Source: Gammaproteobacteria bacterium
GTDB taxonomy: Bacteria > Pseudomonadota > Gammaproteobacteria > Nevskiales > Nevskiaceae
Reading direction: 5' to 3'
DNA length: 64,000 nt
Assembly: GCA_028871525.1 (NCBI GenBank)
Contig: JAGWMX010000001.1
Coordinates: forward strand, 27,529 to 91,528
Shown here: piece after piece, positions 1-64,000 of the stretch
Layout of the letters: every line of letters starts with the position of its first letter
Numbering within the stretch: position 1 is the stretch's first letter
Notes under the pieces: model-generated
Seen by the model: the letters and a program-made list of their open reading frames with translations, nothing else
What the model was told of the DNA's origin: nothing
Database searches by the model: none
Made by a program: the position numbers and the translations under genes

Positions 1-194
1 GCCTGCGGCATCGCGCTGCGCAGCAGCAGATCGTCGGGCGGATAACCGATCAACCCCAGTTCCGGCGTCAGCACCAGCTCGGCGCCGAAGCTATCGCGGG
101 CGCGCTCGGCGCTTTCGATCAGCGTTTCGACGTTGCCGTCGACGTCACCGACCCGCAGCTTCAGCTGCGCGGCAGCCAGCACCAGCGGCGCCAT
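1..194 (-). CDS. nadE: NAD+ synthetase, glutamine-hydrolysing, N-terminal fragment (runs off the window)
   Basis: About 64 N-terminal residues are visible; the rest lies beyond base 1. The peptide has the start of the nitrilase-type glutaminase domain that precedes the synthetase domain in long NadE proteins: VLAAAQLKLRVGDVDGN, then VLTPELGLIGYPPDDLLLR, in which Glu45 of the TPEL motif matches the glutaminase catalytic Glu. The family makes NAD+ from deamido-NAD+ using ATP and glutamine. ATG at 194 lies 15 nt after the sucD stop on the same strand, so it may be read through from sucCD. A GTG six bases upstream in frame is an alternative start. No strong ribosome site is visible. Confidence 0.85.
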   Translation of the reverse strand, partial: MAPLVLAAAQLKLRVGDVDGNVETLIESAERARDSFGAELVLTPELGLIGYPPDDLLLRSAMPQ

Positions 195-209
195 CGGCAC
201 GCGATGCTT

Positions 210-1082
210 TCAGCCGAGCGCCGCCTTCATCGCGGCGCCGAGATCGGCCGGCGAACGAACCGTCCTGACGCCGGCGGCCTCCAGCGCAGCAAACTTCTCG
301 TCGGCAGTGCCCTTGCCGCCGGAGACGATCGCCCCGGCGTGGCCCATGCGCTTGCCCGGCGGTGCCGTGACGCCGGCGATGTAGGCGACGACCGGTTTGG
401 CGACATGTTGTTTGATGTATTCAGCGGCCTCTTCTTCGGAACTGCCGCCGATCTCGCCGACCATGATGATGCCGCGCGTGGCCGGATCGGTCTCGAAACG
501 CCGGATAACGTCGATGAAACCGAGCCCACGCACCGGATCGCCGCCGATACCGACGCAAGTGGACTGACCGAGGCCGATCTGCGTGGTCTGATGCACAGCC
601 TCATAGGTCAGCGTGCCGGAGCGACTGACGATGCCGACGACGCCGGGCTGGTGGATCTGCCCCGGCATGATGCCGATTTTGCACGCTCCGGGCGTGATGA
701 CCCCGGGACAGTTGGGACCGATCAACACCGATTTCGGGTAGTCCTTCAGCGCTGCCTTGACCCGCACCATGTCCCACACCGGGATATGCTCGGTGATACA
801 GACGATGACCTCGATCCCGGCATCGGCGGCTTCCAGGATCGCATCGGCGGCGAACGGCGCCGGCACGTAGATCATCGACGCGGTCGCAGCGGTGGCGGCC
901 ACCGCCTCGGCGCAGGTGTTGAACACCGGCCGCTCGAGGTGCTTGCCGCCGCCCTTGCCCGGCGACACGCCGCCGACCATCCGGGTGCCGTAGGCGATCG
1001 CCTGCTCGGAGTGAAAAGTGCCTTGTTTGCCGGTGAACCCCTGGCAGATGACCTTGGTGTTATTGTCGACGAGGATGCTCAT
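210..1082 (-). CDS. sucD: succinyl-CoA synthetase, alpha subunit
   Basis: The 290-residue product has the normal SucD length. It forms the CoA-binding half of succinyl-CoA synthetase, which interconverts succinyl-CoA and succinate with substrate-level phosphorylation in the TCA cycle. Visible motifs are the CoA-binding Rossmann start ([19 protein letters not shown]), the [11 protein letters not shown] segment and the phosphohistidine loop [14 protein letters not shown] with His248. It follows sucC on the same strand with a 33 nt gap, so the two subunits are probably co-transcribed. Confidence 0.97.
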
Positions 1083-1115
1083 TGGAATCTCGTGAGGCGA
1101 AAGACGTGAGCCGCT

Positions 1116-2282
1116 TCAAGCCGCACGCGCGGCGGCGACCACGGTTTTGGCGGCTTCGGTCAGATCGGCGGCAGGCGTGATCTTGAGGCCCGACTGGCGC
1201 AGCATCTGCTGGCCTTTCTCCATGTTCGTGCCCTGCAGCCGCGCCACCACCGGGATCTTCAGTCCCACCTGCTTGCAGGCACTGATGATGCCCTCGGCGA
1301 TCAGATCGCAGCGTACGATGCCGCCGAATATATTGACCAGAATCGCCTTGACCTCGGAACTGGCGGTAATCAGCTTGAACGCCTCGGTGACCCGTTCGGC
1401 CGTGGTGCCGCCGCCGACGTCGAGGAAGTTGGCCGGCCGACCGCCGTGCAGCTTGATGATGTCCATCGTCGCCATCGCCAGCCCGGCGCCGTTAACCATG
1501 CAACCGATGTCGCCGTCGAGCTGGACATAGTTCAGATCGAACTTGGCCGCCTCGCGTTCGCGCTCGTCGCTCTGGCTCGGATCGTCGAGTTCGGCGATGT
1601 CCTTGTGACGATACAGCGCGTTGTCGTCGAAATTCAGCTTGGCATCCAGGGCCACGACCTCGCCGGCGGTGGTGACGATCAGCGGGTTGATCTCCACCAG
1701 GCTGGCGTCAAGCTCGACGAACAGGCGATACAATCCCAGCAGGATCCGCGTGAAGGCCTCCACCTGCGCCCGCTCCAGACCGACGAAAAAGCCGAGTTGA
1801 CGCGCCTGGAAAGCCTGCAGACCGGCTGCGGGGTTGACGCCGACGGTGCTGATCCGCTCCGGCGTGGCCGCCGCCACTTCCTCGATCTCCATGCCGCCGG
1901 CGGCCGAGGCCATGAACACAACCCGCTCGCTGGAGCGATCGATCAGCGCGGAGACGTACAGTTCGCGCGCGATCGCAGACGGCTTCTCCACCCACACGCT
2001 GTTGATCGGCAGCCCGCCCGGTCCGGTCTGCCTGGTCACCAGCCGCCGCCCCAGCATCGCCTTGGCGGCTTCCTCGACCGCGTCGAAACCGTCGACCAGC
2101 TTGACGCCTCCGGCTTTGCCGCGACCGCCGGCGTGCACCTGCGCCTTGACCACGAAACGCTCGCCGCCGAGCGCTTTGGCCGCCGCCCGCGCACCTTCCG
2201 GGCTCGACGCGAGTTGACCCTGCGGCACCGGGATGCCGTATCGCGTGAACAGTTCCTTGGCCTGATATTCATGAAGATTCAT
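1116..2282 (-). CDS. sucC: succinyl-CoA synthetase, beta subunit
   Basis: The 388 residues from [16 protein letters not shown] are exactly the usual SucC length. The frame stays open upstream to 2507, but that part has no family resemblance. The protein has an N-terminal ATP-grasp domain ([18 protein letters not shown]) and the C-terminal ligase domain ([18 protein letters not shown] and [18 protein letters not shown]). It supplies the nucleotide-binding half of the enzyme. A GGGATC ribosome-site-like element and a sigma70-like promoter lie upstream, making this the first gene of a sucC-sucD(-nadE) unit. Confidence 0.97.
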
Positions 2283-2662
2283 CAGCGATGATCCCGTCTG
2301 CGGCGGTCGATGGCGCGCGATTGTCCCCCAATCCCTGCCCGACTGGCAAAAAATCACCGCCGGCGGCGACGTAAAATTTGCGTCCGGACCGCTGCTCAGC
2401 CGTGTGTTCGGGCGGAAGCGGCAGCGAAAATGCCGTCGCCGCGACGGAGAAGACGACAATGCGCGACAATGGCCCATAGAAACAGGATTGCGATCCTCGG
2501 GTTGCAATGGGGAGAGAGTGCGGTGGAAAGGACGCTTTCACAGCGCTGCGGATTATGGCCGTGGACAGTCGCTCGCTTGCGGCCGACGCCTTGGGAAAGG
2601 CACCATCGCCGGATTGGAAGCGCACTGGCCGAAGCAAACAATGAATCGGCTCGGGGTTCATC
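2283..2662. other. 380 bp gap between divergent sucC and pilS
   Basis: Apart from the candidate sucC promoter, nothing definite is recognised here. Reading frames on both strands look like non-coding shadows with no family resemblance. No hairpin followed by a T run, no tRNA-like clover leaf and no -24/-12 sigma54 element were found by eye. The pilS promoter should lie here but cannot be placed. Confidence 0.5.
2320..2349 (-). promoter_or_regulatory. candidate sigma70 promoter for sucCD
   Basis: On the minus strand TTGCCA (2349-2344) and GACAAT (2325-2320) are separated by 18 bases, matching 5/6 and 4/6 of the sigma70 consensus. Transcription would begin near 2313, giving a leader of about 30 nt before the sucC ATG. 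This is pattern evidence only. Confidence 0.4.
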
Positions 2663-4321
2663 ATGACCGCCGCCGCCAACTCTGAGATCAGGCGCGCCGA
2701 CACCGCCGAGGACTGGCGCCTGCTGCGCGCGGTGGCGCTTTACCGGCTGGTGCTGGTGCTGGCGCTGCTGGGTTTACAGGAAATCGGTACCATCGGCCGG
2801 CTGTTCCCGATCACGCTCGGTGCGCTGTTCCACGACGTCTGCATTGCCTACGCACTGGTGGCGCTGTTGCTGGTGGCCGCGGTGGTTGCGCACAGACCGG
2901 CGTCGGCGCGGCAAATTCCGATCAGCCTGGGAGGCGACACGGTGGCGATTGCCGCACTGACCGGCGCCGCCGGCGGGGTCGGCAGCGGGATCGGCATGCT
3001 GCTGATCCTGCCGGTGGTCGGCTATGCGCTGCTGTCCGGTCCACGGCTGGCGCTGGCTTATGCCGCTCTGGCAACCAGCGCGATGTTCGCCGAGGAACTG
3101 TGGCGCGGCAGCGGCCAGCTCGCCGGCGGCGACGCCACCGAAACCGGCATTCTTGGACTGATCCTGTTCAGCACCACCGGCGTCGCCAGCCTGATCGCCA
3201 CGCGCACCCGTCGGTCCGAGGCTCTGGCGCGCCGCGTCGGCAGCGATCTGCTCGACCTGACTCAACTCAACGAGCGGATTCTCGAGCGCATGGAAACCGG
3301 CGTGCTGGTGGTCGACGGCGACCGGGTGCGCACCGCCAATCTCGCCGCGCGCACGTTGCTGCACCACGACGGCGACCTGCGCGGCGCCCGGCTGAGTGAG
3401 CTGGCGCCGGCGCTGGCCGCGACGCTGGCCGCCTGGCGCGCCGATCCCTCGATGGTCGCGCCGCTGCTACGCGAGCGACCCGGTGCGCCGGAGCTTTCGG
3501 CACGCTTCATGCCGCTCGGCCAAACCTCCGGATCCTCGGCGCTGCTGCTGCTGGATCCCGCCGAACGGCTGCGCGAACAGGCGCAGCAGATCAAGCTGGC
3601 GGCGCTTGGCCGGCTTTCGGCCAGCATCGCGCACGAAATCCGCAACCCGCTGTCGGCGATCCGGCAAGCGGGGCAGCTGCTGGCCGAATCACCTACCCTG
3701 GACGAAGCCGAGCGACAGCTGCTGACGGTCATCGAGCGCCAGAGCCGCCGGCTGGACCGCATTATCGCCGACGTTCTCAGCCTGTCGCGGCGTGAGCCGC
3801 CGCACATTGACAGGCTGACCCTCGCGACGTGGCTGGAACGCGAGATCGATCGATACCTGGAGGGCCAGCCGAAACGCGCCGGGCGGCTGCACATGGACGT
3901 CCTCGAGCCGACGTTGGTCGTGCACTTCGACCAGCGCCACCTGCAGCAGGTGCTGCACAATCTGTGGAACAACAGTTTCGAGCACGGCACGCGTGCGCAG
4001 ATGGTGGTCACGGTGCGGATGTCGGCGGGTCGGCTGGCCGGCAGCAGTGCAATCTACCTGGATATCGCGGACGACGGTCCCGGCATCGCCGCCGAGATGC
4101 GGGAAAAGATTTTCGAGCCGTTCTTCACCACCGCGCACGACGGCACCGGGCTCGGCCTCTATCTGTCGCGCGAATTGTGCGACTACAATCACGCCCGTCT
4201 GCTGTTGCGCCGGACGCAGGGCGCCGGCGCCTGCTTCCGCCTGCTATTCGCGCCGGTCGTCGTGACGGATGCGAATTTGGACGGCGACGCGACGATCCAC
4301 GCCAACGTGAACCGCCCCTGA
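2663..4321 (+). CDS. pilS: PilS-type membrane sensor histidine kinase
   Basis: The 552-residue protein starts with six hydrophobic segments within residues 25-180, the usual PilS membrane module that senses pilin in the inner membrane. A PAS-like linker follows (about 200-300, [19 protein letters not shown]). The HisKA domain has the H-box [17 protein letters not shown] with phospho-acceptor His324. The ATPase domain shows an N-box ([10 protein letters not shown]), DDGPGI and the [19 protein letters not shown] lid and G2 boxes. It is followed after 4 nt by its response regulator, and sits beside sucC as pilS often does in Xanthomonas. The family phosphorylates PilR to control pilA with sigma54. 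No pil structural genes are in the window. Confidence 0.9.
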
Positions 4322-4325
4322 ATCC

Positions 4326-5651
<1,326 letters not shown>

Positions 5652-5751
5652 GGCGACGCGTAACCGACGCGCAGCGTCCCCGCCAAGACGCGCAGCGCCC
5701 GTGGCGGTCGCGTGACGCTGTCATGGCAATGATATGCGGGTGCCAGCTCAT

Positions 5752-5787
5752 CGAGGTTGCTTCGTCGCTACGCGCCTCGCAATGACG
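5752..5787 (+). repeat. R2 palindromic repeat, half element, overlapping the start of the SBF-like gene
   Basis: The sequence runs from CGAGGTTGCTTCGTCGC to CCTCGCAATGACG. It is one arm of the GTCATTGCGAGG-type repeat also seen at 24075-24196, 25673-25767 and 43283-43319. Its terminal CGCAATGACG contains the ATG at 5782 used by the downstream gene. The matching left arm is absent or decayed; the preceding bases only resemble it weakly. Confidence 0.8.
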
Positions 5788-6771
5788 TTTCTCCGATCGG
5801 TCTGCGTCTCGAGACCGGACCCACTGGTTCTGGGCATGCTCGCCGCGGTGGTGCTGGCCGTTCTGACGCCGCGCTGGGGTGCCAGCGGCGGGTCGCTGCA
5901 TCTGGCGCGGGTCACGCAGCTCGGCGTCGGCGCGGTATTCTTCCTCCACGGCGCCGGGCTGTCGATCGAGCGGTTGCGCAGCGGCGCCGGCAACTGGCGG
6001 CTGCACCTGTTCGTACAAAGTGCCACCTTCCTGGTGTTTCCGCTGGTCGGCCTGTCGATCGAGTATCTCGGTGCCGGCTTGCTGCCCAAGCCGCTGCGCG
6101 ACGGCCTGTTCTACCTGTGCGCGCTGAACTCGACAGTGGCCTCATCCATCGCCTTGACCGCAGTGGCCGGCGGCGACGTCGCCGCAGCGGTGTTCAACGC
6201 CACGCTGTCCAGCCTGATCGGCATGCTGGCAACCCCGTTATGGGTCGATTTCGGACTGCACGCCGCCGGTCGGGGCTTCGGTTTCGACCGGCAACTGCTC
6301 GGCATCGGCCGGCAACTGCTGCTGCCGTTCGTCGGCGGCCTGCTGACGCATCGATGGCTCGGCGCGACGGCCGCCCGCCATCGCCGCGCGGTCGGAGGCT
6401 TCGACCGCGCAGTGATCATACTGATCGTTTACGGTGCGTTCTGCGACGCGACGCAGGGCGGTCTGTGGCGCACCCACGCACTGGCGCTGCTGGCCCAGGC
6501 GACGGCGGCGATCAGCCTGCTGCTGGCGCTGGCGCTGGGCCTCACGACCTGGGCGGCGCGCCGCGTCGGCTTCCCGCTGCGCGTCGAAGTGGTGGCGGTA
6601 TTCTGCGGTTCCAAGAAAAGCCTGGCCGTGGGCGTGCCGATGGCGCGGCTGCTGTTTGCGCCCGCCCAGCTCGGGATGATGCTGCTGCCGCTGATGCTGT
6701 ACCACCAGCTGCAACTGCTGGTCTGCGCGCTGCTGGCGCAACGCTACGCCCGCCGTCTGCGCGACACCTGA
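5782..6771 (+). CDS. bile acid:sodium symporter-like (SBF-like/DUF4137-type) membrane carrier
   Basis: The 329-residue product is almost entirely hydrophobic, with about nine to ten helices. It shows the signature of the SBF-like CPA family: [32 protein letters not shown] and, near the end, [15 protein letters not shown]. Homologues are ion or organic-anion carriers of mostly unknown substrate. The ATG belongs to the R2 repeat, so the first residues (MTFLRS) are repeat-derived; the upstream in-frame extension to 5734 is also repeat sequence and probably not native. The 3' end overlaps the convergent uvrA by 28 bp. Confidence 0.8.
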
Positions 6772-9614
6772 ACCGCGGCGGTCTGTCCGACCAGCAGCCG
6801 ACGCAGGAAGCTTCCGGTGTATGAGCTGTCGACCGCGGCCACCTGCTCCGGCGTGCCGCCGGCCAGCACCCGGCCGCCGCCGGACCCGCCCTCGGGGCCC
6901 AGATCGACGATCCAGTCGGCGCGCTTGATCACCTCGAGATTGTGCTCGATCACCACCACCGTGTTGCCGGCATCGCGCAGCCGTTCCAGCACTCGCAGCA
7001 ACTGGGCCACGTCGTGGAAATGCAGTCCGGTGGTCGGTTCGTCGAGGATGTACAGGGTGCGGCCGGTGTCGCGGCGGCTCAATTCCCTGGCCAGTTTGAC
7101 GCGCTGCGCCTCGCCGCCGGACAGCGTGGTCGCGTTCTGGCCGAGCTTGACGTAGGACAGGCCGACGTCGAGCAGTGTCTCCAGCTTGCGGCGGATCGCC
7201 GGCACCGGCCGGAAGAACTCGGCGGCCTCTTCGATCGTCATCTCCAGCGCTTCGTCAATGGTCTTGCCCTTGTATCGGATCTCCAGCGTTTCGCGGTTGT
7301 AGCGGTGGCCGCGACAGGTGTCGCAGGTGACGTAGACGTCGGGCAAGAAATGCATCTCGACCTTGATCACGCCGTCGCCTTCGCAGGTCTCGCAGCGCCC
7401 GCCACGGACGTTGAACGAGAACCGCCCGGGGCCGTAACCACGTTCGCGCGCGGCCGGCACCTGAGCGAACAGCTCGCGGATCGGCGTGAATACGCCGGTA
7501 TAGGTCGCAGGATTGGAGCGCGGCGTGCGACCGATCGGCGACTGGTCGATGTCGATCACCTTGTCCAGGTGTTGCAGACCTTCGATCGCACCGACCGGCG
7601 CCCAGCGCGTGCCGGCGCCATTCAATTCGCGCGCGGCGTAGCCGAGCAACGTGTCGTTGACCAGCGTCGACTTGCCGGAGCCGGAGACACCGGTCACGCA
7701 GGTGAACAACCCGATCGGGATCGACACGTCGATGCTTTGCAGGTTGTTGCCGCGCGCACCGCGGATGACGATCTGCTTCTCCGCATCAGGCGAGTGGCGC
7801 TGTTCCGGCACCGCGATGCGCTCGCGACCCGCCAGGTACGCGCCGGTCAGCGACCGTTCGGCACGCTCGATATCCGCCGGCGCGCCCTGTGCGACGACTT
7901 CGCCGCCATGCACTCCGGCGCCGGGGCCGATGTCGACGACGTGATCGGCGGCGCGGATCGCCTCCTCGTCATGCTCGACGACGATGACGGTGTTCCCCAG
8001 GTCGCGCAGATGCTTCAGCGTGTCCAACAACCGGGCGTTGTCGCGCTGGTGCAGGCCGATCGATGGCTCGTCCAGCACGTACATCACGCCGACCAGACCG
8101 GCGCCGATCTGGCTGGCCAGGCGGATGCGCTGCGCCTCGCCGCCGGACAGCGTCTCGGCGCTGCGCGCCAGCGTCAGGTAGTCGAGACCGACGCTGTCGA
8201 GAAACGACAGCCGGGCGACGATCTCCTTGACGATCTTGTCGGCAATTTCGCCACGGTGACCGGGCAAGTGCAGTGCGCGGAACAGCGCGTGCGCCTCGCG
8301 CACCGAAAGCCGGGTGATCTGCGGCAGGCTGCGATCGGCGACGAACACGTGCCGCGCGGCGCGGTTGAGCCGTTCGCCGCCGCAGTCCGGACACGGCTTG
8401 TCCGACAGATACCTCGCCAGTTCCTCGCGCACGGCGGCGGATTCGGTCTCCCTGTAGCGCCGCTCGAGGTTCGGCACCACGCCCTCGAAGCGATGCGTGC
8501 GCGTGACGATGCGGCCACGGTCGTCGGGGTAATCGAAGCGGATTCTGTCCTCGCCGCTGCCGTAAAGCACCACCCGGCGCGCCGCCTCCGGCAGTTTCAC
8601 AAAAGGCGTGTGAGGATCGAAGCCGTAGTACCGCGCCAGCGACGACAACAGTGCCCAGTAGTAGGGGTTGCGACGATCCCACCCGCGAATCGCGCCGTCG
8701 GCCAGACTGACTTCGGGATGGATCACCACCCGCTCGGCGTCGAAGGCCTGCAGCTGGCCAAGTCCGTCGCAGGTCGGACAGGCGCCATGCGGCGCATTGA
8801 ACGAAAACAGCCGCGGCTCCAGTTCCTCCAACGCATAACCACAACGCGGGCAGGCCATGCGCGCGGAGAAAGTCAGCGCCGGCACACCGCCGTCCTCCGG
8901 ATAGGGCACCACCAGCGCCAGCCCGTCGGCGAGCTTCAGCGCAGTCTCGAAGGATTCGGCCAGCCGCTGCTTGAGATCGGCGCGAACGCGGAAGCGGTCG
9001 ACGACGATCTCGACATCGTGCTTGAGTTTACGGTTCAAGGCCGGAACTTCGTCGAGCTCGAACACGCGGCCGTCGACGCGCGCGCGCAGAAAGCCCCGGG
9101 TGCGCATCTGCTCGAACACCTCCGCGTGTTCGCCCTTGCGGCCGCGCACCACCGGCGCCAGCAGCAGCCAGGCCGATTCGGGCGCCAGCGCCAGCACCTG
9201 ATCGACCATCTGCGACACGCTCTGCGCGACCAGTTCGACACCGTGGTCCGGGCAGCGTGCAGTGCCGACGCGGGCATACAGCAAACGCAGATAATCGTGA
9301 ATCTCGGTGACGGTGCCGACCGTCGAGCGGGGGTTGTGGCTGGTGGATTTCTGCTCGATCGAAATCGCCGGCGACAATCCTTCGATCGAGTCGACGTCCG
9401 GTTTCTGCATCATGCTCAGGAACTGCCGCGCGTAGGCCGACAACGACTCGACGTAGCGCCGCTGCCCTTCGGCGTACAGCGTGTCGAAAGCCAGGCTCGA
9501 TTTGCCAGAGCCGGAAAGGCCGGTGATCACGATCAATCGCTGGCGCGGCAGATTCAGCCCGATGTTTTTCAGGTTGTGCGTGCGCGCGCCACGGACACGA
9601 ATCTGCTCCATCAC
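6744..9614 (-). CDS. uvrA: UvrABC excinuclease subunit A
   Basis: The 956-residue product has the standard UvrA length. It is the damage-sensing ATPase of nucleotide excision repair, acting as a dimer that loads UvrB. Both ABC modules are visible: the first Walker [21 protein letters not shown], a zinc finger CPRCGY...CPTCDG, two LSGGEAQR signatures, the second Walker [16 protein letters not shown] and the zinc-binding CETCEGDG...CDTCRGH. The start is an ATGATG pair at 9614/9611. No clear LexA box (CTG-N10-CAG) is seen upstream. The MFS gene is divergent. Confidence 0.98.
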
Positions 9615-9744
9615 CGGAACCTGAAGGGATTAACCTATTACTATAGGGCACTGCCGTACACCTGAGTCCTGCTGGCGGAACCCGGCCGGCTGTGCGTGGT
9701 CGCAGGTGCGACCACCCGGCGCCACACAGAACCGATCTCGACAC

Positions 9745-10956
9745 ATGAAGATGAACCGCTCCGAATGGCGCACCACCGGTGCCCTGTCTTCGATCTATGC
9801 CTTGCGCATGTTCGGCATGTTCATGGTGCTGCCGGTGCTGTCGCTGTACGCCAGGCACCTGACGCCGGGCGTCAGCGGCCTGGAAATCGGTCTTGCGGTC
9901 GGCATCTACGGGCTGCTGCAGGCGCTGCTGCAGGTGCCGCTCGGCGTGGTTTCGGACCGGATCGGCCGCAAGCCGGTCATCACCATCGGCTTGATCGTGT
10001 TTGCCGCCGGCAGCGTTTTGGCCGGCTGGGCATCGAGCATCGCCTGGCTGATCGCCGGACGCGCGCTGCAAGGCGCCGGCGCGATCAGTTCCGCGGCTTC
10101 GGCGCTGTTGGCCGACGCCACGCGGCCGCAGGTGCGCACGCAGGCGATGACCATTCTCGGTGCCGGCATGGGCGCCTCGTTCCTGCTGGCGCTGATCGCC
10201 GGCCCGCCGCTATCCGGCGTCATCGGCGTCGATGGGATCTTCGTTCTGACCGGCGCGCTGGCAGCTCTGGCTCTGCCGGTGCTGTGGCGTGGGGTGCCGA
10301 ATCCGCCGCGGCTACCGGCAACGCCCGGTGCCTTCCGGCGCGCTGTTTCCGACCCGCAACTGCTGCGGCTCGACGCCGGCATCTTTCTGCTGCACACGAT
10401 GATGACCGCGCTGTTCGTCGCCGCGCCGTTCGTGCTGCAGCAGACGCTGGGACTGCCGGGCCATCGGCAATGGGAAGTCTACCTGCCGGTGCTGGTCGCC
10501 TCGATCGTGCCGGTTTTCGCGCTGATCCGCCGCATCGAAGCCGCCGGCCGGATCAGGGCTGCGTTCATCGCCGCAGTCCTGTTGCTGGGACTGGCGCTGG
10601 CCGGTGCCGGCCTCCTGCACGGCTCCGGCGACGGGTTCACCATTGCACTGTTCATGTTCTTCGTCGCTTTCAATTACCTTGAAGGCACGCTGCCGTCGCT
10701 GATCTCGCGCCGCGCGCCGGCTTCCGGCAAAGGTGCGGCGCTGGGCGTCTATTCGACCTGCCAGTTCCTCGGCGGCTTTGCCGGCGGCGTGCTCGGCGGC
10801 ACGCTGCTAACGGATTTTGGCGCCGCCGGCGTGTTCTACGCCGCCGGCGCGCTGGCGTTGCCCTGGCTTTTGATCGCCGCCGGTCTGAAGCCGCCACCGC
10901 TGATGCCGCATCCGGCCAACGACGAAACCTCTGCCGAGGCGGCGCGCGGGGTATGA
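9745..10956 (+). CDS. YajR-like MFS transporter
   Basis: The 403-residue protein has twelve hydrophobic segments and the MFS motif A GVVSDRIGRK after helix 2. The start RMFGMFMVLPVLSLYA is typical of the YajR group, often found between uvrA and ssb in gammaproteobacteria. It ends soon after helix 12, so it lacks the C-terminal YAM domain of E. coli YajR. ATG at 9745 is chosen over an upstream GTG-class start because similarity begins at MNRSEWR. The substrate is unknown. Confidence 0.85.
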   Translation: MKMNRSEWRTTGALSSIYALRMFGMFMVLPVLSLYARHLTPGVSGLEIGLAVGIYGLLQALLQVPLGVVSDRIGRKPVITIGLIVFAAGSVLAGWASSIAWLIAGRALQGAGAISSAASALLADATRPQVRTQAMTILGAGMGASFLLALIAGPPLSGVIGVDGIFVLTGALAALALPVLWRGVPNPPRLPATPGAFRRAVSDPQLLRLDAGIFLLHTMMTALFVAAPFVLQQTLGLPGHRQWEVYLPVLVASIVPVFALIRRIEAAGRIRAAFIAAVLLLGLALAGAGLLHGSGDGFTIALFMFFVAFNYLEGTLPSLISRRAPASGKGAALGVYSTCQFLGGFAGGVLGGTLLTDFGAAGVFYAAGALALPWLLIAAGLKPPPLMPHPANDETSAEAARGV

Positions 10957-10975
10957 TGCGGCGGCTTACCCCGGT

Positions 10976-11524
10976 ATGCAGACGATGACGCTCGGTATTG
11001 CGGTGCTGACGGTTTCGGATACCCGGACCGAGGCCGACGACAAGTCCGGCAACCTGCTGGTCGAAAAACTGACGGCCGCCGGTCGTCGGCTGGCGGCGCG
11101 CGCATGCGTCTCCGACGACAAGTATGCGATCCGCGCCCGCCTCTCCGGCTGGCTGGTGGATCCGTCGGTGGATGCGATCATCACCACCGGCGGTACCGGC
11201 CTGACCGGCCGCGATCTGCTGCCGGAAGCGGTGATCCCGCTGCTGGACCGCGTCACCGAGGGCTTCGGCGAACTGTTCCGTTTCCTGTCCTGGCAGGACA
11301 TCGGCACCTCAGCGCTACAATCCCGCGCTTTTGCCGGCACCGCCAACGGCCGTCTGGTGTTCTGCCTGCCCGGCTCGCGCGGCGCCTGTGAACTGGCCTG
11401 GGACAGGATCATCGGTCCGCAGCTCGATCCGGGCACCCGGCCGTGCAACCTGGTCGAACTGCTGCCGCGACTGCGCGAGCCGTCCGACCGGCCGGCGCCG
11501 AAGCGCCCCTCGCGGCGCGATTAA
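10976..11524 (+). CDS. moaB: molybdopterin adenylyltransferase, MoaB type
   Basis: The 182-residue protein belongs to the MoaB/Mog fold: GIAVLTVSDTRT at the start, the nucleotide-binding TTGGTGLTGRD and the late LPGSRGACELAW. The family adenylates molybdopterin before molybdate insertion. A TATGAT -10-like element lies at 10952-10957; the start could be ATG 10976 or ATG 10985, the second agreeing better with the family N terminus. It stands at the edge of the molybdenum/formate module, convergent with a TonB receptor. Confidence 0.92.
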   Translation: MQTMTLGIAVLTVSDTRTEADDKSGNLLVEKLTAAGRRLAARACVSDDKYAIRARLSGWLVDPSVDAIITTGGTGLTGRDLLPEAVIPLLDRVTEGFGELFRFLSWQDIGTSALQSRAFAGTANGRLVFCLPGSRGACELAWDRIIGPQLDPGTRPCNLVELLPRLREPSDRPAPKRPSRRD

Positions 11525-11657
11525 CCGCTGAACGTCTCTGCGCTTGCCGCTCCGGACGCGACGCGGCGGCTCCGATCAGGTTCCTGCCCGGCCATCCCTG
11601 ACCGGTGGCTCGTACGCCGCGTGAAGACCCATCGGACCCGCGCCAGCAGCGGCCCGC

Positions 11658-14045
11658 TCACTCGCCCCAGCGCAGCCGCGCGCCGGCCCATACCGCGCGT
11701 GGGGCCGCCGGCGACACCGCATTCTCGGTGGTCCAAGTGCTGGGATCGCTGCGAAAGCCGCCATCGGCGCTGAACACGTTCTGGCTCAACAGCCCGGAGT
11801 CGGCGTAATCGCGGTTGAACAGATTGGCGATGTGCATGAACACCGTCAGACGGCGCGTGATGCGGTAATCGCTGCGCAGATCGACCACGGCGTAGCCGCC
11901 GATGCGGCCCGAACCGATGACGGTGGTGCCCTGGGCGTTGGTCTGCCCGCTGCGATTGGCGTTGTTCTCATTGCCGCGCAAAAAGGCGCCGGAGGAGACC
12001 TGCAGGTCGACGCCGATAGCCCAGGCGCCGGTCAGCGCGTAATCCAGTCGCAATCGGCCGTTGTGGCGCGGAATCAGCGGGATGCGATCGCCGGGCCGCA
12101 CGCGGATGATGCCGCCGGCGTCGGCGCTGCTGTTGGCGGCGCCGTTGACCGCGAAGGCGGAGCGGTAGGTGGCATCGACCAAGCTGTAGCTCAAGCGCCA
12201 GTTGAGGACACCGAGGCGGCCGCCAAAGCCGAGATCGAAACCCTGGCGGCGGGTATCGCCGACGTTCTTGAAAAAACCCTGGCCGTTGAGCGTCGAAGTG
12301 GTGACGAACTGGATGTCGTCGCTGTTGCGGGTGCGGTACAGACCGAGATTCCAGCGCAGCCGGCGGTCAAACCACTGCCCGCGTCCGCCGACCTCGACGG
12401 TGCGCGCCACCACTTGCGCCAGCGGCGGATCGCCGGCGAACGCATTGGGCAGGCCGCAAGGCACGCGCGGATCGGCGCAACCCAGCTCGATCACCGTCGG
12501 CGCGCGGCTGCCTTCGTTGTAGTCGGCGTACAACGTCAGTGCCGTGGCCGGCGTCAGTGTGAACCCGAACGCCGGGTTCAGGCGACGAAACCGGTGGTCG
12601 CCGGACAGCGGATTGCGGGCGCCGCTGTCCGGGTCGATACTGACGCCGTCCAGCGTCTGCGCGGTGCGGTTGTAGCGCGCGGCGGCGGTCAGGTGCAGCC
12701 AGTGGCGCGGGGACAGGGTGTCGGTGAAATACACACCCAGGCTCTGGCTGGCGCCGTACAGGCTGGTGGTGATCTCCGGCGGCCCGGTCGGCACGGTGGA
12801 GTGATCCAACGTCAGCGCCGCCGGCCGCCGGAACTGCAGAAACGTGCTGCGCCCGCGGTCGAAACCCAGCCCGACCACGGCCTGGTTGGCGAATCCGAAC
12901 CAATCAGCGCTCGCCGTCAACTGCAGGCCGGCGCCGAAACGACGCTGGATCAGGTGGGTGCCGTTGTCGATGGCGTTTTGATCGGCCAGCGCGGCGGCGG
13001 CCTGTGCCGGGCCGGCGCCGTTGGCGATCAACGCGGCATAGTCGTCGGCGTAGGTGTCGCTGATGTCGCCGTTGAAGGTCCGGGTGTCGAGTTGGCGGTA
13101 GTAGGCGTTGCCGGACAGCAGCCAGTCTCCGGCCAGCAGGTGCGAGGCGGTGGCGTTGACGAAGTTCAGGTGATTCTTGGTGTTGTCCGGCGCGGTGAAA
13201 ATCGACGCCCGCCGCCGTGCCAGCAGGCTCACCGGGGTGGCGCCGTTGCCGGTCAGGTTGGCGTCGGCGAAGGTGTAGCTCAGATCGACGTCGGTGCTGT
13301 CGTTCTGCCAGCCGATCTTGCCGAAGGCCTGGCGCACGTGCGAAGCGGAGAGGTCACGCCAGCCGTCCTCGTCGAAATAGTTGCCGGTGAGGAAATAATC
13401 GAATCGGCCGCTGCGGCCGCCGCTGGCGGCCTGGAAATCACGCCGGCCGAACGAGCCGCCGCTGGCCTCGAGTTCCGTGCCCGGATCGTCGGACCCGCTC
13501 TTGGTCTGGATCGACAGCGCGCCGCCCAGCGTGTTCAGGCCGAACACCGGATTCGAGCCCGGAATCAAGGTGACCGAGGCGATCGCCGATTCCGGGATCA
13601 GATCCCAGTTGACGACGTCGCCAAAGGATTCGTTGACCCGCACGCCGTCCAGATACACCGACAGCCCCTCCGGCGTGCCGAGCAGCGGCGAGGCGGTGAA
13701 GCCGTGGAAATTGACGTCGGGCTGGAACGGGTTGCCCTGGCTGGCATTGACGTTGACGCCGGCAAAGCCGGTGTCGAGATAGTCGGCCAGCGTCAACGAT
13801 TGCTGCCGCTGCAAATCGCCACCGCTGGCGGTCTGCACGTTGGCGGGCATCTGATCGAGCGGAACGCCGAGTCCCGGCAGCGGCGCCACGCCGACCACCT
13901 CGACCCCGCCGAGCTGTTGTACCGGCGCTTCGTTGCGCGGCGGCGCGGCGCTGCTCGCCGGCGGTGCCGGCTCGGCCGTCGCCGCACCGGCCGCCAGAGC
14001 GGCCACCAGCACCAACAGCGCCCGGCACGCGGCGACCCGCGACAT
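11658..14045 (-). CDS. TonB-dependent outer membrane receptor (substrate unknown)
   Basis: The 795-residue protein starts at ATG 14045 with a strong GGGAGGAG site 5 nt upstream; the longer upstream frame is discarded because it reads into repeat R1. A signal peptide (LLVLVAALAAGAATA) precedes the plug domain, which shows GVEVVGV, a TLADYLDTGFAGVNVN stretch and the LSVYLDGVRVNESFGD plug loop. A beta-barrel of alternating aromatic strands follows, ending in ARLRWGE. It sits downstream of fdsD on the same strand and faces moaB, so it lies inside the molybdenum/formate module. A link with molybdate or another metal chelate is only a hypothesis. Confidence 0.88.
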   Translation of the reverse strand: MSRVAACRALLVLVAALAAGAATAEPAPPASSAAPPRNEAPVQQLGGVEVVGVAPLPGLGVPLDQMPANVQTASGGDLQRQQSLTLADYLDTGFAGVNVNASQGNPFQPDVNFHGFTASPLLGTPEGLSVYLDGVRVNESFGDVVNWDLIPESAIASVTLIPGSNPVFGLNTLGGALSIQTKSGSDDPGTELEASGGSFGRRDFQAASGGRSGRFDYFLTGNYFDEDGWRDLSASHVRQAFGKIGWQNDSTDVDLSYTFADANLTGNGATPVSLLARRRASIFTAPDNTKNHLNFVNATASHLLAGDWLLSGNAYYRQLDTRTFNGDISDTYADDYAALIANGAGPAQAAAALADQNAIDNGTHLIQRRFGAGLQLTASADWFGFANQAVVGLGFDRGRSTFLQFRRPAALTLDHSTVPTGPPEITTSLYGASQSLGVYFTDTLSPRHWLHLTAAARYNRTAQTLDGVSIDPDSGARNPLSGDHRFRRLNPAFGFTLTPATALTLYADYNEGSRAPTVIELGCADPRVPCGLPNAFAGDPPLAQVVARTVEVGGRGQWFDRRLRWNLGLYRTRNSDDIQFVTTSTLNGQGFFKNVGDTRRQGFDLGFGGRLGVLNWRLSYSLVDATYRSAFAVNGAANSSADAGGIIRVRPGDRIPLIPRHNGRLRLDYALTGAWAIGVDLQVSSGAFLRGNENNANRSGQTNAQGTTVIGSGRIGGYAVVDLRSDYRITRRLTVFMHIANLFNRDYADSGLLSQNVFSADGGFRSDPSTWTTENAVSPAAPRAVWAGARLRWGE

Positions 14046-14148
14046 CGCAACTCCTCCCATGCAGCATCGATCTGCCGTGCGTGCGCGGCGAGGGTGCGCA
14101 CCGCCTGCAGGCGGCAAACCGGTCAAATCGGTCGAGGCCACCGACTCT

Positions 14149-14348
14149 ATTGATCCGGCACCATGATGGTTGAACAACATTCTGCCCCAGCCGATAGCGC
14201 CTGCAGTCGATGACGTCCCGATGTTGCCGGATCAGCAGCAAAAACCATGCTCCGGGTTATTGAAGCGGCCATCGGACTGTGCGACTCACATACCACGCTG
14301 GCGGCAAACACTGCGCGGTGTGCAATCATTTGCTGGCCGCTTCAATAA
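14149..14348 (-). repeat. R1 element, copy A (MITE-like, about 200 bp)
   Basis: The left end TATTGATCCGGC and the right end GCCGCTTCAATA form an imperfect terminal inverted repeat (10 of 12 positions). Inside are two hairpin modules: the GATCCGGCA/TGCCGGATC arms and the TTATTGAAGCGGCC/GGCCGCTTCAATAA arms (14257-14270 and 14335-14348). A 60-codon frame on the minus strand (14329-14147) spans the whole element and resembles the one in copy D. It lies about 100 bp upstream of the TonB receptor start. No transposase is present, as expected of a non-autonomous element. Confidence 0.85.
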
Positions 14349-14610
14349 GACGTATCAAATCAATCGCCGGCGGCCCCGTCAATGCCGCAGCGGCATGGAT
14401 GTCAAAACCGCGTTATTGAACTGCGATGCACGGCCCCAGTTGAGAGCTTGCAGGGTGTAAACCCGCGGTATTGCGTTCAAACATTCGATCATCGCCGCAG
14501 TAGCCGGGCCTGGGTCTCGACTGACGCGGCTCGACCGGATTGCCGCATGCGCTGCCGTCGGCCGCATCGGGCGCGGTGAGCGGCACTACCCCGCCGGGTT
14601 ACGCCTGGCT
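14349..14610. other. gap between R1 copy A and fdsD
   Basis: No gene is supported in these 262 bases. The stretch at 14415-14500 shares scattered words with R1 (TTATTGAA, GCAGGGT, TTCAAACATT) and may be a decayed copy, but this cannot be settled by eye. No T-tailed hairpin was seen after fdsD. Confidence 0.4.
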
Positions 14611-14841
14611 TCAAGCCACCTTGCGCTCGTCGTCGGCCAGCCGCTGCACCGCCAGCCGCGCCAGTTCGCTCAAACCCGCCCCACCCGAGCGCAGGTGGGC
14701 GATGATCTGCGTCCGCATGCGCGGATCCCAGAATTTACGCAGATGTCCGGCGACGCCAGCCACTGCCGCGTCGCGGTCGGATTCGGCCGCAAAGTAGTCG
14801 CAGATGTCGTTTGCCATCCCCACCAGATGTTCGATGTTCAT
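14611..14841 (-). CDS. fdsD: formate dehydrogenase delta subunit
   Basis: The 76-residue protein matches FdsD: MNIEHLVGMANDICDYFAAE, then HLRKFWDPRMRTQI and a short C-terminal helix. It is the small accessory subunit of soluble NAD-dependent formate dehydrogenases. ATG at 14841 has a GGAGGG site 3-4 nt upstream. It is the last gene of the fds unit but is separated from fdhD by the R1 copy B insertion. Confidence 0.92.
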   Translation of the reverse strand: MNIEHLVGMANDICDYFAAESDRDAAVAGVAGHLRKFWDPRMRTQIIAHLRSGGAGLSELARLAVQRLADDERKVA

Positions 14842-14852
14842 CGTCCCTCCAC

Positions 14853-15076
14853 TATTGATCCTACAATATGATGTTTGAACAACGCTCTGCTGCAGCCGAT
14901 GCCGCCTTTGGTCGATGGCGTTCCAACGCTGGCGTTCCAACGCTGCCGGATCAAGAACAAAAAATAGCAAAAACCATACTCTGTGTGATCGAGGCGGCCG
15001 TTGCGCTGTGCCATTCACACACCGCGCCGGCGACAAGCACTGCGCCGTGTTCAAACATTTTATGGCCGCTTCAATA
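14853..15076 (-). repeat. R1 element, copy B, inserted between fdhD and fdsD
   Basis: The ends are TATTGATCCTAC and TGGCCGCTTCAATAG. Internal modules match copies A, C and D, including ATTCACACACCGCGCCGG and CGTGTTCAAACATT. This copy is longer because of a tandem duplication of GGCGTTCCAACGCT near 14930. The minus-strand frame present in copies A and D is here interrupted after about 35 codons. The GGAGGG ribosome site of fdsD lies immediately outside the element. Confidence 0.85.
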
Positions 15077-15091
15077 GAAGCGTCGCTTGCC

Positions 15092-15940
15092 TCAGGCCAC
15101 CGCCGGCGCCGCGTCGCGCAGCCGCGCCGGCGCACTGTAGATCACGCAGCCGTCGCCGCGTGCGAAACCGACCAGCGTCATGCCGGCCTCGCCGGCCAAC
15201 CGCACCGCCAGTTCGGTCGGCGCCGAGATCGCCACCACCAATCCGGCGCCGAGACGCGCGGCTTTCTGCACGATCTCGTAGCTGGCGCGACTGGTCATCA
15301 CCAGGAACCCGGCCGGCGGCTGCCCGCGAACCAGCAATGCCCCGATCAGCTTGTCGAGCGCGTTGTGGCGGCCGACATCTTCGCGCAAAGCCAGGATCTC
15401 CCCGTCCGGCGCCGCCCACGCCGCTGCGTGCACCGCTCCGGTGCGGGCACCGATCAGCTGATGGCGACGCAGATCGCGCAGCGCGCGAGACAGTTCGGCG
15501 ACGCCGTAAGTTTTTCCGGCCGGCACCCGACGCAGCGGCCGGATCGCCTGCTCGATCACGCGGGCGCCACACAGGCCACAACCCGTGCGTCCCGCCAGCG
15601 AGCGCCCGCGCATGGCCAGCGCGGCGGCGCGCGGCGCCGGGATACGCAGCGAAAGCTGGAGACCCTGATCGAGCTGTGCCTGCTCACAGCCGGACAGCTC
15701 GTCCGGCGTGTCGATGATGTCCTCGGTCAGCGAGAAGCCCAGTGCGAAATCCTGCAGATCACACGGCGTAGCCATCATCACCGCGTGCGGCTCGCCGTTG
15801 TAGACCAGCGCCACCGGCGTCTCCAGCGCCACCCAGTCGCGCTCGCGCCGCACCGTGCCGGCGCCGATGCGCAGCACTGCGGATTCGGCGGCGCCGACGC
15901 AGCCGCCGCCGGCCGATCCGGGTTCAGCCGGCGCCGGCAT
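15092..15940 (-). CDS. fdhD: formate dehydrogenase accessory sulfurtransferase
   Basis: The 282-residue protein belongs to FdhD: LETPVALVYNGEPHAVMMAT and LGFSLTEDII at the start, the Cys pair TGCGLCG that carries sulfur from IscS, and ILALREDVGRHNALDKLIGA. It sulfurates the bis-MGD cofactor so formate dehydrogenase becomes active. The start overlaps the end of fdsA by 17 bp, indicating translational coupling. The N terminus (MPAPAEPGSAGGG) is low in complexity. Confidence 0.95.
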   Translation of the reverse strand: MPAPAEPGSAGGGCVGAAESAVLRIGAGTVRRERDWVALETPVALVYNGEPHAVMMATPCDLQDFALGFSLTEDIIDTPDELSGCEQAQLDQGLQLSLRIPAPRAAALAMRGRSLAGRTGCGLCGARVIEQAIRPLRRVPAGKTYGVAELSRALRDLRRHQLIGARTGAVHAAAWAAPDGEILALREDVGRHNALDKLIGALLVRGQPPAGFLVMTSRASYEIVQKAARLGAGLVVAISAPTELAVRLAGEAGMTLVGFARGDGCVIYSAPARLRDAAPAVA

Positions 15941-18812
15941 CAGCGCCGGCCTCAGGCAGCAGTTGCTGCTGCCTGCGATCGAACGCCCGGTAGCGCTGCT
16001 GCCACGCGGACGGCTGATCTACCCGCGCCACCTGCACCGCGGTGACCTTGTATTCCGGGCAGTTGGTGGCCCAGTCCGAGTTTTCGGTGGTGACGACGTT
16101 GGCGCCGGTGTCCGGGAAGTGGAACGTGGTGTAGACCACACCCGGCTGCATCCGCGAGCTGACGCGCGCGCGCAGCACGGTCTCGCCGGCGCGGCTGGAC
16201 AGCCCCACCCAGTCGCCGTCCTTGATGCCGCGCTCCTCGGCGTCGTGCGGGTGCACCTCCAGCATGTCCTCGTTGTGCCAGGCGACGTTGGCGGTGCGCC
16301 GCGTTTGAGCGCCGACGTTGTACTGCGACAGGATGCGGCCAGTGGTCAGCAGCAACGGGAATCTGGCGTTGACCTTCTCCCGGGTCGGCACGTACGGCGT
16401 CAGCATGAAGTGACCCTTGCCGCGCACGAACTCGCCGACGTGCATCACCGGGGTGCCTTCCGGATGCTGGTCGTTGCACGGCCACTGGATGCTGCCGAGG
16501 CGGTCGATCTTGTCGAAGCTGACGCCCTTGAACGTCGGCGTCAATCGCGCGATCTCGTCGAGGATCTCGCCGGCATGCCGGTAGTGCATCGGATAACCGA
16601 GCGCATTGGACAGCAGCTGGGTGATCTCCCAGTCGGCGTAGCCCGCCTTCGGTTTCATCACCTGGCGCACGCGCGACACCCGCCGCTCGGCGTTGGTGAA
16701 GGTGCCGTCCTTTTCCAGGAACGACGAGCCGGGCAGGAACACGTGAGCGAATTTCGCGGTTTCGTTGAGGAACAGATCCTGCACCACCACGCATTCCATC
16801 GCCCGCAACGCCGCGGTGACGTGCTGGGTGTTCGGATCCGACTGCGCGATGTCCTCGCCTTCCAGGTACAACCCCTTGAAGCTGCCGTCGAGAGCCGCCT
16901 CGAACATGTTCGGAATGCGCAGCCCCGGCTCGTCCCACAGCGTCACGCCCCACTCCTTTTCGAAGCTGGCCCGCACCGCGCCGTCGGAAACGTGACGGTA
17001 GCCGGGAAACTCGTGGGGGAATGAGCCCATGTCGCAGGAACCCTGCACGTTGTTCTGACCGCGCAGCGGGTTGACGCCGACGCCCTCGCGACCGATGTTG
17101 CCGGTGGCCATCGCCAGGTTGGCCAGGGCCATCACCGCGGTCGAGCCCTGGCTGTGCTCGGTCACCCCAAGGCCGTAATAGATCGCGCCATTGGCAGCCT
17201 TGGCGTACAGCCGGGCAGCCTCGCGCACCGTGCGCGCCGGCACGCCCAGTTCGCCCTCCAGTGCTTCCGGCGAATGCTGCGGATCGGCGATGAACGCCCG
17301 CCACTTCTCGAACGCCGGCTTTTCGCAGCGCGCGGCGACGAAAGCTTCGTCGATCAGCCCCTCGGTGACGACGACGTGGGCCAGCGCGTCGAGCACTGCG
17401 ACGTTGGTGCCGGGGCGGATCTGCAGATGATGGCTGGCCTCGACGTGCGGTGTGCGCACCAGCTCTATCCGGCGCGGGTCGATGACGATCAGCTCAGCGC
17501 CGGCGCGCAGCCGGCGCTTCATCTGCGAAGCGAACACCGGGTGGGCATCGGTCGGGTTGGCGCCGATCAGCAGCACCACGTCGGTGCGCTCGATCGAATC
17601 GAAATCCTGAGTGCCGGCGGACTCGCCGAGCGTGGTCTTCAGACCGTAGCCGGTCGGCGAATGACAGACCCGCGCGCAGGTATCGACGTTGTTGTTGCCG
17701 AAGGCCGCGCGCACCAGCTTCTGCACCAGGTAGGTCTCCTCGTTGGTGCAGCGGCTGGAAGTGATGCCGCCGACCGAGAACTTGCCGTACTTGGCCTGCA
17801 GGCGCTTGAACTCGGACGCGGCGTAAGCGATCGCCTGGTCCCAGCTGACGATCTTCCAGGGTTCGTCGATGCTGTTGCGGATCATCGGCGTGGTGATGCG
17901 ATCCGGGTGGGTGGCGTAGCCGATGGCGAAACGCCCCTTGACGCAGGAATGCCCGTGATTCGCATGACCGTTCTTGTTCGGCACCATGCGCACCAGCTTG
18001 TCGCCCTGCAGTTCGGCACGGAAGCTGCAGCCGACGCCGCAATAGGCGCAGGTGGTGATCAGGCTGTGATCGGCCTGACCGTATTCGATCAGCGAGTTCT
18101 CCGATAGCGTCGCGGTCGGGCAGGCCTGCACGCAGGCACCGCAGGATACGCACTCGGAGGCGATGAACGAATCGTCCTGGCTGGCCGCCACTTTGGAATC
18201 GAAGCCGCGGCCCTGGATGGTCAGCGCGAAAGTCCCCTGCACGTCCTCGCAGGCGCGCACGCAGCGCGAACAGACGATGCACTTGCTCGGCTCGAAGGTG
18301 AAGTAGGGGTTGGACTCGTCCTTGGCGACGAAGCGCGGGTTGGCCTCGCCGTCGCGCCGCGGATAAACATGATTGACGCCGTCGTAACCGTAGCGCACTT
18401 CGCGCAACCCTACCGCGCCGGCCATGTCTTGCAGCTCACAGTGACCGTTGGCGGTGCAGGTCAGGCAGTCCAGCGGGTGGTCGGAGATGTAAAGCTCCAT
18501 CACGCCGCGGCGCAGGCCTGCGAGCCGGTCGGACTGCGTGCGCACCACCATGCCCTCGGCCACTGCTGTGGTGCACGAGGCTGGATAGCCCTTGCGGCCT
18601 TCGATCTCGACCAGACACAGGCGGCAGGAGCCGAACGGCTCGAGCATCTCGGTGGCGCACAGCTTCGGAATCCGGGTGCCGGCAAGCGCCGCGGCACGCA
18701 TCACCGAGACGCCTTCCGGCACGCTGAGCTCGAAGCCGTCGATGGTCAGAGTCACCCGCTTGCCGCCTTCGGCGGCCGGCGTACCCAGATCTTTTTCGGC
18801 GATCGACATCAT
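15924..18812 (-). CDS. fdsA: NAD-dependent formate dehydrogenase, catalytic alpha subunit
   Basis: The 962-residue protein joins a NuoG-like N-terminal iron-sulfur region to a bis-MGD molybdopterin oxidoreductase. Visible are the [2Fe-2S] site (C-x10-CRLC and C80), the His/Cys3 site HPLDCLTCTANGHC, two ferredoxin sites (CIVCSRCVRAC and CVSCGACVQAC), the CAYCGVGC [4Fe-4S] site, and the metal ligand Cys383 followed by His384 in CARVCHSPTG. The ligand is Cys, not selenocysteine. It oxidises formate to CO2 in the cytoplasm and passes electrons through FdsB to NAD+. It overlaps fdsB by 4 nt and fdhD by 17 nt. Confidence 0.97.
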   Translation of the reverse strand: MMSIAEKDLGTPAAEGGKRVTLTIDGFELSVPEGVSVMRAAALAGTRIPKLCATEMLEPFGSCRLCLVEIEGRKGYPASCTTAVAEGMVVRTQSDRLAGLRRGVMELYISDHPLDCLTCTANGHCELQDMAGAVGLREVRYGYDGVNHVYPRRDGEANPRFVAKDESNPYFTFEPSKCIVCSRCVRACEDVQGTFALTIQGRGFDSKVAASQDDSFIASECVSCGACVQACPTATLSENSLIEYGQADHSLITTCAYCGVGCSFRAELQGDKLVRMVPNKNGHANHGHSCVKGRFAIGYATHPDRITTPMIRNSIDEPWKIVSWDQAIAYAASEFKRLQAKYGKFSVGGITSSRCTNEETYLVQKLVRAAFGNNNVDTCARVCHSPTGYGLKTTLGESAGTQDFDSIERTDVVLLIGANPTDAHPVFASQMKRRLRAGAELIVIDPRRIELVRTPHVEASHHLQIRPGTNVAVLDALAHVVVTEGLIDEAFVAARCEKPAFEKWRAFIADPQHSPEALEGELGVPARTVREAARLYAKAANGAIYYGLGVTEHSQGSTAVMALANLAMATGNIGREGVGVNPLRGQNNVQGSCDMGSFPHEFPGYRHVSDGAVRASFEKEWGVTLWDEPGLRIPNMFEAALDGSFKGLYLEGEDIAQSDPNTQHVTAALRAMECVVVQDLFLNETAKFAHVFLPGSSFLEKDGTFTNAERRVSRVRQVMKPKAGYADWEITQLLSNALGYPMHYRHAGEILDEIARLTPTFKGVSFDKIDRLGSIQWPCNDQHPEGTPVMHVGEFVRGKGHFMLTPYVPTREKVNARFPLLLTTGRILSQYNVGAQTRRTANVAWHNEDMLEVHPHDAEERGIKDGDWVGLSSRAGETVLRARVSSRMQPGVVYTTFHFPDTGANVVTTENSDWATNCPEYKVTAVQVARVDQPSAWQQRYRAFDRRQQQLLPEAGADAGAG

Positions 18813-20386
18813 GACACTGCCCTGGCCGCGCGGCCTGCTGCCCGGCGCGGCGGCTTATCGAAATCCTCGGAAAAATGATCCAGCGCCGACAGCACGGGAA
18901 ACGGCGCCATGCCGCCGAGCGCGCACAGAGAACCGTCGAGCATGGTCCGGCACAGATCGCGCAGGAGCACGACGTTTTTCTCCCGCTCGATACCGGCGCG
19001 GATGCGGTCGATCACCTCGACACCGCGTACCGAACCGATGCGGCACGGCGTGCATTTGCCGCACGACTCGATGGCGCAGAATTCCATCGCGTAGCGCGCC
19101 TGCGCCGCCATGTCCACGCGGTCGTCGAACACCACCAGCCCGCCGTGGCCGATCATGCCGCCGATTTTGGCGAAAGCCTCGTAATCCAGCGCGGTGTCGA
19201 ATTGCGAAGGCGCGATATAGGCGCCCAGGGGTCCGCCGACCTGCACCGCGCGCACCGGCCGGCCGTTGGCGGTTCCACCGCCGTAGTCGTCGATCAATTC
19301 GCGCAACGTGATCCCGAAGGCTTTCTCCACCAGCCCTCCGTGCTTGACGTTGCCGGCGAGCTGGAATGTGCAGGTGCCGCGCGAACGCCCGGCGCCGTGG
19401 CCGGCGTAAAACGCCGCGCCGCGATCGAGAATGATCGGCACCGAGGCGAAGGTGATGACGTTGTTGATCACCGTCGGCTGGCCGAACAGGCCCTTGATCG
19501 CCGGCAGCGGCGGCTTGTAGCGAATCTGCCCGCGCTTGCCCTCGAGCGATTCGAGCATCGAGGTTTCCTCGCCGCAGATGTAGGCGCCGGCCGCCATGCG
19601 CAGATGCAGATGAAAGCTCTGACCGCTGCCGTGGATGTTCCCGCCCAGCCAGCCCTGACGGCTGGCTTGCGTAATTGCCGCCTCCAGGACACGCTGGGCG
19701 TGGGGGTACTCGATGCGCAGGTAGACGTAACCCTGCGTGGCGCCGACCGCCAGTCCGGCGATGGTCATGCCCTCGATCAAACAGTACGGGTCACCCTCGA
19801 TCAGCATGCGGTCGGCGAAGGTGCCGGAATCCCCCTCGTCGGCATTGCAGACCACGTATTTCTGCCCGGCCGGCGCATCAGCCGCGGTCTTCCATTTGAT
19901 GCCGGTCGGGAACGCCGCGCCGCCGCGGCCGCGCAGACCGGAATCCGCGACCGCCTGCACGACGTCGCCGGGGGCCATGCCCAACGCTTTTTCCAGGCCG
20001 CGGAAACCGCCGTGTGCGCGATAGTCGTCGATCGACAGCGGATCGGTGACGCCAACGCGGGCGAAAGTCAGCCGCTCCTGCTTCTTCAGATAAGGTATCT
20101 CCTCGACCGGCCCGAGTCGCAGACGGTGCCGGCCACCTGCGAGGAAGCCGGCGTCGAACAGCCTGGCGACATCCTTTCCCGCGACCGGGCCGTAGGCGAC
20201 GCGAGTGCCCTTGACGTCCACCTCGACCAGTGGCTCGATCCAGAACATCCCGCGCGAGCCGTTGCGGACCAGCCGGATCGACTCACCGCGGCGCCCGGCC
20301 TCGGCCGCGATCGCCGCGGCGACGTCTTCGGCCCCGAGCGACAGCGCGGTCGCGTCGCGCGGCACGTAGACGGTGGTCTCGCTCAT
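18809..20386 (-). CDS. fdsB: NAD-dependent formate dehydrogenase, beta subunit (NuoF-like)
   Basis: The 525-residue protein fuses a thioredoxin-like ferredoxin domain (1-110) to a NuoF-type diaphorase. NADH and FMN sites appear as SGLRGRGGAAFPTGIKW and VCNADEGDSGTFADR; the [4Fe-4S] site near the C terminus is ESCGKCTPCRIG with a later Cys in DLCRTMLDGSLCALG. It transfers electrons from FdsA to NAD+. The gene overlaps fdsG and fdsA by 4 nt each. Confidence 0.96.
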   Translation of the reverse strand: MSETTVYVPRDATALSLGAEDVAAAIAAEAGRRGESIRLVRNGSRGMFWIEPLVEVDVKGTRVAYGPVAGKDVARLFDAGFLAGGRHRLRLGPVEEIPYLKKQERLTFARVGVTDPLSIDDYRAHGGFRGLEKALGMAPGDVVQAVADSGLRGRGGAAFPTGIKWKTAADAPAGQKYVVCNADEGDSGTFADRMLIEGDPYCLIEGMTIAGLAVGATQGYVYLRIEYPHAQRVLEAAITQASRQGWLGGNIHGSGQSFHLHLRMAAGAYICGEETSMLESLEGKRGQIRYKPPLPAIKGLFGQPTVINNVITFASVPIILDRGAAFYAGHGAGRSRGTCTFQLAGNVKHGGLVEKAFGITLRELIDDYGGGTANGRPVRAVQVGGPLGAYIAPSQFDTALDYEAFAKIGGMIGHGGLVVFDDRVDMAAQARYAMEFCAIESCGKCTPCRIGSVRGVEVIDRIRAGIEREKNVVLLRDLCRTMLDGSLCALGGMAPFPVLSALDHFSEDFDKPPRRAAGRAARAVS

Positions 20387-20931
20387 GACGTGGACTCCTT
20401 CGCAGCCGCGCCGATCCCAAGCAATCGGTCGAAGCGTTTTGCCGTGACCCGGCTATGGAGTTCGCCGTCGATCATCAGCGACGGCCCGCAGGCGCAGTTA
20501 CCCAGACAATAAACCGGCTCCAGCGTATAGCGACCGTCGGCGGTAGTCTGGTGATAGTCGACGCCCAGACGTTTTTTGGCGTGGGTCTCGAGCGCCGCGC
20601 AGCCGTTGGCCTGGCAGGCCTCCGCACGGCACAGGTAGATCACGCGCTCGCCCGGCTTCTCGGTGCGGAAGAAGTGGTAGAAGCTGATCACACCGTGGAC
20701 CTCGGCGCGCGACAGATTGAGCCGGTTGGCGATCAGCCCCACCGATTCGGACGGGATGTAGCCCAGCGTCTGCTGCACACCGTGCAGCACCGGCAACAAT
20801 GCGCCCGGCAGGCGGCCGAGCCGTCCGCTGACGTCCAGCACCGCGTCACGGATCTCCGGCTTCAGGTCCGCACCAGGGTCATGCGGGGGTAAGGCCACCG
20901 GTGCCGCCAGGGTTCTGGGTTTGACTTTCAT
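20383..20931 (-). CDS. fdsG: NAD-dependent formate dehydrogenase, gamma subunit (NuoE-like)
   Basis: The 182-residue protein has the NuoE-type [2Fe-2S] thioredoxin fold. The four Cys ligands fall in LCRAEACQANG and YCLGNCACGPS, and the helical start contains LPVLHGVQQTLGYIPSES and VHGVISFYHFFR. It is the first intact gene of the fds unit; its ATG overlaps the stop of the upstream antiporter remnant by 4 nt, so it may be translated by coupling to that remnant. Confidence 0.95.
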   Translation of the reverse strand: MKVKPRTLAAPVALPPHDPGADLKPEIRDAVLDVSGRLGRLPGALLPVLHGVQQTLGYIPSESVGLIANRLNLSRAEVHGVISFYHFFRTEKPGERVIYLCRAEACQANGCAALETHAKKRLGVDYHQTTADGRYTLEPVYCLGNCACGPSLMIDGELHSRVTAKRFDRLLGIGAAAKESTS

Positions 20932-21398
20932 GCTGTCCTCCCGCGCGCTCGCAGCGCTAGAACGGCGCCGATACCGAAAACTCCGCGCGCAGCAGCGGCG
21001 GCCGCACTCGCCGGAATCCTGGATGGTTGACGCTGAAACCGCGGCTCGGCCTCAACCTCTTCTTCGTCCACGCCATGCGCCTCCTGAACCGCCCTGATCA
21101 GCAAGCCGCGGATCAGACTCACGAACAATAGACCGGCGAGGATGTACAGGGTTCGACCGCAAACCAGGTTGCGGGCGACGCCGTGCTCGAGCCGGAGCTG
21201 GCGCGGGTTGACGACCAGCCGGAGCATCGGCATCCGGAACACCGAAAATCCGTACGCCATGCCGATCGACCGGTGAATCGCCAGTACCGGCGGCAGTACC
21301 GGCCGGCGGTTGAACCGCGATCCGGCCGCCGTGCGCTCGCGCGACGGCCCGCCGCCTGCACCACTCTTTCCGACCACGTCCGCCATCGCGCTTGTCAT
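20928..21398 (-). pseudogene. remnant of an OFA-family oxalate/formate MFS antiporter with a large internal deletion
   Basis: The frame gives 156 residues from an ATG with a good GGAGGGG site. The first part (SRERTAAGSRFNRRPVLPPV then LAIHRSIGMAYGFSVF) matches from memory the N terminus and first helix of OFA antiporters. The following part (CGRTLYILAGLLFVSLIRGL, HGVDEEEVEAE) matches their last helix and tail. The roughly 400 residues with the other helices are missing, leaving one clear membrane segment. It is still in frame and coupled to fdsG by an ATGA overlap, so it may survive as a leader for fds translation. Transport is not possible as read. Confidence 0.7.
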
Positions 21399-21423
21399 CC
21401 GATCCCCTCCAGGATCAGCCGAA

Positions 21424-21484
21424 TATGTCTTTTCCAACATACACGGCGGTTATAGCGTAAGCGTCAATGCGGAGACTATAACCG
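21424..21484. promoter_or_regulatory. two dyads between the fds operon and its divergent regulator
   Basis: CGGTTATAG (21447-21455) and CTATAACCG (21476-21484) form a perfect 9 bp inverted repeat with a 20 bp spacer. TATGT (21424-21428) and ACATA (21437-21441) form a second, shorter dyad. The TATA-rich arms recall ModE-type operators, and the neighbouring regulator has a ModE-like helix-turn-helix. A role as operator is inferred from position and symmetry. Confidence 0.5.
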
Positions 21485-21542
21485 CGCCGGCGCCACCCAA
21501 ATATGTGCTAGAAAGCCGTTACAACCCGATAACGACCAGTCC

Positions 21543-22634
21543 GTGTTCAGAATTACCGTCAAACCGCAGTGGCATCTGGAAAGCCGAGACGGCGGGCAAC
21601 GGTTGTCGCGGCTGGTCGAATTGCTGGCGGCGACCGACGAACACGGCGCGCTGGCGCCAGCCTGCCGTGAGGTGGGTCTGTCGTATCGCTACGCCTGGGG
21701 CCTGCTGCAGGAAAGTGCGACCCTGTTCGGTGCGCCGCTGGTCAATATGGCGCGCGGCCGCGGCGCCGAGTTGACGCCCCTTGCTGAAAAACTGGTATGG
21801 GCCGACAAACGCATCGCCGCACGCCTGTCGCCATTGCTCGACAGCCTGGCTTCCGAATTGGAAGTCGAACTCGAACGCGCGGTGTCCGCAGCGCAGCCGA
21901 TTCTGCGGCTGCAGGCCAGCCACGGCTTCGCGGTCGAGACGCTGCGACAATGGTTCACCCGGCAACAGATTCCGCTGGACCTCAAATACCGCACCAGCTT
22001 CGAGGCGGTGGCCGCGTTGCATCAGCACAGTTGCGACATGGCCGGTTTTCCGGTGCCGGTCGGCGAATTCCAGGCGCCGGTGCTGCGCGCCTACCTGGCG
22101 TGGCTGGACGCCGGCAGCCAGCGTCTGATCCACCTGGCCAGTCGGCGTCAGGGTCTGATCGTGGCGCCGAAAAACCCCCTGGCGGTGCGCGCGCTGACCG
22201 ACCTGACCCGGCCCGGCGTGCGCTTCGTCAACCGTCAGCCCGGCTCCAGCACCCGGGCGCTGCTGGACCTGATGCTGCGGCATCAACGCATCGACGTCGC
22301 GCGCATCCAGGGTTACGACAGCGCCGAATTCACACACGCCGCAGTGGCCGCATACGTTGCCAGCGGCATGGCTGAGGTCGGACTCGGCGTGGAGACCGCC
22401 GCACAGCGTTTCAAACTGGGCTTCGTGCCGCTGTGCGTGGAACACTATTTTTTCGTCTGCCACACCGTCCTCCTGCGCCAGCCGGTGATGCGGCGGGTAC
22501 TGGCGGCGCTGCGCAGCGCCGAGTTTCACCGGGCGGTCAGCCATCTCGCCGGCTACGACCCCAGGCACTGCGGCGAAATCCGGTCGCTGCGCGCGGCTTT
22601 CCCCGAACACGCGGCGATGTTCCGCAAACGATGA
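21543..22634 (+). CDS. ModE/FdsR-like regulator with periplasmic-binding-protein-like sensor domain
   Basis: The 363-residue protein begins at GTG 21543. Residues 15-90 form a ModE-type winged helix (LSRLVELLAATDEHGALA, EVGLSYRYAWGLL). Residues 110-360 resemble the substrate-binding domain (PBP-like, PF12727 type) seen in molybdate-sensing regulators: LRLQASHGFAVETL, MAGFPVPVGEF, RPGVRFVNRQPGSSTRALLD. It is divergent from fdsGBA and overlaps mobA by 4 nt, so it probably controls the formate operon in response to molybdate, formate or cofactor state. The exact ligand is unknown. Confidence 0.85.
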   Translation: MFRITVKPQWHLESRDGGQRLSRLVELLAATDEHGALAPACREVGLSYRYAWGLLQESATLFGAPLVNMARGRGAELTPLAEKLVWADKRIAARLSPLLDSLASELEVELERAVSAAQPILRLQASHGFAVETLRQWFTRQQIPLDLKYRTSFEAVAALHQHSCDMAGFPVPVGEFQAPVLRAYLAWLDAGSQRLIHLASRRQGLIVAPKNPLAVRALTDLTRPGVRFVNRQPGSSTRALLDLMLRHQRIDVARIQGYDSAEFTHAAVAAYVASGMAEVGLGVETAAQRFKLGFVPLCVEHYFFVCHTVLLRQPVMRRVLAALRSAEFHRAVSHLAGYDPRHCGEIRSLRAAFPEHAAMFRKR

Positions 22635-23227
22635 ATCCGATCGACGGCCTGATTCTGGCCGGTGGCCGCAGCCGGCGGTTCGGCGGCGCCGATAAGGGGC
22701 TGGCCCGGTGGTGCGGCCGGCCGCTGGTGGCGCATGTCGCGGCGGCGCTGGCGCCGCAGGTGGCGGAATTCCGGATTTGCGCCAACCGCAACGCCGAACG
22801 CTACACCGCCTTCGGCCCGGTCATCGACGACGGCCGCTGGCGTGATTGCGGGCCGCTGGCCGGATTGCGTGCCGGGCTCGCCGGCTGCCGTCGGCCGTGG
22901 CTGGCCTACGTGCCGGTGGATGCCGTGCGCCTGCCGCCGGATCTGGTGGCGCGGCTACTGGCGGCGGCATTGGACACCGGCCGCGACGCCGCGATGACTT
23001 TCGACGGCGGCTCACCGGTGCCGACCTGCGGCTTGCTGCGCACCTCGCTGCTGCCGCAGGTCGAGACGGCGTTGACCGGGTCGCGGCGGGCACTGCGCGA
23101 TTTCCTGAATCCGCTGCAACCGGCTGCCGTCTGCTGGCCGCCCGGCGCCTGGGTGTGGAGCGTCAACACCCCTGCCGAACTGGCGGCGCTGGCCCCGGAT
23201 GCGGCCGCGGGCGACTGCGACCCCTAA
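22631..23227 (+). CDS. mobA: molybdenum cofactor guanylyltransferase
   Basis: The 198-residue protein has the MobA nucleotidyltransferase start IDGLILAGGRSRRFGGADKG, which binds GTP, then GPLAGLRAGLAGC and YVPVDAVRLP; the usual acidic PCD is here PVD. It attaches GMP to Mo-molybdopterin to make the MGD cofactor used by FdsA. The ATG at 22631 overlaps the stop of the upstream regulator (ATGA), so both are one transcript. The C terminus VNTPAELAAL is typical. Confidence 0.93.
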   Translation: MNPIDGLILAGGRSRRFGGADKGLARWCGRPLVAHVAAALAPQVAEFRICANRNAERYTAFGPVIDDGRWRDCGPLAGLRAGLAGCRRPWLAYVPVDAVRLPPDLVARLLAAALDTGRDAAMTFDGGSPVPTCGLLRTSLLPQVETALTGSRRALRDFLNPLQPAAVCWPPGAWVWSVNTPAELAALAPDAAAGDCDP

Positions 23228-23291
23228 ACCGCGCTACCATTCCTCACTGTGCGCTTAACGCCGCGCGCGCTTCTCAAGGAGACAGCTCGTC

Positions 23292-23771
23292 ATGGCTCGC
23301 GGAGTCAACAAGGTCATTCTGATCGGCAATCTCGGCAAGGATCCGGAGCTGCGTTCCATGCCCTCCGGCGGTGCGGTGGTGAACCTGACGCTGGCCACCT
23401 CCGACACCTGGAAAGACAAGACCACCGGCGAGGCCAAGGAGCGCACCGAGTGGCATACCATCGTGTTCTTCAACAAACTGGCGGAAATCGCCGGACAGTA
23501 TTTGAAGAAAGGATCGAAAATCTACGTCGAGGGCAGCCTGCGCACGCGCAAGTGGCAGGACAAGGACGGCCACGATCGCTACACCACCGAGATCGTCGTC
23601 AACGACATGCAGATGCTGGACAGCCGCGGCGGCCTGCCTGCCGGACAGGCAAGCGGAGCGGGCGACGATGCGGCACCGCGCGCCGCGCCGCGCGCCGCGG
23701 TGGCGGCACGCGCGCAGGCCGCCGACGCACCGCCGGACACCGGCTTCGAAGACGACGACATCCCATTCTAG
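23292..23771 (+). CDS. ssb: single-stranded DNA-binding protein
   Basis: The 159-residue protein has an N-terminal OB fold ([40 protein letters not shown]), an Ala/Arg-rich linker and the conserved acidic tail FEDDDIPF that recruits partner proteins. AAGGAG lies about 9 nt before the ATG. In many relatives ssb directly follows the YajR-like MFS gene next to uvrA; here the formate module separates them. Confidence 0.97.
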
Positions 23772-23786
23772 AGCTGGGACTCGCAC

Positions 23787-24059
23787 CTTAAGAGCTTATC
23801 CTTGAATAAATCGCGTCAGCGCCGGAGGTCATTTTCGCGCACTGCAACGAGCGAAGAGCGGGCGATGGTTGTTCCATCGGCGCGATGAGCAAGGCCGCAG
23901 TGCGCGAAAATGGCCCCGGCTCTGGCGGGTTGCGCCCCAAATTGCGCCATGCTGCGTTACTCGTCCTTGCTTAGAATCACTAAGCGACGATCCTCGCGCC
24001 TTGCCTGGCGCAATTTGGGGCAGCAACGCTGGCGTGATTTATCAAGGATAAGCTCTAAG
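23787..24059. repeat. R3 element: 273 bp MITE-like repeat built of nested hairpins
   Basis: The ends are inverted repeats: AGAGCTTATCCTTGAATAAA on the left (23791 onward) and the complement GATTTATCAAGGATAAGCTC on the right, with weaker matching further in. Between them are two long hairpins. One has 15 bp arms at 23831-23845 and 23897-23911 and an inner CGATGG/CCATCG stem. The other has 16 bp arms at 23934-23949 and 24006-24021 and an inner GCTTAG/CTAAGC stem. No coding frame is supported. It directly follows ssb. Confidence 0.85.
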
Positions 24060-24074
24060 TGATCCGCACAACAA

Positions 24075-24196
24075 CGTCATTGCGAGGAGCGGAGCGACGA
24101 AGCAACAACGTCATTGCGAGGAGGCGTAGCCGACGAAGCAACCTCGAGCCAACTTTGACGAGGTTGCCACGGGCGCTACGCACCCTCGCAATGACG
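24075..24196 (+). repeat. R2 palindromic repeat, three units, overlapping the dacB start
   Basis: Unit 1 (24075-24105) and unit 2 (24109-24146) both begin CGTCATTGCGAGG and contain GACGAAGCAA. Unit 3 (24159-24196) is inverted: CGAGGTTGCC...CCTCGCAATGACG. Units 2 and 3 could form a large hairpin. The TTG at 24164 and the ATG at 24191, the two likely starts of the carboxypeptidase gene, both lie inside unit 3. Confidence 0.9.
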
Positions 24197-25654
24197 TTGC
24201 TGGCGGCGACGGGCGCTCACGCCGCCGGCTTCGAGCAACTCGCCGGACTTCGCGCCCAGGGCGCCGAAGTTTCGGCGCTGGCGGTGGATCTGGACAACGG
24301 CCGCACGCTGGCCAGCCTTTCGCCGCAGACCCGGCTGACGCCGGCTTCCCTGACCAAGCTGGTCACCGCCGCTGCGGCGCTGGATCACTGGGCCGCCGAT
24401 CAGACCTTTCCCACCCGGCTGCTGACCAGCGGCCGCATCGTCGGCGACCGGCTCGACGGCGATCTGGTTTTGCAAGGCGACGGCAACGCTACCCTCGACG
24501 ACCAGGGTTTATGGACGCTGGCCGCTCAGCTCGCCGGTACCGGCGTGCGTCAGATTCACGGCCGTCTGCTGGTCGTGCCGGCGCCGTTCGGACCGGTGCC
24601 ATGCGAAACCGAGGATCGCTGCAAGGCCACCACGCGCAGCGACAGCGCCTACGATGCGCCGCTGTCGTCGATCGGCGTCGACTTCGGCGCCTGGTGCCTG
24701 GACGTACGGCCAACCGCGCCAGGCCAGCCGGCAGCGGTGCGTGGCTGCGCGGTGACGAAGCTGCCGCTGCCGGTGGTGGGCGAGATCCGTACCGTTGCCC
24801 CGCGTGCGCGGCAAACCTTCTGGCTGGAGCGGGTAACCGCTGCCGACGGCGATACGATCCGCGTCGGCGGCGATATCCCTGGCGGCAGGCCGGTGCGGAT
24901 GTTTCGCGCGATGTCCGATCCCGCCCGTGGCGCCGCCCTGCTGCTGCAGGAAATCCTGCGCGAAACCGGGATCACGCTCAGCGGCGGCGTGGCGGTTGCC
25001 CCGCCGTTGGTCGCGAACGCCACGCGGACGCTGGCGTCGTTCGACGGCATGCCGCTGCGCGAACAGCTCGGGCGCATGCTGCGTTATTCGAATAATTACA
25101 TCGCCGACGTGCTGACGCTGGACCTGGCGGCGGCCACGCTGCATCCGGCACCGGCGCAACTGGCGCAGGCCGGCCAGGCGCTGTCGTCGTTCGTCGCCTA
25201 CACTCGGCGCGGCGGGCGCGATCCGCCGCTGCCGTCACTGTATTCCGGCAGCGGGCTGACGCCGGAGAGTCAGATGTCGGCCGACGATCTGGTCGATCTG
25301 CTGCGCCACGAATATCTGGATACCCGCGATTTTCCGGTGTTCTACGGCAGTCTGGTGGTGCCGCGGCAGGCGCCGTTCGCGTTCCTGCGTCGCGGCAGCC
25401 GCGCCTGGCTGGATCGGGTGGCGCTGAAGACCGGCACCATGGACGACCCGCGTTCGGTGTTCGGCATCGCCGGTTATCTGCGCAAGCAAGACAGCGGCTG
25501 GGCGGCGTTCGCCATCCTCGTCAACGGCAGTGACCGCCGCAAGCACATCCCCCTGTACCGGGCGCTGGCCGCCGCCCGCGCCGACGTCGAATCGCTGCTG
25601 GCCGGCCGCGAGCCGGCCACCGCCGGCTTGTCGCGCTGCACAACCGCGTGCTAG
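24164..25654 (+). CDS. dacB: D-alanyl-D-alanine carboxypeptidase/endopeptidase, PBP4 family
   Basis: The protein is about 490 residues, near the usual PBP4 size. All penicillin-binding motifs are present: SXXK in PASLTKLVTA, SXN in RYSNNYIADVL and KTG in ALKTGTMDDPR. The family trims and cleaves peptidoglycan cross-links in the periplasm. The start is uncertain. ATG 24191 leaves too short a signal peptide (MTLLAATGAHAAG), whereas TTG 24164 adds PRALRTLA and gives a proper basic n-region. Both starts lie in the R2 repeat, so the repeat appears to provide part of the signal peptide. Confidence 0.9.
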   Translation: MPRALRTLAMTLLAATGAHAAGFEQLAGLRAQGAEVSALAVDLDNGRTLASLSPQTRLTPASLTKLVTAAAALDHWAADQTFPTRLLTSGRIVGDRLDGDLVLQGDGNATLDDQGLWTLAAQLAGTGVRQIHGRLLVVPAPFGPVPCETEDRCKATTRSDSAYDAPLSSIGVDFGAWCLDVRPTAPGQPAAVRGCAVTKLPLPVVGEIRTVAPRARQTFWLERVTAADGDTIRVGGDIPGGRPVRMFRAMSDPARGAALLLQEILRETGITLSGGVAVAPPLVANATRTLASFDGMPLREQLGRMLRYSNNYIADVLTLDLAAATLHPAPAQLAQAGQALSSFVAYTRRGGRDPPLPSLYSGSGLTPESQMSADDLVDLLRHEYLDTRDFPVFYGSLVVPRQAPFAFLRRGSRAWLDRVALKTGTMDDPRSVFGIAGYLRKQDSGWAAFAILVNGSDRRKHIPLYRALAAARADVESLLAGREPATAGLSRCTTAC

Positions 25655-26028
25655 AAAAGGCGATGCGCCGGTCGTCATTGCAAGGAGGGCGAAGCCCGAC
25701 GAAGCAAGCCCGACCCGGCGGCATCTTCACGAGGTTGCTTCGGCTCCCCTGGAGCCTCGCAACGACGCTACGTGTCGCCTTTGCCGCCGGGCTGCTGCTG
25801 ACGCAGTGGCTGGCGGTGGTGCACGCCACCCAGCATGAGCTGTCCGCGCAGCCGGATCGGCCGATCTGCCAGCTCTGCGCCTTCGCCCATGCCGGCGGCC
25901 CGGCGGCCAGCGCGCCGGCGCTGCCGCTGCCGGTTTCGTTCCATCGCGCGTCGGCCACGCCCGTGGTCGCCGCGCCGCACCTGGATCGCCGTTACACCCT
26001 GCCCCCGAGCCGCGCGCCGCCGCGCTGA
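25648..26028 (+). CDS. small DUF2946-like membrane-anchored protein with CxxC motif
   Basis: The 126-residue frame has one strong hydrophobic segment (LRVAFAAGLLLTQWLAVVHA), then HELSAQPDRPICQLCAFAHA, a CxxC/His motif like those in small DUF2946-type proteins linked to copper or heavy metals, then a Pro/Ala-rich tail. GTG 25648 overlaps the dacB stop; ATG 25663 and TTG 25735 are alternatives, the last giving the neatest signal segment. Codons 9-40 are R2 repeat sequence. It precedes a TonB receptor on the same strand, which suggests a joint role in metal handling; this is inference. Confidence 0.6.
   Translation: MLEKAMRRSSLQGGRSPTKQARPGGIFTRLLRLPWSLATTLRVAFAAGLLLTQWLAVVHATQHELSAQPDRPICQLCAFAHAGGPAASAPALPLPVSFHRASATPVVAAPHLDRRYTLPPSRAPPR
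25673..25767 (+). repeat. R2 palindromic repeat, paired inverted units inside the DUF2946-like gene
   Basis: The left unit CGTCATTGCAAGGAGG...GACGAAGCAAG (from 25673) is inverted relative to the right unit CGAGGTTGCTTCGG...CCTCGCAACGACG (25730-25767). The two could pair into a long hairpin. The final ATGACG of other copies is ACGACG here, so this copy does not give an ATG. Confidence 0.85.
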
Positions 26029-26114
26029 ATCGCCAAAACCGCCCGCAAGAGCTTCCGCCGTAACCTCCTTCCGGCGGGTCGTTTCAATGGTTTTTGGAGA
26101 TTCTGGGTCTACCC

Positions 26115-28487
26115 ATGTCGATACGCTCATCGCGCGGCCGCGCCGCCGCCGCGCTGTGGTTGGCGGTATTTGCCGCATTGTCTGCAGCATCCGCCGCCGC
26201 GGCCGCGACGCACAGCGCAGTGCGGCTCAACGGACGGCTGACGGACGCACAGCACCGCCCGCTGCCCGGAGTCGAGGTCGGGCTCTACGACGCCGGCGGC
26301 GCGTCGATCGCCACGGCGGTGACCGACGCCACCGGCATCTATCGGTTCGCCGCGGTCGCGCCCGGGCGCTATCTGTTGCAAGCGCACCCCGCCGGTTATG
26401 CCCCGGTCAGCCGCGAGATCAGCGTCGGCCGCAAACCCAGGCGCCTGCTGGATTTGGCGGCGCACCTGCAGCTCCAGGCCATCACCGTAACCGCCCGCTT
26501 CGAGCGCGCCCGCAATGCGCTGTCGCCGTCCACCGGCTCCAGTCAGTATCGCCTCGACGCCAAAGCGATCCAGACCCTGCCGCAAGGGGCCAATACGCCG
26601 ATCGATGGGGTACTGCTGCAGTACCCGGGCGTGGTCGGTGACTCGCAGGGACAACTGCATGTGCGCGGCGATCACGGCGATCTGCAGTTCCGCATCAATG
26701 GCGTGATTCTGCCGGAAGGCGCCACCGGTTTCGGCAACGCGCTGGGCGCGCGTTTTGCCGACTCGATCACGCTGCTGACCGGCGCGCTGCCGGCGCAATA
26801 CGGCGACCGCACCGCCGGGATCGTCGATGTCACCACCAAACAGCATTTCGACGGTGGCCAGGTGGATCTCTACGGCGGCGCGCACGCAACCTTCGAGCCG
26901 AGCCTTGAGTACGGCAGGACCTTCGCCGACGGCGCCAGCGTCTACCTCACCGGCTCGTATCTGCGCAGCGACCTCGGCACCGAGGCGCCCACTGCCGCCT
27001 ACACGCCGATCCATGGCGGCACCGAGCAGGGTCGCGGTTTCGGCTATCTGTCGCTGTATCCGACGCAGAACCTGCGGCTGTCGCTGATGGCCGGCACCGA
27101 CTACAACAGCTTCCAGATCCCGAACACGCCCGGCGTGCAGCCGAACCCGGATTTTCTGCGCTACGCCGGCGCCGGCGGCTTCGACTCGGCCGATCTTAAA
27201 GAAAACCAGTTCGAGCGCACGCAGTACGGCATCGTCGCGCTGCAGGGCCTGCTGCCGCAAGACGGCAGCTGGCAGACGGCGCTGTTCGAGCGCGAAAGTT
27301 CGGTGGTGTTCGAACCCGACCCGGTCGGCGATCTGGTGTTCAACGGCGTCGCCGCCCGGGTCAAGCGCAAGAGCCGGAGTTTCGGCATGCAAGGCGATCT
27401 GAGCCTGCCGCTGGGTCGCGCGCACACGCTGCGGACCGGTCTCGAGGTCTCGACCGAGGACGATCGCAGCGACGACACCGCAACGGTCTTTCCGACCGAC
27501 GCCCTGGGCAACCCCAACGGCGCGCCGTTGGCCATCGTCGACAACAATCCGAAGAACGGCAACACGCTGTTGGCGTTCTATCTGCAGGACCAGTGGAATC
27601 TGAGCCAGGCGCTGACCGTCAACTACGGCCTGCGCTACGACCGCATCAACGCTTTCATCGACAGCGCGCAGCTCAGTCCGCGGCTGGGGCTGGTCTGGCA
27701 CGCCGGCGCCGACACCACCGTCCACGCCGGCTATGCGCGCTATTTCACGCCGCCGCCGAACGAGCTGGTGGCCAACGCCACGCTGACCAAGTTCGCGGGC
27801 ACCAGCAACGCGCCGGAAGTCATGCGCAACGATCCGGTCAAGGCCGAGCGCGCCGATTATTTCGACCTCGGCGTCGCACAACAGGTGACGCCGCGGCTGA
27901 ATCTGGGGCTCGATAGCTACTACAAGTTCGCCCGCAATCTGATCGACGAAGGTCAGTTGGGGCAGTCGCTGATCCTGACGCCGTTCAACTACCGCTTCGG
28001 GCGCATCTACGGTCTCGAGCTTACGGCCGCGTATCATCGCGGAGCCTTCAGCGCTTACCTCAACCTGGCGCGGTCGGTGGCCAAGGCGACGCAGATCGTC
28101 TCCGGTCAGTTCAACTTCGCCGCCGATGAACTGGCCTACATCGCCACGCACAACGTCTTTCTCGATCACCAGCAGCTGATCAGCGGCTCGGCCGGTGCAG
28201 CCTACGTCTGGCGCGGCACCACCGTGTCCCTGGATGCGACCTACAGCGACGGCCTGCGCCGCGGCTTCGCCAACACCGGCAAACAGACTCCGTACACGGT
28301 GGTGAATCTCGGCATCACGCACGGCTTTCACTGGTTCGCGGCCGGCCCCACCGAGCTGCGGCTGACGGTCGTCAACCTGACCGACCGCAGCTACCAGATC
28401 CACGACGGCAGTGGCATCGGCATCGATCGCGCGCAGTTCGGCGAACGACGCGGCCTCTACCTGGGGCTGACACAATCCTTCCGATGA
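26115..28487 (+). CDS. TonB-dependent receptor with N-terminal carboxypeptidase-regulatory-like domain
   Basis: The 790-residue protein has a signal peptide (MSIRSSRGRAAAALWLAVFA), then a CarboxypepD_reg-like beta-sandwich at about 30-120 (LTDAQHRPLPGVEVGLYDA, GIYRFAAVAPGRYLLQ). The plug domain follows (FRINGVILPEG, LPAQYGDRTAGIVDV) and then a 22-strand-type barrel ending in GLYLGLTQSFR. ATG 26115 is chosen over an upstream TTG; GGAG lies about 15 nt before it, so the ribosome site is weak. The ligand is unknown. The upstream small CxxC protein hints at metals. Confidence 0.88.
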   Translation: MSIRSSRGRAAAALWLAVFAALSAASAAAAATHSAVRLNGRLTDAQHRPLPGVEVGLYDAGGASIATAVTDATGIYRFAAVAPGRYLLQAHPAGYAPVSREISVGRKPRRLLDLAAHLQLQAITVTARFERARNALSPSTGSSQYRLDAKAIQTLPQGANTPIDGVLLQYPGVVGDSQGQLHVRGDHGDLQFRINGVILPEGATGFGNALGARFADSITLLTGALPAQYGDRTAGIVDVTTKQHFDGGQVDLYGGAHATFEPSLEYGRTFADGASVYLTGSYLRSDLGTEAPTAAYTPIHGGTEQGRGFGYLSLYPTQNLRLSLMAGTDYNSFQIPNTPGVQPNPDFLRYAGAGGFDSADLKENQFERTQYGIVALQGLLPQDGSWQTALFERESSVVFEPDPVGDLVFNGVAARVKRKSRSFGMQGDLSLPLGRAHTLRTGLEVSTEDDRSDDTATVFPTDALGNPNGAPLAIVDNNPKNGNTLLAFYLQDQWNLSQALTVNYGLRYDRINAFIDSAQLSPRLGLVWHAGADTTVHAGYARYFTPPPNELVANATLTKFAGTSNAPEVMRNDPVKAERADYFDLGVAQQVTPRLNLGLDSYYKFARNLIDEGQLGQSLILTPFNYRFGRIYGLELTAAYHRGAFSAYLNLARSVAKATQIVSGQFNFAADELAYIATHNVFLDHQQLISGSAGAAYVWRGTTVSLDATYSDGLRRGFANTGKQTPYTVVNLGITHGFHWFAAGPTELRLTVVNLTDRSYQIHDGSGIGIDRAQFGERRGLYLGLTQSFR

Positions 28488-28614
28488 ACCGCGAGATAAA
28501 CCGTCAACGACAATCCCGTATCGGGGGATGACCGGCGTTGGCCGACAGGCGACAATGGAGAACCATCGACCTGCGCCGCCGATAGCGGTGCGGTACAGCA
28601 CGGGACGCCAAAAA

Positions 28615-29589
28615 ATGAAAGCGATTGTGTGCCGCGAACTGGGCCCGCCGGAAAAGCTGGTTCTCGATGAAGTCGCCGACCCCGGCTGCGGCACCGGCGA
28701 GGCCGTTATCCGCGTGCGCGCCGCCGGCGTCAATTTCCCGGATACGCTGCTGATCGAAGGCCGTTATCAGATGCGGCTGCAGCCGCCATTCACGCCGGGC
28801 GCGGAGGTCGCCGGCGAAGTGCTGAAAACCGGCCCCGGCGTCAAAAGCCTGGCCGTCGGCCAACGCGTCGCCGCGGTGTTACCGTCCGGCGGCTATGCCG
28901 AGCAGGTGTGTGCGCCGGCACAAACGATGCTGCCGCTGCCCGATTCGCTGGATTTCGTTCACGCCGCGGCCTTTCCGCTGGTCTACGGCACCGCCCTGCA
29001 CGCGCTGGACCAGCGCGGCCAGCTGCAACCCGGCGAGACGCTGCTGGTGCTCGGCGCCGCCGGCGGCACCGGCCTGGCCGCGGTGCAGCTTGGCAAACTG
29101 CTGGGCGCGCGTGTCATCGCCGCCGCCTCAAACGAGGCAAAACTCGGGTTCTGCCGCAATCACGGCGCCGACGAAACGATCAATTACGAGCGCGACAGCC
29201 TGAAACAGCGGGTCAAGGCGCTGACCGGCGGCCGCGGCGCCGACGTCATCTTTGATCCGGTCGGCGACCGCTGGGCCGCCGACTGCCTGTCGAGCCTGGC
29301 CTGGAACGGACGCTGGCTGATCACCGGCTTCGCCGGCGGCACCATCCCGCAGATCCCGGCCAACAAGCTGCTGCTCAAGGGTGCGGCCGCGGCCGGCGTG
29401 TTCTGGGGCAGCTTCGTCGCCCGCGAGCCGCAGAAAAATCTCGACAACTTCAAGCGCCTGTTCGCCTGGCAGGCGGCAGGCCGCCTGCAACCGCCGGTGA
29501 CGCGCACCTATCCGCTGGCGCAGGCCGGCCAGGCGCTGCGCGACCTGCTCGAACGCCGCGCCACCGGCAAACTGGTGTTGTTGCCCTAA
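28615..29589 (+). CDS. NADPH:quinone oxidoreductase, zinc-independent MDR family
   Basis: The 324-residue protein is a medium-chain dehydrogenase without the zinc ligands. It has the GroES-like part (AAGVNFPDTLLIEGRYQ, PGAEVAGEV) and a Rossmann domain with GAAGGTGLAAVQLGKLLGA; ADVIFDPVGD is typical of quinone reductases. It would reduce quinones or enals with NADPH in the cytoplasm. ATG 28615 is chosen because similarity begins at MKAIVCRELGPPE; the upstream frame is unrelated. It stands alone. Confidence 0.88.
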   Translation: MKAIVCRELGPPEKLVLDEVADPGCGTGEAVIRVRAAGVNFPDTLLIEGRYQMRLQPPFTPGAEVAGEVLKTGPGVKSLAVGQRVAAVLPSGGYAEQVCAPAQTMLPLPDSLDFVHAAAFPLVYGTALHALDQRGQLQPGETLLVLGAAGGTGLAAVQLGKLLGARVIAAASNEAKLGFCRNHGADETINYERDSLKQRVKALTGGRGADVIFDPVGDRWAADCLSSLAWNGRWLITGFAGGTIPQIPANKLLLKGAAAAGVFWGSFVAREPQKNLDNFKRLFAWQAAGRLQPPVTRTYPLAQAGQALRDLLERRATGKLVLLP

Positions 29590-29603
29590 AGCCGCGCCGC
29601 GGA

Positions 29604-29840
29604 TCACGCCGGGCGTCCGCAATCCCGGACTGCAGTGCACGGCGTCGCGGCTGGGCCGCGCGCCGCCTCGATCCGCACGGCACCGGCGGTGGTCGCCACC
29701 GTCCCGACGCCGGCCTGCGGTACCTGTGCCAGCACCACCACGCTACTGAACATCAGCAGAGTGGCCGTCAGTGCCAGCAGCAGCGCCAGTGCGCGCTGGC
29801 GCGGGCTCGAGTTGAAATCGTGAGTGTGGAATGCGTACAT
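29604..29840 (-). CDS. small hypothetical membrane protein
   Basis: The 78-residue frame begins MYAFHTHDFNSSPRQRALAL, with one hydrophobic helix (LALLLALTATLLMFSSVVVLA) and a Pro/Ala-rich tail holding two Cys. Short proteins with a similar start are remembered from related genomes, but no family is named. No Shine-Dalgarno site is seen before the ATG. It may be a secreted or membrane-anchored peptide or simply a chance frame. Confidence 0.45.
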   Translation of the reverse strand: MYAFHTHDFNSSPRQRALALLLALTATLLMFSSVVVLAQVPQAGVGTVATTAGAVRIEAARGPAATPCTAVRDCGRPA

Positions 29841-29939
29841 GGAGGTTCTCGAATCGAAGGTGGCGGCGGCTTGCCGTCACAGCCTTGGATGCGCGGATCG
29901 GGCGCTGCGGTTGCAATCCGCCGGCCACGGAGGCTTGGG

Positions 29940-29945
29940 TATACT
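29940..29945 (+). promoter_or_regulatory. candidate -10 element for miaB
   Basis: TATACT matches 5/6 of the -10 consensus and would place the transcript start about 20 nt before the miaB ATG. No good -35 hexamer is found at 16-18 bp. There is no Shine-Dalgarno site in the leader. Confidence 0.3.
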
Positions 29946-29972
29946 CAGCAGCCCGAATCTGATTGATCGCGG

Positions 29973-31319
29973 ATGCCGAAGCTGTACCTGAAAACCTACG
30001 GCTGTCAGATGAACGAGTACGACTCGTCGAAGATGGCCGCCGTGCTGGCCGCCTCGCACGGCTATACCGTCACCGATGATCCGGACAACGCCGACCTGCT
30101 GCTGCTGAATACCTGCTCGGTGCGCGAAAAGGCGCAGGAGAAGGTGTTCTCGGAACTGGGCCGCTGGAAGGCCTGGAAAGCCGCCCGGCCGGGGCGCATG
30201 GTCGGTGTCGGCGGCTGTGTGGCGAGCCAGGAAGGCACGGCGATCATCGGTCGCGCGCCGATCGTCGATCTGATCTTCGGCCCGCAGACGCTGCACCGCC
30301 TGCCGGAACTGCTGCAGCAGGCGCGTGCTACCGGCCGCCCGGCGGTGGACATCCGCTTCCCGGAGATCGAGAAATTCGACTGCCTGCCGGAGCCGCGCGC
30401 CAAGGGTCCGACCGCCTTCGTCTCGGTGATGGAAGGCTGCAGCAAGTACTGCAGCTTCTGCATCGTGCCGTACACCCGCGGCGAGGAAGTCAGCCGGCCG
30501 CTGGTTGACGTGCTGGCCGAAGTGCACAAGCTCGCCGCGCAAGGCGTGCGCGAGGTCACTTTGCTGGGTCAGAACGTCAACGCCTACCGCGGCGCCACGC
30601 CCGACGGCGAAGCCGCCGATCTGGCGCTGCTGATCGCCTGCGCGGCGCGCATCGACGGCATCGGCCGCGTGCGCTTCACCACCAGCCATCCAGCCGAGTT
30701 CACCGACGCCCTGATCGACGCGTTCCGCGACGAGCCCAAGCTGGCCGGTTATCTGCACCTGCCGGTGCAGTCCGGCTCGGATCGCATCCTCGGCATGATG
30801 AAACGCGGCTACACCTGCGCCGGCTATCTGGACAGAATCCGACGGCTGCGCGAGGCGCGTCCGGGCATCGGCCTGTCTTCCGATTTCATCGTCGGCTTCC
30901 CGGGCGAGAGCGACGAGGATTTCGAGCAGACGATGGCATTGATCGAACGCGCGCGTTTCGATCAGGCGTACTCCTTCATCTACAGCCCGCGGCCAGGCAC
31001 GCCGGCGGCGCGCCTGCGCGACAGCGTCCCGACGGAAACCAAGCAGGCACGGCTGGCGCGGCTGCAGGCGCGCATCCGTGACTTCGGCGCCGAATACGCT
31101 GGCGCGCTGGTCGGCACCGCACAGCGGGTGCTGCTGGAAAAGCCGTCGCTCAAAAACCGCGGCTGGCTGGCCGGCAAGACCGAGTGCAACCGCTGGGTCA
31201 ACCTGCCGGCGCCGGCGGCCGGCGCGCAGCGGTTGATCGGACGCTTCGCCGCGGTCGAGATCACCGAGGCGCTGACCAACTCGTTGCGCGGCCGGCTGCT
31301 GCGGGTCGAAAATCTTTGA
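29973..31319 (+). CDS. miaB: tRNA-2-methylthio-N6-dimethylallyladenosine synthase
   Basis: The 448-residue protein has the three MiaB parts. The N-terminal UPF0004 domain has cluster Cys11, Cys48 and Cys82 ([21 protein letters not shown]). The radical-SAM core has CSKYCSFC (Cys156, 160, 163). A C-terminal TRAM RNA-binding domain follows. It adds the methylthio group at A37 of tRNAs reading UNN codons. It heads the miaB-ybeZ-ybeY-corC unit; its stop overlaps the TTG start of the next gene. Confidence 0.97.
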
Positions 31320-32317
31320 ACACCCCCGCTGACCCGCCCGCGGTACGCACCGAGCTGGCGCTGGAACCCGACGACGGCACCCGACTGGCCAACCTCACCG
31401 GGCCATTCGACGCCCACCTGCGCGCCATCGAACTGGGTCTGGGCATCGAGATCCGCAACCGCGGCAACCGTTTCTCGCTGCATGGTCCGGCGGCGCCGGT
31501 GGCGCGCGCGGAACAGGTGCTGCGCGAGCTGTACGCCGCCGCCGAGGACGCACTCGACGCCGAACAGGTGCATTTGGCGCTGGCCGAAAGCGGCGCCGCA
31601 GACCTCGACGCGCCGGCGGAGAAATCCGGCGACGTCGTCATCCGCACCCGGCGCGGCGTGATCCGCGGCCGCAGCGCGCAGCAGCGCGTCTATCTGCGCT
31701 CGATCGCCGCACACGATCTGAGTTTCGGCGTCGGCCCGGCCGGCACCGGCAAGACCTATCTGAGCGTCGCCAGTGCGGTATCGGCACTGGAACGCGACCG
31801 GGTGCGGCGACTGGTGCTGGTGCGCCCGGCGGTCGAAGCCGGCGAGAAACTCGGCTTTCTGCCCGGCGACATGGCGCAGAAAATCGACCCCTACCTGCGC
31901 CCTTTGTACGACGCGCTCTACGAAATGCTCGGTTTCGATCGTGTCGCGCGGCTGGTCGAGCGCAGCGTCATCGAAGTGGCGCCGCTGGCATTCATGCGCG
32001 GCCGCTCGCTCAATGAGAGTTTCGTGATTCTCGACGAAGCGCAGAACACCACGGTCGAGCAGATGAAAATGTTTCTGACCCGCATCGGCTTTGGCTCGGT
32101 GGCGGTGGTGAACGGCGATATCACCCAGATCGACCTGCCCAAGGGCGTTGCCAGCGGGCTCAAGCACGCGCTGGCGGTGCTCGACGGCGTGGCCGGCATC
32201 GGCGTGACCCGATTCGGCCACGGCGACGTGGTGCGCCATCCGCTGGTGCAGGCGATCGTGCGCGCCTACCAGGCCCACGAAGCGCGCCCACGTGGCGGAT
32301 CCCGGAGCGGCAGTTAG
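31316..32317 (+). CDS. ybeZ: PhoH-like ATPase YbeZ
   Basis: The 333-residue protein has an N-terminal KH-like segment (residues 25-75) and the PhoH ATPase domain with Walker A GPAGTGKT (140-147), [20 protein letters not shown] and Walker [11 protein letters not shown]. YbeZ works with YbeY in RNA maturation. The start is TTG 31316, inside the miaB stop overlap; no ATG or GTG fits and the first residues would be MNTPADPP. It lies between miaB and ybeY as in most gammaproteobacteria. Confidence 0.93.
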
Positions 32318-32323
32318 CCAGCC

Positions 32324-32776
32324 ATGGGTGCGCAGATCAACCTGCAACGTCGAGTGCCGCCTGCGGGCATTCCATCGGCGGCGGCGCTGCGCGCCTGGGC
32401 CCAGGCGGCGATGGACGGCACCGCCGGCGAGCTGACGCTGCGCATCGTCGATGAAACCGAAAGTGCACGGCTCAACGGCCGCTTTCGCAACCGGCCCGAC
32501 CCGACCAACGTGCTCTCGTTCGCCTACGACGCCGAACCGCTACAAGGCGCCGGCAGCGGCGATCTGCTCGGCGATGTGGTGATCTGCGCACCGCTGGTGG
32601 CGCGCGAGGCGCGCGCGCAACGCAAACCGCCGCGCGCGCATTGGGCGCATCTGGTGGTACATGGCGTGCTGCACCTGCTCGGCCACGATCACCTCGATCC
32701 GGCCGATGCCCAGCGCATGGAAGCCCGCGAGCGTGAAATCCTCGCCACGCTCGGCTTCGCCGATCCCTATCGCTGA
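32324..32776 (+). CDS. ybeY: endoribonuclease/rRNA maturation factor YbeY
   Basis: The 150-residue protein carries the UPF0054 zinc motif HGVLHLLGHDH with His113, His117 and His123, and the conserved RPDPTNVLSF segment. It acts in 16S rRNA 3' end processing and ribosome quality control. It starts 6 nt after ybeZ, so it is in the same transcript. Confidence 0.96.
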   Translation: MGAQINLQRRVPPAGIPSAAALRAWAQAAMDGTAGELTLRIVDETESARLNGRFRNRPDPTNVLSFAYDAEPLQGAGSGDLLGDVVICAPLVAREARAQRKPPRAHWAHLVVHGVLHLLGHDHLDPADAQRMEAREREILATLGFADPYR

Positions 32777-32791
32777 AGCCGGCCCCGGTCC

Positions 32792-33637
32792 ATGTCCGAC
32801 ACCCCGCAACCGAGGCGGCCGCGCGCAGGCTGGTGGCGCCGGCTGATGCGCCGTCTCGGCAGCGCGCCGCTGTCACGCGAAGACCTGCGCCAAGCGCTCC
32901 ACGAAGCTTCACGGCAGGGCCTGATCGATCCCGACGCCGCCGAGATGATCGGCGGCGTATTCGAGAGCGGCGAACTGCAGGTGCGCGACATCATGATCCC
33001 GCGTGCGCAGATGGTGGTGATCGAGCGTGACTGGCCGCTGCAGCGACTGCTGCAGACGGCGGTAGAGTCCGGGCATTCGCGCTTTCCGGTCATCGGCGAT
33101 TCGCGCGACGAGGTGGTCGGCATCCTGCTGGCCAAGGATCTGCTGCGCTGCACGCTGGACACCGATCCGGGCCAACCGCTGGCGGTCGAGCGCTGGCTGC
33201 GGCCAGCGCTGTTCGTGCCCGAGTCCAAGCGCGTCAACGTGCTGCTGCGTGAATTCAAGCGCGGCCGCAACCACATGGCGATCGTCGCCGACGAATACGG
33301 CGGCGTCGCCGGTCTGGTGACCATCGAGGACGTGCTGGAGACCATCGTCGGCGAGATCGAGGACGAATACGACGAGTCCGAATCGGCACCGATCCTGAAA
33401 CTCGACCAGCGCCGCTATTCGATCAAGGGTCTGACCCCGATCGAGGAGTTCAATCGCTACTTCGGCGCCGAATTTTCCGACGCGGACTTCGACACCGTCG
33501 CCGGGCTGGTGGTGCATGCTTTCGGCCGCATGCCGCGACGCGGCGAATCGGTGCGCATCGGCCGCTTCCAGTTCAACGTCCAACGCGCCGGCAGCCGCCG
33601 TGTGGATCTGCTGCAGGTGACACTTGCGCAAAATTAG
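32792..33637 (+). CDS. corC: CorC/YbeX-type CBS-domain protein
   Basis: The 281-residue protein has a short basic start, two CBS domains (from VRDIMIPRAQMVVIE to VTIEDVLETIVGEIEDEYD) and the C-terminal CorC_HlyC transporter-associated domain (RYSIKGLTPIEEFNRYFGAE). It has no membrane helices. The family is linked to magnesium/cobalt efflux and, through its neighbours, ribosome function. The 3' end overlaps the TTG start of the next gene by 14 bp. Confidence 0.93.
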   Translation: MSDTPQPRRPRAGWWRRLMRRLGSAPLSREDLRQALHEASRQGLIDPDAAEMIGGVFESGELQVRDIMIPRAQMVVIERDWPLQRLLQTAVESGHSRFPVIGDSRDEVVGILLAKDLLRCTLDTDPGQPLAVERWLRPALFVPESKRVNVLLREFKRGRNHMAIVADEYGGVAGLVTIEDVLETIVGEIEDEYDESESAPILKLDQRRYSIKGLTPIEEFNRYFGAEFSDADFDTVAGLVVHAFGRMPRRGESVRIGRFQFNVQRAGSRRVDLLQVTLAQN

Positions 33638-34826
33638 CCTGACCGCACTGCTGGCACTCTGCAGCGCGTTCAGCTCTCCGGCCGCGCACGCCTGGAGCGC
33701 TGCACCGGCGGCGGTGCGCATCAGCCTGCTGACCTTCGGTCCCGGACAGATTTACTGGGAGCGTTTCGGCCACAACGCGATCCTGGTACGCGACCCTCGT
33801 AACGGCGAGGCGCTCGTCTACAACTACGGCATCTTCGATTTTTCACAGAAGAACTTTTTTCTGAATTTCGCCCGCGGCGTGATGCGCTACCGCATCGCCG
33901 CCGACCCGCTGGGCGCCGATCTGGCGATGTACGCCGCCGAAGGCCGCTCGGTCACCGAGCAGGCGCTCGACCTGTCGCCGGCGCAGAGCGGGAAACTGGC
34001 GCGCTTCCTGGCCTGGAACGCGCGTCCCGAAAACGCGCAGTATGCCTACGACTACTTCGTCGACAATTGCTCGACGCGGGTGCGCGATGCACTGGATCTG
34101 GCGCTGGGCGGCATTTTGCACCGACAACTCACGGCGTTGCCGGCGGCTCACAACTATCGCTTCGAAGCCACCCGGCTGATCTGGCCGGACCACTGGCTGA
34201 TGCTGGGCATGGATGTCGCGCTCGGCCCGGCCGCCGACCGGCCGCTGAACCTGTGGCAGGAGAGCTTCATTCCGATGGTGCTGGCCCGTGCGCTGCGCCA
34301 GGTGGCCGTGACCGACGCCGCCGGTCATGTGCGGCCGCTGGTGGTCGCCGAACGGGTGCTGCTGCCGGGCGCGCTGCCACCGGCGCCGGCCGCGCCACCC
34401 GATCTGCGGCTGCCGTTCCTGCTCGCCGGGCTGACGCTGGCGGCCATGCTGCTATGGCTGGCGCGCGCGGGACGCGGCGCGCACCGGTGGCCGTTCACCG
34501 CGCTCGCCGGCACGTTGTGGCTGATCTGCGGCCTTGGCGGCCTGGTGCTGGCGGCGATGTGGAGCCTGACCGAACACTGGGCGGCCTGGGGCAACGAGAA
34601 CCTGCTGCTGCTCGATCCGCTGTGCCTGTCGCTGCCGTGGCTGTGGCGGCGCGTTGACGGAGCCGGCCGTTGGCTGGCGACGCTGGTCGCACTGCTGGCG
34701 CTGGCCAGCCTGCCGCTGCGGCTGCTGCCAGGCGCCTATCAGCACAACCTCGCCTTTATCGCACTGCTGGCGCCGCCGCATCTAGCGCTGGCGTCCGCCG
34801 CCTGGCGCCGAGGCCGGACCGCGTGA
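33624..34826 (+). CDS. DUF4105 membrane protein
   Basis: The 400-residue protein starts at TTG 33624 with a signal peptide (LTALLALCSAFSSPAAHA). The DUF4105 domain spans about 30-240, with WERFGHNAILVRDP, YNYGIFDF and the Cys-containing YFVDNCSTRVRDALD that recalls papain/NlpC-like folds. About four to five hydrophobic helices follow, from 255 to 390. A periplasmic or membrane hydrolase role has been suggested for such domains, but no function is known. It overlaps corC by 14 bp and the next gene by 4 nt. Confidence 0.8.
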   Translation: MRKISLTALLALCSAFSSPAAHAWSAAPAAVRISLLTFGPGQIYWERFGHNAILVRDPRNGEALVYNYGIFDFSQKNFFLNFARGVMRYRIAADPLGADLAMYAAEGRSVTEQALDLSPAQSGKLARFLAWNARPENAQYAYDYFVDNCSTRVRDALDLALGGILHRQLTALPAAHNYRFEATRLIWPDHWLMLGMDVALGPAADRPLNLWQESFIPMVLARALRQVAVTDAAGHVRPLVVAERVLLPGALPPAPAAPPDLRLPFLLAGLTLAAMLLWLARAGRGAHRWPFTALAGTLWLICGLGGLVLAAMWSLTEHWAAWGNENLLLLDPLCLSLPWLWRRVDGAGRWLATLVALLALASLPLRLLPGAYQHNLAFIALLAPPHLALASAAWRRGRTA

Positions 34827-35512
34827 GCGGTTATTTCACGCCCGCGTCGTTCAAATTTCTGCGCGCGCTGGCGCGTCACAACGAGCGCGCCTGGTTCGTG
34901 GCGCACAAAGCCGACTACCAGCGACACGTCCGCGACCCGTTCCTGCGCTTGATCGCCGATCTGACCGAACCGCTGACGCGCATCAGCCGGCACTACGTCG
35001 CCGATCCCAGACCGGTGGGCGGCTCGCTGTTCCGCATCCACCGCGACACCCGCTTCGCCCGCGACAAACGGCCGTACAAGGAGTGGGCCGGCGCCCGCTT
35101 CTTCCACCGGCGCGTGCGCGAAGTCGACGGCGACGCACCGAGCTTCTATCTGCACTTGCAGCCCGGCGACTGCTTCGTCGGCGGCGGCCTGTGGCATCCA
35201 CAGCCGGCTGCGCTCAAACGTGTGCGCGCCTATCTCGTCAATAATCCGGCGAGCTGGAAGCAGGCCACCCGCAGCCCGGCATTTCGCCGCGCTTACACCT
35301 TGGGCGGTACTGCCCTGGTGCGGCCACCGCAGGGTTTCGCTCCTCAGCACGAGTTGATCGCGGACCTGAAACGCAAGGACTTCGTCTGCACCGCGCCGCT
35401 CGACGACGCGGCCTTGTGCCGCGCCGATCTGCTGCGGACGATCGCCCGCCGCTTTCAGCGCGTCGCACCGCTGATCGACTGGCTGTGCGGCGCGCTGGAT
35501 CTGGAGTTTTGA
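34823..35512 (+). CDS. DUF2461 family protein
   Basis: The 229-residue protein starts at GTG 34823, overlapping the preceding stop. It has the DUF2461 pattern: SGYFTPASFKFLRALARHNE, WFVAHKADYQRHVRDPF, FRIHRDTRFARDKRPYKEW and SFYLHLQPGDCFVGGGLWHP. Proteins of this family are cytoplasmic and uncharacterised. The gene ends 7 bp before R1 copy C. Confidence 0.9.
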   Translation: MSGYFTPASFKFLRALARHNERAWFVAHKADYQRHVRDPFLRLIADLTEPLTRISRHYVADPRPVGGSLFRIHRDTRFARDKRPYKEWAGARFFHRRVREVDGDAPSFYLHLQPGDCFVGGGLWHPQPAALKRVRAYLVNNPASWKQATRSPAFRRAYTLGGTALVRPPQGFAPQHELIADLKRKDFVCTAPLDDAALCRADLLRTIARRFQRVAPLIDWLCGALDLEF

Positions 35513-35518
35513 GCGCCG

Positions 35519-35718
35519 GTTATTGAAGCGACCAGCAAATGTTTGAACACCGTGCAGGGTTTGCCGCCAGCGCGGTATGCGCATCGCACAGTCCGATGGC
35601 CGCTTCAATAACAAGGCGTGGTTTTTGCCATTGATCCGGCAGCATCGGCACGTCATCGACCGCAGGCGCTATCGGCTGGAGCGTAAGCGTCGCTCAACCA
35701 TCATGTTGCCGGATCAAT
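35519..35718 (+). repeat. R1 element, copy C, between DUF2461 gene and rmuC
   Basis: This copy lies in the opposite orientation to A, B and D: it starts GTTATTGAAGCG and ends GCCGGATCAAT. The internal words ATGTTTGAACACCG, GATGGCCGCTTCAATA and CATCATGTTGCCGG match the others. The long frame of copies A and D is present for 31 codons and then stops. Its end contains the TCA that, on the minus strand, is the rmuC stop codon. Confidence 0.85.
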
Positions 35719-37003
35719 GGTCTTCCGGCGGTGCCAATTCCGACGCCTGCGGCTTGCGGCTGACGTGATCCAGCGGCTCGACCTCGGTGATCTCCTTGTC
35801 CGCCGGCGCCGCCTGCAGGTCGCGGAAGCGCCGGGCCGATACCAGCACGCGGGTCTCCAGCGACGAGGTGGCGCTGTTGTAACTCTCCACCGCCTTGTCC
35901 AGGCCCTTGCCGAGTGCGGCCCAGTGCCCGGCCAGCGTCGCCAGCCGTTCGTACAGCTCCTTGCCCAGCGCGCTGATCTGCGCGGCGTTCTCGGCCAGCG
36001 CTTCCTGCCGCCAGCCGTAGGCCACCGCTTTGAGCAACGCGATCAGCGTGGTCGGGCTGGCCGGAATCACCCGGTTCTCGGCGCCGTATTCGATCAGGCC
36101 GAGGTCGTGCGTCAGCGCCGCTGAAAAAAACGCCTCGCCGGGCACGAACATCACCACGAACTCGGGCGTCGGGTCGAACTGCTCGAAGTAAGCCTTGCGG
36201 CCCAGCGCCTGCAGGTGATCGCGCACCTGCCGGGCGTGGCGCAGCAGCGCCGCCTGCCGGGCCTCGTCGGTTGGCGCCTCGACCGCTTCCAGGTAGGCTT
36301 CGACCGGCGCCTTGGCGTCGACCACCACGCGGCGGCCGCCCGGCAACCGCACGAGCAGGTCCGGCCGCTGCCGGCCCTGCTCGGTGGCCTGGCTGACCTG
36401 CTCCTCGAAGTCGCAGTGTTCGAGCATGCCGGCCATCTCCACCACCCGCCGCAGCTGCATCTCGCCCCAGCGGCCACGGCCCTGCGGCTGACGCAGCGCC
36501 TTGACCAGACCGGCGGTCTCGCCGCGCAGCGCCTGCTGCGACTCCAGCAGGCCGCGGACCTGCTCGGTCAGCGCCGAATACGCCGAGGTCCGCACCTGCT
36601 CCAGCTCGCGGATGCGCCGATCGACTTTCTCCAGGGACTCGTGGATCGGCTTGACCAGCGTCTCCACCGCCTGCTTGCGCAGCTCCAGTTCGCCGGCGGC
36701 GACCCGCTGGACGCCGCCGAGCTGCTCGCGCGCCAGTTGCAGGAAGCTGTCGGCGTTGTGGCGCAAGGCTTCGGCCGACAGCTTGGCGAAAGTCTCGGAC
36801 AGGCGTTCGCGCGCCTCCTGTAGCGCGGCCTGGCGTTCGCCAGCCGCGTGCCGTTCCTGCTCCAGTCCGGCCGACAGCCGTGCGATTTCGGCGGCATCGG
36901 CCAGCGTCTGACGCTGGCGCCGCCGTTCGGCGAGCAGCCAGCCGAACAACGCACCGAGCGCCAACCCCACCGCCAGTCCGATCAGCGCCGTCAACAGGCT
37001 CAT
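35714..37003 (-). CDS. rmuC: DNA recombination protein RmuC
   Basis: The 429-residue protein has one N-terminal membrane helix ([20 protein letters not shown]), a long coiled coil (about 25-160) and the RmuC nuclease-like domain ([51 protein letters not shown]). RmuC limits recombination at inverted repeats. ATG 37003 is chosen because the upstream frame is unrelated. The stop codon comes from the R1 copy C sequence, so the last residues (LAPPEDH) may differ from the ancestral end. Confidence 0.93.
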
Positions 37004-37044
37004 CGCTGAGTGCTCCGCTGCAGGTCCGCGGCGATGATACGCCG

Positions 37045-38322
37045 TCAGGTCAGCCGCACCGAAAACAGATCGCGGCCACGACACCAGCAGTAGAGCGCGG
37101 TGACCAGCGTCATCGCCGCACCGAACAGAACCGACGGCACCGTACCGATCAGCCGCGCCATCGAACCGGACTCGAAAGCGCCCAGCTCGTTGGACGAACT
37201 GATGAAGATGCTGTTGACCGAGTAAACCCGGCCGCGCAGGTGGTCCGGCGGCAGCACCTGCACGATCGTCTGGCGGATCACCACGCTGACGCTATCGAAG
37301 ACGCCGGTTGCAAATAGCGCCAGCAACGACACCCAGAACAGTTTGGATAGCGCGAACGCCAGCGTCGCCACACCGAAACCGGCCACCGCCAGCAGCAAAT
37401 TGCGCCAGGCGTGGCGGAGCGGCAGATAGTGGGTACAGGCGATCACCGTCAACATCGCGCCGAGCGACGGTGCGGCGCGCAGCAGCCCCAGACCCTGGGC
37501 GCCGACCCGCAGGATGTCGCTGGCAAACACCGGCAGGATCGCCACCACGCCGCCGAACAGCACCGAGAACAGATCCAGCGAGATCGCATAGAGAATCAGC
37601 CGGCTGCGAAAGACAAACGTCAGGCCTTCGCGCAGGCTGTGCCAGATCGAGCTGCCGGCCGGCGGCAGCGGGGGTGCGTCATCGCGCAGCCGGATGCGCG
37701 AGAACGACAGCAGCGCCGCCAGCAACAGCAGCAGCACCGTCGCCAGCGTGCCCGACAGGCCGATGCCGGCGTAAAGGAATCCGCCGGCGGCCGGGCCGAT
37801 CACTGCCCCGGTCTGCCAAGAACTGCTGCGCCAGGCCGACGCGCGGGCGTACAGTTCGCGGGGCACCAGAAACGGCAGCAGCGCACCGGCGGCGGGGGTG
37901 AAGAATCCGCGCGCCAGGCCGAGCAGCGCCGCCAAAGCGTAGATCAGCAGCAACTGCGTGGCTTGCGGCAGCCGCGCCTGCGCCGACGCCGAGAGCACCC
38001 ACAGCAACGCCGACGAATCGGCGATGAACACAATCATCGTCAACCGGATGATCCGGCGCTTGTCGTGGCGATCGGCAAAATGTCCGCCAAACAACGCCAG
38101 CGAGATAAACGGTACCGCCTCGGCCAGCCCGACCAGGCCGAGCGACAGCGGATCATGCGTCAACTGATACAACCGGTAGCCGATCACCACTTCCTGGATC
38201 AGCAGCGCGACGGCAAACAGCAGCACGCCGAACAGCAGCCGGCGGAAACCGGCGACGCGCAGTGCGGCGTAGGCGTCGGGCCGCGCATCGGCGGCGGCGG
38301 TCGCAGGCGAGTCAAGCGACAT
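37045..38322 (-). CDS. MFS exporter of the EntS-like (MFS_3) group
   Basis: The 425-residue protein has twelve predicted helices. The N terminus ([20 protein letters not shown]) and the motif [13 protein letters not shown] after helix 2 match the MFS_3 group that includes the enterobactin exporter EntS and other drug or siderophore exporters. ATG 38322 is preferred to a TTG six bases upstream. There is no siderophore cluster nearby, so the substrate cannot be assigned. Confidence 0.82.
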
Positions 38323-38353
38323 GGTCAACGGCTTCGGCGGAGAACGGGCGCGT

Positions 38354-39250
38354 TCAGAAAGGTTCTGCGCCGTTATTTTCGTCGTCGCCCGCCGCGACCG
38401 CGATGGCCAGCGCCAGACGATAAAGTTCGCGTCGCGGCCGGCCGGTCAGCACGGCGGCCAGTTGCGCCGCCTTGGACGCGGACAGCTCGCCCAGCAACGC
38501 GCGCAGTACCCGCTCGGCCTCGGCGGCGTCGGCCGCCTTCGGCGCCGCGCCTTCGGCCACCAGCACGAACTCGCCGCGCAGGCGCGACTCGGCCACCGCC
38601 AGCCAATCCGGCAGCGTCGTCGCCGGCAGCAGCGCACTCTCTTCGAAGCGCTTGGTCAGCTCGCGGCAGATGCAGACGCGGCGCCGACCCAGGACGGCAG
38701 CCAGGTCGGCGGCGCAGGCAACGATTCGATGCGCGGACTCGAACAGGATCCAGGTGTGCGGCTGCGCCGCCAGCGCCTGCAGCCGGGCGCGGCGCGCGCT
38801 GGCCTTGGCCGGCAGAAAACCTTCGAACAGAAACCGGTCGCTGGGTAGACCGCTGATCGACAACGCCGCCAGCGCCGCGCTGGGTCCCGGTACCGCGTAC
38901 ACCGCGACGCCGGCGGCGCGCGCCGCGGTGACCAGCGCATAGCCGGGGTCCGAAACCAGCGGCGTGCCGGCGTCCGACACCAGCGCCAGACGCTGCCCGG
39001 CGCGCAGCCGCGCCACCAGTGCGGCGGCCAGCCGATCTTCGTTGTGCTCGTGCAACGCGATCAGCGGCCGGCGGACGCCAAACCGCGCCAGCATCGCCCC
39101 GGTCACCCGCGTGTCTTCGGCGCAGACGGCGTCGACCGCCGCCAATACGGCTCGTGCGCGCGGCGACCAGTCGCCGAGATTGCCGATCGGCGTGGCAACC
39201 ACGTGCAGACTGCCGGGCGGCAGCGCGGGCGACACGGATTCACGGGTCAT
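38354..39250 (-). CDS. rsmI: 16S rRNA (cytidine1402-2'-O)-methyltransferase
   Basis: The 298-residue protein has the tetrapyrrole-methylase fold typical of RsmI: LHVVATPIGNLGDWSPRA, CAEDTRVTGAML, ALVSDAGTPLVSDPGYALV and RFLFEGFLP. It methylates the 2'-OH of C1402 in the decoding centre. It has no ribosome site, and its ATG lies 20 bp from the divergent lpoA ATG. Confidence 0.96.
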   Translation of the reverse strand: MTRESVSPALPPGSLHVVATPIGNLGDWSPRARAVLAAVDAVCAEDTRVTGAMLARFGVRRPLIALHEHNEDRLAAALVARLRAGQRLALVSDAGTPLVSDPGYALVTAARAAGVAVYAVPGPSAALAALSISGLPSDRFLFEGFLPAKASARRARLQALAAQPHTWILFESAHRIVACAADLAAVLGRRRVCICRELTKRFEESALLPATTLPDWLAVAESRLRGEFVLVAEGAAPKAADAAEAERVLRALLGELSASKAAQLAAVLTGRPRRELYRLALAIAVAAGDDENNGAEPF

Positions 39251-39258
39251 CGGATGCC

Positions 39259-39265
39259 ATACTAT
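39259..39265. promoter_or_regulatory. symmetrical -10 element between rsmI and lpoA
   Basis: ATACTAT reads as TACTAT on the plus strand (39260-39265) and TAGTAT on the minus strand (39264-39259). Each lies 5-8 nt from the start codon it faces, and neither gene has a Shine-Dalgarno site, so both mRNAs could be leaderless or nearly so. The -35 regions would fall within the opposite coding sequences. Confidence 0.45.
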
Positions 39266-39270
39266 CGCGC

Positions 39271-40914
39271 ATGCATCGCCTGCTCGTCGCCGTCATCGGC
39301 CTGCTGCTGGCCGCCTGCGCCGGTGGCGCCTGGCCGATTTCCTCGCCCGGCACTGCGGCGTCGCCCGATCCGCTGGACGCCGCCGACCGTGCGCTGGCGG
39401 TCAACGATCTCGCCGCCGCCGACCGCGACCTGCAAGCGGTCGTACCGGACCGGCTGAGCACAGCGCAACGCGCTCACTATCTCCTGCTGCGCGCGCAGCT
39501 GCTGTTTGCCGCCGACCAGCCGGTCGCCGCCACTGCAACGCTGGTGGCGCGCGAGCATCTGCTGCGCGATCCGCAGGCCATCCGTGACAATCGCGACTTG
39601 ATTTGGACCGAGCTGTCGAAGGCGCGACTGGACGCTGCCGAGCTGTCGCACCTGGCTCAGGCCGACCGGATGACCCGCGGCTGGATCGAACTGGCACAGC
39701 TGGCACGCCGCGGCGCCGGCCTGCGGCCATTGACCGACTGGCGCCGCCGCTATCCCGATCATCCCGGCGCCGACAAGCTGGCCGGCCTGATGATGCCCGG
39801 CACGCCGGCCGCCGGCGGCCCCGCGCCGACGCTTGCCAACTGGAGCGCGCCGGCGCCCGGCCCCGGCCCGACTGCGCTGCTGCTGCCGATCTCCGGCGCC
39901 TTCGCCGGCGCCGCGGCGATGATCCGTGCCGGCTTCGCCGCCGCCGCGCCACCCGGATCACCTGAAGCCCAAGCGCAGGTTGTCGATACCGCCGGCGGAT
40001 TGCCAGCGCTGCGACAGGCCGAGGCCACAGGGGCCGGTCTGATCGTCGGCCCGCTGAGCAAGTCTCAGGTCGCGCAAGCCGCCGCCGGCCCGCTAACGCT
40101 GCCAGTATTGGCACTCAACTACCTGGATCCCGGCAGCTCCGGCGAACCTGGTCTCTATCAGTTCGGACTGGCGCCGGAAGACGAAGTGCGGCAGATCGTC
40201 GAGCGGGCCGCCGCTGCCGGGCGCATGCGTGCCATCGCACTGGTGACCGACGACGACCGCGGCAACCGCATCCTTGCCGCCCTCCGGCAGGCGCTGACGC
40301 AGCACGGCGGCGCACTGATCGCCGCGGCGCGCTACGCGCCCGGCACCGTGAATTTTCAGCTCCAGGTCCGGCAACTGCTGGACACCGACGATTCCTACGC
40401 GCGACTGCAGGCGTTGACCCGCACGCTCGGCACCAGGCCGGAATTCACGCCGCGGCGACGGCGCGACGTGGATTTCATCTTCATTGCCGCGCGGCCGACC
40501 GCGGCGCGGCTGATCTGGCCGATGTTCCGCTTTTACGGCGCCGACGATCTGCCGATTTACGCCACCTCCGAAGTGGCCGACAACGGACCGGATCCGGATC
40601 TGGCCGGCATCCGCTACTGCGGCGCACCGTGGCTGGTCGAACAGGATGCAAGCTGGGTCGCCGTGCGCCAGCAGATACTCGCCGCCGCCGGCAACACCGA
40701 CAGCGGCCGGTTGTATGCGCTGGGCATGGACGCGGCGCGATTGGCGGCGCGGATACGCGGCGCAAGCCTGGTGCCGGCAGGAACCGAGATCGCCGGCGAT
40801 ACCGGCGCGCTGAGCCTGGCCGCCGACGGCGTGATCCGGCGTCACCTGGCCTGCGCGCGGCTGCAGGCCGACGCGGTTGAAAGCCTCGACGCCGCGCCGC
40901 TGCCGCTGCCGTGA
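39271..40914 (+). CDS. lpoA: outer-membrane lipoprotein LpoA, activator of PBP1A
   Basis: The 547-residue protein starts at ATG 39271 with a lipoprotein signal (LLVAVIGLLLAAC, lipobox LAAC). The N-terminal half is helical TPR-like (about 30-230). The C-terminal half is a periplasmic-binding-protein fold (LLLPISGAFAGAAAMIRAGF, LIVGPLSKSQV, VDFIFIAARPTAARLIWPMF). It reaches across the periplasm to stimulate peptidoglycan synthesis by PBP1A. It is divergent from rsmI and coupled to yraN by a GTGA overlap. Confidence 0.93.
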   Translation: MHRLLVAVIGLLLAACAGGAWPISSPGTAASPDPLDAADRALAVNDLAAADRDLQAVVPDRLSTAQRAHYLLLRAQLLFAADQPVAATATLVAREHLLRDPQAIRDNRDLIWTELSKARLDAAELSHLAQADRMTRGWIELAQLARRGAGLRPLTDWRRRYPDHPGADKLAGLMMPGTPAAGGPAPTLANWSAPAPGPGPTALLLPISGAFAGAAAMIRAGFAAAAPPGSPEAQAQVVDTAGGLPALRQAEATGAGLIVGPLSKSQVAQAAAGPLTLPVLALNYLDPGSSGEPGLYQFGLAPEDEVRQIVERAAAAGRMRAIALVTDDDRGNRILAALRQALTQHGGALIAAARYAPGTVNFQLQVRQLLDTDDSYARLQALTRTLGTRPEFTPRRRRDVDFIFIAARPTAARLIWPMFRFYGADDLPIYATSEVADNGPDPDLAGIRYCGAPWLVEQDASWVAVRQQILAAAGNTDSGRLYALGMDAARLAARIRGASLVPAGTEIAGDTGALSLAADGVIRRHLACARLQADAVESLDAAPLPLP

Positions 40915-41270
40915 ACCTGCGCCTGGCGCGCGGCGCCGATGCCGAAACGCAAGCCCTGCGCGCATTGTGCAAGGCGGGTCTGACGCTGGTGACGCGCAAC
41001 TGGCGCTGCCGTCACGGCGAGCTGGATCTGGTGATGCGCGATCGCGAGGTGCTGGTGTTCGTCGAAGTGCGCGCACGCAGGCGCTCGGATTTCGGCGGCG
41101 CGGCAGCCTCGGTGGATAAGCGCAAGCGGCAACGGCTGGCGGCGGCGGCGGGCGCCTTTCTCGCCGCTCATCCCCAGCACGCGGCGCTGCCGGCGCGCTT
41201 CGACGTCGTCGCCTTCGAGCGCGACCAGGCGCCACAATGGCTGCGCGGTGCGTTCACAGTGGAGGATTGA
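40911..41270 (+). CDS. yraN: YraN (UPF0102) endonuclease-like protein
   Basis: The 119-residue protein has the UPF0102 pattern: the start GADAETQALRALCKAGLTL, NWRCRHGELDLVMRD, LVFVEVRARRRSDFG and the end ARFDVVAF. The residues E, D and E-V-R fit a restriction-endonuclease-like active site. GTG 40911 overlaps the lpoA stop. It is followed directly by diaA, as in E. coli. Confidence 0.93.
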   Translation: MNLRLARGADAETQALRALCKAGLTLVTRNWRCRHGELDLVMRDREVLVFVEVRARRRSDFGGAAASVDKRKRQRLAAAAGAFLAAHPQHAALPARFDVVAFERDQAPQWLRGAFTVED

Positions 41271-41869
41271 TGGACGAACAGGCCCTGGCCGCGCGTCTGC
41301 GCCGGCACTTCGAAGACAGCATCGGCACCCAGCGACAGACGCTGCAGGCATTGCTGCCCCGGCTGGCCGCCGCCTCACGGGCGCTGGCCGACGCGCTGGC
41401 CGGCGGCGCCAAGGTGCTGATCTGCGGCAACGGCGGCTCGGCCGCCGACGCCCAGCATTTCGCCGCCGAACTGACCGGCCGTTTCGAGCGCGAACGTCCC
41501 GGGCTGCCGGCGATCGCCCTGACCACCGACACTTCGGCGCTGACCGCGATCGGCAACGACTATGCTTTCGAACAGGTATTCGCCCGACAGGTGCAGGCGC
41601 TGGCGCGGCCCGGCGACTGGCTGCTGGCGATCTCCACCTCCGGCAACTCCGCCAACGTCGTCGCCGCGATCGCCGCGATGCAGGCAAAACGGGGCCGCGT
41701 GCTGGCGCTGACCGGCCGCGACGGCGGCGCCGTCGCCGGACGGCTGCGCGCCACCGATTTCGAACTGCGGGCGGCAAGCAGCAACACCGCACGCGTGCAG
41801 GAAACGCATATTCTGCTGCTGCATTGTCTGTGCGATGCCGTCGACGAATTGCTCTACCCCGCCGCTTGA
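41270..41869 (+). CDS. diaA: DnaA initiator-associating protein DiaA (SIS domain)
   Basis: The 199-residue protein is a single SIS domain: KVLICGNGGSAADAQHFAAE, LAISTSGNSANVVAAI and the C-terminal AVDELLYPAA. The position after lpoA-yraN favours DiaA, which binds DnaA and promotes initiation, over the closely related GmhA. GGAGGA lies just before the ATG, which overlaps the yraN stop by one base. Confidence 0.88.
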   Translation: MDEQALAARLRRHFEDSIGTQRQTLQALLPRLAAASRALADALAGGAKVLICGNGGSAADAQHFAAELTGRFERERPGLPAIALTTDTSALTAIGNDYAFEQVFARQVQALARPGDWLLAISTSGNSANVVAAIAAMQAKRGRVLALTGRDGGAVAGRLRATDFELRAASSNTARVQETHILLLHCLCDAVDELLYPAA

Positions 41870-41879
41870 ACCGGCGCCC

Positions 41880-43274
41880 GTGCGCGAACTCGACGCGGCC
41901 GCCAGCGCACGGCTGCGCGCGCTGCTGCCGCGTGGCGAGCTGCTGACCGATCCGGCGGATCGCCTCGCCTACGCTTACGACAACAGCCGCGCGCAGGCGC
42001 TGCCGGCGGCGGTGGCGCTGCCGGCCGACGAAGACCAGGTGCAGGCGCTGGTCGCCGCCTGCCTGGAACTGCGGCTGCCGCTGACCGCGCGCGGCCGCGG
42101 CACCAACACCACCGGCGCGACGGTGCCGGTCGCCGGCGGCCTGGTGGTGTCGCTGGAGCGCATGGACCGCGTGCTGCGGGTATCGCCGGGCGATCGGCTG
42201 CTGGAGTGCCAGGCCGGCGCGCTGAACGCGCAGGTCCAGGCGGCGGCGGCCGAGCACGGCCTGTTCTGGGCGCCGGATCCGACCAGCGCCGGCTACTCGA
42301 CCATCGGCGGCAACCTGGCCTGCAACGCCGGCGGCCCGCGCGCCGTCAAGTACGGCACCGCGCGCGACCACGTGCTCGGGCTCGACGCGATCGACGGCTG
42401 CGGCCGGCGGCTGCGCACCGGCGCGTCGACCACCAAGAGCGCGGTCGGCTATGACCTGACGCGGCTGCTGTGCGGCAGCGAAGGCACGCTGGCGCTGATC
42501 ACCCGCGCCCGGCTGCGGCTGTTGCCGCGTCCACCGCTGACGGCGACGTTGCGCGCCGCCTACGCCGACGTAGCCGCGGCCGCCGCGGCGGTCGCAAGGA
42601 TCATGGCGCAGCCGCACACGCCCTGCGCGCTCGAATTCCTCGATGCCGACGCCACGGCACTGGTGCGGGAGGCCGGCGTCGATCTTCCGGCCGGCATCGG
42701 CGCGCTGCTGCTGATCGACGTCGACGGCGATGCCCCAACTCTGCCCGCCGCGGTCGCTGCAATCGGTGCGGCCGCCGCCGCTGCCGGCCTGATCGAACTC
42801 CGTCACGCCGACGATACCGCCGCCGCGCAGGCGTTATGGGCGGCACGCAAGGCGCTGTCGCCGGCGCTGCGGCGGCTGGCGCCGAAGAAAGTCAACGAGG
42901 ACGTGGCGGTGCCGGTGACGCGATTGCCCGAATTGATCGACGGGCTGCGCGGGCTGTCCGTCCGGCACGGTCTGCCTATCGTCAGCTTCGGCCACGCCGG
43001 CAACGGCAACCTGCACGTCAACCTGCTGGCCGACCCGGCCCGGCCGCAGCAGATGGCTGCACTCGAACCCTGCCTGCGGGAAGTTTTCCGGCTGGTGCTG
43101 CGGCTGGAGGGCACGATCTCCGGCGAGCACGGCGTGGGGCTGGCCAAGCGCGAGTTCGTCGGTTGGGAGATCGATGCGCCGACACTGGACGCCATGCGCT
43201 CGATCAAGCGCGCATTTGATCCGCTGGGTATTCTGAACCCCGGCAAGGCGCTACCGTCGCCACCGGCACGATAG
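41880..43274 (+). CDS. FAD-linked oxidase, GlcD/D-lactate dehydrogenase type
   Basis: From GTG 41880 the product has 464 residues; an ATG at 41835 inside diaA is an alternative start. It has the PCMH-type FAD-binding domain (TARGRGTNTTGATVPVAGG, DPTSAGYSTIGGNLACNAGG, VGYDLTRLLCGSEGTLALI) and the C-terminal cap with FGHAGNGNLHVN and GEHGVGLAKREF, which match D-2-hydroxyacid dehydrogenases. It would oxidise D-lactate, glycolate or a similar acid and pass electrons to quinone or cytochrome. It is the last gene of the lpoA unit. Confidence 0.85.
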   Translation: MRELDAAASARLRALLPRGELLTDPADRLAYAYDNSRAQALPAAVALPADEDQVQALVAACLELRLPLTARGRGTNTTGATVPVAGGLVVSLERMDRVLRVSPGDRLLECQAGALNAQVQAAAAEHGLFWAPDPTSAGYSTIGGNLACNAGGPRAVKYGTARDHVLGLDAIDGCGRRLRTGASTTKSAVGYDLTRLLCGSEGTLALITRARLRLLPRPPLTATLRAAYADVAAAAAAVARIMAQPHTPCALEFLDADATALVREAGVDLPAGIGALLLIDVDGDAPTLPAAVAAIGAAAAAAGLIELRHADDTAAAQALWAARKALSPALRRLAPKKVNEDVAVPVTRLPELIDGLRGLSVRHGLPIVSFGHAGNGNLHVNLLADPARPQQMAALEPCLREVFRLVLRLEGTISGEHGVGLAKREFVGWEIDAPTLDAMRSIKRAFDPLGILNPGKALPSPPAR

Positions 43275-43282
43275 CGCCAGAG

Positions 43283-43319
43283 GATTGCCGCGGACCGCTG
43301 CGCAGCCCTCGCAATGACG
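43283..43319 (+). repeat. R2 palindromic repeat, half element, after the FAD oxidase gene
   Basis: The sequence GATTGCCGCGGACCGC...CCCTCGCAATGACG is one arm of the GTCATTGCGAGG repeat. It runs directly into the 36 bp palindrome that begins at 43316. No gene starts at its ATG on this strand. Confidence 0.7.
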
Positions 43320-43351
43320 ATCTTCAGGCCGCGCGCGGCCTGAAGATCGTC
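43316..43351. terminator. 36 bp perfect palindrome between convergent genes
   Basis: GACGATCTTCAGGCCGCG is followed immediately by its exact reverse complement. It separates the FAD oxidase end (43274) from the sspB stop (43350-43352), which it partly covers. It lacks a T run, so it is not a classical intrinsic terminator, but its position fits a bidirectional terminator or transcript-stabilising hairpin. Confidence 0.55.
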
Positions 43352-43742
43352 ACTTGACGACGCGCAGCTTGGGCCGCCTCGGCCGCGGGACGCCACCGCC
43401 GGGTTCGTCCGGCGACGCCGACGGGCTGGCTTCCGGCTCACCGAAGGCGATGCCTTCGCCGTTTTCGGCAGCATAGATCGCCAAGACCGCGCCGGTGGGG
43501 ATCTGCAACTCGAACGGCGCGCCGCCGAAGCGCGCCGAGAACAGCAGCGGCTCGACCAGCGGGTCGAAGCCTTGCACCGCCATCGGGCTGACATTCAACG
43601 CAATTCGATCTTCCTTGACGTAGGCTTTCGGAACTTCCACACCGGGTTGGTCAACCGCCACCAGCAAATGCGGCGTGAGGCCGCTGTCCATCGCCCAATC
43701 GTAAATTGCGCGAATCAGGTAACTGCGCCGCGAGCGGCTCAT
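43350..43742 (-). CDS. sspB: ClpXP adaptor SspB
   Basis: The 130-residue protein has the SspB substrate-binding fold (YLIRAIYDWAMDSGLTPHLL, IALNVSPMAVQGF, SARFGGAPFELQIPTGAVLA) and, after a Pro/Ser-rich linker, the C-terminal ClpX-binding motif RRPKLRVVK. It tethers ssrA-tagged peptides to ClpXP. ATG 43742 overlaps the sspA stop by 4 nt. The usual sspA-sspB pair follows the cytochrome bc1 genes. Confidence 0.95.
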   Translation of the reverse strand: MSRSRRSYLIRAIYDWAMDSGLTPHLLVAVDQPGVEVPKAYVKEDRIALNVSPMAVQGFDPLVEPLLFSARFGGAPFELQIPTGAVLAIYAAENGEGIAFGEPEASPSASPDEPGGGVPRPRRPKLRVVK

Positions 43743-44359
43743 GAGCCGAACACCTCGCGCCAAGCAGGCCGTGACTGCAGCTGCCGCAGGTATCGCTGCA
43801 ACGCCTCGCTGGTCTTGACTTCCGTAGTTTCCTGAAGGCGCTGCAGCAGCACTGCCCAGGCGCAATCCAGCAGCGTGTACCCGCGCCACGGCCACGGTCG
43901 CCGCGCAGCCTGCTGGGCGGCCAGATCGCGCAGCGCCACCGTGATCGCCGCAGCCGCAGCCCCGCGGCGGATACCCACCCCGAGTGCCGGAAACAACGCG
44001 TTAAGCATCTCTTGCAGCAGACTGCGGGCCCGCGCCCGCGGCGCCGGCTCGATCGGCATCAGCGGCGGATGCGGGTAGCGTTCGTCCAGATACTCCGCAA
44101 TCACCCACGGCACCGTGATGATCCCCTGGCGGTCGACCAGCGTCGGCAGGCTGTGCGTGGGATTGAGCAACAGCAGATCCTCGTCGCGCGCCCCGGCCGC
44201 CAATCGCCTGACGCTCGCGCCCTCGATGCCTTTTTCCGCCAGCACCAGGTGCAGCCAGTCGCCGAGCGGGTCCGCTGCCGGCAGATAAAGCGTCAGGCCC
44301 GCGTTCAAGACGGGCCTGACCGGTTGCAGAATTCGACGTCGCTGGTGCCGCGCAGACAT
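43739..44359 (-). CDS. sspA: stringent starvation protein A (GST fold)
   Basis: The 206-residue protein has the thioredoxin-like N-terminal and helical C-terminal GST domains: LLLLNPTHSLPTLVDRQGI and VIAEYLDERYPHPPLMPIEP. SspA binds RNA polymerase and alters sigma70 transcription; it is not a transferase. The first 18 residues (MSARHQRRRILQPVRPV) are basic and longer than usual. It overlaps the petC stop by one base. Confidence 0.9.
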   Translation of the reverse strand: MSARHQRRRILQPVRPVLNAGLTLYLPAADPLGDWLHLVLAEKGIEGASVRRLAAGARDEDLLLLNPTHSLPTLVDRQGIITVPWVIAEYLDERYPHPPLMPIEPAPRARARSLLQEMLNALFPALGVGIRRGAAAAAITVALRDLAAQQAARRPWPWRGYTLLDCAWAVLLQRLQETTEVKTSEALQRYLRQLQSRPAWREVFGS

Positions 44360-45084
44360 CAGTGGATCTTGCGCCAGTATTCGCGGTTGAGCAGGTACAG
44401 CAGCCCCGTGAGGATCACCAGAAAGATCATGGTCTTGAAACCGACCGACAGCCGCTGCGCACGCTCCGGCGAGGCGACGTAGTCGAGGAAATTAACCAGA
44501 TCGGCGACGAAATCGCGATACTGCTCCGGCGTCATCCTGCCCTGGCTGACGCTTTCGAAGTGTGCCTGGTCACCCTTGCCGACCAGCTTCTGCCAACCCT
44601 GCAGCGACCACAGCACGTCCGGCATCGCCGCATTCGGCAGTTGCGGATTGTTGGCTCCGGTCGGCCGCGCGGGGTCGAGGTAGAAATGCTGCAGGTAGTT
44701 ATAGATCCAGTCAGCGCCGCGCACCTGCGCCTCCAGCGACAGATCCGGCGGCGCCTTGCCGAACCAGGTCGCCGCCTGCTGGTCCGGCATTGCCGAGACC
44801 ATGGTGTCGCCGGGTTTGGCATCCGGATTGAACATCAGATCCTGTTTCAGCAACTGATCCGGGATGTGCAGATCGGTGGCCATGCGCTGGTAGCGCTGGT
44901 ATTGCAGCGAATGGCAGCCGGAACAGTAGTTCATGAAGTCACGGGCGCCGCGCTGGACCGAGACCAGGTTGTTCGGGCTGGCCGAAAACGCCATCCAGCC
45001 CGGCCCATGATCTTCGGCCCGCGCCCACCCTGGCAGCAGCGCAATCACCGCCAGCGCCAGCGCGGCGTTGAACCTGCGGCTCAT
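44359..45084 (-). CDS. petC: cytochrome c1 of the bc1 complex
   Basis: The 241-residue protein has a signal peptide (ALALAVIALLPGWARA), the haem c site CSGCH (54-58), the axial Met region NAAMPDVLW and a C-terminal membrane anchor (MIFLVILTGLLYLL). It carries electrons from the Rieske centre to soluble or membrane cytochrome c. ATG 45084 overlaps the petB stop by 4 nt. Confidence 0.96.
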   Translation of the reverse strand: MSRRFNAALALAVIALLPGWARAEDHGPGWMAFSASPNNLVSVQRGARDFMNYCSGCHSLQYQRYQRMATDLHIPDQLLKQDLMFNPDAKPGDTMVSAMPDQQAATWFGKAPPDLSLEAQVRGADWIYNYLQHFYLDPARPTGANNPQLPNAAMPDVLWSLQGWQKLVGKGDQAHFESVSQGRMTPEQYRDFVADLVNFLDYVASPERAQRLSVGFKTMIFLVILTGLLYLLNREYWRKIH

Positions 45085-46364
45085 GACGTCACCCGCTGCG
45101 ATCCGCCGTGGCCATGGAAGCTGACCCGATCCGGTACCGGTTTGGTTCTGTCCCAGCGGCTGTACCACGGCATCAGCAGGAAGAATGCGAAGTAAACGGC
45201 GGTGCCGACCCGGGTGATCGCTGTGTACAGCGGGTTGACCGCCTGCATGCCCAGGTAATTCATCACCAGGAAGTCGACGATGAAGATCGCCAGCGCGGTC
45301 TTGAAAATCCAGCCTTTGTAGCGGATCGACTTGACCGGGCTACGATCCAGCCAGGGCAGGAAAAACAGCACCAGCACCGCGCCGAACATTACCAGAACGC
45401 CCCAGATCTGGGTGTCGAACATCGCCGGGATCGACCGCAACATCGCGTAGAACACGCCGAAATACCAGGCCGGATGGATCTCCGCTGGCGTCACCAACGG
45501 ATTGGCGGGCAGGAAATTATCCGGCTCGATCACCAGACCGCCGCCGGTGGGGGCGAAGAAAATCACCGCGGCGAAGATCAGCAGGAACACCCCCACGCCG
45601 ACCAGGTCGTGCACCGTGTAGTACGGATGGAACGGGATGCCGTCCAGCGGCTTGCCGTCCGGACCCTTGTGCTGCTTGATCTCGATGCCGTCCGGGTTGT
45701 TCGAGCCGACCTCGTGCAGCGCCATCACGTGCAGGAACACCAGCATCACCAGGACCAACGGCAGTGCGATGACGTGAAACGCGAACAGACGATTGAGCGT
45801 GGCGCCGCTGGGCGTGAAATCCCCCTGGATCCACACCTGCAACTGGTGGCCGACGAACGGGACCGCACCGAACAGCGAGATGATGACCTTGGCGCCCCAG
45901 TAGGACATGTTGCCCCACGGCAGCACGTAGCCGCAGAACGCCTCGGCCATCAGCACCAGGAAGATCAGGCAGCCGAACAGCCAGATCAGCTCCCGCGGCT
46001 TGCGGTGCGAGCCGTACATGATGCCGCGCAGCATGTGCAGGTAGACAATGATGAAGAACGCCGAGGCGCCGGCGGCGTGCAGGTCGCGGATCAGCCAGCC
46101 CCAGGGTACGTCGCGCATGATGTACTGCACCGAACCGAAGGCGTTTTCAGCGCTCGGGTCGTAGTGCATGGTCAGGAAAATGCCAGTCAGCAACTGGTTG
46201 ACCAGCACCAGCATCGCCAGCGAACCGAAGAAGTACCAGAAGTTGAAGTTCTTCGGCGCGTAATAGTCGGACAGGTGATCTTTCCAGATCTTGGTCAGTG
46301 GAAAGCGGTCGTCGATCCAGCCGAGAAAGCCGGTGGTTTTGTACGGATTAGGCGTGATGGCCAT
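45081..46364 (-). CDS. petB: cytochrome b of the bc1 complex
   Basis: The 427-residue protein has about eight membrane helices. Haem ligands are His96/His110 in helix B and His197/His212 in helix D, the second pair with 14 residues between them. The Qo-site motif is PAWY (298-301) where the textbook motif is PEWY. It oxidises quinol and passes electrons to the Rieske protein and the Qi site. It starts 12 nt after petA. The unfused form (no c1 joined) is standard for gammaproteobacteria. Confidence 0.97.
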   Translation of the reverse strand: MAITPNPYKTTGFLGWIDDRFPLTKIWKDHLSDYYAPKNFNFWYFFGSLAMLVLVNQLLTGIFLTMHYDPSAENAFGSVQYIMRDVPWGWLIRDLHAAGASAFFIIVYLHMLRGIMYGSHRKPRELIWLFGCLIFLVLMAEAFCGYVLPWGNMSYWGAKVIISLFGAVPFVGHQLQVWIQGDFTPSGATLNRLFAFHVIALPLVLVMLVFLHVMALHEVGSNNPDGIEIKQHKGPDGKPLDGIPFHPYYTVHDLVGVGVFLLIFAAVIFFAPTGGGLVIEPDNFLPANPLVTPAEIHPAWYFGVFYAMLRSIPAMFDTQIWGVLVMFGAVLVLFFLPWLDRSPVKSIRYKGWIFKTALAIFIVDFLVMNYLGMQAVNPLYTAITRVGTAVYFAFFLLMPWYSRWDRTKPVPDRVSFHGHGGSQRVTS

Positions 46365-46376
46365 CGACTCGAGCTC

Positions 46377-46982
46377 CTAGGCCTTGGATTTGTTTTCGTG
46401 CGGATCTTCGCCGATCACCACCAGCGTGTCGTTGGCGTAGCGGTTCGGCGGCACCACCATATTCAGCGGTGCCGGCTGGCCGGTGAACACGCGGCCGGAA
46501 AGATCGTATTTCGAACCGTGGCAGGGGCACAGGTAGCCGCCCAGCCAGTGCGGATCCACCGCCGGATCCGGGGCCTGCGCCTTGAGCTTCGGCGAACAGC
46601 CGAGGTGGGTGCAGATGCCGATCATCACCAGGTATTCCGGTTTGATCGCGCGATATTCGTTCTTGCAGTAGTCCGGCTGCTGCGGTTGTTCGGACTTCGG
46701 ATCCGCCAGGCGCGGCGTCACTTGGTTCAGGCTGGCCAACATGCTGGAGGTGCGGCTGAGCACCCACACCGGCTGCTTGCGCCAGAACACCGTGATCTGC
46801 TGGCCTTTTTCAACCTTGCTGATGTCGACCGACACCGGCGCGCCTTCGGCCAGAGCTTTGGCGCTCGGGGACAGGGAATCCAGAAACGGCCAAGCCAGCG
46901 CAACCACGCCGGCGCCGCCGACGACGGTGCTGGTGGCCAGCAGAAAGCGGCGGCGGCTGTCGTCCACGCCTTCGGTACTCAT
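46377..46982 (-). CDS. petA: Rieske iron-sulfur subunit of the bc1 complex
   Basis: The 201-residue protein has a Tat-type signal/anchor (SRRRFLLATSTVVGG), the Rieske cluster motifs CTHLGC (124-129) and CPCHGS (152-157), and an insertion between strands rich in Gln/Pro (residues 96-104). It receives electrons at the Qo site. ATG 46982 has GAGAGG upstream; a TTG at 47006 is less likely. It heads petABC-sspAB. Confidence 0.96.
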   Translation of the reverse strand: MSTEGVDDSRRRFLLATSTVVGGAGVVALAWPFLDSLSPSAKALAEGAPVSVDISKVEKGQQITVFWRKQPVWVLSRTSSMLASLNQVTPRLADPKSEQPQQPDYCKNEYRAIKPEYLVMIGICTHLGCSPKLKAQAPDPAVDPHWLGGYLCPCHGSKYDLSGRVFTGQPAPLNMVVPPNRYANDTLVVIGEDPHENKSKA

Positions 46983-47063
46983 CCGTCTTAAGGCCTCTCG
47001 ATTCAATGGCTTGGTTTAACCCGCCCAGGCCGCGACGGCGCCTGGCAGGCGGTTGGGCTGTGA

Positions 47064-47069
47064 ATTATA
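47064..47069 (-). promoter_or_regulatory. candidate -10 element for petABC
   Basis: The minus strand has a perfect TATAAT, 82 nt upstream of the petA ATG. No convincing -35 hexamer lies 16-18 bp further upstream. Perfect -10 hexamers are rare in this GC-rich sequence, which makes the site notable. Confidence 0.45.
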
Positions 47070-47179
47070 GGCGAGTGGCGGCGGCAGCTGCCACGTCGCT
47101 TCCAATCGGGCTGGCGTTCGTGGATCAAGCATCACGCGCCGGTGCCGTGTCATCTGCGCCGGCCGGTGGCGATAACGGC

Positions 47180-47821
47180 TTAGAAATCCGTATGGATCAA
47201 CCCCATCCGCGCCGCCTCCAGCGCCGCCTCGGCGCGGCTGGAGACCTTGAGTTTGCGATAGATCGACTTGATCAGACCGGCCGCGGTGTTGCGGGTGACG
47301 CCGAGATTTGCGGACACTTCCGGCAGCCGGTAACCCTTGGCGATCAGCACCAGGGTCTCGCGCTCGCGCGGGGTCAGCCGCGCGTCGTCGTTCTCGGCGG
47401 TCTCCGGCGCGAACACCCGCAGCAGGCGCTGGGCGATCGCCGGCGACAGCGGCGGCTCGCCGCGGTCGATCGCCTGCAATTGCTCGATCACCCGCTCCAC
47501 CGGCTGATCCTTGAGCAGATAGCCTCCGGCGCCCGCGCGCAGCGCCGGAAACAGGTGGGCATCGTCGGCGTAGATGGTGGTGACGATGCAGCAGCAATTC
47601 GCGCATTCGCGCCCCGCGCGCGCGATCAGGTCGACGCCGGAGCCGTCCGGCAGACCGAGATCCACCAGCGCGATCTCCGGGGTGAACTCGCCCAGCAGGC
47701 GACCCGCCTCCGCCAGCGTGCCGGCGGTGCGCACCTCGATGCCGGGGAAAGCGCCCTGCAATGCGCGCGACAGCCACGCCACAGAAGACTCCAGATCCTC
47801 GACCACCAGCCCGCGATTCAT
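47180..47821 (-). CDS. NarL/LuxR-family response regulator
   Basis: The 213-residue protein has a receiver domain (1-120) with acidic pocket Glu8/Asp9, phospho-acceptor Asp54 in ALVDLGLPDGSG, and Lys in GGYLLKDQP. A LuxR-type helix-turn-helix follows (LTPRERETLVLIAKGYRLPE, SIYRKLKVSSRAEAALEA). It lies 205 bp downstream of a matching sensor kinase on the same strand, so the two probably form one system. Its target is unknown; petABC is the nearest downstream operon. Confidence 0.88.
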   Translation of the reverse strand: MNRGLVVEDLESSVAWLSRALQGAFPGIEVRTAGTLAEAGRLLGEFTPEIALVDLGLPDGSGVDLIARAGRECANCCCIVTTIYADDAHLFPALRAGAGGYLLKDQPVERVIEQLQAIDRGEPPLSPAIAQRLLRVFAPETAENDDARLTPRERETLVLIAKGYRLPEVSANLGVTRNTAAGLIKSIYRKLKVSSRAEAALEAARMGLIHTDF

Positions 47822-48026
47822 TTATTCGACTCCGATTCGGGACACCCGACCCGCCGTCGAACCGGCAGACCGGAAAACAGCACGACAAGATGTGGGGGAT
47901 GAACCTGCCCGGCAACGGCCTGCCTGGCAGCGCGCAACGCTGTGCCGACGATAAACGCCGTGCAGCGCGTGCAACATCTGAGCCGCGGAACACTCGCAGT
48001 TCCCGGCCCCGGCGCCTCCTTGCACT

Positions 48027-50297
48027 TCAAAGCTGATGTTGAAATTCAGTCTCGGCTGAATCGGTCGCCGCCGTCACCCCCCATACGGGGGTACCGGCGA
48101 GCGGCACCTGACAGATCACCTCCACCCGGTCGCCGTCACCGCGCAGATCGATCCGGCCGCCGAGCACGGCGGCGCGCGCGCGCATGCCGCGCAACCCCAG
48201 CCCTGCAGACCAGCGCGCCGGTGGCGTCGGGCTGCCGTCATTCGCCACTCTGAGCGTCAGCCTGCCGTCGGTCAGCTCCACACCGACCGACAGCCGGGTC
48301 AGCCGGGAGTGGCGCAGCGCGTTGGTGACCGCCTCGCGCAACACCCGGCTCAGATGGATCAGGAACAGCGGCGGCAGCAACCGTTGCGGCAACGGCTCCG
48401 GCACGCAACTCCACACCATGCGCACACCGACCGCATCGCAGCGATCGGCGATCTCCTCGCGACAGCGCGACAGCGCTTCCTCGATCTGCAGCGCGCCGGC
48501 CGCCAGGCCGTGCACCACCAGCCGCAGGTTTTCCAGCGCATCGCGCGCCATCTGTGCCGCCGGCCCTTCGGAGCGATGGATCAGCGTCAGCAGCCGCGCG
48601 CCGATATCATCGTGCAGATCCTGGGCCAGGCGCAGGCGCTCGGACTCGACCCCGGCACGTACCGCGATCTCGTAATTGGCACAACGCTGCAGGATGGCCT
48701 GGACCGAAGCTGCCAGCAGCACATCCTGGCGTCGAAAAAGCCGGGCGCCGCGGTCGGCCCAACGCAAGGCGTAGCCGTTGCCGCCGCACAAACCGGGCAC
48801 CGCCAGCACCGCGCCGGACTCGCGCAGTTCGGGCGCCTTCAATGGGGCCTGCAGCGGCTGCAGGTCCAATGGCGCAAACAGTCCGGCCAGCGCGTCCGGC
48901 AACAATTGCTCGATCGGGCGCTCCGAACCCAACAGATCGGGCAGTAGTTGGGACATCGAATCGGCGCCGGTCCGCGGACGCCACGGCGGCAACCGCTCGA
49001 CCAGCCACTGCCGCAGCGGAAAGTAAAGCCAGCCGGACACTGCCAGCGACAGCAACAGCGCCCCCGCTGCGTCCAACGGCAGCACCGAAACGAGCACCGT
49101 ATCCAGCACCACCACCGCCAGGGCCCCGATCACCAGTCCGAGCGCACGCAACCACCAGCGCTCTAGATCGTAGAGCCGGTAACGGGCAATGCCCAACGCG
49201 ACGCCGCCCTGTACCACCAGGAAAAAGCCGAAGGCGTAAGCCTGCAGCCAGCCGGTGTCGTAGCCCACCAGCCCCGGCACAATCACCACCAGCACCAGGA
49301 CGCTGGCGCCGAACAGTCCGGACAGGACGAACCATTCGAACGCCGCTCGCGCCAGCGGATCGCCGCGTACCCGCCACCACTGCGTCGCCGCCAGCGCCAA
49401 CGACAGTACGTAGCCGACGACCACGACGCAATTGGCGCTGGCCATGCCCAGCGGGCTGACGCCGAGTTGTTCCAGCATCCACCACGACACCGCCGTCAGC
49501 AGTGCCGGCGGTCCCACGTCCCAGGCAGCGAACCGGCGCGGGTAGTGCCATAACACCGCGAACGCCGATGCGGCACACAGCAGCGAACCGAGATGGTTGG
49601 CGGCCGACAGCGCCGCGAACAGCGTGCCCGGCAGCGCCAGCATGCGGGTGCTGTACACCGCCGCCGGCAATTCCATCAACAGCGCGCTGGCTCCGGCTAT
49701 GGCGCTGTAGCGCGCCGCCGGTTCGGCCGGCCGGAACGCCCAGATGCCGCAACCGACCAGCAACGCGCCCAGCGCGCTGAAGATCTGCATCCAGAACAGC
49801 CAACCGAGCGAATCCGGCGGCCGTCCCTGCGCCACCGGCAGCAGCAGTCGCCGGCCGTCGCCGAGGCCGGCGAAGACACCGCCGGCACGCAGCACCTGCC
49901 AGATCCTCTGCTGGCGGGCGAGGAAGGCGCGGAAGTCCGCATAGCGAGTGAACACCGCGTCCGGTTCCGGCGTCAGGTCGTCGCTGCGCAGCGTCACCCG
50001 CAGCAGGCCCGGCGCCTGCAGCCAGACCACGGCGGTACCGGCGCGCAACGAAGGCGGCGGTCCCCGCGGAGACGTTTCCACGCGCGGCGGCGCATCGGCA
50101 ACGGGACCGGCGACCAGCCCCACCCCCAACTGCGGCTGGGCACTGGCCAGCACCACGGCAACCAGCGCCAGCACCAGGCCGGCGCTCGATACGGCCAGCA
50201 ACACCTTGGTGGGCGGCAGCGGCTTTGCACCGACCCGGCTCGCGCCGCCTGCAGAACCATCTGCAAGCACGTCCATCTCCCCCCCTGTAATGATCAT
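48027..50297 (-). CDS. membrane sensor histidine kinase, HisKA_3 (NarX/DegS-like) type
   Basis: The 756-residue protein has one N-terminal membrane helix (about 30-52), a periplasmic segment (53-165) and about eight further helices (168-430). A cytoplasmic region ends in the HisKA_3 H-box LRLAQDLHDDIGARLLTLIH, and the ATPase part has EAVTNALRHSRLTRL and GLGLRGMRARAAVLGG. Such kinases phosphorylate NarL-type regulators, here the one downstream. The start is ATG 50297 or ATG 50276. Three 18 bp tandem repeats overlap the start region. The signal is not known. Confidence 0.85.
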   Translation of the reverse strand: MIITGGEMDVLADGSAGGASRVGAKPLPPTKVLLAVSSAGLVLALVAVVLASAQPQLGVGLVAGPVADAPPRVETSPRGPPPSLRAGTAVVWLQAPGLLRVTLRSDDLTPEPDAVFTRYADFRAFLARQQRIWQVLRAGGVFAGLGDGRRLLLPVAQGRPPDSLGWLFWMQIFSALGALLVGCGIWAFRPAEPAARYSAIAGASALLMELPAAVYSTRMLALPGTLFAALSAANHLGSLLCAASAFAVLWHYPRRFAAWDVGPPALLTAVSWWMLEQLGVSPLGMASANCVVVVGYVLSLALAATQWWRVRGDPLARAAFEWFVLSGLFGASVLVLVVIVPGLVGYDTGWLQAYAFGFFLVVQGGVALGIARYRLYDLERWWLRALGLVIGALAVVVLDTVLVSVLPLDAAGALLLSLAVSGWLYFPLRQWLVERLPPWRPRTGADSMSQLLPDLLGSERPIEQLLPDALAGLFAPLDLQPLQAPLKAPELRESGAVLAVPGLCGGNGYALRWADRGARLFRRQDVLLAASVQAILQRCANYEIAVRAGVESERLRLAQDLHDDIGARLLTLIHRSEGPAAQMARDALENLRLVVHGLAAGALQIEEALSRCREEIADRCDAVGVRMVWSCVPEPLPQRLLPPLFLIHLSRVLREAVTNALRHSRLTRLSVGVELTDGRLTLRVANDGSPTPPARWSAGLGLRGMRARAAVLGGRIDLRGDGDRVEVICQVPLAGTPVWGVTAATDSAETEFQHQL

Positions 50298-50343
50298 TCA
50301 CGCTTGAACGATCATTGCAGCCTGAACGATCATTAAAGCATGA
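50290..50343. repeat. three tandem 18 bp repeats in front of the sensor kinase gene
   Basis: The units are ATGATCATTCACGCTTGA (50290-50307), ACGATCATTGCAGCCTGA (50308-50325) and ACGATCATTAAAGCATGA (50326-50343). The shared core is GATCATT then AGC then TGA. They cover the start of the sensor kinase and the space before cutA, so they resemble iterated binding sites for a regulator, possibly autoregulation by the paired response regulator. Confidence 0.75.
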
Positions 50344-50387
50344 ATAGACTGGGTCGTGTGCCGCACGTGGGCTAAACTGGGCTTGTC

Positions 50388-50723
50388 ATGAACCAGGTAC
50401 TGCTGGTGCTGGTCACCGCGCCCGAGGCTGCCGCCGACGCGCTTGCCACTGCGCTGGTCGAACAGCGTCTGGCGGCCTGCGTCAACTGCCTGCCCGCGGT
50501 GCGCTCGACCTATCGCTGGCGCGGCGCCGTCGAGCACGCTGCCGAAACGCTGCTGCTGGTCAAGACCAGCACGGCGCGTTTTCCGGCGCTACAGGACGCG
50601 GTGCTGAAATTGCACCCCTATGAACTCCCGGAGCTGGTCGCGGTCTCTGTCGACGCCGGCCTGCCGGCGTATCTCGACTGGGTGGCGGCGGCTTGCGCCG
50701 AAACCGAACCGGAACTGAAATGA
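50388..50723 (+). CDS. cutA: divalent-cation tolerance protein CutA
   Basis: The 111-residue protein has the CutA1 pattern: LLVLVTAPEAAADALATAL, RLAACVNCLPAVRSTYRWRG, LLLVKTSTARFPAL and LHPYELPELVAVSV. CutA forms trimers and is associated with metal tolerance. A TAAACT hexamer (50373-50378) lies 9 nt before the ATG, and there is no Shine-Dalgarno site. It is coupled to the next gene by an ATGA overlap. Confidence 0.94.
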   Translation: MNQVLLVLVTAPEAAADALATALVEQRLAACVNCLPAVRSTYRWRGAVEHAAETLLLVKTSTARFPALQDAVLKLHPYELPELVAVSVDAGLPAYLDWVAAACAETEPELK

Positions 50724-51172
50724 AACCGAGCTTTCTGCTTGCGCTGCTACCCGCTGCCGCGACCGCCGCGACGCTGCCGTGGCCGACCGCCTCCAACACC
50801 GATGCCCTGTTGCCGGCGGCACGGGCGTTCGCGCTGGTCGACGCCGAGCGCAACGGCGATGCAGTGGTCGTCACCTGGCAGGTAGCGCCGGGCTACTACC
50901 TGTATCGCGACCACATCGCCGCGCAGGTGTTGGCCCCGGCCGGCGCCCGCCTCGGCACACCGCGATTGCCGCCTGCACAGGCCAAGACGGTGCCGCAACT
51001 CGGCCGGGTACAGGTCTACCGCGGTGCACTGCGAGTGACCTGGCCGCAGGCTGCCGGCGCACCGGCGATCACCCGCGTGCAGGTGAGCTACCAGGGTTGC
51101 GCCGACATCGGCGTCTGCTATCCGCCGCAGACCCGCGTCGTCGAGATCGCCGCCGCAGGCGCGCAGCGATGA
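50720..51172 (+). CDS. stand-alone DsbD alpha (N-terminal) domain protein
   Basis: The 150-residue protein has a signal peptide (MKPSFLLALLPAAATAA) and the nDsbD immunoglobulin-like fold: WQVAPGYYLYRDHI and the redox pair Cys-x5-Cys in SYQGCADIGVCYPPQ. Full DsbD is about 570 residues with a membrane beta domain and a thioredoxin gamma domain; both are missing here. It ends in normal fashion and overlaps a TlpA-like gene by 4 nt, so it is not an obvious frameshift. It could pass reducing equivalents to periplasmic thiol proteins if another membrane reductase serves it. Confidence 0.85.
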   Translation: MKPSFLLALLPAAATAATLPWPTASNTDALLPAARAFALVDAERNGDAVVVTWQVAPGYYLYRDHIAAQVLAPAGARLGTPRLPPAQAKTVPQLGRVQVYRGALRVTWPQAAGAPAITRVQVSYQGCADIGVCYPPQTRVVEIAAAGAQR

Positions 51173-51783
51173 GCGCCACGGCGATCCGCTATCTGGTGGC
51201 CGGCGCGCTGCTCGGCGTCGTCGTCACGGTGCTGGCCGCGGCGCTGTGGCTGCGGCTGAGCGGTCACGCATTGCACCCTCAGCCTGACCGCACTCAGACG
51301 GCTACGGCGGTCAACGATCCGTTTCCAACCGATGTACAACTGCCGGACTTGACCGGCCGCATGCAGGCATTCTCGCAATGGCACGGCAAGCTGCTGCTGG
51401 TCAACTTCTGGGCCACCTGGTGCGTGCCGTGTCGCAAGGAAATACCGGACCTGATCGCAGAGCAGCGCCGCTATGGCTCGCAGGGCCTGCAGATCGTCGG
51501 GCCGGCGGTCGACGATCAGAAAGCGGTGCGCAAGGCGGCGCCGGATTTCGGCTTCGACTATCCGATTCTGACCGGTTCGCTGGATCCGATGATCATGCTG
51601 ATGGCCCGGCTCGGCAACGCTACGAGCGGACTGCCGTACTCGGTGCTGGTCAGTCCGCAGGGACAGATCATCCACCGCCAACTGGGTGGATTCGAGTCCG
51701 AACAGCTCGACCAGTTGATTCGCCAGAATCTGCCGCGCCAGGCCGATCTGATGAAATCTGGCCGACAAATCGCCGATAACTGA
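51169..51783 (+). CDS. membrane-anchored TlpA-like thioredoxin
   Basis: The 204-residue protein has an N-terminal anchor (LVAGALLGVVVTVLAAALWL) and a periplasmic TlpA/ResA-type domain with the active site FWATWCVPCRKE, and later GLPYSVLVSPQG with the cis-Pro. It is a disulfide reductase, for example for cytochrome c maturation. It is coupled to the DsbD-alpha gene by an ATGA overlap, which suggests the two exchange electrons. Confidence 0.9.
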   Translation: MSATAIRYLVAGALLGVVVTVLAAALWLRLSGHALHPQPDRTQTATAVNDPFPTDVQLPDLTGRMQAFSQWHGKLLLVNFWATWCVPCRKEIPDLIAEQRRYGSQGLQIVGPAVDDQKAVRKAAPDFGFDYPILTGSLDPMIMLMARLGNATSGLPYSVLVSPQGQIIHRQLGGFESEQLDQLIRQNLPRQADLMKSGRQIADN

Positions 51784-51808
51784 GCCCAACTCCGCCTAAC
51801 TTGCTAAC

Positions 51809-51837
51809 TTGGCGGCAATCCTAAACTCGGGCACAAT
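51809..51837 (+). promoter_or_regulatory. candidate sigma70 promoter for aroQ-accB-accC
   Basis: TTGGCG (51809-51814) and CACAAT (51832-51837) are 17 bp apart. A second -10-like hexamer, TAAAGT (51855-51860), lies 6 nt before the aroQ GTG and would give a leaderless mRNA. Which is used cannot be told from sequence. Confidence 0.35.
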
Positions 51838-51866
51838 CACCGGAGACCTGTTGCTAAAGTGCCCGC

Positions 51867-52307
51867 GTGAGCCGACTGCTGCTGATCAACGGGCCCAATC
51901 TCAATCTGCTCGGAAGCCGCGAACCGCAGATCTACGGCGATACTCCGTTGACCCGAATCGAGGCGGCGGCGGCATCCGAAGCGGCACAGCTGGGCCATCA
52001 ACTCGACTGCTTCCAGTCCAACCACGAGGGCGAACTGGTCGAGCGTATTCAAGCGGCCGCTGCCGACGGTACCGCGCTGATTCTGATCAACGCCGGCGCT
52101 TACACCCATACCAGCGTGGCGCTGCGCGACGCATTGTCGGCGGTGGCGCTGCCGTTCATCGAAGTGCACCTGTCAAACGTGTATGCCCGCGAGACATTCC
52201 GCCATCGTTCGCTGCTGTCCGATCTGGCCGCCGGCGTTATCGTCGGCTTCGGCCCGCTCGGTTATCGGCTGGCGGTGATCGCCGCCCACCAACAACTGTC
52301 CGCATAA
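51867..52307 (+). CDS. aroQ: 3-dehydroquinate dehydratase, type II
   Basis: The 146-residue protein begins at GTG 51867 and has the type II signature [20 protein letters not shown] with the catalytic Tyr, [35 protein letters not shown] and [11 protein letters not shown]. It performs step three of the shikimate pathway. It commonly precedes accBC, as here. Confidence 0.97.
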
Positions 52308-52343
52308 GTTGGCGGCGCGCCGCGCCGCTGTCGGGGAACTGCC

Positions 52344-52844
52344 ATGGATTTGCGAAAAATCAAAACGCTGATCGAACTCGTCGAGCATTCCGGCATCGCC
52401 GAGCTGGAGGTCAACGAAGGCGAAGAGTCGGTACGCATCAGTCGCGTACCGAACATCGCTGCGCCCGCACCGGCGACAGCGGTGTACGCACCGCCGCCGG
52501 CCATCACCGTCGCATCACCGCCGGCTGCCCCGGCAACGCCTCCCGCCGCGCCAGCGGCCCCACCTCCGCCCACGTCGCCGCCGGAACCGGCCGGCGTCGT
52601 CAACCGCCACCTGGTGCGCGCGCCGATGGTCGGCACCTTCTACCGGGCGCCATCGCCCGGTGCAAAATCATTCGTCGAGGTCGGGCAAACGGTGCGCCAG
52701 GGCCAGACGTTGTGCATCATCGAGGCGATGAAGATGCTGAACCAGATCGAGGCCGATCGCGCCGGCGTGGTCGCCGAAATCCTGTCCGACGACGGGCAAC
52801 CGGTCGAATTCGACCAACCTCTTTTCGCGATCGAGCCGGCGTGA
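52344..52844 (+). CDS. accB: biotin carboxyl carrier protein of acetyl-CoA carboxylase
   Basis: The 166-residue protein has a helical start ([20 protein letters not shown]), a long Pro/Ala linker (40-85) and the biotinyl domain with [11 protein letters not shown], biotin on Lys130. It carries CO2 between AccC and the carboxyltransferase in fatty-acid synthesis. It ends directly before accC. Confidence 0.97.
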
Positions 52845-54200
<1,356 letters not shown>

Positions 54201-54216
54201 CGGACCGTCTTTGAAA

Positions 54217-55170
54217 ATGCGCCGGGCCGAGACTTCGAATTGCGAGCGCACGGCAAATAACGGCGGCTCAAAAACCGCAGCCGCTGACCGCGGCGGCGGC
54301 CTGCTGCAGTTGACGCTGGTCACCGCGCACCCCCGATTGGCCGAAACCTTGCTGGAAGCCTGCGGCGCGCGAGCCGTCACCCTGTCCGATGCCGGCGACC
54401 AGCCACTGCTGGAACCGCCGCCGGGCGCCACGCCGCTATGGGCGATCAGCCGGCTCACCGCGCTGTTTGACGCCGACACGCAGCCGGAAATCGTGGTCGG
54501 GCGGCTGCGCGCCACGCTTCCCGAAGGCGATCGCCTCGCCGTTCGCCGTGCGCGGGTCGCCGATGACGACTGGATCGACGCCTGGCGGGCGCATGCGCAA
54601 CCGCTGCGCTTCGGTGCACGGCTATGGGTGCTGCCCGACGACGACGTCCCGGCGCCACGCCGTGGCACCGCGGTGCGGTTGCCGCCGGGGCTGGCGTTCG
54701 GCGCCGGCACCCACCCGTCCACCGCACTGTGCCTGGCTTGGCTGGCGCGGGCGCGACTGACCGGCACTACGGTGCTGGACTACGGCTGCGGCTCTGGGAT
54801 CTTGGCCATCGCGGCGTTGAAGCTCGGCGCGCACGCGGCAGTTGCGGTCGACCGCGATCCGCAGGCACTCACCGCCGCCGCCGACAATGCGCGACGCAAC
54901 GGCGTCGCCGCACGGCTGGCGATATGCACGCCGCACGGCCTGAGGCGTCGACGCCGGCGTTACGACGTGATCCTCGCCAACATCCTGGCGCGGCCACTGA
55001 TCGAACTGGCGCCGCGGCTGATCGCACAGCTGGCGCCGGGCGGCTGGCTGGTGCTCGCCGGCCTGCTCGAACAACAGGGCGATGCGGTGCGCGCCGCTTA
55101 TGCGCCGCCGTTGCGCTTCGCCCGCGCAGCGCGCCGTGACGGCTGGCTGCGACTCGCGGGAAGAGGCTGA
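54217..55170 (+). CDS. prmA: ribosomal protein L11 methyltransferase
   Basis: The 317-residue frame has the PrmA substrate domain (LLQLTLVTAHPRLAETLLEA) and a class I methyltransferase domain (GLAFGAGTHPSTALCLAWL, VLDYGCGSGILAIAALKLGA, DVILANILARPLIELAP). It trimethylates L11. The N terminus from ATG 54217 (MRRAETSNCERTANNGG) is about 28 residues longer than usual; no better ATG/GTG start lies at the conserved LLQLTL. It follows accC by 16 nt. Confidence 0.92.
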   Translation: MRRAETSNCERTANNGGSKTAAADRGGGLLQLTLVTAHPRLAETLLEACGARAVTLSDAGDQPLLEPPPGATPLWAISRLTALFDADTQPEIVVGRLRATLPEGDRLAVRRARVADDDWIDAWRAHAQPLRFGARLWVLPDDDVPAPRRGTAVRLPPGLAFGAGTHPSTALCLAWLARARLTGTTVLDYGCGSGILAIAALKLGAHAAVAVDRDPQALTAAADNARRNGVAARLAICTPHGLRRRRRRYDVILANILARPLIELAPRLIAQLAPGGWLVLAGLLEQQGDAVRAAYAPPLRFARAARRDGWLRLAGRG

Positions 55171-55233
55171 GCCGCCCGCGCCTCGCACCGCTTTGCCATC
55201 CATGCGGATGCGCGTATCATCGCCAGCCTGACA

Positions 55234-55435
55234 CTATTGATCCGGCCACATGGTGTTTGAACCATGCTCTGCTCGAGCCGATACCGACTGCGACCGATTA
55301 GGTTTCCAGGTTGCCGGATCAATGGTAAAAACCGTGCTCCGTGTGATTGCAGCGGCCATTTCGCTGTACGTTTCACACACTGCGCTGGCGACAGAGACTG
55401 CACCGTGTTCAAGCATTTGATGGCCGCTTCAATAG
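55234..55435 (-). repeat. R1 element, copy D, upstream of fis
   Basis: The ends are TATTGATCCGGCC and GGCCGCTTCAATAG. Internal hairpin arms TTGCCGGATCAA and TTGATCCGGCC are near perfect. A 60-codon frame on the minus strand (55416-55234) again spans the element and resembles that of copy A (..HGAVSVASAVCE.. against ..HRAVFAASVVCE..). It ends 37 bp before the fis ATG, so it occupies the fis upstream region. The 55171-55233 stretch after prmA holds no recognised feature. Confidence 0.85.
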
Positions 55436-55472
55436 GCTGATTCGACTCAATACCAGGGCCTCGATATCAAGT

Positions 55473-55760
55473 ATGTCCCCCGGCAAGGCCAGCTCGCTGT
55501 CCCGATCGTCATTACCGAAACCACTATGCCACTCGGTGGCCGAGTGCCTGGACCAATACTTCACCAATCTCAACGGGCACGCACCGCGGGATCTCTACCA
55601 GATGTTTCTCGAACAGGTCGAACCGCCACTGCTGCGCGCCACGCTGCGCTTCTGCGCCGGCAACCAGTCGCAAGCGGCCGACATGCTCGGCGTCAACCGC
55701 GCGACGCTGCGTAAGAAGATCGCACAATACCGGATCGACGTCGGCGAACTGCTGCGGTGA
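55473..55760 (+). CDS. fis: nucleoid-associated protein Fis
   Basis: The 95-residue protein matches Fis in size and C-terminal helices: [40 protein letters not shown] and the helix-turn-helix [20 protein letters not shown]. It bends DNA and regulates rRNA and recombination. ATG 55473 is used; the frame extends upstream through R1 but without similarity. In E. coli fis follows dusB; here prmA and R1 precede it. The stop overlaps purH. Confidence 0.93.
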
Positions 55761-57343
55761 AGCGACTCGCCGATGCCGGGCGACGGCGGCTGCAACGCGC
55801 ACTGCTGTCGGTCTCCGACAAGACCGGGCTGATCGATTTCGCGCGCGCGCTGACGGCGAACGGCTGCGAACTGCTCGCCACCGGCGGCACCCGCCGCCTG
55901 CTGCAATCCTCCGGCGTGGCGGCGCGCGAGGTGGCCGAAATCACCGGCTTCCCGGAAATCATGGCCGGCCGGGTGAAAACGCTGCATCCGGCGATCCACG
56001 GCGGCATTCTCGCCCGCCGCGGCGTTGACGACGCGGCGCTGGCCGAGCATGGCATCGGCGCCATCGATCTGGTGGCGGTCAATCTGTATCCGTTCGAAAC
56101 CACCGTCGCGCGGCCGACGGCGGACGTCGCCGAAGCGACCGAAAACATCGACATCGGCGGCCCGGCCATGCTGCGCGCCGCTGCCAAAAATCACGCCGAT
56201 GTCACTGTGGTCGTCGACCCGGCGGACTACCCGGAAGTGATCGCAACGCTAGCGCACGGCGGCCCCGACGCTGCGCTGCGCCGCGCCCTGGCGACCAAGG
56301 CATTCGCGCTGACCGCACGTTACGACGCCGCGGTGGCGGCCTACCTGTCCAGTCTCGACGCCGAGGGTGCGCGCACCGAATTTCCCGGCGTGCTGGGCCT
56401 GCAGTTCTTCCTGCGCGAGACCATGCGCTACGGCGAAAATCCCCACCAGCGCGCGGCCTTCTATGTCGAACGCGAACCGCCGCCGGGAAGCATCGCGGCG
56501 GCGCGGCCGCTGCAGGGCAAACCGCTGTCGTTCAACAATGTCGCCGACGCCGACGCCGCACTGACCTGCGTCAAGGCCTTCGTCGAACCGGCCTGCGTGA
56601 TCGTCAAGCACGCCAACCCCTGCGGCGCGGCCGTCAGCCGCAAAGGCATTCTGCACGCCTACGATTCAGCCTATCGGTGCGATCCGACCTCGGCCTTCGG
56701 CGGCATCATCGCCGTCAACCGCGAACTCGACGCCGACACTGCGGCGGCCATCGTCGAACGCCAGTTCGTCGAGGTGATCGTCGCCCCGGCAGTGACCGAG
56801 ACCGCGCTTGCGAAACTCGCCGTCAAACCCAACGTCCGCGTGCTGGCCACCGGCGGCTGGCCGGCACAACCTCCGCCGGCGCTGGATTTCAAGCGCGTCG
56901 ACGGCGGTCTGCTGGCGCAGAGTCGCGACGACTACGACCCGGCACCGACCGAACTCAAAATCGTCAGTCGCCGCCGACCGAGCGAGCAGGAACTGGCCGA
57001 TCTGCGCTTCGCCTGGATCGTCACCCGCTTCGTCAAATCCAACGCCATCGTCTTCGCCAGGGACGGCCGCACGCTCGGCATCGGCGCCGGGCAGATGAGC
57101 CGTGTCGATGCCGCGCGTATCGCGGCACAGAAAGCGGCCGATCAGGGCCTTGCACTGGCCGGTGCGGTGATGGCTTCGGATGCCTTCTTCCCGTTCCGCG
57201 ACGGCATCGATACCGCCGCTGCCGCCGGTATCCGCGCCGTCATTCAACCTGGCGGTTCAGTACGCGACGAGGAAGTGACCGTCGCGGCCGATGAGCACGG
57301 CATGGCGATGGCGTTGACCGGCATCCGGCATTTCCGACACTGA
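55757..57343 (+). CDS. purH: bifunctional AICAR formyltransferase/IMP cyclohydrolase
   Basis: The 528-residue protein begins at GTG 55757, overlapping the fis stop. The IMP cyclohydrolase domain (1-190) shows [39 protein letters not shown] and [18 protein letters not shown]. The formyltransferase domain shows [41 protein letters not shown] and [17 protein letters not shown]. It performs the last two steps of IMP synthesis. Its end overlaps the convergent lipoprotein gene by 87 bp. Confidence 0.97.
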
Positions 57344-58297
57344 CCCCGCCGGCGCCGGCGCGGCACCGACGCGGATATCGCCGCTGACGGTCTTGATCGA
57401 CACCTGTGCGCTGCCGTTGCCGTAGCGACCCTGAGCCCGGCGATGGCGATCGTCGAACTGCAGCGGCACGGCGGTACCGATATCGCCGCTGACGGTGGAC
57501 AGCGTCAGCGTCGCGCCGCTGCCGCCGGTCAGGTGCAAGCCGACGTCGCCAGACACGGTCGACAGCTTCACCCGCGCTTCGGGCGCCGGCTGCAAACGCA
57601 CCTGCAGATCCCCGGATACGCTGCCGGCCGAAAGCTCGGTCACGGTTCCGGCCTCAAGCCGAATATCACCGGAAGCGGTCTGCAGATTCACCCGACCGCC
57701 GATCCCGTACAGGCGCAAATCGCCGCTGGCGGTCGAAATCCGGGTTTCGTCCGTAGCCGGGTCGCGGACATGGACGTCGCCGCTGGCGGTCTTGATCACC
57801 AGTTTGGTGCCGGAGCTCTCGATCCAGACGTCGCCGCTGGCGGTGTCGGCCGACAGCGGGCCGCTCAAACCGCGCACGCGCAAATCGGCGCTGCCGGCAT
57901 GGAACTCCAGTGCCACCGCGGCCGGCAGCTGCAGGACTAAATGCGTTCCCGAACGACTTCCGGTGTGCAACAACGCGTGCAGCCAGCCGCGCCAACCGAC
58001 CGCGGAGCCGACCACCTGCAGTCGCAAATGCCGTGCATCACCATCGACCTGTAGCTGCCGACCGGGCGCGAGCCGCCCGCTGAGCCGCAAACCGGCGGCA
58101 CCGTTGTCGCCGCTGATTTCGACGTCGCCGGAAGGCACCTCGACGCGCAGGCTGGCCCCGGCATCCAACGGCAAGCTGCGCGACACCGTCGTCGCCGTCG
58201 GTTCGGCGGCGTGGCTGCAGGCGGCGATCGACAACGAGGCTGCCGCGGCCAGCGCGCGCAGGCTGGCGACGTGACAAAACCGGTGAACGGCACTCAT
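57257..58297 (-). CDS. DUF4097-type beta-helix lipoprotein
   Basis: The 346-residue protein has a lipoprotein signal with lipobox SIAAC. Nine short repeats of the form xxSGDxxx follow ([72 protein letters not shown]), typical of DUF4097 parallel beta-helix or adhesin-like proteins. The last 28 residues come from sequence antisense to the end of purH and look unrelated. Function unknown; probably a cell-envelope structural or adhesive protein. Confidence 0.8.
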
Positions 58298-58408
58298 CGA
58301 TGGACTCCGATGTGGGCTCTTTGTGCTTGGATGCCGCCGGCCCCGGCAGCGGATGCAGTCAGGACCGCGCACGGGCGATAATGACGCAACCTCCGCACCC
58401 CCGATCCG

Positions 58409-59170
58409 ATGCACGCGTTCGATGTCGGTACCTCGCTGCTCTCCAGCAGCCTGCGCGGCTGGCGCGGGACCGGTGCGTTCGCACCGGCGCAGCGCCAGCC
58501 GGAACGGCTGCTGGAACTGTACGAATTCGAGGCCTGCCCATACTGCCGGCGCGTACGCGAGGCGTTGACCGCTCTCGATCTCGACGCCCTGATTTACCCT
58601 TGTCCGGCCGGCGGCCAGCGGTTTCGTCCGCATGTCGTCGAACTCGGCGGCAAATCGCAGTTTCCATTGCTGCTGGATCCGAACACCGACACGCGCCTGT
58701 ACGAATCGGGCGACATCATCGACTACCTGGCGCGCAGATACGACGGGCACGCGCCGCGCCTGCCGGCGCCATTGGTCGGCATTACGCAGCTCAGCGGTGG
58801 GCTGGCGACGATTGCCCGCGGCCTGCGCGGCGCCGGCGCGCGGCCGTCGCGTGCGCCGGCACAGCCGCTCGAACTTTACGGCTTCGAGTCCAGCCCCTAC
58901 ACGCGGCTGGTGCGCGAAGTGCTGTGCGAGCTGGAGCTGCCCTACATCTCCCGCAGCGCCGGCAAAGCGAGCTGGCGCGACATCGGTCCGCCAGGCTTGC
59001 GCCGACGACTGTTTCCGAACGCCCCGGTACGCGGCCGCAACCGCCGCCGTCTGCTGGCAGCGACCGGCCGCGTGCAGCTACCGTATCTGGTCGATCCGAA
59101 TCGCGACATGCGGTTGTTCGAATCGGCGGCGATCATCGGCTATCTGCAGCGCGAGTACGCGGCCGGATAG
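58409..59170 (+). CDS. protein with two tandem glutaredoxin/GST N-terminal domains
   Basis: The 253-residue protein repeats one fold twice. The first copy (about 35-120) has LELYEFEACPYCRRVREALT with an intact CPYC, then QFPLLLDPNTDTRLYESGDI. The second (about 150-250) has LELYGFESSPYTRLVREVLC, where both redox Cys are replaced (SPYT), then QLPYLVDPNRDMRLFESAAI. No helical GST C-domain is present. One half may be catalytic and the other a glutathione-binding partner. It stands alone between the lipoprotein and LysE genes. Confidence 0.85.
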   Translation: MHAFDVGTSLLSSSLRGWRGTGAFAPAQRQPERLLELYEFEACPYCRRVREALTALDLDALIYPCPAGGQRFRPHVVELGGKSQFPLLLDPNTDTRLYESGDIIDYLARRYDGHAPRLPAPLVGITQLSGGLATIARGLRGAGARPSRAPAQPLELYGFESSPYTRLVREVLCELELPYISRSAGKASWRDIGPPGLRRRLFPNAPVRGRNRRRLLAATGRVQLPYLVDPNRDMRLFESAAIIGYLQREYAAG

Positions 59171-59209
59171 GGTCGCAGGTCGCGATGGATTGCGGCTGAA
59201 GCGGCGTCG

Positions 59210-59860
59210 GTGAGCGACTTCGCCGGCCAGGTTTCATTGTTCGCCGCGGTGGCGGCGGCACACCTGCTCGCGGTGATCAGCCCGGGACCGGACTTCGCCC
59301 TGATCCTGCGCAACACCGCCGCCGGCGGCCGCCGCGCGGGCCTATGGACTGCTGCCGGAATCGGCAACGGCGTGCTGATCCACGTCGGCTACGGCCTGTT
59401 TGGTCTCGGCTTGGTCGCCGCTGCACTGCCCTGGCTGCTGCCGATCCTGAGTTGGGTCGGCGCGGCGGTGCTGGCGATGCTCGGCTGGCAAGCGTTGCGG
59501 GCACAACCCGCCGGCGCACCGCGAGCAGCCGGAACGGTCCGACGGCACAGCTATTATCTGCAGGGCCTGGCAACCAACACCTTCAATCCAAAGGCGGTGG
59601 TGTTCTTCGTCGCGCTGTTCACCGCAGTAATCGGCGGCCGCGCGCAGCTTTGGCTCAAGCTGGCGCTGGCGTTGTGGCTGCCGCTGACAACTTTCGCTTG
59701 GTTCGCACTACTGGCGCTGCTGCTCGGTCAGCTAAGGCTACGGGCGCGGCTGGCGCTGGCCGCCCCGCTGCTGGCGCGGGCGATGGGTTTGGTGATGCTG
59801 TCGCTGGCGGTGATGCTAGCAGCTTCGGCGATCGCTGCGCGCGGGGTCGCCGCCGGCTAA
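59210..59860 (+). CDS. LysE/RhtB-family amino acid exporter
   Basis: The 216-residue protein has six hydrophobic helices and the LysE family motif AVISPGPDFALILRNTAAGG after the first helix, and NTFNPKAVVFFVALF. Members export amino acids or homoserine lactones; the substrate is not known. GTG 59210 is used. Its end overlaps the convergent His-rich gene by 4 nt. Confidence 0.9.
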   Translation: MSDFAGQVSLFAAVAAAHLLAVISPGPDFALILRNTAAGGRRAGLWTAAGIGNGVLIHVGYGLFGLGLVAAALPWLLPILSWVGAAVLAMLGWQALRAQPAGAPRAAGTVRRHSYYLQGLATNTFNPKAVVFFVALFTAVIGGRAQLWLKLALALWLPLTTFAWFALLALLLGQLRLRARLALAAPLLARAMGLVMLSLAVMLAASAIAARGVAAG

Positions 59861-60336
59861 ACTTCCAACGGCTCACCGACCGCGGATTTCGCACGGGACA
59901 GATTGGCGCCAAACTGTTTCGCGATGCGCCGGCGATGGATCACCATGACTTTGGGGGCCCGGCGCTCGCCGTGCTCGTGCACGCCGCGGTGCGGCTGACC
60001 GTGACCGTGATGATCGCCGGCCGGCTCGTCGGCATCTCCACGGCCGAGCAGTTCGCGCAGCCGTACCGGGTCGATACGCAGATAAGCCGAGATGTGCGTC
60101 AACACCCGGCGCACGTGAAACCGCTGGCCACGCGGCATCAGAAACGAGCCCAGCTCCGCCGCGACCCCCTCACGACAGCCAAGCTCCGCAGCCACCGCAG
60201 CGGCCGAAAACGGCTCGCCGCGCATTCGCTCAAGTTCGGCGGCGACCGTCTGCTCTGCGAGCTGGGCTTCCGCGGACAATAACCGCGCCGGGGCCGGCTC
60301 CGCATGTCGGGATAATCTTAATTTGGGGCGATTCAT
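59857..60336 (-). CDS. hypothetical protein with helical N-terminal region and His-rich segment
   Basis: The 159-residue protein is not recognised. It has a basic start, a helical middle (AELERMRGEPFSAAAVAAEL, then a helix-turn-helix-like GCREGVAAELG) and a His-rich stretch (DHHGHGQPHRGVHEHGE, about residues 108-124), followed by a basic tail. AGGAGA lies 8 nt before the ATG, supporting translation. It follows the MerR-type regulator by 45 bp on the same strand. Metal binding by the His cluster is plausible but untested. Confidence 0.6.
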   Translation of the reverse strand: MNRPKLRLSRHAEPAPARLLSAEAQLAEQTVAAELERMRGEPFSAAAVAAELGCREGVAAELGSFLMPRGQRFHVRRVLTHISAYLRIDPVRLRELLGRGDADEPAGDHHGHGQPHRGVHEHGERRAPKVMVIHRRRIAKQFGANLSRAKSAVGEPLEV

Positions 60337-60381
60337 CGACTCATCTCCTGCTCTGGGCGGCCGTCAATGGCCGCCGGTGTC

Positions 60382-61308
60382 CTACAGTGTCAGACCTTCA
60401 TGCAGCAATACGCGTTCCAGCCCCTGCTCCATGATGCAGCGCGCGCCACCCGCGGCTTTCGCCAGCATCGCGTGCAGGGTGGCATCGGCATCGTCGCGGT
60501 TTTCACAACCGGCGCTGTAGGCCTCGAACGCGTTCAACGCCGTCAGCAGATCGGCTAAATGACGCGGGCATTGGCACTCCACCGAAGTCTGGCGGCCAAG
60601 CAGGCGCGCCAACTGCGTGTCGGTATAGCGCCGCTGCGGAGGTGATGGCGCCAGAATCGCGTCGTTGTCCGCGGCAGACGGCTGGCGGCATTGCTGCAGG
60701 CACAGCCGCTCGAGCTGCTCCGGCTCAAGCGGTCCGCGCACCGCGCAGAGGCCGGCACGTTCGAGTTGCTCCAGCGCCGCCGGGCTGGCGAAGCGGTAGA
60801 TCACGATCAGCCGACTGGCGGTCGTTCGACCACGCAAAGCCACCAGCCGGCGCACCGTCTCCGGCAGCAGCGAGGCCTCCTCGATCAGCACTGCGTCGCA
60901 ACCGGGGGCGCCGCCGTCGAACTGTTCCAGCGACGCGAAGCGCGCAACCACGCGCGCCGGTCCGGCCAGCACCGCGGACGGACATCGGGCCGACAGTGTC
61001 GGTCCGATCAAGACCACCGCCAGCTCTGGCAGCACGTCACCGCCGGCATTGCGCGGCAACGTCCGCCGTAACCTCTTTTCCAGATCCTCGCTGCTGATAT
61101 CGTAAATCGTGCCGATCGGGAAACCCGCCTCCACCGCCCGCTTGAGCAGGCAGATGCGCTCGATGTCGGCGTCGCTATACAGCCGGCCGCCCTTGACGGT
61201 GCGTTCCGGAAGAACAGCGCCGTAACGCCGCTCCCAGACACGCAGCGTGGCCTCCGGCACTCCGGTCAAACGGGCCACTGCGCCAATCCGGAACCTCGCT
61301 TTCGACAT
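60382..61308 (-). CDS. MerR-family regulator with C-terminal effector-like domain
   Basis: The 308-residue protein has an N-terminal MerR winged helix (FRIGAVARLTGVPEATLRVW, ERRYGAVLPERTVKGGRLYS). A middle region lacks the usual cobalamin-binding DxHxxG motif. The C-terminal domain contains ECQCPRHLADLLTALNAFEA and ENRDDADATLHAMLAKA, remembered from long MerR proteins of gammaproteobacteria. The effector is unknown. Dyad GACAAaatcTTGTC lies just upstream of the start. Confidence 0.82.
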   Translation of the reverse strand: MSKARFRIGAVARLTGVPEATLRVWERRYGAVLPERTVKGGRLYSDADIERICLLKRAVEAGFPIGTIYDISSEDLEKRLRRTLPRNAGGDVLPELAVVLIGPTLSARCPSAVLAGPARVVARFASLEQFDGGAPGCDAVLIEEASLLPETVRRLVALRGRTTASRLIVIYRFASPAALEQLERAGLCAVRGPLEPEQLERLCLQQCRQPSAADNDAILAPSPPQRRYTDTQLARLLGRQTSVECQCPRHLADLLTALNAFEAYSAGCENRDDADATLHAMLAKAAGGARCIMEQGLERVLLHEGLTL

Positions 61309-61319
61309 GGCTTTTTCTA

Positions 61320-61333
61320 GACAAAATCTTGTC
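61320..61333. promoter_or_regulatory. dyad upstream of the MerR-type gene
   Basis: GACAA and TTGTC are exact inverted repeats with a 4 bp spacer, 11 bp before the ATG. A TACTAT hexamer on the minus strand lies just beyond it (61342-61337), giving a possible -10. The placement fits autoregulation. Confidence 0.4.
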
Positions 61334-61519
61334 GATAGTATCTCACAACCACCTGCAGATAAAAAGCAGTGCAGCTGGCCCAGACAGCAAAATGCAAATA
61401 AAGTTTTTATTATTCAATAATATAAATAATTAATCCTGGTGCATGGCGCAAACACAAAACTGTATTTGCCAGTGCAGCGTTCGCCTGCGCATATTTCTAT
61501 ACATTACGTTGACAAATAC

Positions 61520-61548
61520 TTGACGGCACTCGAACCGGGGATTTAAAC
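61520..61548 (+). promoter_or_regulatory. candidate promoter of the small RNA
   Basis: TTGACG (61520-61525) and TTAAAC (61543-61548) are 17 bp apart. A second TTGACA lies at 61509-61514. The upstream 61385-61440 is strongly AT-rich (runs such as AATAAAGTTTTTATTATTC), which could act as an UP element and is exceptional in this GC-rich window. Confidence 0.55.
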
Positions 61549-61554
61549 TTCGCC

Positions 61555-61626
61555 CTGTTTCGTGTTGAGCTCCCAGCCCCCCCTGGGGCCTTCCTGCGGC
61601 GCTGAGTCTCTCGGCGCCGCTTTTTT
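61555..61626 (+). ncRNA. candidate small RNA with a C6 hairpin loop
   Basis: A transcript from the promoter at 61520-61548 would run about 70 nt to the intrinsic terminator. It contains a first hairpin CCCAG-CCCCCC-CTGGG (61572-61587), with a loop of six C, and then the terminator stem. No start codon or frame is supported. C-rich loops are known in sRNAs that pair with G-rich ribosome sites, for example Xanthomonas sX13. The adjacent region 61309-61519 holds no other gene. Confidence 0.6.
61596..61626 (+). terminator. intrinsic terminator of the small RNA
   Basis: GCGGCGCTGAG pairs with CTCGGCGCCGC over 11 bp (one G-T pair) around a 3 nt loop, followed directly by TTTTTT (61621-61626). On the minus strand there is no T run, so it does not serve the convergent ATPase gene. 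Confidence 0.9.
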
Positions 61627-61650
61627 ATGCGTCTCACATGGCGGGCGTTC

Positions 61651-63999
61651 TTAGCTATCGATCGAGATGCGACGCAGGCGCAAAGCGTTGCTGACGACCG
61701 AGACCGAAGACAGGCTCATCGCCAGCGCCGCAATCATCGGCGACAGCAGCAAACCCAGCCACGGATACAGCACGCCGGCCGCCAATGGCACGCCGACGCT
61801 GTTGTAGACGAAGGCGAAAAACAGGTTCTGGCGGATGTTGACCAGGGTGGCCCTGGACAACCGGATCGCCCGCAGGATGGCGCGCAGATCACCCTTGACC
61901 AACGTCACTTGAGCCGTCTCCATCGCCACGTCGGTACCGGTGCCCATGGCAATGCCGACGTCGGCGACCGCCAGCGCCGGCGCATCATTGACGCCGTCGC
62001 CGGCCATCGCCACTTGCCGCCCCTGCGCCTTCAGGCGCTGCACCTCGCGCGCCTTATCCTGTGGCGACGCTTCGGCGATCACCGCATCGAGCGGCAGCCT
62101 GGCCGCGACCGCCTCGGCCGTGCCGCGCGCGTCGCCGGTGGCCATCACCACCCGCAAGCCGGCGCGGTGCAACGCTTCGAGTGCGGCGGGCGTGCTCGGC
62201 TTGATCGGGTCGGTCACCGCCAACTGCGCGGCCGGCTTGCCGCCGACGGCCAGAAACATCACCGTGGCGCCGTCACGGCGCAGCGCCTCGGCGTCTTCGT
62301 CCCAGCCTGCGGCGGCGGCGCCTTCATCATCCATCAGCGCGGCATTGCCCAAGGCGACGCGGCGACCGGCGACCGTGCCGACCACGCCTTTACCGGTGAT
62401 TGACTTGAAATCCTCGACCTTGACGATCGCCACGCCACCAGCGGACGCCGCCGCCAGCACCGCCCGCGCCAACGGATGTTCGCTGCCGGCCTCGAGTGCG
62501 GCGGCAAGCTTCAATGCCTCGCTTTTATCGAAAGCCTGGTACGGAAAAACATCGGTCAGCGCCGGCTTGCCCTCGGTGATGGTGCCGGTTTTGTCGATCA
62601 CCAGCGTATCGATGTCGCGCAGCGCCTCGATCGCGGCGGCGTCGCGGAACAGCACGCCGGCCTGCGCACCGCGACCGCTGGCAACCATGATCGAGATCGG
62701 CGTCGCCAAGCCGAGCGCGCATGGGCAGGCAATGATCAGCACCGACACTGCCGCGATCAGCGCGTGAGCCAGCGCCGGCGGCGGACCGAACGCGGCCCAG
62801 GCGACGAAACTGATCGCCGCCACCGTCACCACCGCCGGCACGAACCAGGCGGCGACACGGTCGGCGATCCGTTGCGCCGGTGCCTTCGAGCGCTGTGCCT
62901 GCGCCACCAGCGCCACGATCTGGGAAAGCATGGTTTCCGCGCCGACTTTTTCAGCGCGCAGCAGCAGGCTGCCGTCCTGGTTGACGGTGCCGGCGGTCAC
63001 GCCATCGCCGGCGCGCTTTTGCACCGGCAGCGGTTCCCCGGTCAGCATCGATTCGTCGACGTGGCTGGCGCCCGCGGTGACCACGCCGTCCACCGGCACT
63101 TTCTCGCCCGGGCGCACACGCAGGATGTCGCCGTGCTGCACTTCATCCAGCGGCACGTCCTGCTCGTGTCCGTCGCGGACGCGGCGCGCGGTCTTCGGCG
63201 CCAACCCCAGCAGTGCCTTGATCGCACTGCCGGTGCGCTTGCGTGCGCGCAGTTCCAGAAAGTCGCCGAGCATCACCAGGGCGACGATGGTCGCCGCCGA
63301 CTCGAAATAAACCCCCACCTGGCCGTGGGCGTCCCGAAACGCCGCCGGGAATAGCGCCGGCGCCAGGAAAGCGATCAGGCTGTAGGCCCAGGTCACGCCC
63401 ACCCCAATCGAGATCAGCGTGTACATGTTCGGGCTGCGGCAAGTCAGGCTGCGCCAGCCGCGGATGAAGAAGCCGGACCCGCCCCACAGCACCACGACGC
63501 TGGCCAGCAACGCCTCCATCCAGCCCAGCGGCGCACGCCAGGCGTCGGGCCATGCGAAGCCGACGTGCGGCGCCATCGCGATCGCCAGCACCGGAAAGGT
63601 CAGCGCGGCAGAAATCCACAGCCGCCGTCCCAGCGTCCTTACTTCGCCGTCGTCAGTCTCGGCGCCGGGCAGCAGCGGCTCCAGGGCCATGCCGCATTTC
63701 GGGCAATCACCTGGACCCTCCTGCTGCACTTCCGGGTGCATCGGGCAGGTGTAAACCGCGCCGCTCGGCGCCGGCGTCACGGCAGGCCGGTCATCGAGGT
63801 ACTGCGCCGGTCCGACGACGAATTTCTCGCGGCAACGGGTCGAGCAAAAATGGTAACGGCGACCGTCGTGCTCGGCGCTGTGCCTGGGGTGTTCCGGAGC
63901 GATGACCATGCCGCAAACCGGGTCGCGGCGGCCGGCTTCGACCTCGCGCCGGCGCGCCCGGGTCAACACCGTCTGCGGATCGGCCGCGAATTTAGCCTT
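61651..63999 (-). CDS. copA: copper-type P1B ATPase with N-terminal YHS and heavy-metal-binding domains (5' end at window edge)
   Basis: At least 772 residues are visible from GTG 63969, and the frame stays open to the window edge, so a few or many residues may be missing. A YHS domain ([24 protein letters not shown]) is followed by a metal-binding motif ([20 protein letters not shown]). The ATPase core has eight helices, CPC in [19 protein letters not shown]-type phosphorylation [16 protein letters not shown] in [14 protein letters not shown] and [12 protein letters not shown]. It exports Cu(I) or related ions. The symbol is by similarity. No HMA domain is seen in the visible part. Confidence 0.92.
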
Positions 64000-64000
64000 G

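Follow-up and report, generated by a model that had tools for sequence, protein, structure and literature searches.

R2, a short palindromic repeat carried in many copies by a bacterium that is probably Nevskiales-like, is a CGTC-tagged element resembling REP sequences, and where it meets the start of a gene it is most likely either an insertion that the protein tolerates or a repeat that abuts the gene's own start codon; it is probably no donor of start codons. We analysed a stretch of 64,000 nucleotides (the window), together with the genome around it. A sequence-only reading of the window had seen R2 arms entering three genes in one and the same frame, and had proposed for the element a role as portable start codon or signal-peptide module. 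The arms and the frames stood up to scrutiny. In fact, repeats are read in frame into the N-termini of more genes than had been noted. The donated start codon found no support, and three further points were not confirmed: that the arm ends exactly where the gene begins, that it brings the only good ATG, and that arms are in excess at gene starts. All start usage discussed below is what we infer from sequence.

The R2 element

When 53 arms are aligned head first, their consensus reads CGTCATTGCGAGG, then a variable inner hairpin, then GCAACC(T/C)CG, over an arm length of 30-41 nt. It folds into a 4-bp outer stem (TTGC/GCAA), in which three double changes fall at one pair, and a variable inner stem with 14 and 22 double changes at two pairs. 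CGTC stands at the arm start in 47 of the 53 aligned arms and differs by one base in 6 of 53, most arms having been collected with a CGTC-containing pattern that allowed at most one mismatch. The tail is CCTCG in 16/53 and CCCCG in 12/53; a CCA ending after the stem is absent among these 53 arms, except for a single TCCCA.

To count the family we used a covariance model, R1, trained on 53 of 62 arm-like stretches. In the genome (2.71 Mb in 146 contigs, 92% complete, with named matches near the top of protein searches that include Nevskiaceae, Nevskia, Solimonas, Stenotrophobium and Steroidobacteraceae, which makes a Nevskiales-like host probable) it finds 81 arms at E <=0.01. All but one, a partial match on contig C30, could be mapped, and the 80 mapped arms make up 49 elements, 21 of which are plain pairs with their CGTC tags outward. 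The setting is unidirectional for 25 elements, convergent for 11, divergent for 6 and intragenic for 4, and 3 lie at contig ends. Gene calls came from a codon-usage script that chooses the best-scoring start, and quoted starts were hand-checked only for the genes discussed. One non-coding arm of the window illustrates the convergent setting:

43280..43319, minus strand: R2 arm, non-coding, between converging genes (cmsearch R1 E 1.6e-15; context)

The last twelve bases of the three arms first noted (CTCGCAATGACG at 5776-5787 and 24185-24196, CTCGCAACGACG at 25756-25767) are not above chance by themselves, unlike whole arms: the window holds 13 copies with up to 2 mismatches and 12.0 are expected. 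From the 12-mer near-matches, 7 of 84 were discarded by eye, and later counts rest on the covariance model. An Rfam scan of the window at the gathering score gave no match. We also considered a RAYT as the mover of R2 and rejected it because PF01797 (Y1_Tnp), the only family searched for this purpose, has 0 matches in the 92% complete genome; it is present in 28 of the 41 genomes searched.

Arm heads and gene ends

Gene starts are not favoured by arm heads. The 73 outermost heads face a gene's 3' end in 36 cases and a 5' end in 27, while 8 are intragenic and 2 lie at contig edges. Within 10 bp of a gene we find 7/36 of the end-facing heads versus 6/27 of the start-facing ones (7/27 with the SBF start at 5782), and within 30 bp 21/36 versus 9/27. 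Thus, there is no genome-wide excess of R2 ends at gene starts, which argues against an arm that serves as a portable start codon or signal-peptide module and supplants the N-terminus of the adjoining gene. Frame 0 of the arm does offer what such a module would need, an ATG in arms with an intact head and hydrophobic residues before or after it. We nevertheless regard the module as quite improbable, given the individual genes that follow.

Repeats at gene starts

Arms overlap the reading frame of eleven predicted genes, 5 at the N-terminus, 4 internally and 2 at the C-terminus:

N-terminal, in frame: SBF carrier, dacB and DUF2946-like gene (window); PilP (L066); alpha/beta hydrolase (L044)
Internal, in frame: PriA (L031), hybrid histidine kinase (L051), membrane protein without Pfam hit (L060), Lhr helicase (L061)
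C-terminal, in frame: DUF885 protein (L042); prmB-like methyltransferase (L250)

The gene names prmB, pilO, hldE and TonB receptor are presumptive, and so is aroC, which also has a Pfam hit.

PilP appears to keep its own start upstream of the repeat. A GTG (L066:3036) overlaps the stop of the preceding gene and has the strongest ribosome-binding site among 18 starts tested, at -10.3 kcal/mol. From there the product would read VRRARWWPGCAA, about 12 repeat codons ending in LALAMT, and then LLLLSGC, which places 30 residues before the lipobox Cys (about 12 of them repeat codons) versus a median of 20 (IQR 18-21) in 119 homologues. The arm was outside the R1 training set and cmsearch still returns it at E 1.3e-8. 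The protein database's PilP call begins at the repeat ATG and gives 160 aa, a point in favour of the module.

A retained upstream start is also suggested for the DUF2946-like gene, a label that comes from the earlier reading (the ORF has no Pfam or NCBIfam match):

25663..26028, plus strand: DUF2946-like ORF, inferred native start ATG 25663 (ORF; orthologue N-termini)
25673..25712, plus strand: R2 arm, first half of an in-frame leader pair (cmsearch R1 E 2.3e-15)
25730..25767, minus strand: R2 arm completing the pair, read as RLLRLPWSLATT (cmsearch R1 E 1.7e-15)

From ATG 25663 the protein would read MRRS, the in-frame pair and then LRVAFAAGLLLTQWLAVVH. Its same-genus orthologue reads RRTLLNWLFALGFAVGQSSAIVH, with RRTLL at the matching place, where 14 of 19 relatives' loci aligned, and once the flanks of the pair are joined, the leader MRR-LRVAFAAG is similar to those of orthologues such as MKRRPLLLCVAF. 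No well-spaced ribosome site was found before ATG 25663; TTG 25735 has an upstream match of -5.0, not of the usual kind.

The SBF carrier is probably a case of a repeat lying against a start:

5675..5712, plus strand: degenerate left arm upstream of the SBF carrier (cmsearch R1 E 0.034, marginal)
5752..5787, minus strand: R2 arm; the ATGACG start of the SBF gene shares bases with the arm's tag GACG (cmsearch R1 E 9.8e-16; sequence)
5782..6771, plus strand: SBF_like transporter gene, inferred start ATG 5782 (Pfam PF13593 E 8.1e-88; homologue starts agree)

Here ATG 5782 aligns with MTRLRS of the 64% identical homologue P0123, compared as protein, which reads MTRLRSLARWRPDPLLLGM; a Met-Thr start occurs in 6/119 SBF homologues and in 3 of the 5 nearest. 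The site-energy test found no ribosome site before ATG 5782. The repeat was said to supply the only good ATG, but an ATG at 5734 and a GTG at 5740 lie in frame upstream, probably inside the element that includes the left arm at 5675-5712. The hydrolase is similar: its N-terminus reads ATGACCTCCTCCCGC and that of the same-genus orthologue ATGACTTCTACCCGC, the two starts align at the DNA level over 12 of 15 bases, and the R1 model found no arm in that orthologue. For either gene, translation need include no more of the arm than its final two codons (ATG ACG or ATG ACC).

In dacB, three arms stand in the frame of one ORF:

24059..25654, plus strand: ORF of a dacB-type D-Ala-D-Ala carboxypeptidase, candidate start GTG 24059 (ORF; PF02113, TIGR00666; site energies)
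24075..24107, plus strand: R2 arm within the dacB ORF, in frame (cmsearch R1 E 5.7e-9)
24109..24146, plus strand: R2 arm within the dacB ORF, in frame (cmsearch R1 E 2.1e-17)
24159..24196, minus strand: R2 arm read as RLPRALRTLAMT, directly preceding LLAATGAHA (cmsearch R1 E 8e-17)
TTG 24080, TTG 24155, TTG 24164, ATG 24191 and TTG 24197, plus strand: other candidate starts of dacB (ORF, site energies)

GTG 24059, itself a counterexample to a sole good ATG from the repeat, is preceded by an AAGGA-type site at a distance of 9 nt (-4.7 kcal/mol), and from it the product would read VIRTT, the three arms and LLAATGAHA. With the repeat taken out, the anchor is preceded by 15 residues, versus a median of 32 in 109 homologues (IQR 24-39). 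The native leader therefore looks shortened; part of it may be lost, and a start within the repeat could be used, which speaks for the module.

The R1 model recovers the three arms first noted (5752-5787, 24159-24196 and 25730-25767), all of which were in its training set, and the three ORFs are open across them, read as L-A-(M/T)-T. The arm sits within the ORF in dacB and in the DUF2946-like gene and does not end exactly where the gene begins. Compared with orthologues, the N-termini of PilP, the DUF2946-like protein, SBF and the hydrolase argue against donation: the first two have inferred native starts upstream, and homologues account for the ATGs of the other two. We judge start-codon donation wrong for the first two and unlikely for the others. 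A part in export signals fares better: repeat-coded residues contribute to the most hydrophobic stretch of the leader in dacB and PilP (signal peptides were assessed by eye, hydropathy and homologues).

Could the N-terminal repeats simply be untranslated, with genes that start downstream and an open frame that is a by-product of a high-G+C, stop-poor repeat? The protein database places SBF at 5836 (311 aa) and dacB at 24197 (485 aa), both downstream of the repeat, and ribosome sites are weak or missing for starts in or at the repeat, except for the unusual match before TTG 25735. In addition, the text of PMC3733652 judges most NH2-terminal REPs of three species to be probably non-coding. But a start at 5836 would remove 6 residues of the SBF_like domain, and 119 homologues begin a median of 9 residues earlier; start 24197 leaves dacB only MLAATGAHA as a leader; the strong-site GTG of PilP lies upstream of its repeat; and whole pairs lie within Lhr, the kinase and the membrane protein, where a full-length product must read through them. 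We therefore consider untranslated repeats unlikely, and favour tolerated insertions and repeats abutting native starts.

Insertions inside genes and empty sites

Within proteins, relatives reveal what the insertions added. Lhr orthologues align up to about residue 236 of the query and resume at about 299, with 2 residues between in G008, and none of 11 orthologue loci has R2 at the DNA level. In two of the eleven (L227 and L234) an unrelated palindromic repeat lies within the same linker. The best relative of the membrane protein L060 matches residues 16-224 and 295-715 and has 10 residues where our protein has 70; four relatives examined at the DNA level have no repeat. In the hybrid kinase the insert separates two domains, HATPase (ending at 798) and receiver (beginning at 846). 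Measured against the solved PriA 4nl4, the arm in PriA adds no clear net length and may therefore be a replacement.

Strong arms are absent from 157 loci of relatives (dacB, SBF, PilP, hydrolase, DUF2946-like, Lhr and L060), these being distant, at about 50-70% protein identity: two marginal matches (E 0.007, 16 bits) appeared and no other at E <=0.01. An exact 13-mer has 34 copies here, and among 60 relatives it has none in 54, one in 5 and five in G042. Within this sample R2 is thus private to this genome, and presumably a late arrival. The G042 copies form five stretches with 11 arms, 0 of them in called genes, and are uninformative on frame. Among plasmids, 16 records match an arm over 80% or more of its length (Halomonas, Methylosinus, Methylocystis, Novosphingobium, Legionella, cyanobacteria and one Burkholderia); they list no gene at the match, and neither do the six records of a separate search. 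Weaker plasmid matches (E 0.04 to 6) often fall in listed genes, look like chance and were set aside.

No consistent target-site duplication was found. Counted by hand, the in-frame remainders at four junctions are 2, 2, 0 and 1 mod 3, which yields no target-site rule. We had considered that the CGTC tag is a target site retained on insertion, and dropped this since the four junctions disagree. The Lhr orthologue L236, from G014, carries AACGTC at the insertion point.

The reading frame of the arm

Read outward, the three frames of the 62 arm-like stretches have very different contents. Frame 0 (LAMT) is free of stops, with a mean hydropathy of +0.96 across its final eight codons; frame 2 (RND) is polar (mean -1.94), with stops in 4; frame 1 meets a stop in 49/62, usually TGA. 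Frame 0 is used in 5/5 N-terminal genes and frame 2 in 3/3 outward arms of internal pairs. Frame 1 occurs in the prmB-like gene, which stops at a TGA within the arm a few bases before the chorismate synthase ATG. The frame preference noted earlier thus extends to all five N-terminal cases, but only two frames are stop-free, and five alike would then have a two-sided chance near 0.06 (by hand).

The statistics that link frame to context are weak. For frame 0, 5/5 N-terminal genes versus 0/3 outward arms of internal pairs gives a nominal one-sided Fisher p of 0.018, and 5/5 versus 1/5 arms near a gene with its own downstream start a nominal 0.024 by hand (an earlier 0.008, from 0/4, preceded the reading of the fifth case, L059). 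Signal peptides alone against internal pairs, 3 vs 3, give a nominal p of 0.05, in the third of three comparisons. Nor is the rule strict: the C-terminal tail of the DUF885 protein uses frame 0, and at L059 a frame-0 arm lies 30 bp upstream of the start that the gene itself probably uses, so that frame 0 also occurs outside leaders. It may be that five random stop-free fusions share a frame by chance and that frame and context are not linked, a reading helped by the near-0.06 figure, the small counts and comparisons picked after the data were seen. We find it doubtful, since the three internal pair insertions all use the opposite frame and the frames differ sharply in hydropathy.

The pattern is consistent with filtering by protein context, a hydrophobic stop-free frame, a polar frame and a TGA frame letting different insertions survive in different places. 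We propose that R2 elements land at many sites and that frame-breaking insertions would be lost; with frames of such different chemistry, the site would then decide which frame remains. Survivors in signal peptides (PilP, DUF2946-like and dacB) would use the hydrophobic frame, pairs in linkers or loops (Lhr helicase, hybrid kinase and membrane protein) the polar frame at the outward arm, and the prmB-like gene would end at the frame-1 TGA. In SBF and the hydrolase, the ATGAC end of the arm would coincide with an ATG-ACN start that was probably there before.

Relation to known repeats

In-frame insertion of REPs and RPEs into genes is already published, by the texts of PMC3733652 and PMC3767692. 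CGTC-tagged REPs were described by Di Nocera, De Gregorio and Rocco in 2013 (PMC3733652), and by that account they resemble R2: CGTC at one end, palindromic, forming dimers, lacking a dedicated transposase, located for the most part between unidirectional or convergent genes and sometimes intragenic and in frame, NH2 ends included. They differ in a stem of 8-9 bp that begins with AT and a loop of 4-5 nt, where R2 has a 4-bp outer and a variable inner stem; in an unpaired tail that fits CCA, where R2 mostly has CCTCG or CCCCG; and in their hosts, unlike the Nevskiales-like host of R2. Their dimers are given as mostly head-to-head, in that paper's sense of head; of the R2 elements, 21/49 are pairs with tags outward. 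The REP/RAYT systems, as PMC3733652 presents them, are also short palindromes, often in opposite-facing pairs, but combine a GTAG tag with a Y1 transposase gene, where R2 has CGTC in a genome with no Y1_Tnp match.

The Rickettsia palindromic elements (RPE), whose gene fusions are the subject of a review (PMC10969869), also insert in frame into protein genes, as we see here in Lhr and L060 relative to their relatives; their host differs. According to the text of PMC3767692, RPE-4, RPE-6 and RPE-7 carry an ATGAC motif, and different repeats lie near one site in orthologues. We liken R2 to these three by description of in-frame gene entry and by the motif only. The main text of PMC3733652 does not contain the words signal peptide, ATG or start, and beyond its treatment of NH2 termini no title or opening of an abstract among the papers listed in our literature searches describes repeats in signal peptides or at start codons. 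The new detail is the signal-peptide cases and the frame-by-context pattern.

What the insertions may mean

As far as its text goes, PMC3733652 set aside most N-terminal REPs as probably mis-called starts. In our genome, the starts of homologues, together with an upstream start that has been kept, speak for some of them being translated as parts of export signals. Should the frame-by-context rule prove general, gene calls placed downstream of repeats, as in SBF and dacB, would be known to remove real N-termini, and the frame of a repeat would be a readable trace of selection on protein insertions. More tentatively still, we envision R2 as a mobile repeat that is tolerated in coding sequence, with three outward frames suited to a signal-peptide core, a linker and a TGA protein end. 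Were this true, R2-type repeats would reshape export signals and linkers across a genome although they carry no transposase themselves, and each site's frame would be a record of the insertions that the protein could accept.

R2 arms: head copies and a gene end

Certain R2 arms (halves of the CGTC-tagged, REP-like palindrome) have their heads, the CGTC-tagged ends, followed by one or two extra copies of the 12-base head, spaced at 15 bases. These copies, CTCGCAATGACGTTC and its variants, retain frame 0, the outward frame that reads LAMT.

Own-genome arm heads with extra copies
L045:3096-3137
L049:3153-3179
L054:130-156
L055:3049-3075
L059:3138-3164

At another own-genome locus, the arm at L250:3013-3055 provides the final codons and the TGA of a methyltransferase gene, which we presume to be prmB-like, and the chorismate synthase gene starts 2 bases past this arm. 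In the relative G023, the exact 13-mer of the whole-genome scan for R2 occurs only once (C18:96786-96798, locus L210), and the DUF2946-like homologue of that genome has its 3' end roughly 60 bp away; a full reading of the stretch showed that it is not an arm.

Other repeats

A second palindrome, resembling a mobile element, lies immediately 5' of dacB (window 23791-24056). The inverted repeats at its termini (AGAGCTTATCCTTGA) are 15 bp long and match perfectly, and it contains two 19-bp hairpins of 95% complementarity. The right end of this palindrome contributes the AAGGA site ahead of GTG 24059, a candidate dacB start. The window also holds another dispersed family with a unit of about 220 bp, whose copies are 73-90% alike and adjoin or span the 5' ends of a small called gene at 14841 and of the ORF starting at 14180, which by eye we take to be TonB-receptor-like.

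Copies of the ~220-bp repeat (window)
14143-14364
14850-15077
35520-35721, minus strand
55230-55451

In two relatives, G016 and G005, the linker of the helicase Lhr (L227 and L234), which carries R2 in the own genome, contains a palindromic repeat unrelated to R2, translated in L227 as LPSPSGRRAGDEG...LTPALAPGERE. The Lhr linker is a permissive site, struck by different repeat families.
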